Of a DNA stretch of 64,000 bases, positions 1 to 64,000 are shown one piece after another. The notes beneath the pieces are model-generated. The model was not told where the DNA came from. It worked only from the letters and a program-made list of their open reading frames with translations, and did not search any database. The stretch is from Piscinibacter sp. XHJ-5. Its GTDB lineage: Bacteria > Pseudomonadota > Gammaproteobacteria > Burkholderiales > Burkholderiaceae_C. Numbering within the stretch: position 1 is the stretch's first letter; every line of letters starts with the position of its first letter. The stretch covers positions 6,324,001 to 6,388,000 of the forward strand of contig NZ_CP123228.1 in NCBI RefSeq assembly GCF_029855045.1, given 5' to 3'. The position numbers and the translations under genes are program-made.

Positions 1-684
1 CGCCAACGTGAAGATATGGGCATTGGCATCGTTGCTCCATTCGACCCGCGGGCGCAGCACCTGCACCGTATGCATCCCGAGTTCGTTGCCCGCCTTGATC
101 TCGGACACGGGGTTGTCGCCGACCACCAGCACGCGCTCGTGCTTGAATCCGTGGCGCTTGACGATGTCCGCGAAAACGACCTTCTTGCCGTGCGAAGCGC
201 CGGCGACGTCGACGCGGTCGACGATGAACTCGTCGAACCAGGGCCGCATGCCCAGGACGTCGATCTTGCTTTCCTGCAGCTTCTGGAACCCCGAGGTGAC
301 GAGGAAGCACGGCATGTGCGCGTGGATCAGGGGCACGAGATAGGCGTCGCGGTATGGGGCATAGCCGGACTCCTTCTTCACCTGTATCTCGGTAAACGCC
401 TTCTTGCCGGCGTCGGTCATGTCCGCCGTGAAGTCATGGCTCTTCGCCACCGCGTCGAAGGCGGTGAACCAGCAAGCCGCGAAGGCGCGGGTGAGCTTGT
501 CCATGTAGGGCTTGTCGGCCCGGTTCTGCGCCGAGACCTTCCCGAGGACGGCATCGAACGCCGGCTGAAAGAGATCTTCGCCGACCCGGGTCGCATCGGC
601 CAGGGTGTTGTCGTGGTCGAAGATGACGGCGTCGAAGTGCAGACGCCTCGTGTCGCGTTGAGTCGCGGCGGGGGGCTTTTCCAA
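1..684 (-). CDS. HAD-superfamily hydrolase (3' end outside window)
   Basis: This is a haloacid-dehalogenase-type hydrolase, probably a phosphatase of the phosphoglycolate-phosphatase-like group; the substrate cannot be read from sequence. Motif I is the HAD nucleophile FDHDNT with aspartates at residues 23 and 25. A later VTSGF segment fits motif II, and VLVVGDNP near residue 200 fits the acidic motif IV. A helical cap follows motif I. The start is taken as TTG at 684 because AAGGAG lies 8 nt upstream and no ATG is in frame before motif I. The reading frame is open to the window edge, so 228 codons are visible and the C-terminus is missing. The neighbouring efflux operon reads in the same direction but is separated by about 170 bp. 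Confidence 0.8.
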   Translation of the reverse strand, partial: MEKPPAATQRDTRRLHFDAVIFDHDNTLADATRVGEDLFQPAFDAVLGKVSAQNRADKPYMDKLTRAFAACWFTAFDAVAKSHDFTADMTDAGKKAFTEIQVKKESGYAPYRDAYLVPLIHAHMPCFLVTSGFQKLQESKIDVLGMRPWFDEFIVDRVDVAGASHGKKVVFADIVKRHGFKHERVLVVGDNPVSEIKAGNELGMHTVQVLRPRVEWSNDANAHIFTLA

Positions 685-855
685 AATGGGTTCTCCTTCG
701 GATGGCTGGATGCGACGACTGCCGGGTCGCGCACGCAGCGTAGGCAGACGGCTCGACGGGCACATCAGTCAAATGCCGAGGAGCACCCCTTCTGATTTCC
801 TAGGGCACCGCGCGCCATGCGGTCGCGAGCAGCTGCGCGCAGCTCGCGTCAGGCC

Positions 856-1989
856 TCAGTCGAGCGTCTGCCGGTAGCGCGCAAGCGCCAGCACGCCGGC
901 CACCAGCAGGAACGCCAGCATCGGCCACAGCTCCGGCAGCAGCTGCACCAGGTCGCTCCCCTTGAGCATGATGCCGCGCACGATGCGCAGGAAGTGCGTG
1001 AGCGGCAGCACCTCGCCCAGCCATTGCGCCCACACCGGCATGCCGCGGAACGGAAACATGAAGCCCGACAGCAGGATCGACGGCAGGAAGAAGAAGAAGG
1101 TCATCTGCATCGCCTGCAGCTGGTTCTGCGCCAGCGTGGAGAAGGTGAAGCCCACGCTGAGGTTGGCAAGCATGAACACCCCGATCATCGCCATGAGCAG
1201 CGTGAAGCTGCCGCTCATCGGCACCTCGAACAGCAGCCATGCCGCCAGCAGGATCACGCCGAGCTGGATGTAGCCGATGACCACGTACGGCGCGATCTTG
1301 CCCAGCATCACCTCCACCGGCCGCACCGGCGTGGCAAGCAGGTTCTCCATCGTGCCGCGCTCGCGCTCGCGGGTCATCGCCAGGCCGGTGAGCATCACCA
1401 TCGTCATGGTGAGGATGGTGCCGATGAGGCCCGGCACGATGTTGTAGCGCGACAGGCCTTCCGGGTTGTAGCGGCGATGCACCCGCAGATCGAACGGAGC
1501 CGCGCCGGGCTGCAGGTAGGCCAGCGGCCCCACCAGGTCGGCGCGCAGCGCCTGCTGCGCCACCGCCTGGAGCGCGGCGATCGCGTTGCCCGAGGCCGAC
1601 GGATCGGTGGCGTCCACCGCGACCAGCAGCGCCGGCTTCTCGCCGCGCACCACGCGCTGGCTGAAGTCGGGCGGAATGGCCACCATGAATTGCACCTCGC
1701 CCGAGGCGATCAGCGTCTCCGCCTGCGCCTCGCTGTCGGCCAGCCGCGTGATGCGGAAGTAGCCGGTGTTCTGCAGCGCGGCGACCAGGCTGCGCGACAG
1801 CGGACCGTTGTCGTAGGCCACCAGCGTGGTCGGCAGCCCCTTCGGATCGGTGTTGATGGCGTAGCCGAACAGCACGAGCTGCAGGATGGGCACGCCGATG
1901 GCCATCGCGAAGGTCAGCCGGTCGCGCAGCATCTGCTGGAACTCCTTCAGGAAGATGGCCAGCGTGCGACGCAGCGAGAAGGCCTTCAT
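856..1989 (-). CDS. ABC-2 type transporter permease (YbhS/YbhR-like)
   Basis: Inner-membrane permease of 377 residues for an ABC-2 exporter. It has one N-terminal membrane segment (about residues 20-45), a large periplasmic domain, and about five membrane helices in the C-terminal half, the usual YbhS/YbhR layout. The conserved RERERGTMENLLATPV stretch lies between the first two helices of the C-terminal block. Its ATG overlaps the TGA of the upstream ATPase gene (ATGA), so it is the last gene of the TetR-HlyD-ATPase-permease operon. The E. coli YbhGFSR relative has two permeases and only one is found here, so the pump may work as a homodimer. The substrate is unknown; relatives export drugs or cations. 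Confidence 0.88.
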   Translation of the reverse strand: MKAFSLRRTLAIFLKEFQQMLRDRLTFAMAIGVPILQLVLFGYAINTDPKGLPTTLVAYDNGPLSRSLVAALQNTGYFRITRLADSEAQAETLIASGEVQFMVAIPPDFSQRVVRGEKPALLVAVDATDPSASGNAIAALQAVAQQALRADLVGPLAYLQPGAAPFDLRVHRRYNPEGLSRYNIVPGLIGTILTMTMVMLTGLAMTRERERGTMENLLATPVRPVEVMLGKIAPYVVIGYIQLGVILLAAWLLFEVPMSGSFTLLMAMIGVFMLANLSVGFTFSTLAQNQLQAMQMTFFFFLPSILLSGFMFPFRGMPVWAQWLGEVLPLTHFLRIVRGIMLKGSDLVQLLPELWPMLAFLLVAGVLALARYRQTLD

Positions 1990-2954
1990 CGCGCCGCGCC
2001 CGCCTCTGGCGCGAAGTTGTCGCGTGCGTGCGCGATGAGGCTGATGAAGACGTCCTCCAGATTCGCTTCGGTGCGGTGCCACCGCAACCCGGCGCGCCGG
2101 TGCGGCTCGATGGCCTGCTCGAGCAGGGCCGCGTCGCGTCCGGCCACGTGCAGCGAGCTGCCGAACGCGGCCACGCTCTGCACGCCCGGCGCCGTCTTCA
2201 GCGGCTCGACGAGCGCCGAGACTTCGTCGCCTTCCACCGCCCACACCGTGAGCCCGGCCTGCTCGATGATCTCCCGCTCGGTGCCGCGCGCGAGCGTCCT
2301 GCCGTAGGCGATGTAGACCAGCTCGTGGCAGCGCTCGGCCTCGTCCATGTAGTGCGTCGACACCAGCACCGTGATGCCCTGGGCGGCCAGCCGGTGGATC
2401 TCGTCCCAGAAGTCGCGCCGCGCCTTGGGGTCGACGCCGGCCGTGGGCTCGTCGAGCAGCAGCAGCCGCGGCTCGTGGATCAGGCATGCGGCCAGCGCCA
2501 GCCGCTGCTTCCAGCCGCCCGACAGCGCGCCGGCAAGCTGGTGCTGCCGCTCGACCAGCCCCAGGCGCTCGAGCGCGCGGTCCACCGCCTGGTCGCGCTG
2601 CGGCAGCTCGAACAACCTGGCGACGAAGTCGAGGTTCTGGCGAATGGACAGGTCGTCGTAGAGGCCGAACTTCTGCGTCATGTAGCCGACCTGCCGGCGG
2701 ATCTCGTAGCCCTGCTTCACGATGTCCAGGCCGAGGCAGGTGCCGTGGCCCCCGTCGGGCGTGAGCAGCCCGCACAGCATGCGGATGGTGGTCGTCTTGC
2801 CGCTGCCGTTGGGACCGAGGAAGCCGCAGATGCGGCCGGTGCGCACCTGCAGCGCGACATCGTCGACCACGGTGCGCTGGCCGTAGCGCTTGGTCAGCCC
2901 CCGGACGTCGATGGCGAGTTCGCCGTCGGTCGTCGGCCTGCCCGGCGCGCTCAT
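1986..2954 (-). CDS. ABC transporter ATP-binding protein (YbhF-like, single domain)
   Basis: Cytoplasmic ATPase of 322 residues that powers the adjacent ABC-2 permease. Walker A GPNGSGKTT is at about 47-55, the signature LSGGWKQRLAL at 144-154, Walker B LLLLDEP at 164-170 and the H-loop histidine at 201, so all catalytic motifs are present. E. coli YbhF carries two such domains in tandem, while this protein has one. The ATG overlaps the stop codon of the upstream HlyD-like gene and its own stop overlaps the permease start, which indicates tight translational coupling. Confidence 0.92.
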   Translation of the reverse strand: MSAPGRPTTDGELAIDVRGLTKRYGQRTVVDDVALQVRTGRICGFLGPNGSGKTTTIRMLCGLLTPDGGHGTCLGLDIVKQGYEIRRQVGYMTQKFGLYDDLSIRQNLDFVARLFELPQRDQAVDRALERLGLVERQHQLAGALSGGWKQRLALAACLIHEPRLLLLDEPTAGVDPKARRDFWDEIHRLAAQGITVLVSTHYMDEAERCHELVYIAYGRTLARGTEREIIEQAGLTVWAVEGDEVSALVEPLKTAPGVQSVAAFGSSLHVAGRDAALLEQAIEPHRRAGLRWHRTEANLEDVFISLIAHARDNFAPEAGAAR

Positions 2955-3916
2955 GACTTCGTCTCGCCGGCGCGCCGCACGTCGACCGGCTGCCCGGGCT
3001 TGAGCTTCGCGCCGTCCTTGGCGTCGGGCCGCGCCTCAACCATGAAGACCAGGCGCGAGCGCTGCGAGTTGGAGTAGATGACCGGCGGCGTGTACTCGGC
3101 CTGCGTCGCGATGAAGTCGATGCGTGCGGGAATTGGCGCGCCGCAGCCATCGCAATGGATGGCCACGGCCTGGCCGATGGCCAGTGACGCGAGTTCGGCC
3201 TCGGGCACGAAGAAGCGCGCCTTGGTCTGGCCGGGGGGCAGGAGGGCCACGACCGGCTGCCCCGCCGGCACCCACTCGCCGGCGCGGAAGTAGGTGTCGG
3301 CCACCGTCGCGTCGGCCGGCGCGCGCTGCTGCTTCTGTTGCGTGCGCCACTCGCTCTGGCGCAGCGCCTGCTGCGCGGCCTGCGCGCTGGCCTGGGCCGC
3401 AAGCCGCTCGTCCTCGCGCGCCGGCAATCGTGCAACCCGCAGCGCCGCGGTCATTTCCGCCACGCGCTGACGCGACTGCTCCATCGCCGCGCGCGCATCG
3501 TCCAGCCGCGATCGGGAGATGAAGCCCTGCGCCAGCAAGGCGCGCTGGCGCTCGTATTCGGCCGCGGCCACGTCGGCCTCGGCGCGCGCCTGCGCAAACT
3601 GCGCCTGCGTGACCGCCAGCTCGTCGGGGCGGCGTCCTTTCTCGGCGTCGCTCGCCTGGGCGCGCGCCCCCACCAGTCGCGCGGCCGCCTCTTCGCGCGC
3701 GGCCTGCTCGCTTGCGGACTCCAGGGCGAACAGCGGCGCGCCCTGCTTGACCACTTCCCCCCGCCGCACCGCCAGCGTCTCGAGGCTGCCGCCCAGCGGC
3801 GCCGCGACATACACGTACTCGCCCTCGACGTAGCCCGACCATGCAGGGTCGGGGGCACGGCTGCAACCCGCCAGCACGACCAGCAAGGCGATGGCGGCGA
3901 GATCGGCGGGTCGCAT
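2951..3916 (-). CDS. HlyD/YbhG-family membrane-fusion lipoprotein
   Basis: Periplasmic adaptor of 321 residues for the ABC exporter encoded downstream. The N-terminus is a lipoprotein signal with lipobox LAGC and Cys18 as the expected lipidation site. A biotinyl-lipoyl-like half motif follows (YVYVAAPLGGSLETLAV, about 34-50). A long alanine- and glutamine-rich coiled-coil hairpin spans about 65-195, then a beta-barrel region. This is the YbhG arrangement. It lies 9 bp after the tetR-type gene and overlaps the ATPase gene by 4 bp. The lipid anchor is read from the lipobox only and was not tested. Confidence 0.87.
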   Translation of the reverse strand: MRPADLAAIALLVVLAGCSRAPDPAWSGYVEGEYVYVAAPLGGSLETLAVRRGEVVKQGAPLFALESASEQAAREEAAARLVGARAQASDAEKGRRPDELAVTQAQFAQARAEADVAAAEYERQRALLAQGFISRSRLDDARAAMEQSRQRVAEMTAALRVARLPAREDERLAAQASAQAAQQALRQSEWRTQQKQQRAPADATVADTYFRAGEWVPAGQPVVALLPPGQTKARFFVPEAELASLAIGQAVAIHCDGCGAPIPARIDFIATQAEYTPPVIYSNSQRSRLVFMVEARPDAKDGAKLKPGQPVDVRRAGETKS

Positions 3917-3925
3917 GGCAGTTCC

Positions 3926-4597
3926 TCAGTGACGCGATGGCGCGCGGCGGCGCCTGGACCCTGCCGGCGCCACGGGGGCGCGCAGCGCCGCCAGCGCCAG
4001 GTCGACGCGCTGCGCGATGGCGTCGGGGCTCATCACCTGGTCGCGGAACTGGCGCTGCACGGCGGCTGCCGGCATGGCGACCTCCACCAGACCGGAGGCG
4101 AACACGATCGGCAGCGCCACTGCCCCCAGCAGCGTGGCGACGCACTGGAACGGCGGCAACGCCCGCAGCGCGCCTTCGGCCTGCGCCTGCTGCACCAGGC
4201 CGAACAGCAGGCCGATGTGGCGCGGCGCGTTGTGCTGCATGAACTCGGTGGCCACCGGCTCCCCGGCGATGGCATCCATCCAGACGCGGGCAAACACCTT
4301 GCGGTGCGTGACCAGCAGCGCGGCGGCGGCGACCAGCGCGGCGCGCAGCCGCTCCACCGCGGGTCCCTGCTGCGACACCGCGCCGCTGAGCCCGGCGTAC
4401 ATCTCCTCGTAAACCTGCTGCAGCAGCGTGCGCAGGAAGTTGTCCTTGGTCTTGAAGTGATAGTGAAACATGCCGAGGTTGGCGCCCGCCTGCTCGGCAA
4501 CCGCCCGCACGGACAGCCCGGCGCAGCCGGCGCGCGGAAAGAGCTCGCGGCCGGCCTGCAGCAAGGCGACGTCGAGGTTTTGAGACGGCCGGGGCAT
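3926..4597 (-). CDS. TetR/AcrR-family transcriptional regulator (CecR-like)
   Basis: Repressor-type regulator of 223 residues. The helix-turn-helix is LSVRAVAEQAGANLGMFHYHF (about 27-47), typical of TetR proteins, and the C-terminal two thirds form a variable ligand-binding domain. It is the first gene of the efflux operon, in the same order as E. coli cecR-ybhGFSR. The start at 4597 has only a weak ribosome-binding site. A perfect palindrome sits just upstream, so autoregulation of the whole operon is likely. The last residues are rich in arginine. The inducer is unknown. Confidence 0.87.
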   Translation of the reverse strand: MPRPSQNLDVALLQAGRELFPRAGCAGLSVRAVAEQAGANLGMFHYHFKTKDNFLRTLLQQVYEEMYAGLSGAVSQQGPAVERLRAALVAAAALLVTHRKVFARVWMDAIAGEPVATEFMQHNAPRHIGLLFGLVQQAQAEGALRALPPFQCVATLLGAVALPIVFASGLVEVAMPAAAVQRQFRDQVMSPDAIAQRVDLALAALRAPVAPAGSRRRRAPSRH

Positions 4598-4605
4598 GGC
4601 TCATT

Positions 4606-4623
4606 ATTAGTCGATCGACTAAT
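4606..4623. promoter_or_regulatory. 18-bp perfect palindrome, probable TetR operator
   Basis: ATTAGTCGATCGACTAAT is an exact inverted repeat whose near edge is 8 bp before the regulator start codon. TetR-family operators are commonly palindromes of 15-20 bp that overlap their own promoter. The role is inferred from position and symmetry. Confidence 0.7.
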
Positions 4624-4670
4624 TAGATGCAAGGCAACCCCGCCGTGGTCCCGGATACACTGCGGCCCAC

Positions 4671-4724
4671 AGCGCTGATTTGTTCCGGCTTGCGGGCGCT
4701 CTATAAATCCAGCTAAAGAAGGAC
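4671..4724 (+). promoter_or_regulatory. SAM-II riboswitch (metX leader)
   Basis: The leader matches the conserved core of the SAM-II class. Stem P1 is AGCGC (4671-4675) pairing with GCGCT (4696-4700). CTGATTT follows the first strand, TTGCGGGCGCT closes the hairpin, then come TATAAATCCAGCTAAAGAAGGA, the A-rich linker and the purine-rich pseudoknot strand. These blocks occur in the same order in known metX/metA SAM-II leaders. SAM-II binds S-adenosylmethionine and represses methionine biosynthesis, which fits the metX gene downstream. The match was made by eye. Confidence 0.82.
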
Positions 4725-4730
4725 CCCAGC

Positions 4731-4764
4731 ACCCGGTGTCCCGCTTTGGCGGCGCCGGGTTTTT
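4731..4764 (+). terminator. Intrinsic terminator (attenuator) in metX leader
   Basis: ACCCGGTG (4731-4738) pairs with CGCCGGGT (4753-4760), with one G-U pair, and is followed by a run of five T (4760-4764). It starts 7 nt after the SAM-II element and ends before the chosen metX start, so it could stop transcription when SAM is bound. Coupling to the riboswitch is inferred. Confidence 0.65.
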
Positions 4765-4781
4765 CGTTGGGTCACGCACAA

Positions 4782-5947
<1,166 letters not shown>

Positions 5948-5951
<4 letters not shown>

Positions 5952-6535
5952 GCGATCGCAAGGACATGGAGCTCATCGCCGAGCTGGTGCCGCCCGGCTC
6001 GCGGGTGCTCGACCTCGGCTGCGGCAACGGCGAGCTGCTCGCGCTGCTGCGCGACACGCGGCAGTGCACCGGATACGGCGTGGAGATCTCCGACGAGAAC
6101 CTGCTGGCCTGCACCAAGCGCGGCGTCAACGTCATCCAGCTCAACCTCGAGGAAGGGCTGGCGATGTTCGAGGACCAGAGCTTCGACGTCGTCCTGCAGC
6201 TCGACACGATGCAGCACCTGCGCAACACCGAGCGCATGCTGCGCGAGACGGCGCGCGTGGGGCGCATCGGCATCGTCAGCTTTCCCAACTTCGCCCACTG
6301 GCCGAATCGCCTGCGCGTCGTCACCGGCCGCATGCCGGTGACCAAGACGCTGCCGTACCAGTGGTACGACACGCCCAACATCCGCGTCGGCACCTATGCC
6401 GACTTCGAGGTGCTGGCGCGCAAGGACGGCTTGCGCGTGCTCGACGCGTTCGGCATCCAGGACGGCCGCGTGGTGCGGCGCTTTCCTAACCTGATGGCCA
6501 GCGTGGGCGTGTTCAAGTTCGAGCGTGCGGTCTGA
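5948..6535 (+). CDS. metW: Methionine biosynthesis protein MetW
   Basis: Protein of 195 residues with a class I SAM-dependent methyltransferase fold. Motif I is [11 protein letters not shown] at about 20-30. The family trait [11 protein letters not shown] and the conserved [11 protein letters not shown] segment are present. MetW is nearly always paired with MetX in proteobacteria and is needed for MetX function or methionine synthesis. It overlaps metX by 4 bp and shares its riboswitch. It ends directly against the stop codon of the convergent queA-like gene with no gap. Confidence 0.93.
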
Positions 6536-7627
6536 TCAGGTTTCAGCCAGGGCGTCATGACGCTTTCCCTGCGCTGACGCGGCGCTGCGCCCCGTCACGC
6601 GGGCCAGCAGCACCGAGTCGCCGAACTCGTGGGTGAGGTAGCCGCGTTGCTCCAGCTCATCGCTGGCTCGCCGCAGCACGTCGTCGCTGGCGAACGCCCG
6701 CAGCAGCTCGTAGTGGCTGGTGCCCGGCTCGTGCGTGCCGCTGACGATGGCGTCCACCACGCGCAGCGTCGTGTGCGGGCCGATGCGCTGATCGGCCACG
6801 CCGTCGCCGGCCCGCAGGCCGCCGGGACGCGAGGCCGCGTGTTCGAGCGCGCGGGTCACGGTGGTGCCCAGCGCGATGACGCGCCCGCCCGCCGCCTCGG
6901 TGCGCGCAATGGCCTCGACAGTGGCCGGCGGCACGTGGTACGGCTCGTCGAACGGCAGGCGCGCATCGAGCGCCGGATCGCCTGTCGACGACAGGCCCGC
7001 CGCATGCGTCAGCGTCGCGAAGCCGACGCCGCGCGCCTTCAGCGCGCCCAGCAGGCGCCAATCGAGCACGAAGCCTGCCGACGGCGGCTCGAACGCGACC
7101 GGCAGTGCGGCCACCTGCGTCCACACGTCCCACAGCGCCATCGGCGCGGCGACGTGCGCGTACTGGATCGGCTTGCCATGCCGCGCGATGCCGGCCCAGA
7201 TCGCGTCCGGCGTGCCGTGAAAGCGCAGCGCGATCAGCCGCGGATGATCGAGACGCCGCAGCACCGAGGCCTCCAGCGGGCCGAGCGCGAGCGTGTCGCC
7301 CGCCTGCAGCGGCGGCGGCGCGGCGCGGTCCTCGGTGCGCGTGCGGTGGTCGCCTGCGCCGAAGACGATGGCGACGAACTCGCGCACGTCGTCGACCGCC
7401 AGCGAGCGCCGGCCGGCCAGTCGCACTTCGATGGTCGCGCCGCCGGGTCGGTGCACTCCGGCCAGGCTGGCCGGCAGCGTGGCGGCATCGTTGGCGATCA
7501 GCAGGTCGCCGGGCCGCAGCCAGTCGGCCAGCTGCGCGCGCCGCACGTGGTGCAGATCGCCGGCGCCGTCGATGACCAGCAGCCGTGCATCGGCCGGCCG
7601 CTGCACGGGTCGCTGCGCTGCCTTCAT
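6536..7627 (-). CDS. QueA-like S-adenosylmethionine:tRNA ribosyltransferase-isomerase paralogue
   Basis: Protein of 363 residues with clear QueA similarity along its length: LRPGDLLIANDAATLPA near the N-terminus (QueA: NPGDLLVFNNTRVIPA), GRVIALGTTVTRALE (QueA: NRVIAVGTTSVRSLE) and a C-terminal YELLRAF. QueA makes epoxyqueuosine in tRNA using SAM. Here two highly conserved QueA segments are changed: PTAGLHF reads PSAGFVL and LHVGAGTF reads LTHAAGLS. The gene is therefore probably a paralogue with a different substrate. It overlaps the upstream SDR gene by 4 bp, and no other queuosine gene is in the window. Function is not established. Confidence 0.7.
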   Translation of the reverse strand: MKAAQRPVQRPADARLLVIDGAGDLHHVRRAQLADWLRPGDLLIANDAATLPASLAGVHRPGGATIEVRLAGRRSLAVDDVREFVAIVFGAGDHRTRTEDRAAPPPLQAGDTLALGPLEASVLRRLDHPRLIALRFHGTPDAIWAGIARHGKPIQYAHVAAPMALWDVWTQVAALPVAFEPPSAGFVLDWRLLGALKARGVGFATLTHAAGLSSTGDPALDARLPFDEPYHVPPATVEAIARTEAAGGRVIALGTTVTRALEHAASRPGGLRAGDGVADQRIGPHTTLRVVDAIVSGTHEPGTSHYELLRAFASDDVLRRASDELEQRGYLTHEFGDSVLLARVTGRSAASAQGKRHDALAET

Positions 7628-8346
7628 GCCCTTGCCTCCGCCGGTTCGCGATGGCGCTCGATCAGCTCGACGATCTCGCGCGCCGACGCTTCGGGCCGCT
7701 TCAGGGTGGCGGGATCCGCATCGGGCACTGCGAGTGCGTGCAACGGCGTGTCCATGTCGCCCGGATCGACCGCAAGCACGCGCACATGGTGGTCGCGCAG
7801 CTCCTCGTCCCAGGTGCGCGACAGATGCACCAGCGCGGCCTTGCTCGCACCGTAGGCGCCCCAGCCGGCATACGGCGTGAGGGCGGCATCGCTGCCGATG
7901 TTGATCACCAGCGGCCGCCGTCCGGCGCGCGCCGATGCGCTCAGTGCGCCGAGCAGCGCCTTGGTCAGCCGGAACGGGCCGACCAGGTTGGTGGCGAGCG
8001 CGGCCTCCAGGTCTTCGCAGTCGGTGTCGGCCAGCAGCGCCAGCGGCACGGGACCCAGGCTGGAGGCGTTGTTGACCAGCACGTCCAGGCCGCCGAGCGC
8101 ACTGGCGATCTGGATCGCCAACGCATGCGTTTCGGTCTTGCGCGAGACGTCGCCGGCGATGCCGTGGCTGCCCGCCAGTTCGCCTGCCACGGCGGCCACG
8201 CGCGCGGCGTCGCGGGCGACGAAGGCGACCTGGGCGCCTTGCGCGTGCAGCTGGCGCAGCAAGGCCAGGCCGAGGCCCGAGGTGCCGCCGGTGATCGCCA
8301 CGCGCAGGCCGCGCAGCGTTGGATTCGAGGTGGGTGAGCGAGACAT
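7624..8346 (-). CDS. Short-chain dehydrogenase/reductase (SDR)
   Basis: Classical SDR of 240 residues. The NAD(P)-binding motif TGGTSGLG is at 19-26, NNAS follows in the middle, and the catalytic YGASK comes after INIGSDAAL. The late segment VDPGDMDTPL is also standard. The substrate is unknown. It is the first gene of a two-gene unit with the QueA-like protein (ATGA overlap), which suggests the two act on related substrates. It is divergent from the XRE-cupin regulator across 114 bp, so that regulator is a candidate controller. Confidence 0.88.
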   Translation of the reverse strand: MSRSPTSNPTLRGLRVAITGGTSGLGLALLRQLHAQGAQVAFVARDAARVAAVAGELAGSHGIAGDVSRKTETHALAIQIASALGGLDVLVNNASSLGPVPLALLADTDCEDLEAALATNLVGPFRLTKALLGALSASARAGRRPLVINIGSDAALTPYAGWGAYGASKAALVHLSRTWDEELRDHHVRVLAVDPGDMDTPLHALAVPDADPATLKRPEASAREIVELIERHREPAEARA

Positions 8347-8460
8347 GGTTGGCTTTCGTCAGGAGGTGACCCGACGATAGGGCTGCGGCCCGCAAGCGAC
8401 GAGCGCTGCGTCCAACAGATTGGCGAAGCGTCTGCGCCGTCGTCGCACAATCGCGATCGA

Positions 8461-9048
8461 ATGAGCACGCCGCCCGCCGACCGCCCCGATGCCCGCACCG
8501 CCAGCCACCTGGCGCGCAACCTCGTCAGCCTGCGCCATACCCGCGCGCTGACGCAGGACGCGCTGGCCAAGGCCGCGGCGGTGCCGCGCTCGACGATCGC
8601 GAACCTGGAGTCGGGTGACGGCAATCCGTCGCTCGCCGTGCTCGTCAAGGTGGCCGGTGCGCTGGGCGTGCCGATCGACGAGCTGCTGGCCTCGCCCCGG
8701 GCGATGGTGCGCCAGTGGCCGGCCGACGAGGTGGCCACGCGCACCAAGGGCCGCGGCGTCAACATCCGCGCGCTGGTGCCCGAGCCGGTGCCCGAGGAGC
8801 TGATGGAGGTGATGGATTTCGAGCCGGGCGCGGTGATGGGCGGCACGCCGCATCTGCCGGGCACGCGCGAGTTCTTCACCTGCCTGGACGGACGCGTCAA
8901 CCTGATGGTCGCCGGCGAGCGCTACGAGCTGGACACGGGCGACGTGCTGGCCTTTCCCGGCAACCTGCCGCATTCGTACCAGAACGGCGATGCGCTGAAG
9001 CCCGCGCGCGGCGTGTCGGTGGTGGTGCTCGCCAAGGCCGGCGTCTGA
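8461..9048 (+). CDS. XRE-family transcriptional regulator with cupin domain
   Basis: Regulator of 195 residues. An N-terminal helix-turn-helix covers about 15-70 (core LRHTRALTQDALAKAAAVPRS, then STIANLESG). A C-terminal cupin barrel covers about 105-190, with PGAVMGGTPHLPGTREFF and a GDVLAFPGNLPHSYQN strand. Such proteins usually sense small molecules through the cupin. It is divergent from the SDR/QueA-like operon and convergent with the enoyl-CoA hydratase, 4 bp from its stop. The start lies at the beginning of an unambiguous reading frame with no strong ribosome-binding site, so it may be leaderless. Confidence 0.88.
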   Translation: MSTPPADRPDARTASHLARNLVSLRHTRALTQDALAKAAAVPRSTIANLESGDGNPSLAVLVKVAGALGVPIDELLASPRAMVRQWPADEVATRTKGRGVNIRALVPEPVPEELMEVMDFEPGAVMGGTPHLPGTREFFTCLDGRVNLMVAGERYELDTGDVLAFPGNLPHSYQNGDALKPARGVSVVVLAKAGV

Positions 9049-9052
9049 TCCC

Positions 9053-9883
9053 TCAGAGACCTTCGGGCACCGGGTCCAGGGGATCGAAGCGCGGCGCGCG
9101 CTTGCCCTGCCACGCCGCAATGGCCTCGGCCATCTCGCCGGTGTCGAACACCGCGCTCTGCAGCAGGGTCATCTGCTCCAGCGCGGCGGCCGTGCCGTGG
9201 TCGCGCGCCTGGTTCAGCGCAAGCTTGCTGGCAGCGACGGCCAGCGGCGACTTGGCCGCGACCGTGCGCGCCACGTTCATCGTGTGTTCGAGCAGGGACT
9301 CGGCATCGGGCAGCACCGCGTTCACCAGGCCCAGTTCCAGCGCGCGCGCCGCACCGAGACGCTCGCCGGTGAAGGCCAGCTCGCGGACCATGCCCGGCGC
9401 CATCAGCTTGGGCAGCCGCTGCAGCACGCCCAGGTCGGCGGCCATGCCGATGTTGATCTCCTGCACACAGAAGAAGGCATCGGCGCTGCAATAGCGCATG
9501 TCGCAGGCAGCGGCCAGGTCGAGCGCGCCGCCGATGCACCCGCCTTGCACCGCGCAAAGCACCGGCAGGCGTGCGCTGTCGAGCACGTCGAAGCAGCGCA
9601 TCAGCCTGCGCAGGCCGTCCTGGAAACTGAGCCGCGCCCGCGCGCTCTTCAGCTGGAGCATCGGTCCGCCGCCGGCGAAGGTGTCCAGCGCCATGCCGGC
9701 GCTGAAGTGCTTGCCGGTCGACGACACCACCAGCACGCGCGCATCGCCGCCGTCGTGCAGCGCCTGCACCGCGTCGCGGAAGGCGGGGAAGAAGGGCGGT
9801 GCCATGGTGTTCATGCGCTCCGGCCGGTTGAGCTGCAGGTGGGCGATGCCGTCGGCGATGTCGAGCTGGAAGAAGTCGTTCAT
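9053..9883 (-). CDS. Enoyl-CoA hydratase/isomerase family protein
   Basis: Crotonase-fold enzyme of 276 residues, expected to hydrate or isomerise an enoyl-CoA thioester. The CoA-binding segment SSTGKHFSAGMALD (about 54-67) and the oxyanion-hole glycines in VQGGCIGGALDLAAACDMRY (about 114-133) are present. The segment EINIGMAADLGVLQRLPKL follows. This pattern resembles dienoyl-CoA isomerase-type members, but the exact reaction is not clear. AGGAGACATTCCATG gives a good ribosome-binding site for the ATG at 9883. It stands alone, convergent with the XRE regulator. Confidence 0.86.
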   Translation of the reverse strand: MNDFFQLDIADGIAHLQLNRPERMNTMAPPFFPAFRDAVQALHDGGDARVLVVSSTGKHFSAGMALDTFAGGGPMLQLKSARARLSFQDGLRRLMRCFDVLDSARLPVLCAVQGGCIGGALDLAAACDMRYCSADAFFCVQEINIGMAADLGVLQRLPKLMAPGMVRELAFTGERLGAARALELGLVNAVLPDAESLLEHTMNVARTVAAKSPLAVAASKLALNQARDHGTAAALEQMTLLQSAVFDTGEMAEAIAAWQGKRAPRFDPLDPVPEGL

Positions 9884-9979
9884 GGAATGTCTCCTCGGGA
9901 ATGCGCCGCCATCCTGGCGCAGCGGTCACGGCACATCAGTCACGCACCGGACAGTGGCCCGTCTCTACACTGGCGCCCG

Positions 9980-10822
9980 ATGAACACGACGACGCTCACG
10001 ACCGCCGACGGCCTGACGCTGCATCTCCGCCACTGGCCGGCACCATCGCCGCGCGGCACGGTGCTCATCGTGCACGGACTGGGCGAGCACATCGGCCGCT
10101 ATGGCCATGTCGCCGAGCACCTGAACCGCCTCGGCTGGCACGTTGCCGGGCACGATCACCGGGGCCATGGACAGAGCGAGGGGGCGAAGGGCCGGCTGGG
10201 CGACGGCGACGACCTGGTGCGCGACCTTGCAGCCGTCATCGACAGCGTGCGCGGGCAGCGACCGGGTCCGCTGGTGCTGCTGGGCCACAGCCTCGGCGGA
10301 CTCGTCGCCGCCCGCTTCATCGCCGAAGGTCTCGCGCCGTCGCCCGCGGCCTGGCATCGGCCGGTCGATGCGCTGGTGCTGAGCTCGCCGGCGCTCGATC
10401 CGGGAATGAACGCCGTGCAGAAGATGATGCTTGCCGTGGCCGGGCCGCTGGCGCCCGACCTCGCCGTCGGCAATGGTCTGCGGCCGGAGTGGATCTCGCG
10501 CGATCCGGCGGTGGTGCAGGCGTATGCCAGCGACCCGCTGGTCCACGGGCGCGTCACACCCAGGCTCGTGCGCTTCATCGTCGACGGCGGCCGGCTCGTG
10601 CTGCAAGAGGCGCCGCGCTGGAAGGTGCCCACGCTGTTGCTGTATGCCGGCAGCGACCGCTGCGTCGCGCCGCGTGGCAGCGCCGCCTTTGCCGCCGCCG
10701 CGCCGGGCGCAGTGGTGACGGCACGCGAATTTCCGGCGCTCTTCCACGAAATCCTCAACGAGCCCGAGCGGCACGAGGTCTTTGCCGCTCTCGATGCCTG
10801 GCTGGCGCAACGCCAGTCCTAA
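9980..10822 (+). CDS. Alpha/beta hydrolase, monoacylglycerol-lipase-like
   Basis: Serine hydrolase of 280 residues. The oxyanion strand VHGLGEHIGRYGHVAEHL (about 31-48) and the segment GHDHRGHGQSEG are the hallmarks of the monoacylglycerol lipase/lysophospholipase group (Hydrolase_4). The nucleophile Ser104 is in GHSLGG. The acid is the Asp of YAGSDRCV, and the base is the His of ALFHEILNE near the C-terminus. No signal peptide is seen, so it is cytoplasmic. It precedes the M20 peptidase by 30 bp and may be cotranscribed with it. Confidence 0.88.
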   Translation: MNTTTLTTADGLTLHLRHWPAPSPRGTVLIVHGLGEHIGRYGHVAEHLNRLGWHVAGHDHRGHGQSEGAKGRLGDGDDLVRDLAAVIDSVRGQRPGPLVLLGHSLGGLVAARFIAEGLAPSPAAWHRPVDALVLSSPALDPGMNAVQKMMLAVAGPLAPDLAVGNGLRPEWISRDPAVVQAYASDPLVHGRVTPRLVRFIVDGGRLVLQEAPRWKVPTLLLYAGSDRCVAPRGSAAFAAAAPGAVVTAREFPALFHEILNEPERHEVFAALDAWLAQRQS

Positions 10823-10852
10823 ACTCGTCGCTTCCCCAAAAAGGAGCCCACC

Positions 10853-12328
<1,476 letters not shown>

Positions 12329-12345
12329 GGGCACCATCGCTCGAT

Positions 12346-12370
12346 GAACGGCCGGCGACGCCGGCTGTTC
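12346..12370 (+). terminator. Possible terminator after the M20 peptidase gene
   Basis: GAACGGCCGGC (12346-12356) pairs with GCCGGCTGTTC (12360-12370) around a 3-nt loop, with one G-U pair. It lies about 18 bp after the peptidase stop. The T-run is poor, so efficiency is doubtful. Confidence 0.4.
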
Positions 12371-12413
12371 GGCCTTTCGACCGGCGCGCGCATGAGGTCG
12401 AATCGAAGCGCCC

Positions 12414-12884
12414 ATGCCGCCCGCCCCCCTCGCTCCTCCCCCGCGCAGCAGCGACACGCGCCGCGTGCTGCTCATCGTGGCCGCGATCGCCACGATCATC
12501 GCCGTGCCGATGGGCATCGTGGGCGGCATCCGCTGGCTCAACCTCGCCGATTCGTGGACCGGCGCCGGGCGAGCACAGCCCAAGTGGGTCACGTCCGGCG
12601 AAGTGCGTGCCACCACGCGCGACGGCACGCTGGTGAAGACGCGTGTGGCGTTCGATGCCGGCGACGCTTCCACCAAGTCGGCCGTTCAACGTCGTCTGCG
12701 CGAGGTGAGCCTGCTGCTCGAGCTCAGCATCGGCGCGTTCAGCACGCTGGAGCTGGCCGGCCCGCACGGCATCGAGCGCCTGTCGCAGGACATGCTGAAG
12801 CGGGTGAATGCCTACCTGGCGACGGACGGCGTGGCGCCGATGAAGGCGGTGGCGATCCAGGACCTGTGGTACACGCGGCCGTGA
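12414..12884 (+). CDS. FliL-like single-pass membrane protein
   Basis: Protein of 156 residues with a short proline-rich cytoplasmic start, one membrane helix (about 18-42, VLLIVAAIATIIAVPMGIVGG) and a periplasmic domain. The C-terminal half (LRE..LLLELSIGAFSTLE, then a helix with LKRVNAYL and a final IQDLWYT strand) resembles the C-terminal domain of flagellar FliL proteins, which bind the stator. No flagellar gene is nearby, so it may have another role. The similarity was judged by eye and is moderate. It ends 1 bp before the stop of the convergent FAD-dependent gene. Confidence 0.55.
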   Translation: MPPAPLAPPPRSSDTRRVLLIVAAIATIIAVPMGIVGGIRWLNLADSWTGAGRAQPKWVTSGEVRATTRDGTLVKTRVAFDAGDASTKSAVQRRLREVSLLLELSIGAFSTLELAGPHGIERLSQDMLKRVNAYLATDGVAPMKAVAIQDLWYTRP

Positions 12885-12885
12885 G

Positions 12886-14523
12886 CTACGCGGACAGCAT
12901 CGCCAGCCCGACCGCTTCGGCGACTTCGATTCCATCGACCCCCGCCGACATGATTCCGCCGGCATACCCCGCGCCTTCGCCGGCCGGGTACAGCCCCTTC
13001 ACGTTGAGGCTCTGGTAGTCCTTGCCGCGCGTGATGCGCAGCGGCGACGAGGTGCGCGTCTCCACGCCCGTGAGCACCGCGTCGTTCATCGCGAAGCCCG
13101 GAATCTGGCGCTCGAAGGCCGGAAGCGCCTCGCGGATCGCCTCGATCGCGTACGCCGGCAGGCTCGTCGCCAGGTCGGTGAGGTGCACGCCCGGCTTGTA
13201 CGACGGCAGCACACTGCCGAACGCCGTCGACGGCTGCCCGCGCAGGAAGTCACCGACGAGCTGCCCCGGCGCGTCGTAGGTGCCGCCGCCCAGCTCGAAG
13301 GCGCGCGACTCCCACTGCCGCTGGAAGGCAATGCCGTCGAGCGGGCTCACCGGTCCGTCCCGCCCGCGATCGAGCACGTAGTCCTGAGGCGTGATCCCGA
13401 CGACGATGCCGGCATTGGCGTTGCGCTCGTTGCGCGAGTACTGGCTCATGCCGTTGGTGACGACGCGGTTGGGCTCCGACGTGGCCGCGACCACCGTGCC
13501 GCCGGGACACATGCAGAAGCTGTACACCGAGCGGCCGTTGCGTGCGTGGTGCACCAGCTTGTAGTCGGCGGCGCCAAGCAACGGGTGGCCGGCGTTCGGG
13601 CCGAACCGCGCGCGGTCGACCAGCGACTGCGGATGCTCGATGCGAAAACCCACCGAGAACGGCTTGGCCTCCAGATACACGCCGCGCGCATGCAGCATGG
13701 CGAAGGTGTCGCGAGCGCTGTGGCCGAGGGCGAGCACGACGTGGTCGGCGCGCAGCGCGTCTCCCGAGGCCAGCGTCACCCCGCGCACCTGCCCCTCCTC
13801 GATCAGCAGGTCGGTGACGCGCTGCTGGAAGCGGATCTCGCCGCCGAGTGCTTCGATGTCGGCGCGCATCTTCTCGACCATGCCGACCAGGCGGAAGGTG
13901 CCGATGTGCGGCTTGCTGACGAACAGGATCTCCTCGGGTGCGCCGGCCTTGACGAATTCCGTCAGCACCTTGCGCGTGAGGTGCCGCGGGTCGCTGATCT
14001 GGCTGTAGAGCTTCCCGTCCGAGAAGGTGCCCGCACCGCCCTCGCCGAACTGCACGTTCGACTCGGGCTCCAGCACGCGCTTGCGCCACAAGCCCCAGGT
14101 GTCCTTGGTGCGCTCGCGCACCGCCTTGCCGCGCTCGAGCACGATGGGGCGAAGGCCCATCTGCGCGAGGATCAGCGCGGCGAAGATGCCGCACGGGCCG
14201 AAGCCGATGACGAGCGGGCGCAGCCGTCCATTGGCGTTGAAGCCGGCAGGCGCGTGGCCGGCCAGACGGTAGCCGGTGTCCGGCGCCGGCGCGACATGGC
14301 GGTCGCCGGCCAGGCGCTGCACGACCTGCGCCTCGTCGGTCACGTCGCAGTCGACGGTGTAGATGAACACCATCGCATGCTTCTTGCGCGCATCGTGGCT
14401 GCGCTTGAAGATCGTGAAGCGCCGCAGCTGCGCATCGCGGATGCCCAGGCGCTTGACGATGGCCGGCCGCAGCGCGTCCTCGGCGTGATTCAGCGGCAGA
14501 CGCAGTTCGGTGATTCTCAGCAT
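12886..14523 (-). CDS. FAD-dependent oxidoreductase (COG2509 type)
   Basis: Flavoprotein of 545 residues. It begins with the conserved domain of this family (ITELRLPLNHAEDALRPAI... FTIFKRSHDARKK, residues 3-48), followed by a dinucleotide-binding GFGPCGIFAALILA at 107-120. FCMCPGGTVVAATSEP lies mid-protein, and GAGYAGGIMSAGVDGIEVAEA near the C-terminus forms the flavin-closing segment. The family is widespread but its reaction is unknown. The ATG at 14523 starts directly with the conserved domain. It is a single gene, convergent with the FliL-like gene. Confidence 0.85.
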   Translation of the reverse strand: MLRITELRLPLNHAEDALRPAIVKRLGIRDAQLRRFTIFKRSHDARKKHAMVFIYTVDCDVTDEAQVVQRLAGDRHVAPAPDTGYRLAGHAPAGFNANGRLRPLVIGFGPCGIFAALILAQMGLRPIVLERGKAVRERTKDTWGLWRKRVLEPESNVQFGEGGAGTFSDGKLYSQISDPRHLTRKVLTEFVKAGAPEEILFVSKPHIGTFRLVGMVEKMRADIEALGGEIRFQQRVTDLLIEEGQVRGVTLASGDALRADHVVLALGHSARDTFAMLHARGVYLEAKPFSVGFRIEHPQSLVDRARFGPNAGHPLLGAADYKLVHHARNGRSVYSFCMCPGGTVVAATSEPNRVVTNGMSQYSRNERNANAGIVVGITPQDYVLDRGRDGPVSPLDGIAFQRQWESRAFELGGGTYDAPGQLVGDFLRGQPSTAFGSVLPSYKPGVHLTDLATSLPAYAIEAIREALPAFERQIPGFAMNDAVLTGVETRTSSPLRITRGKDYQSLNVKGLYPAGEGAGYAGGIMSAGVDGIEVAEAVGLAMLSA

Positions 14524-14564
14524 GGGGCCCCGATTGTCGGTCCCCGAGGCAACCCGCCGCCCGA

Positions 14565-14593
14565 ATGAAAAAACCGGCCTGACGGCCGGTTGG
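14565..14593 (-). terminator. Intrinsic terminator after the DUF4148 gene pair
   Basis: On the minus strand AACCGGCC, loop GTCA and GGCCGGTT are followed by a T-run. The stem arms are 14572-14579 and 14584-14591. It lies about 45 bp after the stop of the DUF4148 gene at 14639 and just before the FAD-dependent gene. Confidence 0.75.
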
Positions 14594-14638
14594 CTGTTGC
14601 CGCGACACCCGGAGGACCGGGCGCGCGGGTCGGCTCGA

Positions 14639-14926
14639 TCAGCCGACGTAGAGCTCGTTGAAGCGATTGGCGTGGGCCAGTGCGCTGCCTTCGGCGCGCA
14701 CGTCGTCGCGGCTCAGCGTCGTCGAAGCAACCGGGCGGTCGATGAACACGGTGGCTTCGCCGCCGCTCATCAGGAGGCCGTCCACCGGCGTCGCGATCCG
14801 GGCCTGCACTTCGGCGCGGCTCAGCGTCGACACGGGCTGGACTTCGTCCTGGGTGGCTTCGACGGCCATGGCCACGTTGCCGGCCATCGCGATGGCGAGG
14901 ATGGCGAAGATTTGCTTGGCGTTCAT
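14639..14926 (-). CDS. Small secreted DUF4148-family protein (copy 1)
   Basis: Protein of 95 residues with a cleavable signal peptide (residues 1-22, MNAKQIFAILAIAMAGNVAMA). The mature start is VEATQDE, a pattern shared with two other proteins in this window. Two short SR-acid-V motifs follow: STLSRAEVQARI and TTLSRDDVRAEG, the second ending in NRFNELYVG. DUF4148 proteins are abundant in Burkholderiales and have no known function; they are expected in the periplasm or outside the cell. The start was set at MNAKQI, not the longer frame, because the signal peptide begins there. It lies 31 bp after copy 2 and is probably cotranscribed. Confidence 0.8.
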   Translation of the reverse strand: MNAKQIFAILAIAMAGNVAMAVEATQDEVQPVSTLSRAEVQARIATPVDGLLMSGGEATVFIDRPVASTTLSRDDVRAEGSALAHANRFNELYVG

Positions 14927-14957
14927 GTTGAGTGTCCTTTCGATGTTCGTTCGTTGA

Positions 14958-15242
14958 TCAGGCGCCGACGTACAGCGTGTTGATGCGGCTGGCACGGGCG
15001 GCGGCACGCGCTTCGGCGCGCACTTCGTCGCGGCTGCGGATCGCCGGCACGTCGGCGAACTGGGTCGCTTCGCCCAGGTTCTGGACCACGGCGCCGGACG
15101 CTTGCGGCTGCGCGGCTTGCTGCACGGAGACGCGCGACAGCGTGGACGCGGGGACGGCTTCGTCCTGGGTGGCTTCCACGGCGAAGGCGGCGGTGCCGGC
15201 GAAAGCGAGAGCGACGACGGCGGCGATTTGCTTGGCGTTCAT
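14958..15242 (-). CDS. Small secreted DUF4148-family protein (copy 2)
   Basis: Protein of 94 residues, a tandem paralogue of the next gene. The signal peptide (MNAKQIAAVVALAFAGTAAFA) leads to VEATQDE and STLSR. GEATQF lies in the middle, and SRDEVRAEARAAARASRINTLYVGA closes the protein in register with copy 1. AAGGA precedes the ATG by about 7 nt. It is divergent from a LysR-type regulator across 205 bp, which makes that regulator a candidate controller. Function is unknown. Confidence 0.8.
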   Translation of the reverse strand: MNAKQIAAVVALAFAGTAAFAVEATQDEAVPASTLSRVSVQQAAQPQASGAVVQNLGEATQFADVPAIRSRDEVRAEARAAARASRINTLYVGA

Positions 15243-15374
15243 GATGATTCCTTCATTCAAAGCAGAGGTTGACGTTTCGGGCAGGGCGGTCGGTTGGTTG
15301 TCAGAGGCCGTCTTGTCCACCTCGGTGAGTCGCTTGGTTTGTGTTCGGCTCATCGATGGGGTGAACTGTAGGCA

Positions 15375-15404
15375 TTGCGCGACCATCAATAAACCACTTA
15401 AGAT
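15375..15404 (+). promoter_or_regulatory. Candidate promoter for the LysR-type gene
   Basis: TTGCGC (15375-15380) and TAAGAT (15399-15404) are separated by 18 bp in an unusually AT-rich stretch between the divergent DUF4148 and LysR genes. The match to a sigma-70 promoter is only fair. Confidence 0.3.
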
Positions 15405-15447
15405 TAAATGCGCCATTTCAGTATCGGAAAGAATCTGGGGGATTCCG

Positions 15448-16419
15448 ATGGACCGACTGCATTCCATGCGTGTCTTCTGCCGGGTCATCGACTCGGGCAG
15501 CTTCGCCGCCGCCGCCCGTGAGATGAACCTCTCGCCCGCCGTCGTCACGCGGCTGGTGGCCGACCTCGAGGAGCACCTCGGGGCACGCCTCATCAACCGC
15601 ACGACGCGACGCCTCGCGCTCACCGACATCGGAGAGGCCTACCTCGAGCGCACGCGCCAGATCCTCACGGAGGTCGAGGAAGCCGAGGCGCTGGCCAGCA
15701 CCGCCAGCACCGAACCGCGCGGCCACCTGCGCATCCTGGCACCGCCCGCGTTCGCCGTGCACCAGCTCGCCAAGCACCTGCCGCGCTTCCACGCGCTGTA
15801 CCCGAAGATCACTCTCGAGCTGTCGGCGCCGGGGCCGGTGGAGACCGTGGACGAGAACTTCGATGTCAGCATCATCAGCATGGGCCGACGCCCGCTCGAC
15901 GGCGACTTCGTGGCGCGCCGCCTGGCGTGCTCGGAGGTGATCGCCTGCGCCTCGCCGGAGTACCTGGACAAGAACGGCCGGCCCGAGCACCCGCACGACC
16001 TCGTGCTGCACGAGGCCATGCTTCCGACCTTCCTGCGCGAGATCACGTTCATGCGGGGCAACCATGGCGACGACGAGCCCGCCGGGGACTCGTTCACGCT
16101 GACGCCGCACCGGCCGGTGCTGGGCACCATCCACACCGACACGCTCTACGCCGCCGCGCTCCACGGCCTGGGCATCTCGGGCCTGCCGTCGTTCGTCGTC
16201 GAGGACGCCCTGCTCGAGCACGCGCTGGAGCGCGTGCTGCCCGAATGGCACCTGCTGACGATCACGCTGTACGCGGCCATGCCCACCCGAAAGCACGTGC
16301 CGGCCCGCACGCGTGCCTTCGTCGACTTCCTGTTGCAGACCTTCGGCGGCGAAGACCGCGATCCCTGGCTGATCGCGGCCGGGTGCGAGACGAAGCGGCG
16401 CGTGGCCGCCGTCGCGTGA
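15448..16419 (+). CDS. LysR-family transcriptional regulator
   Basis: Regulator of 323 residues. The winged helix-turn-helix is at about 1-60 (MDRLHSMRVFCRVIDSGSF at the start, SPAVVTRLVADLEEHLGARL as the recognition region, then RTTRRLALTDIG). A periplasmic-binding-like effector domain follows from about residue 90. The first HTH is of the type found in the AaeR/DsdC-like subgroup. The effector is unknown. It is divergent from the DUF4148 pair. LysR proteins often control the divergent neighbour, so that pair may be its target. Confidence 0.9.
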   Translation: MDRLHSMRVFCRVIDSGSFAAAAREMNLSPAVVTRLVADLEEHLGARLINRTTRRLALTDIGEAYLERTRQILTEVEEAEALASTASTEPRGHLRILAPPAFAVHQLAKHLPRFHALYPKITLELSAPGPVETVDENFDVSIISMGRRPLDGDFVARRLACSEVIACASPEYLDKNGRPEHPHDLVLHEAMLPTFLREITFMRGNHGDDEPAGDSFTLTPHRPVLGTIHTDTLYAAALHGLGISGLPSFVVEDALLEHALERVLPEWHLLTITLYAAMPTRKHVPARTRAFVDFLLQTFGGEDRDPWLIAAGCETKRRVAAVA

Positions 16420-16422
16420 GGG

Positions 16423-17493
16423 CTAGAAGAACACGTCCGTGCGCGTTTCGCCCATCAGCGGCTCGATGAGCCGCGCGAGCGCTCCAAGCCCGTTGTAGCG
16501 CGACGCCACGTGGTGGGCGTAGCGGAAGAAGCGCGGCAGGTCCTCGCTGTACTTCGGCTTGCCGTCGCGGTGCTTCAGGCGGCAGAAGATTCCCAGCACC
16601 TTCAGATGGCGCTGCAGGCCCATCCATTCGAGCTGGCGCCAGAAGTCGCCGAAGTCGTCGGCCACCGGCAGGCCCGTCTGCCTGGCCTGCTGCCAATAAC
16701 GCACGGCCCAGTCGATCTCCTGCTCCTCGTCCCAGCTGATGAACGCGTCGCGCAGCAGCGAAGCGACGTCGTAGGTGATGGGGCCCCGCACCGCATCCTG
16801 GAAATCGAGAATGCCCGGGTTGGGCGTGCTCGTCATCAGGTTGCGCGGCATGTAGTCGCGGTGGACGGCCACCGTGGGCTGCGCGAGCGCGCTGCGCACC
16901 AGCAGATCGGTCACCGACTTCCACTGCGCCTGCTCCGCGTCGCCCCAGGTGCGCCCGTATTCGCGCTCCACGCACCAGTCGGGAAAGAGCTGCATCTCGC
17001 GGCGCAGCAACGCCTCGTCGTAGGGCGGCAGGGTGCTCGCGTCCACCTGCTGCTGCCACACCAGCAGCGATGCGATGGCGTCGCGCATCAGCCGGGTGAC
17101 CGTCGCCGTGTCGCCGGCGGCGACCGCCGCGTTCAGCTCGTCGAGATAGAGCCGGGAGCCGAGGTCGCTGAGCAGCAGAAAGCCCTCGTCGACGCTCTGC
17201 TCCACGACGAGCGGTGCATGCAGGCCGGCCGCGTGCATCAGCTGCGCGACGTGCACGAACGGCCGCACGTCTTCGTGGGCCGGGGGCGCGTCCATCACGA
17301 TGAATGACGCGTCCTGCCCGACGATGCGGAAATAGCGGCGAAAGCTGGCGTCGCTGGAGGCCGAGCGAAGCGTTTGCGGCTGCAGGCCATGGCGAGGCCC
17401 GACCGCGGCAAGCCATCGATCGAAGCGCTCGCGGCGTGCGTCGTCGGTCCACGCGATGGCGGCAGCGGCTGAGGAGGAGGGAGTCGAGGTCAT
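16423..17493 (-). CDS. amgK: N-acetylmuramate/N-acetylglucosamine kinase AmgK
   Basis: Aminoglycoside-phosphotransferase-fold sugar kinase of 356 residues. SSDASFRRYFRI and FIVMDAPPAHEDVRPFV form the nucleotide site. VAVHRDYMPRNLM is the catalytic loop (Asp in HRD) and ILDFQDAVRGPITYDVASL the metal-binding region. These are the AmgK signatures, and the gene is divergent from lptD as amgK is linked to lptD in pseudomonads. AmgK phosphorylates MurNAc at C1 in peptidoglycan recycling and normally works with the uridylyltransferase MurU, which is not beside it here. The start at 17493 is preferred over an upstream ATG in the same frame. Confidence 0.85.
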   Translation of the reverse strand: MTSTPSSSAAAAIAWTDDARRERFDRWLAAVGPRHGLQPQTLRSASSDASFRRYFRIVGQDASFIVMDAPPAHEDVRPFVHVAQLMHAAGLHAPLVVEQSVDEGFLLLSDLGSRLYLDELNAAVAAGDTATVTRLMRDAIASLLVWQQQVDASTLPPYDEALLRREMQLFPDWCVEREYGRTWGDAEQAQWKSVTDLLVRSALAQPTVAVHRDYMPRNLMTSTPNPGILDFQDAVRGPITYDVASLLRDAFISWDEEQEIDWAVRYWQQARQTGLPVADDFGDFWRQLEWMGLQRHLKVLGIFCRLKHRDGKPKYSEDLPRFFRYAHHVASRYNGLGALARLIEPLMGETRTDVFF

Positions 17494-17564
17494 CGTGTCG
17501 GTGCGGGTCGGCCGGAAACTCAGGCGGCGACGGTGACAGCTGCTCACGCCACGCCGGCACCCTC

Positions 17565-20075
17565 ATGGATAATCAATTCTACAAACCAGCCCCCACGCCG
17601 CTGCCACCCGCCACGCCTGCACGTCGACAGGCGGGCCCGGTCGGCAGAGCTTTCCTCAGCGCTCGTTCTCACTTGCTGCGCCGCTCTCGCACCGATCCCC
17701 GCACGCCGCCTGCGCGCCTCGCGCCGGTGGCCGCCGCCTTGGCGATGCTCGGCGGCGGCGCCGGCGCGCAGCAGGTGCCCGATACCGGCATCGCGCTGGA
17801 GCTGTCGACCACGCTGCGCGCGCCGCTGCGCGGCGACGCCGGCAAGAAGCTGCCGATCGTGCTGCTCGCGCGCGAGATTCGCGGCCGCCCCGATCTCGAG
17901 ACCATCGCCGAAGGCGACGCCGAATTCCGCCGCGGAGGCATCGTCCTGCGCGCCGACCGTCTCAGCTACGACCATCCCGAAGACCTGGCCATCGCGCGCG
18001 GCAGCGTGCGAATCAGCCGCGACGGCAACATCTACAGCGGGCCGGAGCTGCAGCTTCGCGTCGAGCGCTTCGAAGGCTTCTTCCTCAACCCGAGCTACTA
18101 CTTCAGCCGCACGGGCGCCGGCGGCTCGGCGCAGCGCATCGACTTCATCGACGACCAGCGCGCCGTCGCCATCGGCGCGACCTACACCAGTTGCCCGGCC
18201 GACGGCAGCGGCGACCCCGACTGGCTGCTGTCCACCAGCCGGGTGAAGATGGATTTCGAGGCCAACGAAGGCATCGCGGAAGGCGCCGTGCTGCGCTTCA
18301 TGGGCGTGCCCATCCTGGGCGCGCCGGTGCTGAGCTTCCCGCTGAGCGACGCGCGCAAGTCGGGCTGGCTGCCCCCCAACATCAACCTCGACAGCAAGAG
18401 CGGCCTGCAGACCTCGGTGCCGTACTACTGGAACATCGCGCCCAACCGCGACGCGACCCTGACCCCCGGCATCAGCGTCAAGCGCGGCGTATCGCTGGGC
18501 AGCGAGTTCCGCTACCTCGAGCCACGCTACACGGGCAAGGTCAATCTCGACCTCATGCCCGAAGACCGCCTGATCGGACGCGAGCGGCATGCCTTCGCAT
18601 GGCAGCACGACGCATCGCTGATCGGCGACACGCAACTGCGGGCACGCGTGCTGCGCGTTTCGGACAACGACTACTGGAAGGACTTCCCGCGCGATCTGCC
18701 GAGCCTCACGCCGCGGCTGCTGCTGTCCGAACTGAACGCCACGCGACCGCTGGGCGACTGGACCACCTATGTGCGCGCGATGCGCTGGCAGGTGCTGCAA
18801 AACGCGGAGAGTCCCATCGACCCCGCGGTGTCGACGGCGCAGGCGCAGCCGCAAGCTCTCGTGACGCACCTGTACGAGCGTCTGCCGCAGATCGGCGCGC
18901 GCACGCTGCGCCGCTACGGCGATTTCGAGCTCGCCTTCGAGGGCGAATTCAACCGTTTCGCCAAGCCCGTCGAGATCGTCGATCCGGCTCGACCCACCGG
19001 CACGCGCGTGCATGCGCTGGCCTCGATCGCCCGCCCGTGGATCACGCCGGGATGGACGCTCACCCCCCGCATGACGCTGAACGCCGCGTCGTATTCCCTC
19101 GACCGCCCGCTGGAGGACGGCCGGCGCAGCGCGAGTCGCGTCATCCCCACCTTCAGCCTGGACAGCGCCTGGGTGCTGGAGCGCGACACGACCTGGCTGG
19201 GCCGCGCCGTGCGGCAGACCCTGGAGCCGCGCCTGCTCTACGTCAACACGCCGTTCCGCGACCAGTCGGGACTGCCCAACTTCGACTCGGCGGCGAAGGA
19301 CTTCAATTTCGAGTCGATCTATACCGACAACGTGTTCTCCGGCGTCGACCGCGTCTCCGATGCCAACCAGATCACCGCCGGCATCACCACCCGCCTGCTC
19401 GACCCGCTGACAGGCGCAGAGGCAGTGCGCCTGGGCATCGTGCAGCGCTATCTGTTCCGCGACCAGCGCATCACCCCCGAAGGACCGCCCTTCACGCAGC
19501 GCTTCTCCGACGTGCTGCTGCTGGGATCGAGCACCCTCTTCCCGCGCTGGACCATCGACGGCTCGGTGCAGTACAGCCCCGACATCGGGCGCACGGTGCG
19601 CTCCATCGTCGGCTTGCGCTACTCGCCCGGACCGTTTCGCACCGTCAACGCCACTTACCGTTTGGCACGCGGCCTGACCGAACAGCTGGAACTGGGCTGG
19701 CAGTGGCCCCTCTACGGACCAGTCCCTGACGAGTCTTCCGCCGCTCCCAGGAGCGCATTGCGGACCGACGCCAAGGGTTGCAAGGGCACCTGGTACGGGG
19801 TGGGCCGCATCAACTACAGCATGCGCGACAGCCGCATCACCGACTCGATCATGGGCGTGGAGTACGACGCGGGCTGCTGGATCGGACGCGTGGTCGCGGA
19901 ACGCCTGTCGACCGGCCGCAGCGAAGCGACGACGCGCCTGCTGCTCCAGCTGGAGCTGGTGGGCCTATCTCGCCTCGGCTCGAATCCGCTGCAGGTCTTG
20001 AAGGACAATATCCCCGGTTATCGCCTGCTGCGCGACGACCGCCCCGCTCCCGCGACCACGACGTTCTATGACTGA
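17565..20075 (+). CDS. lptD: LPS-assembly protein LptD
   Basis: Outer-membrane beta-barrel that inserts lipopolysaccharide into the outer leaflet together with LptE. The reading frame gives 836 residues, close to the family size. An N-terminal OstA-like periplasmic jellyroll (FRRGGIVLRADRLSYDHPEDLAIARG near 130) is followed by the barrel, with conserved PYYWNIAPNRDATLTP and WLPPNI segments. Two cysteines near 210 and others toward the end could form the structural disulphides. Start: ATG at 17565, but TTG at 17673 would give a cleaner signal peptide (LLRRSR... LAMLGGGAGAQQ). It overlaps surA by 8 bp. Confidence 0.92.
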   Translation: MDNQFYKPAPTPLPPATPARRQAGPVGRAFLSARSHLLRRSRTDPRTPPARLAPVAAALAMLGGGAGAQQVPDTGIALELSTTLRAPLRGDAGKKLPIVLLAREIRGRPDLETIAEGDAEFRRGGIVLRADRLSYDHPEDLAIARGSVRISRDGNIYSGPELQLRVERFEGFFLNPSYYFSRTGAGGSAQRIDFIDDQRAVAIGATYTSCPADGSGDPDWLLSTSRVKMDFEANEGIAEGAVLRFMGVPILGAPVLSFPLSDARKSGWLPPNINLDSKSGLQTSVPYYWNIAPNRDATLTPGISVKRGVSLGSEFRYLEPRYTGKVNLDLMPEDRLIGRERHAFAWQHDASLIGDTQLRARVLRVSDNDYWKDFPRDLPSLTPRLLLSELNATRPLGDWTTYVRAMRWQVLQNAESPIDPAVSTAQAQPQALVTHLYERLPQIGARTLRRYGDFELAFEGEFNRFAKPVEIVDPARPTGTRVHALASIARPWITPGWTLTPRMTLNAASYSLDRPLEDGRRSASRVIPTFSLDSAWVLERDTTWLGRAVRQTLEPRLLYVNTPFRDQSGLPNFDSAAKDFNFESIYTDNVFSGVDRVSDANQITAGITTRLLDPLTGAEAVRLGIVQRYLFRDQRITPEGPPFTQRFSDVLLLGSSTLFPRWTIDGSVQYSPDIGRTVRSIVGLRYSPGPFRTVNATYRLARGLTEQLELGWQWPLYGPVPDESSAAPRSALRTDAKGCKGTWYGVGRINYSMRDSRITDSIMGVEYDAGCWIGRVVAERLSTGRSEATTRLLLQLELVGLSRLGSNPLQVLKDNIPGYRLLRDDRPAPATTTFYD

Positions 20076-21411
20076 AGTCCTCATCCGCTCGACCCGCCAA
20101 GCCCTGGCCGCCGCGCTGGCTGCTGCCCTGTGCCTGGCCGCGCCGGCGGCGTGGGCGCAAGCTGCCGGCGGCACGCGTACCGCTCCGCGGACCGCCGACT
20201 ACATCGTCGCCGTGGTCAATCAGGAGCTGGTCACTGCCAGCGAGCTCGAGCAGCGCCTGGCGCGCGTGCGCGACAGCGCCACCCGGGCAGGTGCCAAGCT
20301 GCCCCCGCCGGCAGAGCTGCGCGCGCAGGTGCTCGATGCGCTCATCGACGAGCGGGTGCAGATCACCCATGCGCGCGAGAACGGCGCGCGCGTCGACGAG
20401 GCCGAGCTGGACCGCGCGGTGGCCAACGTCGCGGTGCAGAACCAGGTGACGATGGCGCAGCTTCGCCAGAGGCTGGCCGCCGACGGTGTCGACTACGGAC
20501 GTTTCCGCAACAACATCCGCGACCAGATCATGGTCGAGCGCATCCGCGAGCGCGAGGTGCAAGGCCGCATCCGCGTGACCGATGCCGAGATCGACGCGCT
20601 GCTCGACAAGCAGCGCGCGCAGGCCGGGGCCGCGATCGAATACAACATTGCCCAGATTTTGGTGACCGTGCCTGAAGGCGCCACCGACACCGTGGTGGCC
20701 GAACGGCGCGCCCGCCTCGACGCGGCGCTCGCGCGGGTGCGGGCCGGCGAAGCCTTCGAGGCCGTCGCGCGCGAGGTCTCCGAGGATGCCAACCGGGCGC
20801 AGGGCGGCGTCATCGGCATGCGACCCGCCGATCGGCTTCCCGACGTCTTCGTCGCCCACGTGCGCTCGCTCAAGGCAGGCGAGGTGGCGACCACGCCGCT
20901 GCGCACGGGCGCTGGTTTCCACGCGCTGAAGGTGGTGGATCGCCGCGAGGCCGGCGCGTTCTCGGTCACCCAAACCCGCGCCCGGCACATCCTGCTGCGC
21001 ACATCGGCCCAGCTGTCACAGGATGCGGCCATCGGGCGGCTGAGCGATTTCAAGCGGCAGATCGTGGCACGCAGCAAGACGTTCGAGCAGCTCGCGCGGG
21101 AGAACTCCGAGGACGGCAGCGCCGCGCAAGGTGGCGACCTCGGATGGGCCTACCCCGGCCAGTTCGTGCCGGAGTTCGAGGAAACGATGAACGCCTTGCC
21201 CCTGGGCGGTGTGTCCGACCCCGTGGTGTCGCGCTTCGGCGTGCACCTGATCCAGGTGTTGGAGCGACGCCAGGTGTCGCTCGACGCCAAGCAGCAGCGC
21301 GAGCAGGCGCGCAATGTCCTGCGCGAGCAGAAGTTCGAGCCGGCCTACGCCGAGTGGCTGCGCGACCTCCGGGCGCGCGCCTACATCGAGAGGCGAGAGC
21401 CGCCGACCTGA
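20068..21411 (+). CDS. surA: Periplasmic chaperone and peptidyl-prolyl isomerase SurA
   Basis: Protein of 447 residues that escorts outer-membrane proteins, LptD included, to the BAM complex. The signal peptide covers about 1-31 ([10 protein letters not shown]). The SurA_N chaperone domain ([20 protein letters not shown]) covers about 50-200. Two parvulin domains follow: [11 protein letters not shown] to ALKVVD, and [15 protein letters not shown] to LIQVLERR. The final helix returns to the chaperone domain. The gene overlaps lptD and is followed after 4 bp by rsmA. The pdxA gene often found between surA and rsmA is absent here. Confidence 0.93.
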
Positions 21412-21415
21412 GCGC

Positions 21416-22174
21416 GTGAAGCACATCGCCCGCAAGCGTTTCGGCCAGCACTTCCTGACGGACAGCGCGATCCTCCATCGCATCGTCGAAGCCATCGACC
21501 CGCATCCGGGCGATGCGCTGGTGGAGATCGGTCCCGGTCTCGGCGCCATGACCGACCCGCTGGTCGCGCGCAGCGAGCGCCTCACGGTGATCGAGCTCGA
21601 CCGCGATCTGGCCGCCCGGCTGCGTCGAAGGCCCGAGCTCACGGTCATCGAGGCGGACGTGCTGAAGGTCGACTTCTCCGCGCTGGCGCGCGAGGCCGGC
21701 CGCTCGCTTCGTGTGGTCGGCAACCTGCCCTACAACATCTCGACGCCCATCCTGTTTCATCTGCTCGGGGCGGTCGAGCATGTCGAGGACCAGCACTTCA
21801 TGCTGCAGAAGGAAGTTGTCGAGCGCATGGCCGCCGGTCCCGGCGGCAAGGAGTACGGCCGGCTGTCGGTGATGCTGCAGTGGCGCTACGACGTGGAGTC
21901 CGTGCTGGACGTGCCGCCCGAGGCCTTCGAGCCGCCGCCGCGGGTCGAGTCGGCCGTGGTGCGCATGCTCCCGCTGCTGCAAGTCGCGCCAGTGAACCCG
22001 GTGCTGCTGGGCGAGCTGGTCGGCGTCGCCTTCTCGCAGCGCCGCAAGCTGCTGCGCCACACCCTCGGACGTTGGCTGGACGAACGAGGCTTCGTTGGCA
22101 GCTTCGATGTCCAGCGTCGCGCCGAAGAGGTGCCGGTGGCCGACTATCTGCAGCTGGCGCAGTCGCTAGGCTGA
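21416..22174 (+). CDS. rsmA: 16S rRNA (adenine(1518/1519)-N6)-dimethyltransferase RsmA (KsgA)
   Basis: SAM-dependent enzyme of 252 residues that dimethylates two adenines in the 3' hairpin of 16S r[14 protein letters not shown] opens the protein, motif I is [14 protein letters not shown] (about 35-48), and the catalytic NLPYNIS follows at about 102-108. PPRVESAVV near 180 is also conserved. The GTG at 21416 is chosen because [12 protein letters not shown] is the usual N-terminus; the longer frame overlaps surA. A strong terminator follows, so this is the last gene of the lptD operon. Confidence 0.94.
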
Positions 22175-22184
22175 GCGACTCATG

Positions 22185-22212
22185 AAAAAGGCGACCCGAG
22201 GGTCGCCTTTTT
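22185..22212. terminator. Bidirectional intrinsic terminator after rsmA
   Basis: AAAAAGGCGACCC (22185-22197), loop GAG, and GGTCGCCTTTTT (22201-22212) form a near-perfect hairpin with A- and T-runs on either side, so it can end transcripts in both directions. It lies 10 bp after the rsmA stop. Confidence 0.88.
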
Positions 22213-22227
22213 CGTGGAGCAACCGGC

Positions 22228-22350
22228 TCAAGCCGCGTTGAGCCACATCGCCGTGTCGAAGGCACTGCTCATCAGCGGCATGTTCATGCCGAAGCTGGCA
22301 TTGGCGGCATTCTTGGAAGCCTTTGCCGGCTTCTCCGCGACGTTCTGGGC
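22228..22350 (-). other. Possible 41-residue peptide or gene remnant downstream of barstar
   Basis: A minus-strand frame reads from a GTG at about 22353 (MAQNVAEKPAKASKN... AFDTAMWLNAA) and stops 15 bp before the bidirectional terminator. The placement and the alanine- and lysine-rich composition are gene-like, but there is no good ribosome-binding site and no recognised family. It could be the tail of a decayed gene cut off by the inverted repeat at 22361-22395. Confidence 0.25.
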
Positions 22351-22360
22351 CACTTCCGTC

Positions 22361-22395
22361 GCCCGCTCCCATGACCCTTGTTCTTGGGAGCGGGC
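22361..22395. repeat. 11-bp perfect inverted repeat at the barstar stop codon
   Basis: GCCCGCTCCCA (22361-22371) and TGGGAGCGGGC (22385-22395) are exact reverse complements around a 13-nt loop. The barstar stop codon (22395-22397) begins on the last base of the right arm. There is no T-run, so it is not a standard terminator. It resembles a REP-type element. Confidence 0.7.
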
Positions 22396-22790
22396 TACTG
22401 AAAAGAATAGAAGCACCTGAATGGTATTTTTCGCTCCGCCCAGAAGTCGGCGGCATCGCGGAAGACATCGAGCAGCTGCTCGCGCGCCTCGCGATCGAAC
22501 CGGGGGTTGTCGGGCAACTGCTCCAGCACGACCACGAAGCCCGGCTGCTGGCCGGCCTTGTGCACGAGGTCGGTCATGCAGTCGTAGAGGGAATCCAGGT
22601 TCTTGCCGTACGAGACCGGAAAGAGGAAGGACTCGGCGATGGCGTCGAGCACCTCTTGCTTGGATTGGGCCGTCGTCAGATTCGCGTAGAGGAAATGCTG
22701 GCCGGCGTCTTGCGCCGACTGCTGCAAGTCCTCCACGCGATACGCGCGGATCGCTTGGACGATGTTCGGACGGACGGTCTGCAAAAGCAT
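22395..22790 (-). CDS. Barstar-family ribonuclease inhibitor (orphan)
   Basis: Protein of 131 residues with the barstar fold signature: KQEVLDAIAESFLFPVSYGKNLDSLYDCMTDL, where the PxxYGxNLDALxDxLTDL pattern is the family core. VVVLEQLPD and a C-terminal ADFWAERKIPFRCFYSF strand complete it. Barstars bind and block barnase-type ribonucleases. No convincing barnase gene is next to it, so it may guard against an RNase encoded elsewhere or have another partner. CAAGGAGGAACGAGACCATG gives a strong ribosome-binding site. An inverted repeat begins at its stop codon. Confidence 0.85.
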   Translation of the reverse strand: MLLQTVRPNIVQAIRAYRVEDLQQSAQDAGQHFLYANLTTAQSKQEVLDAIAESFLFPVSYGKNLDSLYDCMTDLVHKAGQQPGFVVVLEQLPDNPRFDREAREQLLDVFRDAADFWAERKIPFRCFYSFQ

Positions 22791-23362
22791 GGTCTCGTTC
22801 CTCCTTGGTTACACAAATCTGCTCACCCTCGATCACAAAGGCGCTGGGCAAGAGCGCACCGCGATCAACGGTGTAAAAAATTCTTCGGGTAGGGGATGCG
22901 ACCGCCAGCGCGCATCACGCGACCGGTGGTCTGCGCCTCTGGGGCCGGCAACGCACAGGCCTTGCCGCCGATGTCCTGGACCTTCGGCCCTTTCATTCAC
23001 GGGCCGCCGACATGGCGCCAGTGAAGGGGGTCGCAAGTCCCGCCCTGTGAAGGGCTTGCCACGCCTTCGCCTGGCCGGAAAGAGACACGGGTTTTCCCTG
23101 AATCCTGAAACCGTGATGGTACCGAATCGGGCACGAAACCTCAAGCCTGTGCCTCAAATTTGTGCAATACGGCCTGCGAGTGAGTAGCTGCACACACTCA
23201 AGACAAGCTTGGCGAAGCAAGGCACGAAGCGCTGATGCTGTGGCTCAATCGGCTCGACGGGCAGGTTGACCCGCGATTGTCACAAAGCCACCGGCCACCG
23301 GCGGATATTGCGCCGCACTTGCGGTGCAGGCACCGGACGTGCTTGGTCGGCCGGCGGACCGT
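22791..23362. other. 572-bp stretch without a convincing gene
   Basis: The interval between barstar and maeB is less GC-rich than its surroundings, especially 23090-23240. It should hold the barstar promoter. A 43-codon minus-strand frame (22865-22996) is present but matches nothing recognised. No tRNA, terminator or repeat was seen. Confidence 0.5.
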
Positions 23363-25660
<2,298 letters not shown>

Positions 25661-25777
25661 GGCGGTCTCTCGCGTGTGGTGGGCGCTGGGCGAGGGATTG
25701 TAGGAGCGCGATTGCGCGCCTCATGCGCAAAACTGCGTAGCGGCGCGGCGGGGCAACGACGCAATACTTTCGAGGCG

Positions 25778-27877
25778 ATGAGCGCCTCCGTTGCCGTCCC
25801 CGCGGCGCCGACCTTCGGCGCCGGGTCCACGCGCCGCCGGCGCGCCCTGCTGTGGGGTGCGCTCGTGGCGTTGCTCGTGGTCGCGCAGTCCATGCTCGTA
25901 TGGTTGACGCTCAACTACGAGAGCAGCCGGGCGCAGGAGCAGGTCGAGCTGGTGTCGGCCGGAGTCGCGTCCGACCTCAAGCAGACGCTGTCGCGCGACG
26001 TGCAAAGCCTGCAGGCGCTCCTGTGGAACGACCCCACGCCGGCGCAGTGGCGCATCGACTCGGCCGACTTGATGCGCAACCACCGCGAGATCGTGCGCGT
26101 CGAACGGCGCGACATCGACCACCGCATCGTCGACGCGGTGGAATCGCCGTACCAGCCCGCGCTCTTCACCCGCATCAAGCGCGAGGAGATCGACCTGGAC
26201 ACCGAAGTCGCCTGCACCACCGCCGTGCGCCAGGCGGGCCCGGCCTTCTCCCGCAGCTACTTCGTGCCGCTGAGCGGCGGACTGGGCATCGAAGTGATGG
26301 ACGTTTGCCTGCCGGTACAGCAGGCCGGACTGGTGCAGGGCTTTCTCGCCGCCACCTTCGCGCTGAGCGGCGTGCTGTCCGAAGCCGTCGGACCGGACGT
26401 GCTGCGGCACCACGAGCTGTCGTTCATCGAAGGCGACGGGACGCGGCTTGCGCGCGTCGGCCTGATGCGCGGCGCCGGCGTCTACCGCTCGGAACGTCTG
26501 ATCGACCTGCCTGGAGCGACGCTGCAATTCCGCGTCGACAGTGCCGCCGGCAGTCCGCAGCTGATCCCCAACCTCGCGGTGGCGCTCGTGCTGGGGCTGT
26601 CGCTGGCGCTCGGCGGCGTGGTCGCACTGCTGGTGCGCGACGTTCGCAAGCGCGCCAGCGCGGAACGGGCCCTGGCGGAGTCCCTGGCGTTTCGCAAGGC
26701 GATGGAGGATTCGCTGGTCACCGGCCTGCGCGCGCGCGATCTCGAGGGCCGCGTCACCTATGTGAATCCGGCGTTTTGTCAGATGGTGGGCTTCAGCGCC
26801 GAGGAGATGATCGGTCGCACGACACCCCCCTACTGGCCCTCCGAGCTGGCGCCCGAATACGCGCGCCGGCAGGCGGTGCGACTCGCGGCCGCCGGCTCCA
26901 GCGAACGGGCGCGGCAGGCGCGTGAAGGCTTCGAAACCACCTTTCAGCGCCGCAACGGCGAGCGCTTCGCGGTGCTCATCTTCGAAGCCCCGCTGGTCGA
27001 CGGCACCGGCCGCCACACCGGCTGGATGAGCGCGGTGCTCGACGTGAGCGACCAGCGCCGGATGGAAGAGATCTCCCGCCAGCAGCAAGAGCGCCTGCAG
27101 GCGACGGCGCGCCTGGCCACCGTCGGCGAGATGGCGTCACTGCTGAGCCACGAGCTGAACCAGCCGCTGGCGGCGATCGCGAGCTACGCCGCGGGCTCGC
27201 TCAACCTGATGCGGTCGGGCACTCACGACGCCGACACCGCGGCGATGCTCAAGCAGGCGGCGGAGCGCATCGCCGAGCAGGCGGAGCGGGCTGGCCGGGT
27301 CATCAAGAGCGTGCACAATTTCGTGCGCCGACGCGACCAGGTGCACGAGGCCGTGCGCGCCGACGTGCTGATCGAAGCCGTGCTGCCGCTGGTGCGCCTG
27401 CAGGCGCGCAAGAGCGGCACCCGGGTCGAGGTCGACATCGCCACGCCGATGCCGCGCGTCGTGTGCGACCGGACCATGGTCGAGCAGGTGCTGCTCAACC
27501 TCACCCGCAACGGCATCCAGGCGATGGAGGGGCCCACGCCGACCGAGCAGCGTGAATTGAGAATCCGCGTGCGCCAGAGCCACCCTCGCTGGGTGACGTT
27601 CAGCGTCGTCGACCACGGATGCGGCGTTCCTCCAGAGGTCGCGCAGCGCCTGTTCACGCCGTTCTTCACCACCCGCCAGGAAGGCATGGGGCTCGGCCTC
27701 AGCCTGTGCCGGACGGTGATCGAGCAGCACGGCGGCGCGCTCGACTTCGGCAGCGTGCCGGACCCCGAAGGGACTGGCGCGCTGACCGAGTTCCGGTTTA
27801 CGCTTCCAGCGGATTCGCCCGAGCGACGCGCCGCTGCGCACGGCGGACCGCAGCAGGCCCACACCACCTCGACATGA
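25778..27877 (+). CDS. DctS/DctB-like sensor histidine kinase
   Basis: Membrane kinase of 699 residues. The first membrane helix is at about 22-45, a periplasmic sensor domain follows (about 46-265) and a second helix lies at about 265-290. A PAS domain covers about 305-440 (LRARDLEGRVTYVNPAFCQMVGF). The phospho-acceptor is His458 in LLSHELNQPLAAI. The ATPase carries the N box NLTRNGIQAM, the G1 box DHGCGVP and the G2 box GMGLGLSLC. The layout matches C4-dicarboxylate sensors DctS/DctB. The ATG at 25778 is used because the in-frame extension upstream lies antisense to maeB. It overlaps the response-regulator gene by 4 bp. Confidence 0.88.
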   Translation: MSASVAVPAAPTFGAGSTRRRRALLWGALVALLVVAQSMLVWLTLNYESSRAQEQVELVSAGVASDLKQTLSRDVQSLQALLWNDPTPAQWRIDSADLMRNHREIVRVERRDIDHRIVDAVESPYQPALFTRIKREEIDLDTEVACTTAVRQAGPAFSRSYFVPLSGGLGIEVMDVCLPVQQAGLVQGFLAATFALSGVLSEAVGPDVLRHHELSFIEGDGTRLARVGLMRGAGVYRSERLIDLPGATLQFRVDSAAGSPQLIPNLAVALVLGLSLALGGVVALLVRDVRKRASAERALAESLAFRKAMEDSLVTGLRARDLEGRVTYVNPAFCQMVGFSAEEMIGRTTPPYWPSELAPEYARRQAVRLAAAGSSERARQAREGFETTFQRRNGERFAVLIFEAPLVDGTGRHTGWMSAVLDVSDQRRMEEISRQQQERLQATARLATVGEMASLLSHELNQPLAAIASYAAGSLNLMRSGTHDADTAAMLKQAAERIAEQAERAGRVIKSVHNFVRRRDQVHEAVRADVLIEAVLPLVRLQARKSGTRVEVDIATPMPRVVCDRTMVEQVLLNLTRNGIQAMEGPTPTEQRELRIRVRQSHPRWVTFSVVDHGCGVPPEVAQRLFTPFFTTRQEGMGLGLSLCRTVIEQHGGALDFGSVPDPEGTGALTEFRFTLPADSPERRAAAHGGPQQAHTTST

Positions 27878-28527
27878 CGCCGTCCCCCGATCCCCGCCTC
27901 GGCCTGCCCACCGTGTACCTCGTCGACGACGAAGACGTCGTGCGCGATGCGCTGGCCTGGCTGCTGCGCTCGCGCCGGCTGTTGTCGGAGGGGTTCCCGA
28001 GCGCCGAAGCCTTCGAGGCGATGCTCGAAGGCCGGCCAGCCGGCTGGCCCATGTCGCCGAGCTGCCTGCTGCTCGACGTGCGCATGCCCGGCACCAGCGG
28101 CCTGGTGCTGTTCGAGCGGCTGGTGGAGCGCAAGCTGCTCGACGCGCTGCCGGTCATCTTTCTCACCGGCCACGGCGACGTGCCGACGGCGGTCGGGGCC
28201 GTCAAGCGTGGCGCGTTCGACTTCGTCGAGAAGCCGTTCGCCGACAACGCGCTGGTCGACCGCATCGAGCAGGCCCTCGCGAAGAGTTCCGCCGCGATCC
28301 TGAAACGGCGCGAGGCCGACGTGGTGGCACGCCGCCTGGCCGAGCTCACCGACCGCGAGCGGGACGTGATGCGGCTGGTGGTCGAAGGCCGGCCCAACAA
28401 GCTGATCGCCGACGAGCTCGACATCAGCGTGCGCACGGTCGAGGTTCACCGGGCACGCGTCTTCGAGAAGATGGAAGTGCGCTCCGCCGTCGAGCTGGCC
28501 AACGCGTTGCGCGGGCACGAAGGCTGA
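27874..28527 (+). CDS. DctR/FixJ-type response regulator
   Basis: Transcription factor of 217 residues. The receiver domain begins VYLVDDEDVVRDALAWLL, with Asp68 in LLLDVRMPG as phosphorylation site, FLTGHGDV and the conserved Lys in FVEKPF. A LuxR-type helix-turn-helix closes the protein (LTDRERDVMRLVVEGRPNKLIADEL... SVRTVEVHRARV). It overlaps the kinase gene (ATGA), so the two form one two-component system. Relatives control C4-dicarboxylate uptake. No dctA or TRAP genes lie in the window; the divergent maeB is the nearest candidate target. Confidence 0.9.
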   Translation: MTPSPDPRLGLPTVYLVDDEDVVRDALAWLLRSRRLLSEGFPSAEAFEAMLEGRPAGWPMSPSCLLLDVRMPGTSGLVLFERLVERKLLDALPVIFLTGHGDVPTAVGAVKRGAFDFVEKPFADNALVDRIEQALAKSSAAILKRREADVVARRLAELTDRERDVMRLVVEGRPNKLIADELDISVRTVEVHRARVFEKMEVRSAVELANALRGHEG

Positions 28528-28579
28528 CCTCGCCGCCGATAATCCGCGTGCGGCATGTGCCGCGTCCTCCCACTGTCCC

Positions 28580-29539
28580 ATGTCGCTCGGCGAATTCGAC
28601 CTGATCGCCCGCTACTTCACGCGCGAGGTCCGCCGCGCCGCACTGGGCGTCGGCGACGACTGCGCACTGCTGGCGCCGACTGCCGGCATGCAGCTGGCGA
28701 CGTCGAGCGACATGCTCGTCGAAGGGCGTCACTTCCTGTCGACCGTCGCCCCGGAGCGGCTCGGCCACAAGGCGCTGGCGGTCAACCTGAGCGACCTGGC
28801 TGCATGCGGGGCGAGGCCGCTCGGGTTCACGCTGGCGCTTGCGCTGCCACGTGTCGACGAAGTCTTTCTGGACGGCTTTGCCCGCGGGCTGCTTCGCCTG
28901 GCCGATGCCCACGACTGCGAGCTGATCGGCGGCGACACCACACAAGGGCCTCTCAACATCTGCATCACCGCCTTCGGCGAAGTGCCGGCAGGCGCGGCGC
29001 TGCTGCGTTCGGGGGCGGTCCCGGGCGACGATCTCTACGTGAGCGGCAGCCTCGGCGACGCACGACTTGCGCTCGAGGTCTTCCGCGGCCATCTTGCACT
29101 TGAAGGCATGCGCTTCGACGCGGTCCGTGCGGCAATGGAGCTGCCGCAGCCGCGGGTGTCGCTGGGACTTGCGCTGCGCGGGCTCGCCCACAGCGCCATC
29201 GACATCTCCGACGGTCTGCTCGGCGACCTGAGGCACATCCTGCGTCGCTCGGCCGTCGGCGCCACGGTCGACATCGACGCCGTGCCGCGCAGCGACGCGC
29301 TGGCGGCCCAGGCGCCCGAATGGCAGCGTGTCTGCACATTGGCCGGCGGCGACGACTACGAGCTGCTGTTCACGGCGCCGCCGCGCCAGGACCGGGCAGT
29401 GCACGAAGCCGCGGCGCAGGCGGGCGTGCCCGTGACGCGAATCGGCCGCATCGACGCCGAGCCCGGACTGCGTCTCGTCGATCGCCATCGTGTGGCGGTG
29501 GCGGACACCTTCGGCTCCTTCGATCACTTCCGACCATGA
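28580..29539 (+). CDS. thiL: Thiamine-monophosphate kinase ThiL
   Basis: Enzyme of 319 residues of the AIRS/PurM-like fold that phosphorylates thiamine monophosphate to thiamine pyrophosphate. GEFDLIARYF opens the protein, GVGDDCALLAP (about 23-33) and SSDMLVEGRHF (about 43-53) form the metal and ATP site. ALAVNLSDLAACGARPLGF, IGGDTTQG and SAIDISDGLLGDLRHIL are all ThiL signatures. It overlaps pgpA by 4 bp and starts the thiL-pgpA-pncC operon. The DctR-like gene ends 52 bp upstream. Confidence 0.94.
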   Translation: MSLGEFDLIARYFTREVRRAALGVGDDCALLAPTAGMQLATSSDMLVEGRHFLSTVAPERLGHKALAVNLSDLAACGARPLGFTLALALPRVDEVFLDGFARGLLRLADAHDCELIGGDTTQGPLNICITAFGEVPAGAALLRSGAVPGDDLYVSGSLGDARLALEVFRGHLALEGMRFDAVRAAMELPQPRVSLGLALRGLAHSAIDISDGLLGDLRHILRRSAVGATVDIDAVPRSDALAAQAPEWQRVCTLAGGDDYELLFTAPPRQDRAVHEAAAQAGVPVTRIGRIDAEPGLRLVDRHRVAVADTFGSFDHFRP

Positions 29540-30084
29540 CCGACGACGCGCTGCATCCTCCGGTGCGCCCGGCGCCCGTCAAGCCCGACGTGCGCTTCCT
29601 GCTGCGGCATCCGGCGCATTGGATCGCCCTAGGCTTCGGCAGTGGCCTGTCGCCGGTCGCGCCGGGCACGGTCGGAACCTTGTGGGCCTGGCTGGCGTTC
29701 CTGGTGATGCGTCCGCACATGAGCGACCTGCGCTGGGCGCTGCTGTTGGCCGGCAGCCTGCTCGTCGGCTGGTGGGCCTGCACGGTCGCCGCGCGTCACC
29801 TGGGCGTCGCGGACCCGGGCGCCATCGTCTGGGACGAGGTGCTCGCCTTCTGGCTGGTGCTGTGGCTGGTCATGCCGGCCGGGGGCTGGATGCAACTGGC
29901 CGCCTTTGCCCTGTTCCGCGCCTTCGACGCGGCCAAGCCCGGTCCCGTCGCCTGGGCCGATCGCCTCTTCAAGGGCCGGCGCGGGCAGCCGGTCGGCTGG
30001 CGGCAGGGCTTCGGCATCCTGTTCGACGATCTGGTCGCCGCCTTGTGTACGCTGGTCGTCCTCGCCGTATGGAGATGGCTGTGA
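29536..30084 (+). CDS. pgpA: Phosphatidylglycerophosphatase A
   Basis: Inner-membrane lipid phosphatase of 182 residues that converts phosphatidylglycerophosphate to phosphatidylglycerol. FGSGLSPVAPGTVGTLWAW (about 33-51) and IVWDEVLAFWLVL (about 98-110) are the PgpA signatures, with the catalytic Asp and Glu in WDE. Several membrane helices follow, then RAFDAAKPGP and the final FDDLVAAL. An extended N-terminus of about 20 residues precedes the core. It is coupled to thiL by ATGA and to pncC by GTGA. Confidence 0.93.
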   Translation: MTDDALHPPVRPAPVKPDVRFLLRHPAHWIALGFGSGLSPVAPGTVGTLWAWLAFLVMRPHMSDLRWALLLAGSLLVGWWACTVAARHLGVADPGAIVWDEVLAFWLVLWLVMPAGGWMQLAAFALFRAFDAAKPGPVAWADRLFKGRRGQPVGWRQGFGILFDDLVAALCTLVVLAVWRWL

Positions 30085-30578
30085 GCGAACTGGACGAGCA
30101 CACCGCAAGGGCGGTCGAAGCGCTGGCCGCGGCGCTCAGGTTGCGGGGCTGGATGATGGCCAGCGCCGAGTCGTGCACCGGGGGGTTGATCGCTGCCGCG
30201 TGCACGTCGATCGCCGGCTCCAGCGACTGGTTCGAGCGTGGCATCGTGAGCTACTCGAACGCAGCGAAGTCCGACCTGCTGGACGTGCCGCCGCAGCTGA
30301 TCGACCGGCATGGCGCCGTCAGCGCCGAGGTGGCGTGCGCGATGGCCGAGGGGGTGCTTGCGCGCAGCCCGGCGCAGGTGGGCGTGGCGGTGACCGGCAT
30401 CGCCGGCCCCGGCGGGGCGACGCCCGGCAAGCCGGTCGGCACCGTCTGGGTCGCCGTCGGCACACGCGGCGAAGCCGCCGTGCCGACCCTGCTCCAGCTC
30501 GAGGGCGACCGTGCGGCAGTGCGCCGCCAGACCGTGGTGCACGCGCTCGCCCTGCTGCTGCCACGCGTGCAACGCTGA
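30081..30578 (+). CDS. pncC: Nicotinamide-nucleotide amidase PncC (CinA C-terminal type)
   Basis: Protein of 165 residues consisting only of the CinA C-terminal domain. It deamidates nicotinamide mononucleotide to nicotinate mononucleotide in NAD salvage. MMASAESCTGGLIAAACTSI carries the catalytic Ser, YSNAAKSDLL the conserved Lys, and GIAGPGG...KPVGTVW the glycine-rich loop. The GTG at 30081 overlaps the pgpA stop and has GGAG 6 nt upstream; an in-frame ATG lies at 30075. It ends the thiL operon. Confidence 0.92.
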   Translation: MSELDEHTARAVEALAAALRLRGWMMASAESCTGGLIAAACTSIAGSSDWFERGIVSYSNAAKSDLLDVPPQLIDRHGAVSAEVACAMAEGVLARSPAQVGVAVTGIAGPGGATPGKPVGTVWVAVGTRGEAAVPTLLQLEGDRAAVRRQTVVHALALLLPRVQR

Positions 30579-30590
30579 GGCACCCCGCTT

Positions 30591-31925
30591 CTACCGCGAA
30601 ATCAACTCGCGGGTCGTGCGCACCCCGCCCGTTCGCGTCTCCAGCCGGACCCAATGCAGGTTTGGCGCATACCAGAAGGTCTGCGAGACACCGTCGCTGA
30701 AGTCGAAGCGCACCCGGCAGGTGTCGAACGTTCCTGCCGGCGTGGTGACCTTGGCGTATCCCTCGAACGTGAAGCTGTCGTTGCTGGTGTTCGATCCGCC
30801 GCCTGCGGGCACGATGACGGTGAAGGTTTCGCTGTAGTTCACGGTGGACAGCGGCGGCGTCTGCCGCAGGTCGGGCCGGCCGGTCTGGGTCACCGACTGC
30901 ACCAGCAGGTTGCCCGTGCTGCCGTAGATGCTGAACCCGAGCGAGCGCAGGTAGCCGACGCCCGCGTCGAAGTAGTCGGTCTGCGTGCGATTGTTGGTGG
31001 CCGCGTTGCGCCTGTCTTCGGCAAAGGCGGCGGTGCCGTTGAACGTCGCGCTCGACGTCGACCGGAACGCGTTGTTGGCTTCAGACTGCGTGGACGCGGT
31101 GATGACGAAGTTGGCGTTGTTCGCCACGGCGCTGCATGCGGTCAGGCCGGGAGCCGTGTCCGCCGTGTCCGCCTGATAGCTGATCGAGCCGTTGGTCGAC
31201 ACGAGCTCGGTGAGGTAGGTCTGATTGCGGTCGCTGAACGAACTCAGTGTGGGCTTGTAGTAGCTCTTCACGAAGCCCAGTCCGCGCGCCAGGTTCAGCG
31301 ACTCGACCGAGATCTGCGTGGCCGTTCCGCCGGACACGCTGGCCAGCGTTGCCGTGACCTTGCAGGTGTCGACCCGTCCGCCGGGCAGCGTGATGACCTC
31401 GTTGCCGTCGTATGTGAGAGTGAGCCGCTCGCTGCGGTCGGCCTGTCCCGCCGGCAAGAGCGTGGTGACGGTGTAGTTCACCGTCTCGGTCTGCCCGGCG
31501 GCCAGCATGCCGTTGACGAAGCCGGTGAAGCGCTCGCGCAAGGTCACCGTCCCGGACGTGTTCAGCTCCTCGTGTCCGACCGTCGCGACCGTCTGCGCCG
31601 CGGAGTCGTACTTGTAGTACCAGATGCGCGTCGGCGTGGTGCCGGAGCTTGCGTACTCCTTGCGGGCGGTGACGGCCTCGCCCTCGAAGGTCGCCGCCTC
31701 CCACACGCGCCGCGGCCGGAACGAGTTGAGATAAGTGCTGTCGGTGCCGGTGGGGTTCTGCACGCAGTCGGCGTAGGTCAGCGGGGCTGTCGGCGGGGGC
31801 GGCGCGGCGAAGCCTCCCGGGTCGCCTCCTCCGCCCCCGCCCCCGCCACAAGCGGTGAGGGCGCTGACGGCCGAGAAAAGCACGAGCAAATGGGAACGCG
31901 AACGCGCTGCGAACGGCTGAGACAC
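30591..31925 (-). CDS. Lipoprotein with two tandem copies of an uncharacterised domain
   Basis: Predicted outer-membrane or periplasmic lipoprotein of 444 residues. The signal ends in SALTAC followed by eight glycines, a flexible tether common in Burkholderiales lipoproteins. Two related blocks can be aligned: one with VNYTVTTLLPAGQ, LPGGRVDTCKVTATL (about 195-275) and one with VNYSETFTVIVPAGG, TPAGTFDTCRVRFDF (about 370-425). Each ends in a strand resembling the apical segment of DUF3108-like proteins (for example FWYAPNLHWVRLETR). The start is GTG at 31925, with AAGGAG 6 nt upstream. Function is unknown. It ends 12 bp from pncC, convergent. Confidence 0.75.
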   Translation of the reverse strand: MSQPFAARSRSHLLVLFSAVSALTACGGGGGGGGDPGGFAAPPPPTAPLTYADCVQNPTGTDSTYLNSFRPRRVWEAATFEGEAVTARKEYASSGTTPTRIWYYKYDSAAQTVATVGHEELNTSGTVTLRERFTGFVNGMLAAGQTETVNYTVTTLLPAGQADRSERLTLTYDGNEVITLPGGRVDTCKVTATLASVSGGTATQISVESLNLARGLGFVKSYYKPTLSSFSDRNQTYLTELVSTNGSISYQADTADTAPGLTACSAVANNANFVITASTQSEANNAFRSTSSATFNGTAAFAEDRRNAATNNRTQTDYFDAGVGYLRSLGFSIYGSTGNLLVQSVTQTGRPDLRQTPPLSTVNYSETFTVIVPAGGGSNTSNDSFTFEGYAKVTTPAGTFDTCRVRFDFSDGVSQTFWYAPNLHWVRLETRTGGVRTTRELISR

Positions 31926-32088
31926 GGTTGGCTCCTTGTGGCCTGTGTCTCCCGACTGACTCCCCCGGACGAAAACGAGTGTACGCATGGATACGTTCTC
32001 TAACGGTCGGAAAACCCGCAGTCGCAACGGTGATGGCGTCCTACAAGACGGGCGCAAGCCGCACCGGTGTGCGATAGGCTCTTGCGCC

Positions 32089-33012
32089 ATGGCCCTTCTG
32101 CTCGCGATCGACGCCGACCCCGACGAACGCGCGTCATGGCGCGCCCTGCTGCAGGCCGAGTTGCCCGACGAACGGCTGCTGGACGCGCCCACCGAGGACG
32201 TCGACATCGCGATCGTGGCGAACCCGCCGGCGGGCGCCTTGGCCGGCCTTCCGCGGCTTCGCCTGATCCAGTCGCTGTGGGCGGGCGTCGACCGGCTGCT
32301 GGCCGATCCGACCGTGCCAGTCGACGTGCCGCTGGCCCGAATGGTCGACCCGGCAATGAACGAAGCGATGGCCGAGACCGCCCTGTGGGCGGTGCTGGCA
32401 TTGCATCGCGGCTTCTTCGACTACGCCGCCCAGCAACGAGCGGGCGAATGGCGTGTCCACGCCCAGCGCCGCGCGGACGAAGTGCTGATCGCGGTGCTGG
32501 GGCTGGGCCAGATGGGACGCACGGTGGCGCTTCGGTTGGCCGCGAACCGTTATCCAGTCTGGGGCTGGAGCACCCACGACGCTGCCGTCGCCGGCGTGCG
32601 CTCGACCGTCGGCGAAGCCGCGCTGCCCGCGACGCTCGCCGCCGCCGACATCGTCGTCAACCTGCTGCCGCTGACCCGGGCAACGAACGGCTTGTTCGGT
32701 GCGCGTCGCCTGGCGCAAATGAAGCCGGGAGCCGCCCTGGTCAATCTGGCGCGCGGCGCCCACGTGGTCGACGCCGACCTGGTGGACGCGCTGGACAGCG
32801 GATGGCTGCGGCATGCCGTTCTCGACGTGTTCCACACCGAGCCGCTGCCGCCGGAGCATCCGTTCTGGCGGCATCCGCGCATCACCTTGCTGCCTCATGT
32901 GGCGGCGCAGACCGACCCGCGCAGCGCGGCGCGGGTCGCAGCCGACAACGTACGCGCGGTCCGCGCGGGCCGCGCCGCGCTGCACCTCGTGAACCGCGCG
33001 CGCGGCTACTGA
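32089..33012 (+). CDS. D-2-hydroxyacid dehydrogenase, glyoxylate/hydroxypyruvate reductase A-like
   Basis: NAD(P)-dependent reductase of 307 residues. The nucleotide-binding motif is VLGLGQMGRTVA (about 135-146). NLARGAHVVDADLVDAL carries the catalytic Arg region, DVFHTEPLPPEHPFW the Glu, and LLPHVAAQTDP the catalytic His. The combination and length match GhrA, which reduces glyoxylate and hydroxypyruvate. It is a single gene whose 3' end overlaps the convergent holA by 7 bp. Confidence 0.88.
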   Translation: MALLLAIDADPDERASWRALLQAELPDERLLDAPTEDVDIAIVANPPAGALAGLPRLRLIQSLWAGVDRLLADPTVPVDVPLARMVDPAMNEAMAETALWAVLALHRGFFDYAAQQRAGEWRVHAQRRADEVLIAVLGLGQMGRTVALRLAANRYPVWGWSTHDAAVAGVRSTVGEAALPATLAAADIVVNLLPLTRATNGLFGARRLAQMKPGAALVNLARGAHVVDADLVDALDSGWLRHAVLDVFHTEPLPPEHPFWRHPRITLLPHVAAQTDPRSAARVAADNVRAVRAGRAALHLVNRARGY

Positions 33013-34109
33013 ACCGGACCGAGCGCGAGGCGAGGCACGACGGCCCGGCGGCTGCCGGCCCCCGGCGCCGCAGCGGTCCATTGCACCGTCATGAGCACCA
33101 GCCGCTTCAGGCCTTCCCAGGGCTCGAGCGGCCAATCGGGATGCTTGAGGCCCTTGACGAGCCCATCGCAGATCTGGGCCGCATGCAGCAGCTGCGCCAG
33201 CGCGTTGTCGGTCATCAGCGGCACGGCGCGTTCGAACAGCCGTTCCTTCACGCCCCAGACGCGCGCGTCGCGCAGCGCCAGCGACAGCGGCTTGCCCGCA
33301 GCCATGGCGTCCTTCACGCGCCGCAGCGCCCGGATGTCCTCGGCGAGCGTCCAGTGCACCAGCACCGCAGCCTCGCCTTCGGCCTCCAAGCCGTCGAGCA
33401 TGCGCAGCGCGCGCCCCACCTGGCCGGCCAGCACTGCTTCGCCGAGCCTGAAGACGTCGTACCGGGCCACGTTGAGCACGGCAGCCTCGATCTGCTCGAA
33501 GGCCAGCTCGCCGGCCGGATACAGCAGCGCCAGCTTCTGGATCTCCTGATGCGCCGCCAGCAGGTTGCCTTCGACGCGGTCGGCGAAGAACGCGAGCGAC
33601 TGCTGACCTGGCTCGCCGGACTGCACCCGCTGCCCTTGCGCGGCCAGCCGCTGGGCAATCCATTGCGGCAAAGCCTTGCGCTCGACCGGGTCGATGCGGA
33701 TCGACAGGCCTGCACCATCGAGCGCAGCGAACCATGCACTCGCCTGCTGCTGCCGGTCGAGGCGGGGCAGCTGCACCAGCGTCACGACGTCATCGGACAG
33801 CGTCTCGCAATAGCGCTGGAGCGCTTCGGAGCCGTCCTTGCCCGGCTTGCCGGAAGGGATGCGGATCTCGATGAGCTGCTTGTCGGCGAACAGGCTCATG
33901 GCCTGCGCCGCGCCGAGCAGGCCGCTCCAGTTGAAGTACGCGCCGCTGACGGTGTGCACTTGCCGCTCGGTGTGACCGGCAGCCCGCGCCGCGGAGCGGA
34001 TGGCGTCGCCTGCCTCCTGGGCCAGCAGCGGCTCGTCGCCCCACAGCGTGTACAGGGGGCGCAGGCCCTTCTGCAGATGGGCACCGAGCTGATCGAGGCG
34101 GATCTGCAT
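33006..34109 (-). CDS. holA: DNA polymerase III subunit delta
   Basis: Clamp-loader delta subunit of 367 residues, which opens the beta sliding clamp for loading on DNA. The conserved start MQIRLDQLGAHLQKGL PLYTLWGDEPLL is followed by the MSLFADKQLIEIRIP strand, the LPRLDRQQQASAWF region and the C-terminal helical collar (ALLYPAGELAFEQIEAAV, AEGEAAVLVHWTLAEDIRAL). Its ATG overlaps the lptE stop by 1 nt (TGATG). This lptE-holA pairing downstream of leuS is usual in proteobacteria. A proline- and arginine-rich tail of about 15 residues ends the protein. Confidence 0.93.
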   Translation of the reverse strand: MQIRLDQLGAHLQKGLRPLYTLWGDEPLLAQEAGDAIRSAARAAGHTERQVHTVSGAYFNWSGLLGAAQAMSLFADKQLIEIRIPSGKPGKDGSEALQRYCETLSDDVVTLVQLPRLDRQQQASAWFAALDGAGLSIRIDPVERKALPQWIAQRLAAQGQRVQSGEPGQQSLAFFADRVEGNLLAAHQEIQKLALLYPAGELAFEQIEAAVLNVARYDVFRLGEAVLAGQVGRALRMLDGLEAEGEAAVLVHWTLAEDIRALRRVKDAMAAGKPLSLALRDARVWGVKERLFERAVPLMTDNALAQLLHAAQICDGLVKGLKHPDWPLEPWEGLKRLVLMTVQWTAAAPGAGSRRAVVPRLALGPVQ

Positions 34110-34609
34110 CAGACGATGCCCTGGACCGCGGCGAGGCGCCGCATGACCTGCGCGACGATGTCGCTCTGCATCGAGCGGTAGAGCAGCGCCTCTTCCTGCT
34201 CCTTGGCCAGGGCGAGGCTCTCGCTGTAGCTCATGTCGCGGCTGAGCACGATCTCGGTGGCCGGGATGAGCTCGCGGCCGGCCGCATTGCGAAGGCGGAA
34301 CTGCAGCCGGGCGCGCAGCTGCAGCTCGCGCACCTGGCCGGCCGCCGTGCTGGCCACCACGCTGCGCTCGCGTGCATCGACCAGCGCCTCGATCACCACC
34401 TGGGCCTGCGACGCCGCCTCGACGACCTGCGTGGTCGGGCTCGCGTTGATGTTCATGCGCAGCTCCTCGGCCAGCGGCGAGAAGCGGTCGAAGCCGCTCA
34501 GCGCGATGGTGCGAAAGGGAAGCTGGGGCGCCCGCCGCAGCTCGAAGCCGCAGCCGGCGAGCACGGCCGCCGCAGCGGCCGCGAGGAGCCGGCGGCGCGC
34601 GGGCTTCAA
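34109..34609 (-). CDS. lptE: LPS-assembly lipoprotein LptE
   Basis: Outer-membrane lipoprotein of 166 residues that plugs the LptD barrel. The lipobox is VLAGC with Cys20 followed by GFELR, the typical LptE start after lipidation. The segment PTTQVVEAASQAQVVIEAL and the QLRARLQFRL strand fit the family. LptE is essential for LPS insertion with LptD, whose gene is at 17565. It lies 18 bp after leuS and overlaps holA by 1 nt. Confidence 0.92.
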   Translation of the reverse strand: MKPARRRLLAAAAAAVLAGCGFELRRAPQLPFRTIALSGFDRFSPLAEELRMNINASPTTQVVEAASQAQVVIEALVDARERSVVASTAAGQVRELQLRARLQFRLRNAAGRELIPATEIVLSRDMSYSESLALAKEQEEALLYRSMQSDIVAQVMRRLAAVQGIV

Positions 34610-34627
34610 GGCTCGTTCTCCACGCGC

Positions 34628-37279
34628 TCAGACCACCATGTTGATGAGCTGTCGTCCCGGCGGCATGACGATCTTGCGCACCGGCTTTCCCTCGGAGAAC
34701 CGGATGAAGTCCGGACTCGCGAGGGCGGCTGCCTCGATCGCCGCCTTGTCCGCGGAAGATGGCACCTTGATCGAGCCGCGCAGCTTGCCATTGACCTGCA
34801 GCACGTACTCGATCTCGTCCTGGACGAGCGCTGCCTCGTCGATCTGCGGCCAGGGTGCATCGAGCAGATCGCCCAGCGCCTGGTCGAAGCCGAGCTCGCC
34901 CCACATCGCGTAGGTGACGTGCGGGGCGGCGGGATACAGGGCGCGTAACAGCACGCCGACTCCTTCGCGCAGCGCGGCGGCATCGGCCGGCGTGCCGGAC
35001 AGCTCGGCTGCTTCGAGCGCATTGAGCAGCTTCATTGCGCCGGAGACTACGGTGTTGTATTGCAGACGGTCGTAGTCGTGGCTGATCTGGCGCAGCAGCG
35101 TGTGCACCTCGCGCCGCAGGCCCTTCGCGCCGGCGCTGAGTCCGTCGTGGACGGCGCCGGCGTCGCGGATGCGCTCGGCGTGCTTCACGCCGAAGTTCCA
35201 AAGCCGGCGCAGGTAGCGGTGCGAGCCTTCCGCGCCGCTGTCGGACCACGCAGCGCTCTGGTCGGGCGGGCCGGCGAACATGGTGAACAGCCGTGCCGTG
35301 TCGGCGCCGAAGCGAGCGATGATGTCCTTGGGCTCGACGACGTTGTTCTTCGATTTCGACATCTTCTCGATGCCGCCCAGCAGTACCGGCTGGCCATCCT
35401 CGCGTGCCACCGCACCCACCGGATGGCCGCGGTCGTCGTAGCTGATCTCGACCTCGCTCGGATAGAACCAGCGGACCTTGCTGGGTCCGGCTTCGCGGTA
35501 GAACGACTCGTTGAGCAGCATGCCCTGGGTGAACAGGCGCGTGAACGGCTCGTCGAACTTGACCAGCCCGATGTCGCGCATCGCCTTGGTCCAGAACCGC
35601 GCATAGAGCAGGTGCAGCACGGCATGCTCGATGCCGCCGATGTACTGGTCCATCGGCATCCAGTAATCGTTGCGCGTGTCGACCATCGCCTGGTGGTTGT
35701 CCGGGCAGCAGTAGCGCATGTAGTACCAGGCCGAATCGACGAAGGTGTCCATCGTGTCGGTCTCGCGCTGCGCGTCTCGGCCGCAGCGCGGACAGGCGAC
35801 CTTGAGGAACTTCTCGCTCTTGTTCAGAGGATTGCCGGAGCCGTCGGGCACCAGATCCTCGGGCAGCAGCACCGGCAGGTCCTTCTCGGGCACCGGCACA
35901 TCGCCGCACGAAGGGCAATGGATGATGGGAATCGGCGTGCCCCAGTAGCGCTGGCGGCTGATGCCCCAGTCGCGCAGGCGCCACGTCACCTTCTTCTCGC
36001 CCAATCTCTTGTGGACCAGCGCCTTGGCGACCGCATCGACTGCCACCTGGTAAGGCATGCCGCTGAAGTTGTCGGAGTTGATGGTGACGCCGCGCTGCTT
36101 GTCGGCGTACCAGTCCTGCCAGTGGTCGTAGCTGAACTCGTCCTCGCCGTCGACTTCGATGACCTGCAGCAGGTCGATGCCGTACTTCTTGGCGAAGGCG
36201 AAGTCGCGCTCGTCGTGCGCCGGCACGCCCATCACCGCGCCGTCGCCGTAGCCCATCAGCACGTAGTTGCCGACCCAGACTTCGACTTTCTCGTCGGTCA
36301 GCGGGTGCGTGACGAACAGGCCGGTGGGCATGCCCTCCTTTTCCTTCAGCGCCAGTTCGGCCTCGCTGGTGCCACCCTTCTTGCACTCTTCGATGAAGGC
36401 GGCCAGCTTCGGGTTGTGGCGGGCGGCATGGTCGGCCAGCGGATGCTCCGCGGCAACCGCGCAGAAGGTCACGCCCATGATGGTGTCGGCGCGGGTCGTG
36501 AAGACCCACATGCGGCCGTCCTGGATGAGCTGACCGCTGTCATCGCGGATGTCGTGCGTGAAGGCGAAGCGCACGCCTTCGCTCTTGCCGATCCAGTGCT
36601 CCTGCATCAGGCGCACACGTTCGGGCCATCCGCTGAGATAGCCCGCAGACTGCGGGTCGGCGACGTTGGCCAGCAGCTCGTCGGCGTAGTGTGTGATCGC
36701 CAGGTAGTAGCCCGGGATCTCGCGCCGCTCCACCGGCGCCCCGCTGCGCCACCCCTTGCCGTCGACCACCTGCTCGTTCGCCAGCACGGTCTGGTCAACC
36801 GGATCCCAGTTGACGACCTGCGTCTTCTTGTAGGCGAGGCCCTTCTCGAGCATCTTCAGGAAGAACCACTGGTTCCACCGGTAGTACTCGGGGTCGCAGG
36901 TGGCGATCTCGCGGGACCAGTCGAACGCCAGCCCGAGCGGCTGCATCTGCGACTTCATGTCGGCGATGTTGTGGCGCGTCCACTCGGCCGGCGCGATGCC
37001 CTTTTCGATGGCGGCGTTCTCGGCCGGCAACCCGAAGGCGTCCCAGCCCATCGGCATGAGCACGTTGAAGCCCTTCATGCGCCGATAGCGGCCCATCATG
37101 TCGCCAATGGTGTAGTTGCGCACGTGACCCATGTGCAGCTTGCCGCTGGGATACGGCAGCATCGAGCAGGCGTAGAACTTGGGCTTGGCGGCGTCCTCGC
37201 GCACACGGTAGACCTCGCGCGCGTTCCAGTCGTCCTGCGCGGCGCGCTCGATCTCTTGGGGCTTGAATTCTGGGTTCAT
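34628..37279 (-). CDS. leuS: Leucyl-tRNA synthetase
   Basis: Class I aminoacyl-tRNA synthetase of 883 residues that charges tRNA-Leu. The HIGH-type motif is in [18 protein letters not shown] (about 43-60), and KMSKS is in [12 protein letters not shown] (about 640-651). The editing domain with [12 protein letters not shown] separates them and should hydrolyse mischarged tRNA. Cysteine pairs in CPSCGDV and CPRCGRDAQ could bind zinc. The start at 37279 ([11 protein letters not shown]) matches the family N-terminus. It is the first gene of leuS-lptE-holA. Confidence 0.96.
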
Positions 37280-37379
37280 TAGGAGTCGGCCGCCGCAGTG
37301 GGCCTCGAAGCAGTCGGTCGATTATAGGAAGCAGCACCTCGTTTTCGAGGCTGCTGGAGGTCCCGAGGCCGTGCCGGGC

Positions 37380-37811
<432 letters not shown>

Positions 37812-37816
37812 GCTGC

Positions 37817-38485
37817 TCAGGCGCGCTGGGGCTCGGGCGCCGCGGCGTCCGCGATCATCTCGCGCAAGTCGTGCGCGAAGCCTTCGAGTTCGGCTTCGCA
37901 GGCGCCGACCCGCTTGCCGAAGATGTTGTAGGCCAGCACCGCTGGAATGGCCACCGCGAGACCTGCGGCCGTCATCACCAAAGCTTCTCCGACGGGGCCT
38001 GACACCCGCTCGATCGTGATGGAGCCGCCCGCCGAGATGCTGACCAGCGCGTGGTAGATGCCCCAGACGGTGCCGAACAGGCCGATGAAGGGCGCCGTGC
38101 TGCCGATCGACGCCAGCAGGACCTGCCCGTATTGAAGCTGAGCGAGCACCGCATGCAACGCGTCGCGCAACCGCCGCGTGAGCTGCGAATCGACGTGGCC
38201 ACGCGCTTCCAGCGTATTGGCGTTGGGGCTCGCCGTCGCCGCCGCGAGCAGGGGTTCGAGCACCCGTTCGCGGTCGAAGGCGCGCAGGCGCTCGCCCCCG
38301 GCGGCCAGGTCCGGCGCTGCCCAGAATGCCGGCACGGCGCGCTCGATATCGGCGCGGACGCGTCGCAGCAGCCAGCCCTTCCAGAAGATCACCACCCAGG
38401 CGCTGATGGACATCAACAGCAACAGGGCCGCCACGCTGCGGGTGATGGCGTCGCCCTGTTCCCAGAAGTGCTGGAAGCCGCTCAT
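37817..38485 (-). CDS. MotA/TolQ/ExbB proton channel family protein
   Basis: Inner-membrane channel subunit of 222 residues. One N-terminal helix (about 15-37) and a pair of helices in the C-terminal half (about 118-145 and 160-185) form the family pattern. The conserved segments are [20 protein letters not shown] and [22 protein letters not shown]. It pairs with the ExbD/TolR-like protein downstream and overlaps dapB by 4 bp, the dapB-exbB-exbD order frequent in Burkholderiales. Confidence 0.92.
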
Positions 38486-39297
38486 GCCTGCTGCGCGATG
38501 CCGAGAACGTCGCCCATGCCGTACAGGCCGCTGCGCTTGTCGGCCACAAAGCGGGCCGCGCGCAGCGCGCCTTGCGCATATGTGACGCGGCTCGAGCTCT
38601 TGTGCGTGATCTCGATGCGTTCGCCGGTGCCGGCGAACAGCACCGTGTGGTCGCCGACGATGTCGCCGCCGCGGATGCTGGAGAAACCGATGGTCGACGG
38701 ATCGCGCTCGCCCGTCACGCCCTGCCGGTCGTAGACCGCGCAGTCCTTCAATTCGCGGCCCAGTGCGCGCGCCACGACCTCGCCCATCGCCAGCGCCGTG
38801 CCGCTGGGCGCGTCGACTTTGTGGCGGTGATGCGCCTCGACGATCTCGATGTCGTAGCCCTCGCTCAACGCACGCGCCGCGGTGTCGAGCAGCTTCAGCA
38901 CGAGGTTCACGCCGACGCTCATGTTGGGCGCCAGCACGATCGGAATGTGGCGCGCGTGTTCGGCGATCTCGGCCCTTTGCGGGTCGCTGAAACCCGTTGT
39001 GCCGATGACGGCCCCGGCTCCCCGCCGGCGGCACGCGGCCAGATGCGCCAGCGTGCCCTCGGGGCGGGTGAAATCGATGAGGACCTGCGCGTCCGACAGC
39101 CCCGCGTCGACATCGGCGGTGATGAGGACGCCGCTGGCCTTGCCGGAGAAAGCCGCCGCATCCTGGCCGAGGGCCGGACTGCCGGCAACGTCGAGCGCGC
39201 CGGCGAGCACCGTGTCATCGGCAGCACCGACGGCTTCGATCAGCATGTGCCCCATGCGCCCACTGGCGCCGGCGACGGCGATTCGCAGCGCGGCCAT
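38482..39297 (-). CDS. dapB: 4-hydroxy-tetrahydrodipicolinate reductase
   Basis: Enzyme of 271 residues in lysine and diaminopimelate synthesis, supplying precursors for peptidoglycan. The nucleotide-binding site is [14 protein letters not shown] (about 6-19). [12 protein letters not shown] and [10 protein letters not shown] follow. The catalytic His and Lys are in [16 protein letters not shown] (about 155-170). It lies directly against the bamE stop with no gap and overlaps the exbB-like gene by 4 bp. Confidence 0.95.
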
Positions 39298-39837
39298 CTA
39301 GCGCGGCTCGAGCGGCGGATACGTGCGCGTCGCCCCGACGGCGGACGCGGCCGCCTCGGGCGCTGCCGGCCTGACCGGCAGCGGCAGTGCTTTGACCTGC
39401 TCCTCGGTCAAAGCCAGCGCAGGCGCGTTGCGCCGAGTCTTGAAGGTGTCGATGGACGCGACGAATTCGCGCTCGCCCGGCAGTTCGCCACCGGGATCGA
39501 TGCTCTTCAGCACCTCGCCGTCGAAGAGCACGACGATGCTGCGACGCTGCGGCTCGGCACCCTGTCGGCGGATCGTGAAGACGTAGTCCCAGCGGTCGGC
39601 GTGGAAGGGATCGGTCAGCAGCGGCGAGCCAAGGATGTCGCGCACCTGCGCCCGCGTCATGCCCGGCTTGATCGCTTGGGCCTGCTCCTTGGTGACCACG
39701 TTGCCCTGCACGATTTCAATGCGGTACGGCGTCACCACACCCAGGAAATTGTCGGACGACTGCAGCGATTGGCAGCCCGCCAGGGCGACGAGCACCGACG
39801 CCAAAGCCGCCGGCTTGAATGAGATGAGGGAACGCAT
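39298..39837 (-). CDS. bamE: Outer-membrane assembly lipoprotein BamE
   Basis: Lipoprotein of 179 residues, a subunit of the BAM complex that folds outer-membrane proteins. The lipobox LAGC gives Cys22. The core is YRIEIVQGNVVTKEQAQAIKPGMTRAQVRDILGSPLLTDPFHADRWDYVF, the BamE signature. The C-terminal third is longer than in E. coli BamE (113 residues) and rich in alanine and proline. It opens the bamE-dapB-exbB-exbD run and is divergent from fur across 98 bp. The start is the ATG before the signal peptide, not the longer frame. Confidence 0.93.
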   Translation of the reverse strand: MRSLISFKPAALASVLVALAGCQSLQSSDNFLGVVTPYRIEIVQGNVVTKEQAQAIKPGMTRAQVRDILGSPLLTDPFHADRWDYVFTIRRQGAEPQRRSIVVLFDGEVLKSIDPGGELPGEREFVASIDTFKTRRNAPALALTEEQVKALPLPVRPAAPEAAASAVGATRTYPPLEPR

Positions 39838-39935
39838 GGTGAAGACTTGGAGACGCCGGCAGCGGGCGTCAACCTCGATATGATGGAACGATTCTAGCGG
39901 GCCGGGCCTCGAGCCCGGCGGGCCCGGGAGCCACC

Positions 39936-40370
39936 ATGACAAACGCCGAAGAGCTGAAGAACAGCGGCCTGAAAGCCACACTGCCGCGCATCAAGATTCT
40001 CGAAGTCTTTCAGAAGACGTCGCAGCGGCACATGACGGCCGAGGATGTGTTCAAGGTGCTTCTCGCCGAGGGCTCGGATGTCGGCTTGGCCACCGTCTAT
40101 CGGGTGCTCATGCAGTTCGAGCAGGCCGGCATCCTGTCACGCAACCATTTCGAAACAGGCAAATCGGTATTCGAGCTCAACGAAGGCAAGCACCACGACC
40201 ACCTGGTGTGCATGGATTGCGGCCGCGTCGAGGAGTTCTACGACGCCGAGATCGAGAAGCGCCAAAAATCGATCGCGCTTGCGCGCGGCTTCGAGCTGCA
40301 GGAGCATTCGTTGTCGCTGTACGCGGCGTGCACGAAGAAGCACTGTCAATACCGCACTCAGCACAAATAG
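39936..40370 (+). CDS. fur: Ferric uptake regulator Fur
   Basis: Iron-responsive repressor of 144 residues. The winged helix covers about 10-85 (LKATLPRIKILEVFQ, MTAEDVFKVLL, VGLATVYRVLMQFEQAG). The metal-binding C-terminal part contains KHHDHLVCMDCGRVEEF and a final C..KHCQY cysteine pair that suits a structural zinc. The linkage to bamE is the normal arrangement in many proteobacteria. Just upstream, GCCGGGC (39901-39907) and GCCCGGC (39913-39919) form a GC-rich hairpin in the leader. Confidence 0.95.
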   Translation: MTNAEELKNSGLKATLPRIKILEVFQKTSQRHMTAEDVFKVLLAEGSDVGLATVYRVLMQFEQAGILSRNHFETGKSVFELNEGKHHDHLVCMDCGRVEEFYDAEIEKRQKSIALARGFELQEHSLSLYAACTKKHCQYRTQHK

Positions 40371-40391
40371 CGGCGGCCTTGCCGCCGGAAG

Positions 40392-41342
40392 CTATTCGGG
40401 CTTGCCCATGGCCTTCTGGTGGCGCTCGATGAACTCGCGGTAAGTGTCGATGCCGCGCAGCTGCAGGATGGTGTTGCGCACCGCGGCCTCGACCAGCACG
40501 GCCAGGTTGCGGCCGGCATCGACCGCGATCACCGCCTTGCGCACGGGCACGTCGAGAATTTCTTCGTACAGCGGCTCGTACGGCAGGCGCTCGAACTCGC
40601 GTTCGAGGGTCTCCTTGCGCACCAGGTGCACGATCAGTTTCAGGCGCATCTTTCGCCGTACCGCGGTTTCGCCGAAGATGGCCTTGATGTCTAGCAGGCC
40701 GATGCCACGCACCTCGAGCAGGTTGAGCAGCAACTCGGGACAGCGGCCTTCCAGCGACGTCTGCGACACGCGGTACAGGTCCACGGCATCGTCGGCCACG
40801 AGACCGTGGCCCCGCGAGATCAGCTCCAGCCCCAGCTCGCTCTTGCCCAGGCCCGATTCGCCGGTGAGCAGCACGCCGAGTCCGAGGATGTCCATGAACA
40901 CGCCGTGCCGCGTGGTGCGCTCGGCAAACAGCTGGCTCAAATAGCCGCGAACCACGTCGATCACGTGCCCGGCCGACTCCTCGGTGACGAACAACGGGAT
41001 GTCGGCCCGGTCGCACATCGCCACCAGCTTGTCGGGCGGCGTCTGGGCATCCGCAACGATGAGAACCGGGGGCTCGAGCGTGACGATGCGCGAGATGCGG
41101 CGTTCGATCACCTCGGACGTCGATTGGCTCAGGTAGGCCACCTCACGGCGGCCGACGATCTGCACTCGATAAGGGTGGATGTAGTTGAGGTAGCCGACCA
41201 GGTCGGCGGCCGACTGCGCGTTGCGCACGGCCGCCTCGTCGAAACGGCGCTCGGGATGGGCATGCCCGGCAATCCATTCCCACTGCAAAGCGGGCCGGTG
41301 TTCTTCGAATAGCGCCTCGGCGCCGATGACGGTCGGTTTCAC
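40392..41342 (-). CDS. hprK: HPr kinase/phosphorylase
   Basis: Bifunctional enzyme of 316 residues that phosphorylates and dephosphorylates HPr on a serine. The Walker A loop is [10 protein letters not shown] (about 152-161). The segment [21 protein letters not shown] and the family signature [11 protein letters not shown] (about 200-210) follow. In proteobacteria it belongs to the nitrogen-related PTS branch together with PtsN. It lies 10 bp after ptsN. The rapZ gene often found downstream is not present; fur is there instead. Confidence 0.95.
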
Positions 41343-41352
41343 CTGCTGGCCT

Positions 41353-41823
41353 TCAGGCCACGGACTTCAGCGGTTCCCAATTGGAGATCAGCTCATGCAC
41401 CTTGGCCGCATCTCCTTCGGTTTTCAGGCGCTCGCGCAATTCCCGGTCGCTGAGCATTTCGGCGATTTCCGACAGGATTTCGAGGTGCCGCTGTGTCGCC
41501 GCCTCGGGCACCAGAAGGAAGATCAGCAGGCTCACGGCCTCGTCGTCGGGCGCATCAAAGGGAATCGGCTGCTGCACCCTCAGGACCGCCGCCAGGGGGT
41601 TCTTCAGGCCCTTGATGCGCCCATGCGGGATCGCGACACCGTGCCCCAATCCGGTGGAGCCCAGGCGCTCACGCGCGAACAGGTTGTCGGTGACGGTCGC
41701 GCGGGCGATGGCGTGCTGGTTCTCGAACAGCAAGCCGGCGTGCTCGAACGCGCGCTTCTTGCTGGTGGCGTCCACATCGACCAGCACATTGCTGGCGGGG
41801 AGGATGGCGGCGAGACGGTTCAT
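41353..41823 (-). CDS. ptsN: Nitrogen PTS EIIA component PtsN
   Basis: EIIA-Ntr protein of 156 residues that receives phosphate from NPr and regulates potassium and nitrogen metabolism. The phospho-acceptor His is in [12 protein letters not shown] (about 64-75), with [19 protein letters not shown] conserved after it. The start was placed at MNRLAAILP because this is the usual N-terminus; the longer frame adds 22 unrelated residues. It is followed by hprK and preceded by the hpf terminator, so it probably has its own promoter. Confidence 0.94.
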
Positions 41824-42013
41824 CAGGGTCCGAGCACCGACATCAGCCTTCTGGGCCGGCGCCGGCTGCTCGCGGAGCCAAAGCAGCAACTATAAGGACG
41901 GGATAGGCGCACAACGCGCCAATACCTCTCGGAGATGACAGATTGTGCACTCGGTGCTGCGACGCAGCAACCTCACTTGTTCCCGCGCTCACGGGGTTGT
42001 GCGGTAGGTAGCA

Positions 42014-42040
42014 AAAAGCGGCCCTTCGAGGGCCGCTTTT
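42014..42040. terminator. Bidirectional terminator after hpf
   Basis: AAAAGCGGCCC (42014-42024), loop TTCGA, and GGGCCGCTTTT (42030-42040) form an 11-bp perfect stem. It lies 20 bp after the hpf stop and separates hpf from ptsN. Confidence 0.85.
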
Positions 42041-42060
42041 CGAGTGGCTCTTGCGCCGGT

Positions 42061-42402
42061 TCACATCGCTGAATCATCGATGCGCTTGGCGGCGACATGG
42101 TGGTGGTCGTTGACCTTGTCCTTGTGGCGGACAACCTGGCGGTCGAGCTTGTCCATGAGCTGGTCGATCGCGGCGTAAAGGTCTTCGTGGGCGTTCTCGA
42201 CGAAGATGTCCTTGCCTTTTACGTGCAGCGTCACCTCTGCCTTCTGACGCCGTTCCTTTTCCTTTAGCTTCTCTACTGACAACAGCACGCTGATGTCCAC
42301 CACCTGATCGAAGTGCCGGGTCACCCGATCCAGCTTGGTGAGCACGTACTCACGCAAGGCCGGAGTGACTTCGAGGTGATGTCCGCTGATCGTCAGATTC
42401 AT
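42061..42402 (-). CDS. hpf: Ribosome hibernation promoting factor (short HPF)
   Basis: Protein of 113 residues that binds the 30S subunit and helps form inactive 100S ribosomes in stationary phase. [24 protein letters not shown] opens the family domain, ending with [29 protein letters not shown]. The length fits the short form without the dimerising C-terminal domain of long HPF. AAAGGAG lies 6 nt before the ATG. hpf is often next to rpoN, which is not seen here. A terminator follows. Confidence 0.93.
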
Positions 42403-42793
42403 GGGTACTCCTTTCGCGGGGGGTGAGAGAAGCGAGGGCGGGGAGGGACGACGAGCTGTCGAGGAGGAATTCGGCGGGGAGCCGTTGAACCCAGTGTGCA
42501 CGGGTTCCCGGGCTGTGACAAGCACGTGACGGCAAAGTTCACAAGGTCGAAACAACCCTGTGACCACCTCGGTGCCGACCTCTGGCTCGCTCTGGAAGAG
42601 TCCTTTCGCGATGCCATAATTTGCGCTTCGCCATATCCCGGAGTCCCGACTTGGACGTCGCCCATCCTCGGTGACCGTCCGCTCCATGCGCCTCGCCCGA
42701 CGAGGCAGCGCCTGAGTGAGACGGTCGCGAGCGTTCCCCCTTCCGTTTCACCAGGACGAATGCGCCGCACGCATTCGAATGGCTGGAGACCCG
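42403..42793. other. 391-bp hpf-corA divergent intergenic region
   Basis: No gene is seen. It holds the promoters of hpf and corA. Small hairpins are GAACCC/GGGTTC (42487-42492 and 42502-42507), GCCTCG/CGAGGC (42690-42695 and 42701-42706) and CGAATGCG/CGCATTCG (42757-42764 and 42770-42777). The last two lie in the likely corA leader. CATAAT at 42615-42620 is a possible -10 element for corA. Confidence 0.5.
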
Positions 42794-43756
42794 ATGCTGA
42801 ACGTTTTCACGCTGGCCAACGGCCGGCTGTTCCAGGAAGAAATCGAAAGTCTCGACGCGCTGGCCCATGTCCAGCCGGTGTGGGTCGATCTTGAGACGCC
42901 CACGCCGGACGAGAAGGGCTGGATCACGCAGCATTTCGGCCTGACCATCCCCGAGGACGCCGTCGATGACGACCTGGAGGAATCGGCTCGCTTCTACGAA
43001 GAGGACAACGGCGAACTCCACATCCGCTCGGACTTCCTCATCGACGACGGCGAGACACCTCGCAACGTGCGCGTGGCCTTCATTCTCTTCAAGGGCGTGC
43101 TGTTCTCGGTACACGACGAAGCCTTGCCGGTGTTCCGGCTCCTGCGCCTGCGCGCACGTCGCATCCCCGCGCTGATCGACGACGCGAAGGACGTGCTGCT
43201 CAAGCTCTACGATGCAGACGCCGAGTACAGCGCCGATGCGCTCGAAGGCATCTACGACGCGCTCGAGGCGGTGAGCAATCGCGTGCTGAAGCAGGACGTG
43301 AACGATGCCACCGCCGGCGAGGCGCTCTCGGCCATCGCACGAGAAGAAGACTTGAACGGGCGCATCCGCCGCAACGTGATGGACACCCGCCGCGCCGTGA
43401 GCTTCATGATGCGAAGCCGGATGCTCAATGCCGAGCAGTTCGAGGAAGCGCGGCAGATTCTGCGCGACATCGACTCGCTCGACAGCCACACGACCTTCCT
43501 GTTCGACAAGATCAACTTCCTGATGAACGCCACCGTCGGCTTCATCAACATCAATCAGAACAAGATCATCAAGATCTTCTCGGTGGCAAGCGTCGCGCTG
43601 CTGCCCCCGACCCTGATCGCCAGCATCTACGGCATGAACTTCAAGGCGATGCCCGAGCTCGACTGGTCGCTCGGATACCCGTTCGCTCTCGCGTTGATGC
43701 TGGCGTCAGTGGCCGCGCCGTTCCTCTATTTCCGACGCAAGGGCTGGCTGCGCTAG
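42794..43756 (+). CDS. corA: Magnesium/cobalt transporter CorA
   Basis: Inner-membrane divalent-cation channel of 320 residues. A long cytoplasmic domain precedes two C-terminal membrane helices, with the family signature YGMNF between them (about 288-292). The helix before it contains TVGFININQNKIIKIFSV. GGAG lies 6 nt before the ATG at 42794; the upstream in-frame extension has no family match. Its stop overlaps that of the convergent DUF4148-like gene by 4 bp. The long leader with hairpins may regulate it. Confidence 0.94.
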   Translation: MLNVFTLANGRLFQEEIESLDALAHVQPVWVDLETPTPDEKGWITQHFGLTIPEDAVDDDLEESARFYEEDNGELHIRSDFLIDDGETPRNVRVAFILFKGVLFSVHDEALPVFRLLRLRARRIPALIDDAKDVLLKLYDADAEYSADALEGIYDALEAVSNRVLKQDVNDATAGEALSAIAREEDLNGRIRRNVMDTRRAVSFMMRSRMLNAEQFEEARQILRDIDSLDSHTTFLFDKINFLMNATVGFININQNKIIKIFSVASVALLPPTLIASIYGMNFKAMPELDWSLGYPFALALMLASVAAPFLYFRRKGWLR

Positions 43757-44406
43757 CGCACCGCGACCGTCACCGGCGCAACGGTGGTGCCGGCGGTGGT
43801 TTCGACGTATGAGGGGCCCTCGGCGACGATGTGCTCGTCGCGCCATTGCCCATCCGGTCCCATGGTCATCACGAGCTCCTCCGTGGTGGGAAACGCACCT
43901 TGCGCCGACTGATTCCCCGGCAGGCGCAGCGATGTGTCCTCGGAGGCCAGCTCGAAGCTCGGCGTCCCGCCGCGCGCATCCACCAGCGCGGTCTGAACCG
44001 CCAACTCGGCGATCGGGTCGATCGAGGATTCGGCCGGGGTGTTCATTGCCATCAGCCGCGCGCGCTCGGACTCGACGAAGGCATGCCGCTGGTTCAGCAC
44101 GCGGTCGGTGGCGCCCGCTTCGCCCGTATCGTCCACCAGCCCGCGGGCCTGCCACTCACGCAGCTTGTGACGCACTTCGGCGCGGCTGGTCATGCTGTCG
44201 CGCGCAACTGCGTCGTGGAACACGGTGGCTTCGCCTTGTTGCTGGACGGTCCAGGCCGTCGGGTTCAGCATTGCGTCGCCGGTGGCGGACTGCCTTGCTT
44301 CGGCCTGCGGATCCCACTGGGTGGCTTCGACGGCGTGAACGCCGATCGCCGCCAAAGCGGTGGCCGCTGCTGCAGCGGTCATGCGAAGTACGTGTCGAGT
44401 GCTCAT
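43753..44406 (-). CDS. Secreted DUF4148-like protein (large copy)
   Basis: Protein of 217 residues with a signal peptide (about 1-25, ending AIGVHA) followed by VEATQWDP, the same mature start as in the two small DUF4148 proteins at 14.6-15.2 kb. GEATVFHD and MTSRAEVRHKLREWQARG correspond to their GEAT and SRDEVR motifs. The remaining 130 residues have no recognised domain. AGAAGGAGATCGACATG gives a strong ribosome-binding site. Function is unknown. It is probably periplasmic or secreted. Convergent with corA. Confidence 0.72.
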   Translation of the reverse strand: MSTRHVLRMTAAAAATALAAIGVHAVEATQWDPQAEARQSATGDAMLNPTAWTVQQQGEATVFHDAVARDSMTSRAEVRHKLREWQARGLVDDTGEAGATDRVLNQRHAFVESERARLMAMNTPAESSIDPIAELAVQTALVDARGGTPSFELASEDTSLRLPGNQSAQGAFPTTEELVMTMGPDGQWRDEHIVAEGPSYVETTAGTTVAPVTVAVR

Positions 44407-44947
44407 GTCGATCTCCTTCTGTCGGTTGGGGTGCATGGCGCACCCCAGTTCGATGAACCGGTTCGACCCGCGTTTCGCAACAAAACTCGACAAGGGTTGG
44501 CGCTTGGCTACGGTGCCTCGCCGCAGCCGACGTGGGACTCGGCGTCGTCCTACAAGGCAGCCGCGGAAACGACTGCGGCCGCTCATCGAGCGGCCGCAAG
44601 AGAAGAAAGATGCTGCACAGCGCCCCTCAGCGAAGGAGGGAGGGAGGAGGGAGGAGGAGAACCGCTGTGGGATTTCAGCCGGGGACACCGGCAGGCTGTG
44701 CAACGCAAAACCGTTTATGAGGCAAGGTCCAGGAAGGTCCTCATTTCATTCACGCGAACTTCGATGCAGCGAGTGGTCGCGAGTTCCATGATCCCGCGAA
44801 TTTCGCACTTCGTGCTCACACCACTTTGTAAGGAATGACAACGGTCGCGGGCCCGTCCGTTGCCTGTTCTTCACCGCCTGTCCAATGCACCGTGGCCGGA
44901 CTGTCACACCGCCCCTCTAAAATCGCGGGGCAACGCGAAAGATCACC
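44407..44947. other. 541-bp non-coding stretch upstream of the desaturase-like gene
   Basis: No convincing gene. A perfect hairpin TGCGGCCGCT, loop CATCG, AGCGGCCGCA lies at 44574-44598. A purine-only tract with several G-runs covers about 44632-44661 and could form a G-quadruplex. TAAAAT at 44918-44923 is a possible -10 element for the downstream gene. The divergent DUF4148-like promoter should also be here. Confidence 0.5.
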
Positions 44948-45811
44948 ATGCTTTACCCCGAACTGTTCAAGCAACTCGAAGCCGTGCGCTGGAGCATGGA
45001 CAAGGACATTCCCTGGGAGCTCTTCGATGCCGCCCGGCTGTCCGACGAACAGGCGCAAACGGTCAAGATGAATGCGATCACCGAGTGGGCGGCGCTGCCC
45101 GCCACCGAGATGTTCCTGCGCGACAACCGTGACGACAGCGATTTCTCGGCCTTCATGAGTGTCTGGTTCTTCGAGGAACAGAAGCACTCGCTGGTGCTGA
45201 TGGAATATTTGCGCCGTTTTCGACCGGACCTGGTGCCGACCGAGCAGGAATTACACGAGATCCGCTTCGAGTTCGACCCGGCGCCGGCGCTCGAGACGCT
45301 GATGCTGCACTTCTGCGGCGAGATCCGGCTGAACCACTGGTACCGGCGCGCCGCGGAGTGGCACACCGAGCCGGTGATCAAGGCCATCTACGAGACGCTC
45401 GCGCGCGACGAGGCCCGCCACGGCGGCGCCTACCTGCGCTACATGAAGCGTGCGCTGCAGAAGTTCGGCGATGAGGCAAAAGCGGCGTTCGCCAAGGTGG
45501 GCGTGCTGATGGCCAGCGCGCGCCGCACCGCCCAGGCGCTGCATCCGACCAATCTGCACGTCAACGAGAAGCTGTTCCCCCGCGACACCATTCAGAGCCG
45601 ACTGCCCGACCCGAGCTGGCTCGAGGAGTGGCTGGACAAGCAGATCCAGTTCGACACGGTTTGGGAGAACAAGGTCGTCGAGCGCATCCTGCACAACCTC
45701 AGCCTGCTCATGGAACGCAGTTTTGCCAGCGTGCAGGAGCTCAATCGCTTCCGCAAGGAAATGGCCGCGATCGTGGCCGCCACCGCCAAGGTTGGCCCCC
45801 AGCCGGCCTGA
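44948..45811 (+). CDS. Ferritin-like di-iron protein, acyl-ACP desaturase-like
   Basis: Protein of 287 residues of the ferritin-like superfamily. Two iron-binding EXXH motifs are visible: EEQKH (Glu77, His80) and DEARH (near residues 153-157), with further Glu residues such as ATEM near 53 and CGEIRLNHW near 120. This spacing matches stearoyl-ACP-desaturase-like proteins, which use di-iron and oxygen. The natural substrate is unknown. No membrane segments are seen, so it is soluble. It is followed by a terminator and convergent with the GST gene. Confidence 0.72.
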   Translation: MLYPELFKQLEAVRWSMDKDIPWELFDAARLSDEQAQTVKMNAITEWAALPATEMFLRDNRDDSDFSAFMSVWFFEEQKHSLVLMEYLRRFRPDLVPTEQELHEIRFEFDPAPALETLMLHFCGEIRLNHWYRRAAEWHTEPVIKAIYETLARDEARHGGAYLRYMKRALQKFGDEAKAAFAKVGVLMASARRTAQALHPTNLHVNEKLFPRDTIQSRLPDPSWLEEWLDKQIQFDTVWENKVVERILHNLSLLMERSFASVQELNRFRKEMAAIVAATAKVGPQPA

Positions 45812-45831
45812 GTCCTCCTCCATCGCGAGAC

Positions 45832-45853
45832 GGCCCGCTCCGGCGGGCCTTTT
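45832..45853. terminator. Intrinsic terminator after the desaturase-like gene
   Basis: GGCCCGC (45832-45838), loop TCCG and GCGGGCC (45843-45849) are followed by TTTT (45850-45853). It lies 20 bp after the stop of the desaturase-like gene and just before the stop of the convergent GST gene. Confidence 0.82.
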
Positions 45854-45861
45854 CCATTCCG

Positions 45862-46506
45862 CTAGGCGGCGCGCTCTTGAGCCGCCTTGCGGTCGGCGAC
45901 GACGCGCTGCGCGCTCGGACGCTGGCCGATGAGCTGGCTGTACGGCTTCCACGCGATGCCGGCGGCTGCAACCAAGTCCTCGCCATACACGCTCTTGCTT
46001 GCAAGAGACACGAGCGGCAGGCTGACGTAGGCGGCGCAATCGGCCATCGTGAAGCGCTCGCCGGCGATATACGGCGAAAACTTCGCCAGCCGCGCAAGCC
46101 CCGCCAGGTTCTTCGCGAGCTGCTTGCGCACCCGCGCCGCATTGCCCTCGCTGATCTCGCCGCCGAAGAACGCCTTGCCGTACAGCTCACGCGCCGTCAG
46201 CTCGACATGCAGGTCGATGAAGGTGACGAGCTCGCGCACCTTGGCGGCCTGCCATGGATCGGCCGGCACGAGCGGCGGCTGCGGCCACACCGCCTCGAGG
46301 TAGTCAACAATCGCCTGGCTCTCGCACATCGCGCCGTGCTCGGTGCGGATGAACGGGATCTTCGCGAGCGGCGAGCAGGCGAGCACCGTCTCTTCAGTGC
46401 TCTTGGTGGAGCAGTGTTCCTCGACGAAGGCGATGCCCTTTTCGAGAAGCACCATCTTGACCTTGTTGTAGTAGTTCGAGATTGGTGAGCCGCACAGCGT
46501 GATCAT
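45862..46506 (-). CDS. Glutathione S-transferase family protein
   Basis: Protein of 214 residues with an N-terminal thioredoxin-fold domain (ITLCGSPISNYYNKVKMVLLEKGI at the start, KIPFIRTEHGAMCESQAIVDYLE) and a C-terminal helical domain. The SQAI segment is the glutathione-binding loop. The fold is clear but the substrate is unknown; the Ser near residue 9 is the likely catalytic residue. AGGAGACACGCCATG gives the ribosome-binding site. It is divergent from rfaE2. Confidence 0.87.
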   Translation of the reverse strand: MITLCGSPISNYYNKVKMVLLEKGIAFVEEHCSTKSTEETVLACSPLAKIPFIRTEHGAMCESQAIVDYLEAVWPQPPLVPADPWQAAKVRELVTFIDLHVELTARELYGKAFFGGEISEGNAARVRKQLAKNLAGLARLAKFSPYIAGERFTMADCAAYVSLPLVSLASKSVYGEDLVAAAGIAWKPYSQLIGQRPSAQRVVADRKAAQERAA

Positions 46507-46585
46507 GGCGTGTCTCCTGTCGCGTCGAACCCAGTCTAGGCGCGCACCGGCGCCACGTGCTGACACGCAGGCGACAATGCACGCC

Positions 46586-47059
46586 ATGCCCACTTTTCTC
46601 GACAAGCTGTGCCCGCGCGGCGAGTTGCGGTCCCGCATCGCCGCGTTGCCGCAGCGCGTGGTCTTCACCAACGGCGTGTTCGACATCCTGCACCGCGGGC
46701 ACGTGAGCTACCTCGCCCAGGCGCGCGAACTCGGTGCGAGCCTGGTCATCGGTCTCAACAGCGACACGTCGGCGCGCGGTCTGGGGAAGGGCCCCGATCG
46801 CCCCCTGAACAACGAGGCGGATCGGGCCTGCGTGGTGGCCGCGCTGGAGAGCGTGAGCCTGGTCACCCTGTTCGATGAGCCGACGCCAGTCGAGCTGCTG
46901 AAGCTGGTGCGACCTCAGGTGTACGTGAAGGGCGGCGACTACGACATCGAGGCGCTCGAGGAGACCAAATGGGTGCGCAGCTGGGGCGGCGAAGCGCGTG
47001 CGCTCCCCTTCGTCGATGGCTATTCGACGTCCGCTCTCGTGAGGCGCATCCGCTCCTAG
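46586..47059 (+). CDS. rfaE2: D-glycero-beta-D-manno-heptose 1-phosphate adenylyltransferase
   Basis: Nucleotidyltransferase of 157 residues that activates heptose-1-phosphate with ATP for LPS core synthesis. The motif FTNGVFDILHRGHVSYLAQA (about 27-46) holds the catalytic HxGH. VYVKGGDYDIEAL and a final FVDGYSTSALVRRI complete it. It is the separate C-terminal half of E. coli HldE (RfaE), as in many Burkholderiales. An in-frame ATG 9 bp upstream (46577) is equally possible. It ends convergent with the EamA gene, overlapping by 4 bp. Confidence 0.93.
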   Translation: MPTFLDKLCPRGELRSRIAALPQRVVFTNGVFDILHRGHVSYLAQARELGASLVIGLNSDTSARGLGKGPDRPLNNEADRACVVAALESVSLVTLFDEPTPVELLKLVRPQVYVKGGDYDIEALEETKWVRSWGGEARALPFVDGYSTSALVRRIRS

Positions 47060-47949
47060 CGCCGGTTCACGAGCACGATCCCCGCAGCCACCGTCACCAG
47101 CGCCACGATCAGCCGAGTGGTGATCGGCTCGCCGAGCAGCAGGGCGCCCATCAGCAGGCCGAACACCGGCGTCAGCAGCGTGAAGGACGCGAGCCGCGTC
47201 GCCGGGTAGCGGCGCATCAGCCAGAACCACAGCAGGTAGCTGGCGAAGGTCACGACGACGACCTGAAACCCCAGCGACGACCACGCCAACACCGACAGCT
47301 CGCGCGGCAGCGGCGCGCCGGTGATGGCCGCCGCGAACGCCAGCATCACCGCCGACACCGCCAGCTGATAGAGCAGCGTCTTCTCCGCCGACGCGGCGGT
47401 GAGCCGGCTGGCCCGGATCGCCAGCGTCGTCGCGCCCCAGAGCACTCCCGCGGCGACGCCCAGGGCATCACCGACCCACTGGCGCTCGCCCGCGGCGGGC
47501 CGCGTGAAGCCCTCGGCGAACGCCCAGGCGACGCCCGCAAAGGCCGCGACGAGGCCAACAAGCTGCGATGCCGACAGCCGTTCCGAATGGGCGATGAAGG
47601 GCATGCCCAGCGCGACCACGAACGGCGACAGATAGATGAACACGACCATGCGGGAAGCGGTCGTGAACTGCAGGCCGATGAAGATGCAGCCGAACTCGGC
47701 GGCAAACAGCGCGCCGGCGAGCAGTCCGCCGCGCAGGGTTCCGTCGCGCTCGAACAGTCGGATGCCACGCGCCATCGCCCACAACCACACGAGCAATGCA
47801 CCGCCCGCCGAGCGGATGGCCGCCTGTTGCAGCGCCGGCACCTCGGGCAGCGCCGCCTTGGCCGCAACCTGGTTCAAGCCCCACAGGAAGCAGCAGCCGA
47901 CGAGCAGCGTGACGGCGAGCGAGTCGAGACGGGTCTTGCGTTCAGTCAT
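47056..47949 (-). CDS. EamA-family (DMT) transporter
   Basis: Inner-membrane transporter of 297 residues with about ten helices, made of two EamA repeats (about 10-140 and 160-292). Typical features are FLWGLNQVAAKAAL at the start and TPVFGLLMGALLLGEPIT near the end. Members export amino acids or other metabolites; the substrate is not known here. It overlaps the stop codon of the upstream rhombosortase-like gene by 4 bp and is probably cotranscribed with it. Confidence 0.88.
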   Translation of the reverse strand: MTERKTRLDSLAVTLLVGCCFLWGLNQVAAKAALPEVPALQQAAIRSAGGALLVWLWAMARGIRLFERDGTLRGGLLAGALFAAEFGCIFIGLQFTTASRMVVFIYLSPFVVALGMPFIAHSERLSASQLVGLVAAFAGVAWAFAEGFTRPAAGERQWVGDALGVAAGVLWGATTLAIRASRLTAASAEKTLLYQLAVSAVMLAFAAAITGAPLPRELSVLAWSSLGFQVVVVTFASYLLWFWLMRRYPATRLASFTLLTPVFGLLMGALLLGEPITTRLIVALVTVAAGIVLVNRR

Positions 47950-48530
47950 GGCCGGCGATGGTAGGGACATCGCGCAAAGCCCTCCGCGATCACCGCACAC
48001 AGCACGCCGCTGGCGAGCCCGCTTGCATGCGCCAACGGCGCAATCGCGATGTCCCACCCGGGCGGATGGCGCAGCGCGCCGGTCCATGGCGTCTCGCTCA
48101 GCACCTTGGCCAGCAGCACCCCAAGCATCACCGACCCGAGCAAGCGCCGCCCTCGCAGGGTCAGCAGATGCACCGCCACCACGGCGACGCCGGCGTGCAG
48201 CACGCCCGACAGTCCGCCATAGTGAAGCAGCTGCGGCTGCAGCACGAGCCCGAGCTGTGCGAGCGGCCAGGCCGCTGCCCACGCAAGCGCACCGCGCAGC
48301 GGCATGCGCGCCGCGTGACCCAGCGCACCGACCAGCACCCCGCCGGCCAGATTGGCGCCCAGATGCAGCAGGCTGTAGTGCACGAAGACGGCACTCAGCG
48401 CTCGCCACGGCTGAAGCCACGCGAGGGCCGGCTGCCAATCGATGACCTCGCGCGGAACGGACCAGCCGATCAGTGCACCGCTGCACAGCAGCGCGGCCAG
48501 GCCGGCCCAGACCCGCGATGGTTCAGCCAA
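47946..48530 (-). CDS. Rhombosortase-like intramembrane serine protease (rhomboid family)
   Basis: Rhomboid-fold protease of 194 residues with about six membrane helices. The catalytic serine is Ser108 in GGLSGVLHAG and the base is probably His168 in LAHASGLASG. The SGxLH pattern and short length match rhombosortases, which cleave C-terminal GlyGly-CTERM tails of exported proteins. A subtilisin-like protease with such a tail is encoded at 61509. The start is uncertain; TTG at 48530 is used because longer frames overlap glnE and carry no membrane segment. It is cotranscribed with the EamA gene and glnE. Confidence 0.72.
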   Translation of the reverse strand: MAEPSRVWAGLAALLCSGALIGWSVPREVIDWQPALAWLQPWRALSAVFVHYSLLHLGANLAGGVLVGALGHAARMPLRGALAWAAAWPLAQLGLVLQPQLLHYGGLSGVLHAGVAVVAVHLLTLRGRRLLGSVMLGVLLAKVLSETPWTGALRHPPGWDIAIAPLAHASGLASGVLCAVIAEGFARCPYHRRP

Positions 48531-51279
48531 ACACCGTCCGCCACAACGCCAGCACCGCATCACGGTGCGCGGCCAGTGTCTGCGGCGCGACCTGCGTGGG
48601 CTGCTCGTCCAGGCGCGCACGGTGCTGCGCTCGGCGCAGTTCGCGGTAGGCGTTTGCGGCCGCGACACCCATGCCCTGCGGCAGCAGGCCCCCTGCTTCG
48701 GCGCGCTGCAGCAGCGCGATGTTGCCGACGTTGTCGAGCAGCTCGCCGTGAATGGCGCTGTGCGCCAGCACCAGGTATTGCACCGCGAACTCGACGTCCA
48801 TCATGCCGCCGGCGCTGTGCTTGACGTCGAACAGGCCGTCCTTCACCGGATGGGCGGCCCTCACCTTTTCGCGCATCGCCTGCACCTCTTCGCGCAGCGA
48901 CTGCGCATCGCGCGGAGCGCTCAGAACGGTGCGGCGCACCGCCTCGAAGCGCGGCGCGATGTCGGTCCAGCCGGCGCAGAAGCGCGCCCGCGTGAGCGCC
49001 TGGTGTTCCCAGGTCCAGGCGGTGTTGCTGCCGCGGCCGGTCTGATAGCGCTCATAGCTCTGCATCGATGCGACCAGCAAGCCGGAATTCCCGTTGGGGC
49101 GCAGCGCGGTGTCGATGTCGAACAGCTCGCCCGCCGCCGTGCGCAGCGTGAGCCAGTTGATCAGCTTGCGCACGAAGGCGCCGTATACCTCCGGAGCACG
49201 CTCGTCCTCGTCGTCGTAGAGGAACACCACGTCGAGGTCACTGCCGTAGCCAAGCTCCTTGCCGCCCAGCTTGCCGTAGGCGATGACCGAGAAGCGGGGC
49301 TCTTCGCGATGACGCTGCTTGAAGTGCATCCACGACCAGCGCAGGGCGCACTCCAGCGTCGCATCGGCCAGCGCCGACAGGTCGTCGGCCACCTGTTCCA
49401 CCGTGATGTGACCCTCGACGTCGCGAACCAGCGTGCGGAACACCTCGGCGTGGTGGGCGCGGCGCAGGGTGTCGAGCAGCGATTCCTCGTCGGCCTGGCC
49501 CGAGCGCTCCCAGGCCTGGTGGCGTGCGTCCAGGTCGAAGATGTACTCGCCGCGGTCGAAGCGGCCGTGCAGCAGGCGCTCGTCGGCAAGCTCGTCGATG
49601 ACGCCCGGATGCAGCATCAGGTAGCGCATCGGCCAGCGCGCGAGGCCCAGCAGGCGCAGCAGCCGGTTCTCGACCTCGGGGCGCTCCACCAGCAGCGCGA
49701 GATAGCTTTCGCGGCGCAGCAGCGGTGCGAGCCAGTCGACGAAGCGGATCGCCGCATCCATCGTGCAGCGGGCTTCCTCCACCGCGTGCGCCGCGCGGGT
49801 GACGAGCTTGGCCAGGCGCAGCTTGCTCTCGTCGCGCAGCCCCTGGATGCGCGGCTGGGCGGCCCATTGCCGCACGCGATCGCGCAGTGCGGCCGGCAGG
49901 CGCTCGATGAACTCCTCGCTGTCCACCGGCTGCGGGATCTGCCCGCATTGGCGGCATCCGCCGTTCTTGCCGGGCGCCGGCGCCTGGCCGTCGTGCAACA
50001 GCGCATCGAATTCGGTGGCGACCACCTCGCGAGTCGTGCACAGGGTGTCGAGCAGCTCACACGCATCGGCATTGCAGACGAAGCCCATGCTGCGCGCAAT
50101 CCACTCGAGGTCGCCGTCGGTCGTCGGCAGCAGGTGGGTCTGCTGGTCGTCGAGGAACTGGATGCGATGCTCGACGCGGCGCAGGAAGGTGTAGGCCTCG
50201 GCCAGGCGGCGCGCGCTGTCGGGTTTCATCAGTCCGCCGGCGGCCAGCTTGTCGAGCGCCTTCAAGGTGGAGCGTGTGCGAATCTCGGGGAACTGCCCGC
50301 CGCGCACCACGAGCAGCAGCTGCACGATGAACTCGATCTCGCGGATGCCGCCACGCGACAGCTTCACGTCGTTGGCGCGCTCGGGCCGGCCCGCGGCGCG
50401 GCGCTGCGCCTCATCGCGCACCTTGCGATGCAGCTGGCGAAGTCCTTCGAAAACGCCGTAGTCGAGATAGCGCCGGTAGACGAAGGCCGTGACCGTGGAG
50501 CGCAACGCAAGCGCCCGGCCGTTGCGCACGCTGGCCAGCGGCGCGACGACGCGGCTCTTGAGCCACGCGAAGCGCTCCCACTCGCGGCCCTGCACCTGCA
50601 GGTACTCCTCGAGCATCGCGAGGCTGACCACCGGCGGGCCCGAGTTGCCGTTGGGACGCAGTGCCAGGTCGACACGGAACACGAAGCCGTCTTCGGTGGT
50701 CTCGCCGATCAGCGTGTACAGCCCGCGGGCAAGGTGCGAGAAGTACTCGTGCGCAGACATGCGCTGCGGCCCGGAGGTCTCGCCGTCCTCTTCGTAGACG
50801 TAGACCAGGTCGATGTCGGACGAGACGTTGAGCTCGCGCGCGCCGAGCTTGCCCATGCCGACGACCCAGAAGTCGATGTGCTGACCGCCTTCGGTGAGCG
50901 GTTCGCCGAAGCGCGCATCGAGCTCGCTGCGCGCCTGTGCAAGCGCGAGATCCAGCGTGGCCTCCGCCAGCTCGGTCATCGCGAGCGTGATGTCCTCCAT
51001 CGCCGCCCCCTGCTCGATGTCGAGGACGGCGAGGCGCTCGAGCACCAGCTGACGCGCTACTCGCAGGGCGCTGGCCAAAGGCCGTCCTGCCGACTGCAGG
51101 CGATCGACCAGCGCGACGACATCGTCGCGGCGCGGCAGGCCTGCCGGCAGCAGCGGAAGCTCCTGCGCATAGCGGCGGCGGATTCGTTGCACGAATCGGC
51201 TGTGATCGGCGCGCGCGTGGGGTGGCGGGGGCTGCAGCTCCGACGGATCGGCCAGCGGGATGTCAGGCAGGGAACCCAT
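48523..51279 (-). CDS. glnE: Bifunctional glutamine synthetase adenylyltransferase/deadenylase
   Basis: Enzyme of 918 residues that adenylylates and deadenylylates glutamine synthetase according to nitrogen status. Two nucleotidyltransferase domains are visible: GMGKLGARELNVSSDIDLV at 141-159 and a second GKLGGKELGYGSDLDVVFLY near residue 680. The helical region between and after them fits GlnE, and the length is close to the E. coli protein (946). The order of the active sites is deadenylylase first, adenylylase second. The downstream rhombosortase-like gene starts inside its last codons. Confidence 0.95.
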   Translation of the reverse strand: MGSLPDIPLADPSELQPPPPHARADHSRFVQRIRRRYAQELPLLPAGLPRRDDVVALVDRLQSAGRPLASALRVARQLVLERLAVLDIEQGAAMEDITLAMTELAEATLDLALAQARSELDARFGEPLTEGGQHIDFWVVGMGKLGARELNVSSDIDLVYVYEEDGETSGPQRMSAHEYFSHLARGLYTLIGETTEDGFVFRVDLALRPNGNSGPPVVSLAMLEEYLQVQGREWERFAWLKSRVVAPLASVRNGRALALRSTVTAFVYRRYLDYGVFEGLRQLHRKVRDEAQRRAAGRPERANDVKLSRGGIREIEFIVQLLLVVRGGQFPEIRTRSTLKALDKLAAGGLMKPDSARRLAEAYTFLRRVEHRIQFLDDQQTHLLPTTDGDLEWIARSMGFVCNADACELLDTLCTTREVVATEFDALLHDGQAPAPGKNGGCRQCGQIPQPVDSEEFIERLPAALRDRVRQWAAQPRIQGLRDESKLRLAKLVTRAAHAVEEARCTMDAAIRFVDWLAPLLRRESYLALLVERPEVENRLLRLLGLARWPMRYLMLHPGVIDELADERLLHGRFDRGEYIFDLDARHQAWERSGQADEESLLDTLRRAHHAEVFRTLVRDVEGHITVEQVADDLSALADATLECALRWSWMHFKQRHREEPRFSVIAYGKLGGKELGYGSDLDVVFLYDDEDERAPEVYGAFVRKLINWLTLRTAAGELFDIDTALRPNGNSGLLVASMQSYERYQTGRGSNTAWTWEHQALTRARFCAGWTDIAPRFEAVRRTVLSAPRDAQSLREEVQAMREKVRAAHPVKDGLFDVKHSAGGMMDVEFAVQYLVLAHSAIHGELLDNVGNIALLQRAEAGGLLPQGMGVAAANAYRELRRAQHRARLDEQPTQVAPQTLAAHRDAVLALWRTVFG

Positions 51280-51417
51280 GGCGGTCGCGGAGGTCTGTGC
51301 TAGATTGCCGCCGCGCCGGGAACTGACGGGGAATCAGATCCCCGGGGGAACCAGAACAAAACATTGCGGCATCGCACCGCACACTGTCTCGCCGATCTCC
51401 GGCTCCCCAACTCGTTC

Positions 51418-54400
51418 ATGTCCATTGTTGCGCCTGTCACTGCCGCTGCACCAGCGCCGCGCTCCCGACGCGCCCTGATGGCGGCGCGCTTGCGCTGGTT
51501 GGCGCGGGTGCTGGCGGGACTGGTCATCGCGGCGTGGAGCTTATTGCTTGTCGCCTGGCTGACACTGCACTGGGGGATTCTGCCGCACATCGACGACTGG
51601 CGACCGCAGATCGCGCAGCGGGCCAGCAAAGCGCTCGGGGTTCCGGTGCTTATTGGCAACATCAGCGTGCAGTCCAGCGGTTGGGCGCCGATGCTCGAGC
51701 TGCGCGATGTCGTGCTGCAGGATCCCCAGGCGCGACCCGCGCTCGCGCTGCCACGCATCGTGGCCACGCTGTCGCCGCGCTCGCTGTTCGCGCTGGAGCT
51801 GCGCTTCGAGCAGCTGCTGATCGAGGGCGCACACCTCGAGGTGCGGCGCGATGCGGCCGGCCGCATGTTCGTGGCAGGCCTCGACTTCAGCGGTCCGAGC
51901 AGCGGCGACGACCGCAGCGCCGCCAACTGGTTCTTCAAGCAGCCGGAGTTCGTGATCCGCGGCGGCTCACTGCGATGGACCGACGAGCAGAACAATGCGC
52001 CGCCGCTGGCCCTCACCGACGTGCAGCTCGTCGTGCGCAACGGACTGCGCCGCCACGACATGCGGCTCGACGCGACGCCGCCCGCCGACTGGGGCGACCG
52101 CTTCTCGCTGCAGGGCCGCTTCACGCGATCCCTGCTGGAGGAGGCGGGCGACTGGCGCCACTGGAGCGGCACCGTGCACGCCGAGCTGCCGCGCGCCGAT
52201 GTGCGCGAGCTGCGTCGGCACGTGAAGCTGCCGTTCGAGCTGAGCGAAGGCGACGGCGCCCTGCGCGCCTGGCTAGACGTGCGCGACGGACGGCCGCAGG
52301 GAGTCACCGTCGACCTCGCGCTGCGCGAAGTGGCGCTGCGCCTCGCCCCTGACGTGCAGCCGCTGTCGCTCGCGCAGATCGAGGGGCGGCTTGCGGCGCA
52401 GCGCAACGACGAGGGCTGGCAGCTGGCCGCACGCCAGTTCGGCTTCGTCACGGGCGAAGGCGTGCGCTGGCCGCGCGGCGATCTGGCGCTGTCATGGCGC
52501 CAGCGCGAAGGCCAAGCGCCCAACGGCGGCGACCTCAGCGCGCAGCGGCTCGACCTGGCGCTGATCGCCCAGGTGGCCGCCAGCGTGCCGCTCGGCGAAG
52601 CACTGCGCAAGCTGCTGGCCGAGCTGAGCCCGCAGGGCATCGTCAGCGATCTCGCGGCGAGCTGGAAAGGTCCGCTCGACAAGCCGGAAAGCTATTCGAT
52701 GAAGGGCCTGTTGAGCGGCCTGTCGCTCGCATCCAAGGCGTCGCCCGAACCGCACGCGGTCGGCCGCCCCGGACTGCGCAACGCGACGATCGCGCTGGCC
52801 GCCACCGACCGCGGGGGTGACGCCCGGCTCACCATCAGCGGCGGCGGCATCGAGCTGCCGGGTGTGTTCGAAGAGCCGCTGGTCGCGCTGGACCAGCTGA
52901 CGGCGTCGCTGCAATGGCGCGTGGAACCGGCAAGGCAGGCCGGTGTCCCGCCGCGCATCGCGCTGCAGGTCAAGGATGCGAAATTCGCCAATGCCGACGC
53001 GCAGGGGGAGCTCTCGGGCAGCTGGTCCACCGGCCCCGGCACCGGCGTGTCGCGAGGCGGCCGCTTTCCCGGGCAGCTCGAACTGACCGGCAAGCTTTCG
53101 CACGGCCAGGCGGCGCGTGTCGCCCGCTACCTGCCGATGGGCATTCCGCAGCACACGCGCTCGTACGTGGCGCGAGCGGTGCGCAGCGGCAGCGTCGAGA
53201 ACATGACCGTGCGCGTGAAGGGCGACCTGTGGGACTTCCCGTTCCATCGGCTGCGCAACCCGAAGGACGGCGAGTTCCGCATCGCCGGCATGGTCGACAA
53301 CGTCGAGTTCGCCTACGTGCCCGGCGCCCCGGCCAGCGGTGCGCAGCCCCCCCAGGAGTCGCCATGGCCGGCGTTCGGCAAGGTGCGCGGCGAGCTCGTC
53401 TTCGACCGCTCGTCGATGGAGATCCGCAACGCGCAGGCGCGGGTCTTCGGCGTCGAGCTCAACCGCGTCAACGGGGGCATCCGCACGCTTCACGAGAAGC
53501 CGGTCCTCGCCATCGAAGGCCAGGGCCGCGGACCCTTGGCCGACATGCTGCAGTACGTCAATGCCTCGCCGGTCGGCCGCTGGACGGGCAAGGCTCTGGC
53601 GCAGGCCACCGGCAGTGGCGTCGCCGACCTGCGGCTCGCCCTGTCGATTCCGCTCGTCGAGGTCTCGGCGTCCACGGTCAAGGGCAGCATTGCGCTGGCC
53701 GGCAACGACGTGCGCCTGACGCCGGAAACCCCGCTGCTGGGCTCGGCCCGGGCACGAGTCGCCTTCACCGAGAAGGGCTTCAGCGTTGCCGGCGGCGCGG
53801 CGCGAGTGCTCGGCGGCGATGCCACCTTCGACGGCGGCATGCAAAGCGACGGCAGCGTGCGCTTCACCGGCCAGGGCACCGCCACTGCCGACGCGTTGCG
53901 CCGCGCACCGGAAATCGGCCCGCTGTCGCGGCTGGCTGCTTCGCTGGGCGGCCAGGCGACGTATCGGCTGAACCTCGGCTTCGTTCGCGGCCACTCCGAG
54001 ATCACCGTGACGAGCAACCTCGTCGGGATGGCGTCGGACCTGCCGCCCCCCTTGCGCAAGACGGCCGACCAGCCGCTGCCGCTGCGCTACGGCAACAGCC
54101 TCGCCGCGGATTCGCTCGCGCCGGGTCAAACGCCGCGCGACACGCTGCGCCTGGAGCTCGGCAATGTGGTTGCGGCGCAGTACGTGCGCGAACTCTCCGG
54201 CGAGGCGCCGCGCGTGCTGCGCGGCGGCATCGGCGTGCTGGACGTGCTGCCCTCGCCCGCGGCCGGCGTGGCGGTGCAGCTCAATGTGGCGAGCCTCGAC
54301 GTCGACGCCTGGGAGACCATCGCCAACCGCGTCTTCGCCACCCCTGCGGCCGCCGGTCCCGCACCGGCCGCTGCCGGCGGGGCGGCGTCCGCCAGCTCAG

Positions 54401-55575
54401 GCGGTTATGCGCCCACCTCCGTGGCCCTGCGGGCCCAGGAAGTCATCACCGGCGGGCGCCGGCTCAGCAAGGTCGTGGCGGGGATCTCCCAGGAAGACGG
54501 CTTGTGGCGCGCCAACCTGGACGCCGAACAGCTCAACGGCTACGTCGAATACCGGCCGCCGCGCCGGCCGGGCGGCGGCGGGGCGGGCCGCGTCTACGCG
54601 CGCCTGTCGCGGCTGTCGCTGCCCAAGAGCGACGCCGAAGGCGTGGAGAACCTGCTCGACCAGCAGCCGTCGGCGGTGCCGGCACTGGACGTCGTCGTCG
54701 ACGACCTGGAGCTGCGAGGCAAGCGGCTCGGCAAGGTCGAGATCGAAGCGGTGAACCGCTTCAGCGGCGAAGGCCGCGACGCGGTGCGCGAATGGCGACT
54801 CAACCGGCTCGCGATGACGGTGCCGGAAGCTCGCTTCACGGCCAGCGGCATCTGGTCGCCGGCCGGCGCGGCAGCGGGTTCGCGCCGGCGTGCGCAGCTG
54901 AACTTCCGGCTGGACCTGACGGACAGCGGCGCGCTGCTCGAGCGGCTGGGCACCGGCCGCGCCATCCGCGGCGGCAAGGGCAACCTGTCCGGCCAGGTCG
55001 CCTGGCTCGGGTCGCCGCTCGCGCTCGACTATCCCAGCCTCACCGGCCAGGTCAACGTGGCGATCGATGCGGGCCAGTTCCTGAAGGCCGAGCCCGGTGC
55101 GGCCCGGCTGCTCAGCGTGCTCAGCCTGCAGTCGCTGCCGCGGCGGCTCGCGCTGGACTTCCGCGACCTGTTCCAGGAAGGCTTCGCCTTCGACGCCGTC
55201 ACCGGCGATGTCAGCATCCAGCAGGGCGTGGCGCGCACCAACAACCTGCGCATGCGCGGCGTGCAGGCTGCCGTGCTGATGGAAGGCAGCGCCGACCTCG
55301 AGCGCGAGACGCAGGACCTGCGCGTGATCGTGGTGCCGGAGATCAACGCCGGCACCGCCTCGCTGGCCTATGCTGCCATCAACCCGGCGATCGGCCTGGG
55401 CACCTTCCTTGCGCAGGTGTTCCTGCGCAAGCCGCTCACCCAGGCCGGCACGCGCGAGTTCCACGTCACCGGCCCGTGGAGCGACCCCAAGGTGGAGCGG
55501 GTCGAGCGCAAGTTCGGAGACCGCGCGGCCGATGTCGATGCAGCATCGTCGTCAGGCGACAACGCAAAGAGGTGA
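51418..55575 (+). CDS. yhdP: YhdP-family AsmA-like protein
   Basis: Very large protein of 1385 residues with one N-terminal membrane helix (about 28-50) and a long periplasmic part of beta-rich repeats. YhdP belongs to the AsmA-like bridge proteins thought to carry phospholipids to the outer membrane. The start PHIDDWRPQIAQRASKALGVPVLIGNI and the C-terminal TASLAYAAINPAIGLGTFLAQVFLRKPL are diagnostic. Start ATG at 51418; a TTG at 51364 in the same frame is less likely. It is divergent from glnE, and 2 bp separate it from the nitrilase gene. Confidence 0.93.
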   Translation: MSIVAPVTAAAPAPRSRRALMAARLRWLARVLAGLVIAAWSLLLVAWLTLHWGILPHIDDWRPQIAQRASKALGVPVLIGNISVQSSGWAPMLELRDVVLQDPQARPALALPRIVATLSPRSLFALELRFEQLLIEGAHLEVRRDAAGRMFVAGLDFSGPSSGDDRSAANWFFKQPEFVIRGGSLRWTDEQNNAPPLALTDVQLVVRNGLRRHDMRLDATPPADWGDRFSLQGRFTRSLLEEAGDWRHWSGTVHAELPRADVRELRRHVKLPFELSEGDGALRAWLDVRDGRPQGVTVDLALREVALRLAPDVQPLSLAQIEGRLAAQRNDEGWQLAARQFGFVTGEGVRWPRGDLALSWRQREGQAPNGGDLSAQRLDLALIAQVAASVPLGEALRKLLAELSPQGIVSDLAASWKGPLDKPESYSMKGLLSGLSLASKASPEPHAVGRPGLRNATIALAATDRGGDARLTISGGGIELPGVFEEPLVALDQLTASLQWRVEPARQAGVPPRIALQVKDAKFANADAQGELSGSWSTGPGTGVSRGGRFPGQLELTGKLSHGQAARVARYLPMGIPQHTRSYVARAVRSGSVENMTVRVKGDLWDFPFHRLRNPKDGEFRIAGMVDNVEFAYVPGAPASGAQPPQESPWPAFGKVRGELVFDRSSMEIRNAQARVFGVELNRVNGGIRTLHEKPVLAIEGQGRGPLADMLQYVNASPVGRWTGKALAQATGSGVADLRLALSIPLVEVSASTVKGSIALAGNDVRLTPETPLLGSARARVAFTEKGFSVAGGAARVLGGDATFDGGMQSDGSVRFTGQGTATADALRRAPEIGPLSRLAASLGGQATYRLNLGFVRGHSEITVTSNLVGMASDLPPPLRKTADQPLPLRYGNSLAADSLAPGQTPRDTLRLELGNVVAAQYVRELSGEAPRVLRGGIGVLDVLPSPAAGVAVQLNVASLDVDAWETIANRVFATPAAAGPAPAAAGGAASASSGGYAPTSVALRAQEVITGGRRLSKVVAGISQEDGLWRANLDAEQLNGYVEYRPPRRPGGGGAGRVYARLSRLSLPKSDAEGVENLLDQQPSAVPALDVVVDDLELRGKRLGKVEIEAVNRFSGEGRDAVREWRLNRLAMTVPEARFTASGIWSPAGAAAGSRRRAQLNFRLDLTDSGALLERLGTGRAIRGGKGNLSGQVAWLGSPLALDYPSLTGQVNVAIDAGQFLKAEPGAARLLSVLSLQSLPRRLALDFRDLFQEGFAFDAVTGDVSIQQGVARTNNLRMRGVQAAVLMEGSADLERETQDLRVIVVPEINAGTASLAYAAINPAIGLGTFLAQVFLRKPLTQAGTREFHVTGPWSDPKVERVERKFGDRAADVDAASSSGDNAKR

Positions 55576-55577
55576 GG

Positions 55578-56405
55578 ATGGGCAAGTTGAAGATCGCCGC
55601 GCTGCAGACCGTCTCCACGCCGGATGTCGAGCGCAACCTGGCGGTGGCGCGACGGCTCGCCGCCCAGGCGGCCGGCGAGGGTGCACAGCTCGCCGTGCTG
55701 CCCGAGTATTTCTGCTTCATGGGGCCGAATGACCGCGACAAGCTGACGATCGCCGAAGCGCCCGGCGACGGTCCCATCCAGCAGGCGCTCAGCGACATCG
55801 CACGACAGCATCGCCTTTGGCTCATCGGCGGCACGGTGCCGATCCGCGTCGCGGGCAACGCCGAGTTCGTGCTCAATGCCAGCTGTGTCTTCGGGCCGGA
55901 CGGCCGCCAGACGGCGCGCTACGACAAGATGCACCTGTTCCGCTACGACAACGGGCGCGAGTGCTACGACGAGGGGAAGGTGCTTCAGGCGGGCGATACG
56001 CCGGTGGCCTTCGACGCGGACGGATGGCGCGTCGGCTGCAGCATCTGCTACGACTTGCGGTTTCCCGAGCTGTACCGCGCACTGAGCCTCGCGCCGGGCG
56101 AGCCGCCATGCGATCTGATCGCGGTGCCGGCCGCCTTCACCTTCACGACGGGACGCGCGCACTGGGAGGTGCTGCTGCGCGCAAGGGCGATCGAGAACCA
56201 GTGCTATGTGATCGCCGCCGCGCAAGGCGGCAAGCACGAGACGGGTCGCCGCACCTGGGGCCACAGCATGATCATCGACCCCTGGGGCGAACCGCTTGGC
56301 GTCCTGCCCGAAGGCGAGGGCATGGTGATGGCGGAGATGGATGCCTCGCGCATCGAATCGGTACGCACGCAGCTTCCGGCGCTGGAGCACCGGCGCTGCT
56401 TCTGA
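55578..56405 (+). CDS. Carbon-nitrogen hydrolase (Nit1-type deaminated glutathione amidase)
   Basis: Nitrilase-superfamily amidase of 275 residues. The catalytic triad is Glu43 in LPEYF, the Lys in YDKMHLF and the Cys in GCSICYDLRFPELYR. The Nit1 subgroup removes the amide of deaminated glutathione, a repair function. The motif FTFTTGRAHWEVLLRARAIENQCYV is conserved. It is cotranscribed with yhdP, a common pairing in betaproteobacteria. Confidence 0.9.
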   Translation: MGKLKIAALQTVSTPDVERNLAVARRLAAQAAGEGAQLAVLPEYFCFMGPNDRDKLTIAEAPGDGPIQQALSDIARQHRLWLIGGTVPIRVAGNAEFVLNASCVFGPDGRQTARYDKMHLFRYDNGRECYDEGKVLQAGDTPVAFDADGWRVGCSICYDLRFPELYRALSLAPGEPPCDLIAVPAAFTFTTGRAHWEVLLRARAIENQCYVIAAAQGGKHETGRRTWGHSMIIDPWGEPLGVLPEGEGMVMAEMDASRIESVRTQLPALEHRRCF

Positions 56406-56426
56406 TCCGACGCCCGCGCTGGAGCG

Positions 56427-56615
56427 TCAGCTGCCGGAGCGCACGAGCCGGGTCGGCGTGTTGACCCAGATCACCTTGACGCCGGTCGCGAGAGCGGCGC
56501 GCTCGATGGCGGCGACCCTTTCGTGATCGGTTTCGGTACGCGGCGACGTCGTCGGGGCCGCGGCGCAGCCGACGAGACCCACACCGACCAGCAGGCACAG
56601 GATGAGGCGCTTCAT
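56427..56615 (-). CDS. Small lipoprotein
   Basis: Lipoprotein of 62 residues. The signal peptide MKRLILCLLVGVGLVGC ends in a lipobox with Cys17, followed by AAAPTTSPRTETDHERVA and a short helical and strand region. No family is recognised. CAGGAGCTGACATG gives a good ribosome-binding site. It stands between the convergent nitrilase gene and topB; a 104-bp gap separates it from the topB stop. The role is unknown. Confidence 0.65.
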   Translation of the reverse strand: MKRLILCLLVGVGLVGCAAAPTTSPRTETDHERVAAIERAALATGVKVIWVNTPTRLVRSGS

Positions 56616-56719
56616 GTCAGCTCCTGAAAGCGTGACGGGGCGTTTCTCAATTTACGCCTGGGCCTCGGGACCGTCAACGCAACTTTGCTCGTGAACCCGT
56701 CGCTCCTGCGCCCTTTTCC

Positions 56720-59317
56720 TCAGCCCTTGGCACCGACCTTCTTCGCCGCCGCCTTCTTCGCGGGCGCCTTGGCTGCGCGAGGCTCGAATTCGAAGGTGAC
56801 CTTGCCTTCCTTCTTGTCGTAGGCCAGGCGCGCCTTGAACTTGCGGCGTGTCTTGTTGGAGACGAAGTTCTCGAGCAGGTCGGTCTTGCCCTCGGCCAGC
56901 AGCTTGCTCATCTGCTCACGCGCGACCGGCTGCTGCAGGATGATCTTGCCGCTCTTGAAGTCGCACGTCACATGAGCGCCGACGCTGTGCTCGCAGACGT
57001 AGGACGCGCCATGCTCGTAGACATGGCCGCGGCATTTGGGGCAGCTGCCGAGGCTTTCCTGCCCGCTGAAGTCGACCGGCTCCCCGGACTCGCCTTCGCG
57101 CTTGGCCTCCTCGCCGAAGTCGAACTCGAGCTTCCAGTTGCCGATCTCTTCGTCGTAGGCCAGCTTGAGCTCGGCGGTGAACGGCCAGCCCGCCTTGGAG
57201 CGAAAGCCTTCCAGCGGGCCGATCTTCTTGGTCGAGAGAAAGGTCTCGACCTCGTCCAGCTCGAAGCTGCGGCCGCCGGGAATCTTGCTGATCGAGAAAC
57301 CGCAGCCCTCGCCATCGGCAGACTTGCCGGTACAGGTGAAGCGCCGATAGTTTTCCTTCACCACGCCGCCGCATTGCGGGCACGGCGTCTTCAAGGTGGC
57401 GTAGTCGCCGGGAATGGTGTCGCGGTCGTATTCCTTCGCCTTGGCCACGATGCGCTCGGTCATCGCGGCGATCTCGTCCATGAACTTCTGGCGGCTGAGC
57501 TTGCCCTTTTCCATCTCGGCGAGCTGGTACTCCCAGTTGCCGGTCAGCTCGGGCTTGGTCAGCTCCTCGACCTGCAGGCCGCGCAGCAGCGTCATCAGCT
57601 GGAACGCCTTGGCGGTGGGGATCAGCTCGCGTCCCTCGCGGTGCATGTACTTCTCCATCAGCAGGCCTTCGATGATGGCCGCGCGCGTCGCCGGCGTGCC
57701 CAGGCCTTTCTCCTGCATCGCTTCGCGCAGCTCGTCGTCGTCGATCAGCTTGCCGGCGCCTTCCATCGCGGACAGCAGCGTCGCCTCGGTGTAGCGCGCC
57801 GGCGGCTTGGTCTTCAGCGCATTGACGTCGACATGCTCGGTGCGCACCAGCTCGCCGGGCTTCACGGGGACGAGGTTGGCATCGTCCTCCTGCGCCTCCC
57901 GCCCGTACACGGCCAGCCAGCCGGGCTTGACCATCACCTTGCCGTTGGTCTGGAAGCTGTGGCTGGCGTCGCCGGCCTTCACGGTGGAGATGCGCGTGGT
58001 GACCATGAACTCGGCCGGCGGGAAGAACACCGCGAGGAAGCGCTTGACGACCATGTCGTACAGCTTGGCCTCGATCTCGGACAGGCTGCCCGGCGCCTGC
58101 AGGGTCGGGATGATTGCGAAGTGGTCCGACACCTTGGCGTTGTCGAAGATGCGCTTGTTGGGCTTGACGTAGCCCTCGTCGATCGCCTTGCGGGCATGCG
58201 CGTTCAGCGTCCGCAGCGGGCCGGGCAGGTCCTCCTCGGACAGCATCTGCATCGTCTTCTTGACCACGCTGACATAGTCCTCGGGCAAATGCTTGCTGTC
58301 GGTCCGCGGGTAGGTGAGCACCTTGTGCTTCTCGTACAGCGCCTGTGCGATCGACAGCGTGGTCTTGGCCGAAAAGCCGAAGCGTGAATTGGCTTCGCGC
58401 TGCAGAGTGGTCAGGTCGTACAGCCCGGGAGCGCTCTGCGTGCTGGGCTTGGCCTCCTCGGTGACGCTGGCGGGCTGGCCGCGCACGGCCTGCGCGATGG
58501 CCTGGGCATCGGCCTCGGTCCAGACGCGGTCGGCGCGCAGCTCGAGGTCTTCGGGATTCTTTTTCCACTTGGGGTCGAACCACTTGCCGTCGTACTGGCC
58601 GGCCTCGGCGTCGAAGGTGGCCTTGATCTCCCAGTAGTCGCGCGCCACGTGCTTGCGGATCTTCTCCTCGCGCTCGACCACGATGGACAGCGTGGGGGTC
58701 TGCACGCGGCCCACGGTCGTGAGGAAGAAGCCGCCGTCGCGGGAGTTGAAGGCGGTCATCGCACGCGTGCCGTTGATGCCCACCAGCCAATCGGCCTCGC
58801 TGCGGCTGCGCGCCGCATCGGACAGGCCCAGCAGCTCCTCGTTGCTGCGCAGTTGCTCGAAGCCGTCGCGAATGGCCTGCGGCGTCATGCTCTGCAGCCA
58901 GAGGCGGCGGATCGGCTTGGCGTGTCCCTTCTTGTCGACGCCGGCGTACTGCACGATGAGGCGGAAGATGAGCTCGCCCTCGCGGCCCGCGTCGCAGGCG
59001 TTGATGAGCTCGGTCACGTCCTTGCGCTTGACCAGCTTGACCACGGCATTGAGCCGCGTCTTGGCCTTGTCGATCGGCGCCAGGTCGAAGTGCGGCGGGA
59101 TCACCGGCAGATGCGCGAAGCTCCACTTGCCGCGCTTGACGTCGTATTCCTCCGGAGCCTTGATCTCGACCAGATGACCCACCGCCGACGTGACGATGTA
59201 GCGCTCGCTCTCGAAGTACTCCGCGTGTTTCTCGAACTTGCCGACGCTGGGTGTCAGCGCGCGCACGATATCGGCGGCGACGGACGGCTTCTCGGCGATG
59301 ACTAAGGTTTTGCTCAT
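56720..59317 (-). CDS. topB: DNA topoisomerase III with extended zinc-ribbon C-terminus
   Basis: Type IA topoisomerase of 865 residues. The TOPRIM domain opens the protein (MSKTLVIAEKPSVAADIVRAL) with EGELIFRLI further on. The catalytic tyrosine is in LTYPRTDSKHLPED. E. coli TopB has 653 residues; the extra part here includes two metal-binding-like modules (CPQCGG to CTGKSADGEGCGF and CPKCRGHVYEHGASYVC) plus C-terminal topoisomerase-associated repeats and a lysine-alanine-rich tail (KAPAKKAAAKK). It removes single-strand links such as precatenanes. Divergent from the SET-domain gene. Confidence 0.93.
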   Translation of the reverse strand: MSKTLVIAEKPSVAADIVRALTPSVGKFEKHAEYFESERYIVTSAVGHLVEIKAPEEYDVKRGKWSFAHLPVIPPHFDLAPIDKAKTRLNAVVKLVKRKDVTELINACDAGREGELIFRLIVQYAGVDKKGHAKPIRRLWLQSMTPQAIRDGFEQLRSNEELLGLSDAARSRSEADWLVGINGTRAMTAFNSRDGGFFLTTVGRVQTPTLSIVVEREEKIRKHVARDYWEIKATFDAEAGQYDGKWFDPKWKKNPEDLELRADRVWTEADAQAIAQAVRGQPASVTEEAKPSTQSAPGLYDLTTLQREANSRFGFSAKTTLSIAQALYEKHKVLTYPRTDSKHLPEDYVSVVKKTMQMLSEEDLPGPLRTLNAHARKAIDEGYVKPNKRIFDNAKVSDHFAIIPTLQAPGSLSEIEAKLYDMVVKRFLAVFFPPAEFMVTTRISTVKAGDASHSFQTNGKVMVKPGWLAVYGREAQEDDANLVPVKPGELVRTEHVDVNALKTKPPARYTEATLLSAMEGAGKLIDDDELREAMQEKGLGTPATRAAIIEGLLMEKYMHREGRELIPTAKAFQLMTLLRGLQVEELTKPELTGNWEYQLAEMEKGKLSRQKFMDEIAAMTERIVAKAKEYDRDTIPGDYATLKTPCPQCGGVVKENYRRFTCTGKSADGEGCGFSISKIPGGRSFELDEVETFLSTKKIGPLEGFRSKAGWPFTAELKLAYDEEIGNWKLEFDFGEEAKREGESGEPVDFSGQESLGSCPKCRGHVYEHGASYVCEHSVGAHVTCDFKSGKIILQQPVAREQMSKLLAEGKTDLLENFVSNKTRRKFKARLAYDKKEGKVTFEFEPRAAKAPAKKAAAKKVGAKG

Positions 59318-59432
59318 GTGTCTTTCTGCGACCGGCCGCAGCGGCTGGCGCGCGGCTCAATACAATTCGGGCTTCTCGCGCGCATGCACGTACGCGCGCG
59401 CGCCCACAAATTCAATGTACCCAAACAAGTCG

Positions 59433-59924
59433 ATGACGCAAGCGATGGCGACCAAGCCCCCCCTGACCCCTGCTGCCAATGGCCGCCGCATCCAGGTCCG
59501 CCGCTCGGGCGTGCACGGCAAGGGCGTGTTCGCGGTGGCCCCCATCCCGAAGGGCGAGGTGATCATCGAATACAAGGGCGAGGTCATCAGCTGGCCGGAG
59601 GCGCAGCGGCGCCATCCGCACGACCCGGCCGATCCGAACCACACCTTCTACTTCCACATCGACGACACGCGGGTCATCGATGCGAAGTACGGCGGCAATG
59701 CGGCGCGCTGGATCAACCACGCCTGCCAGCCCAACTGCGAGGCGGACGAAGTCGACGGCCGCATCTTCATCAAGTCGCTGCGCTCGCTCAAGCCGGGCGA
59801 GGAACTCTTCTACGACTATGGGCTCATCATCGACGAGCGCTACACGCCCAAGCTGAAGAAGCAATACGAATGCCGCTGCGGCTCCCGCAAGTGCCGCGGC
59901 ACCATGCTGGCCCCGAAACGGTGA
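59433..59924 (+). CDS. SET-domain protein (putative protein-lysine methyltransferase)
   Basis: Protein of 163 residues covering almost only a SET domain. SGVHGKGVFAVAPIPKGEVIIEYKGEVI, RWINHACQPNCEA (SAM-binding) and GEELFYDYGLI (catalytic Tyr) are all present, and CRCGSRKCRGTML matches the zinc-binding post-SET region. SET proteins methylate lysines with SAM; the bacterial target is unknown. Start: ATG at 59433 is chosen, with 59415 (MYPNKS) as alternative. It lies 6 bp before birA and may be cotranscribed. Confidence 0.87.
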   Translation: MTQAMATKPPLTPAANGRRIQVRRSGVHGKGVFAVAPIPKGEVIIEYKGEVISWPEAQRRHPHDPADPNHTFYFHIDDTRVIDAKYGGNAARWINHACQPNCEADEVDGRIFIKSLRSLKPGEELFYDYGLIIDERYTPKLKKQYECRCGSRKCRGTMLAPKR

Positions 59925-59930
59925 CCGCCG

Positions 59931-60845
59931 ATGCCTGACCGCCCGCTGCGCTGGGGCGCAGAAGCCCTCTGGGAACAGCTGACGCCTCAGCTTCCGGGGC
60001 TCAGCGTCGAGGTGGTCGCGCGTATTTCGTCCACCAATTCGGCGCTGCTGGAGCGGGCGCGCATCGTCACCCCGGCGGCCACCGACGAGGGCGACCTTGC
60101 CCAGGTGCGGCGCAGCGTCGAGAGCACCGCCTTCGGCCGCCGCGCCGCCGATCTGCAGCCCTGCCTGCTGGTGGCCGAGCACCAGACGCACGGGCGCGGC
60201 CGGCAGGGCCGGCTGTGGCAGGCGTCGCCGGGCGCGTCGCTCACCTTCTCGCTGGCACTGCCGCTGGCCCCGCTGGACTGGTCGGGCCTGTCGCTGGCCG
60301 TCGGCGTGGCGCTCGCCGATGCGCTCGACCCGCCACCGTCCGGACCCGACGGCCATCGGCCGCGGCTGATGGTGAAGTGGCCCAACGACCTGTGGCTGAT
60401 GGACGCCGAGACCGGCCGCAAGCTCGGCGGGATCCTCATCGAAACCGTGGCCGCCGGATCGCGGCGGCTGGCGGTCGTCGGCATCGGCATCAACGTGCTG
60501 CCGATGTCGCCCGGCGACGCCGCCACGGGCTTCGCCTGCGTGCAGGAGATCGACCCCGACGCGACCGCGCCGCAGGTGCTCGCCCGCGTCGCCAAGCCGC
60601 TGGTCGAAGGCCTGCGGCGCTTCGAGCGCGAAGGCTTCGGCGACTTCGCCGACGCCTTCGCCCGGCGCGACCTGCTGCGCGGCCGGCGCGTGCGCACCAC
60701 CCACTCCGACGTACCCGAAGGCTGCGCTGAAGGAGTGTCCGCCGATGGCTCGCTGCTCGTGCGCACGCCCGACGGCGAGCTGCGCACGGTCAGCAGCGGC
60801 GAGGTCAGCGTGCGGCTCCAGCCGGGCGGCGAGGCGCCATGCTGA
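59931..60845 (+). CDS. birA: Biotin-[acetyl-CoA-carboxylase] ligase
   Basis: Ligase of 304 residues that attaches biotin to acetyl-CoA carboxylase. HGRGRQGRLWQASPGASLTFSLAL is the biotinyl-adenylate site, KWPNDLWLMD and KLGGILIET follow. A C-terminal small domain ends with VRLQPGGEAPC. There is no N-terminal winged helix of the E. coli repressor type, so it is a monofunctional enzyme. A short insertion of about 25 residues lies near residue 45-70. It overlaps the SPOR-domain gene by 7 bp. The coaX gene often found after birA is not present. Confidence 0.93.
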   Translation: MPDRPLRWGAEALWEQLTPQLPGLSVEVVARISSTNSALLERARIVTPAATDEGDLAQVRRSVESTAFGRRAADLQPCLLVAEHQTHGRGRQGRLWQASPGASLTFSLALPLAPLDWSGLSLAVGVALADALDPPPSGPDGHRPRLMVKWPNDLWLMDAETGRKLGGILIETVAAGSRRLAVVGIGINVLPMSPGDAATGFACVQEIDPDATAPQVLARVAKPLVEGLRRFEREGFGDFADAFARRDLLRGRRVRTTHSDVPEGCAEGVSADGSLLVRTPDGELRTVSSGEVSVRLQPGGEAPC

Positions 60846-61504
60846 GAGGTCTGGCGGCGCTGCTGCTGCTGGCCAACCTGGCCTTCTTCGCGTGGACCCA
60901 GGGCTGGCTGGACAACGTCGTCGGCGTGCGCGCAGCCGGCGATCGCGAGCCCGAGCGATTGCAGCGGCAGGTGAATCCCGAGGTCGTGCGCATCCTCACG
61001 CCGCAGGCGGTGGCTGCCGCCGCCAGCGCCGCCGAGCTGCGCCTCGCCTGCCTGGAGGCCGGCCCGTTCGACGCCGGCACGATAGGCGCCGCGGAAACCG
61101 CGCTGTCGGCCACGCTGCCCAGCGGCACCTGGGCCCGCGTGACCACCGAGCGGCCGACCGCCTGGATCGTCTACATGGGCCGCTTCGCGAATCGCGAGGC
61201 GCTGCAGCGCAAGCAGCAGGAACTGGATCGCATCCGCATCAGCGTCGAGGAGGTCCGCAACGCGCCCGACCTCGAGCCCGGGCTGTCGCTGGGCCGCTTC
61301 GCGCAGCGCGCCGACGCGGAGACCGCGCTGGCCGACATGGCGCGGCGCGGCGTGCAGACCGCGCGCGTGGTCGAGATGTGGCGGTCGGCGACGCTGCACA
61401 TGCTGCGTGTGCAGCGAGCCGACCCGGAACTCGCCGCGCGCGTGATGGGGCTGCGCCTCGACGCGCTGGGCAAGGGCTTCGGGCCCTGCGCGCGGAGCTC
61501 CTAG
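60839..61504 (+). CDS. SPOR-domain protein with N-terminal membrane helix
   Basis: Protein of 221 residues. The N-terminus is one membrane helix (about 2-21, LRGLAALLLLANLAFFAWTQG). The C-terminal half has a SPOR-like fold: WIVYMGRFANREALQRKQQEL (about 109-129), SLGRFAQRADAETALADMARRGV and a final strand. SPOR domains bind denuded peptidoglycan strands at division sites. In Burkholderiales such a gene often follows birA (with or without coaX), so the context supports the call. It ends 4 bp from the convergent S8 protease stop. Confidence 0.8.
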   Translation: MLRGLAALLLLANLAFFAWTQGWLDNVVGVRAAGDREPERLQRQVNPEVVRILTPQAVAAAASAAELRLACLEAGPFDAGTIGAAETALSATLPSGTWARVTTERPTAWIVYMGRFANREALQRKQQELDRIRISVEEVRNAPDLEPGLSLGRFAQRADAETALADMARRGVQTARVVEMWRSATLHMLRVQRADPELAARVMGLRLDALGKGFGPCARSS

Positions 61505-61508
61505 CCGG

Positions 61509-63413
61509 CTAGACGCGGGTCGCCTGGCGGCCGACGCGCAGCCAGGCGATGGCCAGAGCCAGTGCGACGAGCCACGAGAGGTCGACCGCCCCGCCGCCGC
61601 CACCGCCGCTCTGTGCAGGCGCAGCCGTCACGACAACGCTCGACGAGCTCGTGGCCGAGCCGCCGCCGCTGTCGGTCACCGTCAGGGACACGACGACCGT
61701 GCCCGGCGCCGTGCCGCGCAGCGTCGCGGTGTCGCCGGCCGCCGATTCGATGACGGCCGAGGTGTCGCCGCTCGTGATGGCCCATTGGTATTGCACGATC
61801 GCACGGCCCGCGCTGGCTTCGGACCCCGCCGCGCTCAAGGTCACGGCCTGACCCGAGGCGACGCTGGCCGAGGCCGGATTCAGGACCGCCGTCGGAAGAT
61901 TGGCGGCCACGACGGCGCCGGCCGCGTCCAGCATGCCGGCGCCGCAGGTGGTACTCGTGCAGTGGCATTCGATCTGGTCGTTGCCGTCGGGCGCGTGGCA
62001 CACCGGAACCGAGGGGTTGGTCGAACTGGCTGGGAACGGCCGCGCCGTTCGCACCAGGGCGTTGCGGATCTGCGTCGGCGTCATTGCCGGATTCGCCGAG
62101 AGCATCAACGCCGCGGTGCCCGCCACGAGCGGCGCCGAGAAGCTCGTGCCGACGGAGAACTCGAAGCTGTCGGTGTAGGTGTTGGTCGCCGGCCCGGTGG
62201 CACCGGTGTTGACGGTCGTCACCAGCATGTTGAGGCAGGCGCCCGTCTCGTTGACGCAGTTGCCGCCCGGGGCGCTGAGCGCCACTTGGGGTCCGACGCT
62301 GGAGAAGCCGACCTTGGTGCCGATGTGTCGCACCGCGCCCACGGCGATCGCACCGCTGCAGTTGGCCGGGGCATCCACGGCCGCGCCCGAGTCGTTGCCC
62401 GCCGACACGACGACCGTCACGCCCGCCGCGTTGAGCTGGTTGATCACGCTCTGATAGCTGGCGGGACAGGCGCCGGGCGAGCCGAGGCTCAGGTTGAGGA
62501 TCTGTGCCGGATGCGGGTTGGCCACCGGGTTGCTCGACAGGCCGGCGGCCCACAGCATCGCGGCCTGGATGTCCGAGTCGAAGCCGCCGCATTTGCCCAG
62601 CACGCGCACCGGCAGCACCATCACGTTGTAGCCGACCGACGCCATGCCGATGCCGTTGTTGGTCGCCGCGCCGATCAGGCCAGCCACTTGCGTGCCATGC
62701 CACGAGCTGGAGCCCACCGCGTCGCTGCAATCCGCGAAATCGGGATCGCTGTTCACCTCGGCCTGCGTGACCCAATCCCCCGGATCCGAGGGATCGCCGT
62801 CGCGGCCGGTGCCGTCGTTGGCCGTCTTGACGTCGTTGATGAAGTCATAGCCGGGATGAAGCTTGCCGGCGAGGTCGGGATGATCGAAGCGCACGCCGGT
62901 GTCGAGCACCGCGACCGTCACGCTGCTCGAGCCGGTGGTCGTGTTCCACGCGGTCTCGGCATTGATCGCCGACACGTTGGTCGAGGTGGGCGGCCGCAGG
63001 TACCACTGGCCCACCGTGGGCGTCGTTCCCGAGGGCTGATTGCCCGGGTAGAGCGGATCGTTGGGGACCGCGCGGGCAAACCGGCGACGGTCGGGCTCGG
63101 CGAATTCCACCTCGCTGTCCGCGGCGAGCCGCGCCGCCAGGGCGCGCGAGCTGAGGCCCCGCGCAAACACCACCTGCGCGCGCTCGCCGATGGCGTGGCC
63201 ATCGGTCAGCGCGACTCCAAGACGCTGCGACAGCGCGGCGGCCTGCCCGCGCAGCGGCGATCCGGCCTTGTACTTCACGATCACGCGGGCCATGTCGCCG
63301 CGGTCGGATGCTGCGTCGTCGTAGCGCTTGGCAGCCTGGGCGTGAGGCGCGTGCAGCGTCATCGGCGCGAGCAGCGCACACAGCATGGCCAGGGTCAGCA
63401 GGGGATGGCGCAT
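61509..63413 (-). CDS. Subtilisin-like S8 protease with a GlyGly-CTERM sorting tail
   Basis: Secreted protease of 634 residues. A signal peptide (about 1-28), an I9-like propeptide (about 40-112), then the catalytic domain with Asp171 in AVLDTGV, His239 in SSWHGTQVAGL and Ser424 in SVGTSFSAPLVAG. A PKD-like beta domain follows (about 520-600). The last 33 residues are a run of glycines, a hydrophobic helix (LSWLVALALAIAWL) and basic residues: the GlyGly-CTERM pattern cut by rhombosortase. A rhombosortase-like gene is at 47946. GGAGG precedes the ATG. It is expected to be processed and released from the cell. Confidence 0.9.
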   Translation of the reverse strand: MRHPLLTLAMLCALLAPMTLHAPHAQAAKRYDDAASDRGDMARVIVKYKAGSPLRGQAAALSQRLGVALTDGHAIGERAQVVFARGLSSRALAARLAADSEVEFAEPDRRRFARAVPNDPLYPGNQPSGTTPTVGQWYLRPPTSTNVSAINAETAWNTTTGSSSVTVAVLDTGVRFDHPDLAGKLHPGYDFINDVKTANDGTGRDGDPSDPGDWVTQAEVNSDPDFADCSDAVGSSSWHGTQVAGLIGAATNNGIGMASVGYNVMVLPVRVLGKCGGFDSDIQAAMLWAAGLSSNPVANPHPAQILNLSLGSPGACPASYQSVINQLNAAGVTVVVSAGNDSGAAVDAPANCSGAIAVGAVRHIGTKVGFSSVGPQVALSAPGGNCVNETGACLNMLVTTVNTGATGPATNTYTDSFEFSVGTSFSAPLVAGTAALMLSANPAMTPTQIRNALVRTARPFPASSTNPSVPVCHAPDGNDQIECHCTSTTCGAGMLDAAGAVVAANLPTAVLNPASASVASGQAVTLSAAGSEASAGRAIVQYQWAITSGDTSAVIESAAGDTATLRGTAPGTVVVSLTVTDSGGGSATSSSSVVVTAAPAQSGGGGGGAVDLSWLVALALAIAWLRVGRQATRV

Positions 63414-63619
63414 CGGCGATGCCTCCGGAAGCGGTGTTGGAATGGAGCCTGAGATGCATGAACGCCGCCCGATCGATTCACGTCGACCGGGCGGCGCCAC
63501 AGCGGTGGCGGCAGTTTAGGTGGGGCCGGGGAGCCCGGGCGGATGCAGCCGGCGCCGGGCGCGGTAAACGATTGTTGCGGTGGCACCTCCGCGTGGCAGA
63601 AGTCACGCCGCGTCATGAA

Positions 63620-63643
63620 AAACGGCCTCCGAAGAGGCCGTTT
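63620..63643. terminator. Terminator between gapA and the S8 protease gene
   Basis: AAACGGCCTC (63620-63629), loop CGAA, and GAGGCCGTTT (63634-63643) form a perfect 10-bp stem. On the minus strand it follows the GAPDH stop by about 19 bp and ends in TTT. Confidence 0.75.
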
Positions 63644-63661
63644 CGCCAGCGGCGGGAGGCG

Positions 63662-64000
63662 TCACTTGGCGTTCATCAGCGCGACGGTGGTGTCGAGCAT
63701 GCGGTTGGAGAAGCCCCACTCGTTGTCGTACCAGCTGAGCACCTTGACCAGCTTGCCGTCGGCCGACACGCGCGTCTGCGTCGCGTCGAAGATGCTCGAC
63801 AGCGGGTTGTGGTTGAAGTCGACCGAGACCAGCGGCTCGGTGCTGTAGCCGAGGATGCCCTTGAGCGCGCCCTCGCTCGCATCCTTGAGGATCGCGTTGA
63901 CCTCGTCGACGGTGGTCGGCTTCTTGGAGATGAAGCTCAGGTCCACGATGGACACGTTGATCGTCGGCACGCGCATCGCGAAGCCGTCGAGCTTGCCGTT
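63662..64000 (-). CDS. gapA: Glyceraldehyde-3-phosphate dehydrogenase (C-terminal part, 5' end outside window)
   Basis: The visible 112 codons are the C-terminal part of GAPDH, the glycolytic and gluconeogenic enzyme. The segments [13 protein letters not shown], the [16 protein letters not shown] region, and [21 protein letters not shown] are the standard C-terminal signature of the family. The frame is open to the window edge, so the catalytic Cys and the NAD-binding domain lie outside. The gene is followed by an intrinsic terminator and does not appear to share an operon with the S8 protease. Confidence 0.95.

Follow-up and report, generated by a model that had tools for sequence, protein, structure and literature searches.

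A probable single-substrate rhombosortase/GlyGly-CTERM protease pair in Burkholderiales

Genes at the locus

The window analysed here, a 64,000-nucleotide stretch of Piscinibacter DNA, encodes a putative intramembrane protease and, about 13 kb away, a secreted S8 protease with a C-terminal sorting tail. The host is a soil-type bacterium. The features discussed below are the following.

47056..47970, minus strand: EamA-family transporter, downstream neighbour of the rhombosortase gene, whose 3' end its frame overlaps (ATG at 47970 or at 47949 as candidate start)
47946..48530, minus strand: very probable rhombosortase (rhomboid intramembrane serine protease), 194 amino acids, TTG start; TIGR03902, PF01694
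48006..48032, minus strand: AHASGLASG, predicted catalytic His168 and GxxxG of TM6 (42-row alignment)
48195..48209, minus strand: SGVLH, predicted catalytic Ser108 and rhombosortase-specific His112 (42-row alignment)
48393..48407, minus strand: WRALS, loop L1 motif WRxxS/T, residues 42-46 (42-row alignment)
48523..51279, minus strand: glnE (PF03710), upstream neighbour, its 3' end overlapping the rhombosortase start by 8 bases
59931..60845, plus strand: birA, for biotin protein ligase; by synteny it usually neighbours the S8 gene
60839-61504: SPOR-domain gene after birA
61509..63413, minus strand: secreted S8 (subtilisin-like) protease with C-terminal sorting tail, 634 amino acids; PF00082, 180.9 bits
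61512..61610, minus strand: GlyGly-CTERM-type tail, SGGGGGGAVDLSWLVALALAIAWLRVGRQATRV, found by tail profiles and pattern and kept in homologues
61629..61865, minus strand: PKD (Ig-like) domain; PF22352, 42.9 bits (cut-off 27)
62031..62927, minus strand: S8 catalytic domain (PF00082)
63330..63413, minus strand: signal peptide predicted by eye from the translation, cleavage near AQAA

A rhombosortase with the family signature

The product of 47946-48530 is very probably a rhombosortase, judged by its sequence: a six-helix rhomboid with the family signature WRALS, GLSGVLH and AHASGLASG, which match the loop L1 motif WRxxS/T, the SGxLH motif and the TM6 motif AHxxGxxxG. The WRxxS/T motif and the diagnostic histidine of SGMLH are described for rhombosortases in PMC3237569; that histidine occupies the position of GlpG Tyr205. 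The signature residues, including Ser108 and His112 of GLSGVLH, are invariant in a 42-row alignment, and an AlphaFold2 model has the rhomboid fold and lacks an N-terminal cytoplasmic domain. The signature, the modelled fold and a TIGR03902 match at E 1e-22 thus bear out the sequence-only reading, which had recognised a rhombosortase-like protease with Ser108, His168 and six helices. The model check proposed with it ended in a near-miss: the match is there, but at 80.7 bits it falls 3.3 bits short of the cut-off of 84, an annotation threshold, and the genome-wide search (81.6 bits) also stays below it. PF01694 matches at 28.9 bits (cut-off 22.6).

The TIGR03902 cut-off is exceeded in 46 of 120 family genomes, among them by a same-genus orthologue that likewise adjoins glnE (91.6 bits). 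Two other rhomboids in the host genome score 40 and 31.7 bits and read GASGAIL and GASGGIY, while control genomes gave weak TIGR03902 matches in 14/14 cases at E<=0.001, 3/14 at E<=1e-11 and 0/14 above the cut-off.

An S8 protease with a tripartite tail

The S8 protease has a predicted catalytic triad of Asp171, His239 and Ser424, assigned by motif and conservation; all three are invariant in a 21-row alignment (A3). Its C-terminus reads SGGGGGG-AVDLSWLVALALAIAWL-RVGRQATRV, that is, a glycine-rich motif, a hydrophobic helix and a basic cluster, as the sequence-only reading had described it; the glycine motif is free of cysteine. A rule for this tripartite tail accepts 114/120 listed S8 homologues and a stricter motif 96/120; the rule passes P0144 and P0165, where the tail is absent, and fails P0224, P0227, P0229 and P0234, which have one. 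The tail is present in 9/9 Burkholderiales loci read that have at least 52% identity and a C-terminus, and absent from locus L017 (34% identity); L013 ends at a contig end, and L014-L016, L018 and L019 lie outside this reading.

Curated models recover such tails poorly. TIGR03501 gives no match to the window tail at E<=10 (cut-off 15.5 bits), and neither it nor TIGR03902 reaches its cut-off anywhere in this genome; the authors of TIGR03501 state that the model cannot find true GlyGly-CTERM examples exhaustively (PMC3237569). One orthologous S8 tail does exceed the cut-off (15.7 bits), and 7/34 non-redundant homologous tails match at E<=0.023, roughly the cut-off, in an alignment (A4) that holds 34 of 38 non-redundant tails drawn from 115/120 listed homologues. 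The MYXO-CTERM model TIGR03901 matches the same number, 7/34 at E<=0.023, and scores several homologous tails higher than TIGR03501 does, so these short models separate tail classes poorly. For the window tail itself MYXO-CTERM was ruled out, as the tail has no cysteine and scores at best 10.7 bits against a cut-off of 20.

Since TIGR03501 counted zero tails in the genome, the count was made with tail profiles of our own and with a pattern at the DNA level. The S8 tail was the only confident match among the candidates scored, which were 150 of 310 in one search and 66 of 104 in another, so that a second tail may have been missed. Weaker matches were left unread and taken as chance (a 42-aa frame at E 0.616, one match at E 9.6, and a 207-aa frame at C1:5086083 with E 0.031). 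A home-made scan did not pick up the window's own tail, and its negatives therefore carry no weight. The count of GlyGly-CTERM proteins proposed earlier thus returned the S8 tail and no other confident one among the candidates scored, which leaves the pairing unrefuted because published genomes with one target exist. The genome also encodes the T2SS secretin GspD (600.6 bits, cut-off 351).

Co-occurrence and linkage in the family

Among 120 family genomes, 53 have both a rhombosortase and a tailed S8 protease, 8 the rhombosortase only, 4 the tailed S8 only and 55 neither (Fisher p 1.7e-20, uncorrected for ancestry). Exceptions in fairly complete genomes are G022 (99%) and G109 (92%), with a tailed S8 alone, and G015, G039, G079, G094 (99-100%) and G090 (98%), with a rhombosortase alone. 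In G015, which yielded no tailed S8, the rhombosortase has alanine for the catalytic serine (GLAGAVH).

The rhombosortase set (61 genomes) comprises 54 matches to profile A2 plus G032, G039, G040, G047, G051, G063 and G083, divergent cases that A2 overlooked at E<=1e-15 and TIGR03902 recovered; G037 (44 bits with TIGR03902) belongs through A2 alone. Outside it stand G009, G099 and G109 (48-51 bits; G109 reads GASGAVF) as well as G071 and G022 (SGVLY). The active-site motif was read in 47/61 genomes, the remaining 14, including G039, G040 and G083, being counted by score alone. The full SGxxH is present in 42/47; the catalytic serine is found in 46/47 (all but G015), as is the histidine four residues past it (G082 has methionine), and G084, G035 and G037 lack the glycine. 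The G118 match contains one TGA.

The tailed-S8 set (57 genomes) consists of 61 A3 matches (E<=1e-60) minus G027, G048 and G103, whose S8 C-termini were read and have no tail, and G112, whose frame was not traced to its end. It includes G116 and G104, with S8 and tail on separate contigs, and G017, G104 and G100 at tail E 0.001-0.012. G090, where a 93-aa frame on C30 gives a tail match adjoining birA, was kept as rhombosortase-only, and so was G094, where birA stands at a contig end.

The sequence-only reading had also taken the shared window as a sign of pairing, and the neighbouring genes speak against this. glnE lies within 4 kb of the rhombosortase gene in 48/61 genomes, and birA within 6 kb of the S8 gene in 39/51 genomes checked (51 of the 57 tailed-S8 set). 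Rhombosortase and S8 genes on one contig are at most 80 kb apart in 28/33 cases, as selection on their linkage would predict, but glnE and birA are about equally close with or without a rhombosortase (at most 80 kb apart in 26/31 same-contig genomes with it versus 18/25 without). Inherited synteny is thus enough to account for the linkage over 13 kb seen here and is mostly responsible for it. Selection on linkage is very unlikely as its cause, and after this control we dropped the window linkage as evidence of pairing. In G032, G047, G051 and G063 the two genes adjoin, with 122-139 bp between profile matches, and these four pairs argue for more than inherited synteny there.

Discussion

We propose that the two proteins form a rhombosortase/GlyGly-CTERM pair of Burkholderiales in which one enzyme is dedicated to one substrate, a reading to which we assign a probability of roughly 84%. 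That they are a functional pair, as suggested from the sequence at the outset, is very likely given their co-occurrence across the 120 genomes and the direct adjacency of their genes in four. In the proposed mechanism, the S8 protease would be exported by Sec, and its tail would keep it in the inner membrane, with the glycine run outside, the helix in the membrane and the basic residues inside. The rhombosortase, using a predicted Ser108/His168 dyad with His112 replacing the usual Tyr/Phe, would then, by analogy with Vibrio cholerae VesB, cut at or near the glycine/alanine junction. Again as in VesB, a phosphoethanolamine lipid would probably receive the exposed C-terminus; the T2SS would then bring the protease to the cell surface, and there it may stay anchored or be partly shed. 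The earlier idea that the tail anchors the protease until release at the surface does not agree with V. cholerae, where cutting of the tail precedes T2SS export, a glycerophosphoethanolamine-containing moiety is added to the glycine thus exposed, and the cut and modified protein stays largely at the surface (PMC6219818).

The tail could instead be a plain membrane anchor, or be cut by one of the genome's two further, GlpG-like rhomboids while the rhombosortase serves an unrecognised substrate. Neither curated cut-off is reached, the genome holds two further rhomboids, and V. cholerae GlpG does cleave VesB in the loop preceding the tail (PMC11389362), although this is evident only without RssP (PMC13393428). 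Such rhomboids are common, as the weak matches in every control genome indicate, and they therefore leave unexplained why a rhombosortase and a tailed S8 protease occur together in 53/120 genomes and adjoin in four; nor did a second confident tail appear among the genome candidates scored. We consider this alternative improbable. Another alternative is hydrolysis without lipid transfer, in which the rhombosortase cuts the tail and frees a soluble protease: Haft and Varghese discussed such release, citing an agarase that its Vibrio host secretes but that E. coli retains (PMC3237569). Against it, an adduct of 197 Da on VesB fits glycerophosphoethanolamine, extracting VesB requires detergent (PMC6219818), and a GlyGly-CTERM plus RssP is enough for membrane association; VesC does end up mainly in the supernatant, yet through autoproteolysis in its linker (PMC13393428). 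On balance soluble release seems rather unlikely, and lipid transfer remains part of the mechanism we favour.

The dedicated pair may further have evolved a one-substrate sub-specificity, with enzyme and tail shifting jointly away from the SGGS-type cut site; the cut would now fall where a glycine run meets alanine, and the membrane entry would read A-[LMV]-xxx-W-L, such that V. cholerae RssP would process the tail poorly and components would not be interchangeable between lineages; we offer this tentatively, as a doubtful extension. A saturation table for VesB gives glycine at 381, and glycine or alanine at 384, as '>1' % activity (PMC11389362), and this table speaks against the pair because S8 tails run from glycine to alanine.

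In a large and little-studied group, these data document the rhombosortase/GlyGly-CTERM system in the form of an apparent one-to-one pair. Such genomes are probably under-annotated, since the general public tail model mostly misses these tails. A single-substrate pair would offer a clean setting in which to study how rhomboids recognise targets and whether the product passes to a lipid, and the locus illustrates that two such genes can lie 13 kb apart through nothing more than inherited synteny.

Comparison with known systems

The enzyme resembles the TIGR03902 family (SO_2504 of Shewanella, RssP of V. cholerae) in its six-helix rhomboid frame and its WRxxS, SGxLH and AHxxGxxxG motifs, and the pair resembles the TIGR03501 system in its tripartite tail, its secreted hydrolase with a putative signal peptide and the T2SS secretin in the genome. 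It differs in scoring 80.7 bits against the cut-off of 84 and in having no TIGR03501 match, and the tail departs from the TIGR03501 type in that its glycine motif has no serine inside: it lacks SGGS and runs from glycines into alanine. TIGR03867, whose name denotes a GlyGly-CTERM form and which likewise describes a protease tail, matches 2/34 non-redundant homologous tails at E<=0.023, whereas the window tail itself is not among its matches listed at E<=10. By sequence profile, the bacterial subtilases 7w2a, 5yl7 and AprV2 (3lpa) are among the solved structures nearest to the S8 catalytic domain; they differ in that their crystal chains have about 340-360 residues.

Leptothrix cholodnii SP-6 and Methylibium petroleiphilum PM1, from the same part of Burkholderiales, are alike in having a single target, a comparison made by target count and rhombosortase only. 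Each is listed with one GlyGly-CTERM protein and a distant rhombosortase, within a published range of 1 to 13 substrates per genome into which the one found here falls (PMC3237569). VesB is built in the order signal peptide, propeptide, protease, Ig fold, linker and GlyGly-CTERM (PMC13393428), a layout that the S8 protease shares, with its predicted signal peptide and with its PKD domain as the Ig-like part, although VesB is trypsin-like with an SGGS motif. The pair is thus a further member of an already known sorting system rather than a new system.

Domain assignment of the two genes

The sequence-only reading had proposed that the window encodes a rhombosortase together with an S8 protease bearing the tail that such enzymes cut, and this observation is borne out by sequence signatures and profile matches. 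The two proteins very likely form a functional pair, a further member of the already known rhombosortase/GlyGly-CTERM system. The genome is one contig of 6.65 Mb, of which the window spans 6324001-6388000, and the relevant features, in window coordinates, are:

47946-48530, minus strand: rhombosortase gene with a TTG start and an 8-base overlap with the end of glnE
47970 or 47949 (candidate starts): EamA-family transporter frame, overlapping the other end of the rhombosortase gene
56720-59317: topoisomerase-type gene (865 aa), between the rhombosortase and S8 genes
61509-63413, minus strand: S8 protease of 634 aa, with a signal peptide (by eye), a propeptide-like region, Peptidase_S8, PKD and the tail (61512-61610)

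The proposed family assignment is right in substance, but neither curated threshold is reached in this genome: one is missed by a small margin, the other entirely. The rhombosortase scores above the Pfam Rhomboid cut-off and matches the rhombosortase model TIGR03902 with an E-value of 1e-22, but at 80.7 bits it falls below the cut-off of 84; the GlyGly-CTERM model TIGR03501 gave no match to the window S8 tail. The named relatives of each of the two proteins belong to Burkholderiales (Piscinibacter, Albitalea, Rhizobacter, Aquabacterium and others). The topoisomerase-type gene lies between the two genes in a same-genus genome as well. In more distant relatives it is absent from the segments that were read, several of which cover just part of the interval.

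A variant tail

All nine listed Burkholderiales S8 loci with at least 52% identity and a C-terminus present carry a similar tail. Among the best 120 listed S8 homologues, 96 have the strict tail motif and 114 pass a loose tripartite rule that was wrong in six cases, in both directions. One orthologue's tail exceeds the TIGR03501 cut-off (15.7 against 15.5), and this model matches 7 of 34 non-redundant homologous tails at E<=0.023. Of the same 34 tails, MYXO-CTERM matches 7, IPTL-CTERM 1 and TIGR03867, an existing variant tail model from the Ralstonia lineage (PMC5300114), 2; the MYXO-CTERM cross-matches slightly lower our confidence in the pair. Published curation promotes low scorers where homology runs through trusted examples (PMC3237569), and by that logic the window S8 tail is, as judged from sequence, a GlyGly-CTERM variant.

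A count of such tails across the genome recovered the S8 gene but no other confident match: two tail profiles (A1, and A4 built from the 34 tails) and a DNA pattern each gave this one among the candidates scored, and the reversed DNA pattern, used as a control, gave 0 matches. Because the first screens scored a capped number of candidates, this is a count of one tailed substrate found, the S8 protease, and not proof that it is the sole one.

Two neighbouring S8 proteases occur in six relatives, with a tail match on both in G091, G119, G107, G005 and G118 and on one in G075; the window genome has one S8 match at the level of those in the paired-S8 genomes. An S8 relative with 61% identity over query residues 166-613 comes from a record (L010) whose title names a Bordetella parapertussis MAG; this bin may be mislabelled.

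Co-occurrence and linkage

We searched one set of 120 family genomes (119 genera) with the rhombosortase profile A2, TIGR03902, the S8 profile A3 and A4, reading C-termini without an A4 match directly from sequence. Both proteins are present in 53 genomes and neither in 55, leaving eight with only the rhombosortase (G015, G039, G040, G079, G083, G090, G094, G102) and four with only the tailed S8 protease (G022, G043, G104, G109; Fisher p 1.7e-20, in a test that ignores shared ancestry). For 47 of the 61 rhombosortases the active-site motif was examined, and it is a complete SGxxH in 42. Five exceptions come from incomplete genomes (G040, 74%; G083, 85%; G102, 65%; G043, 80%; G104, 76%). G090 has a tail match in a short frame beside birA, the usual neighbour of the S8 gene; in G094 birA lies at a contig end, and in G022 TIGR03902 matches a protein of the SGxLY type. 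The G015 rhombosortase, beside glnE (C1:277543-278130; L105, L086), reads GLAGAVH, with Ala replacing the catalytic Ser; profile searches with A3 and A4 found no tailed S8 protease there, and from its sequence this looks like a decayed system. The remaining exceptions are G109, G039 and G079.

Some relatives carry rhomboids that score above the TIGR03902 cut-off with SGVLY, placing Tyr at the diagnostic-His position of rhombosortases:

G071:C11:738575-739027 (L117): 139.3 bits
G069:C121:30085-30537 (L118): 120.7 bits
G022:C2:886577-887092 (L107, L113): 109.7 bits, the sum of two stretches

G069 has a second TIGR03902 match on contig C11 (82.9 bits). Among rhombosortase relatives, the Gly after Ser is replaced in G084 (L136, GLSSVLH), G035 (L101, GLSALIH) and G037 (L110, GLSATLH), and Met stands for the diagnostic His in G082 (L096, GMSGLLM).

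The two genes share a contig in 33 of the 53 genomes, and in 28 of these the distance between them is no more than 80 kb. At most 4 kb separate the rhombosortase from glnE in 48 of 61 genomes, and at most 6 kb separate the S8 gene from birA in 39 of 51. Since glnE and birA are similarly close with and without a rhombosortase (within 80 kb in 26 of 31 and 18 of 25 same-contig genomes, respectively), the loose linkage is mostly inherited synteny. In G032, G047, G051 and G063 the rhombosortase directly adjoins the S8 gene (122-139 bp between profile matches; in G032 the order is glnE, rhombosortase, S8), in agreement with a published rule by which a lone target tends to be encoded next to its enzyme (PMC3237569).

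Comparison with VesB

In published work on Vibrio cholerae (PMC6219818; PMC11389362; PMC13393428), the rhombosortase RssP cleaves the protease VesB within the membrane at Gly383 of SGGS, leaving a C-terminus that bears an adduct consistent with glycerophosphoethanolamine, and the type II secretion system (T2SS) then delivers VesB to the surface. GspD is matched over its full length in the window genome (600.6 bits), and by analogy we infer that the S8 protease would take the same route, from tail cleavage and a C-terminal adduct through the T2SS to the surface. The architectures are parallel: VesB (PMC13393428) comprises a signal peptide, propeptide, protease, Ig fold and GlyGly-CTERM, with the Ig fold as secretion signal, whereas the S8 protein has a PKD domain, which may serve likewise. 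The residues around the cut site differ. In the VesB table of protease activity (PMC11389362), replacing Ser381 by Gly, or Ser384 by Gly or Ala, gives an activity printed as '>1' %, which we read as about none, whereas the S8 tails, including that of the window, have only Gly and then Ala, in conflict with the residues tolerated at 381 and 384; relative to VesB, there has been a shift in either the cut site or the specificity of the enzyme. VesB also requires Leu390 (PMC11389362); its counterpart in the S8 tail alignment may be the Leu that follows Trp at a distance of four residues and is nearly invariant.
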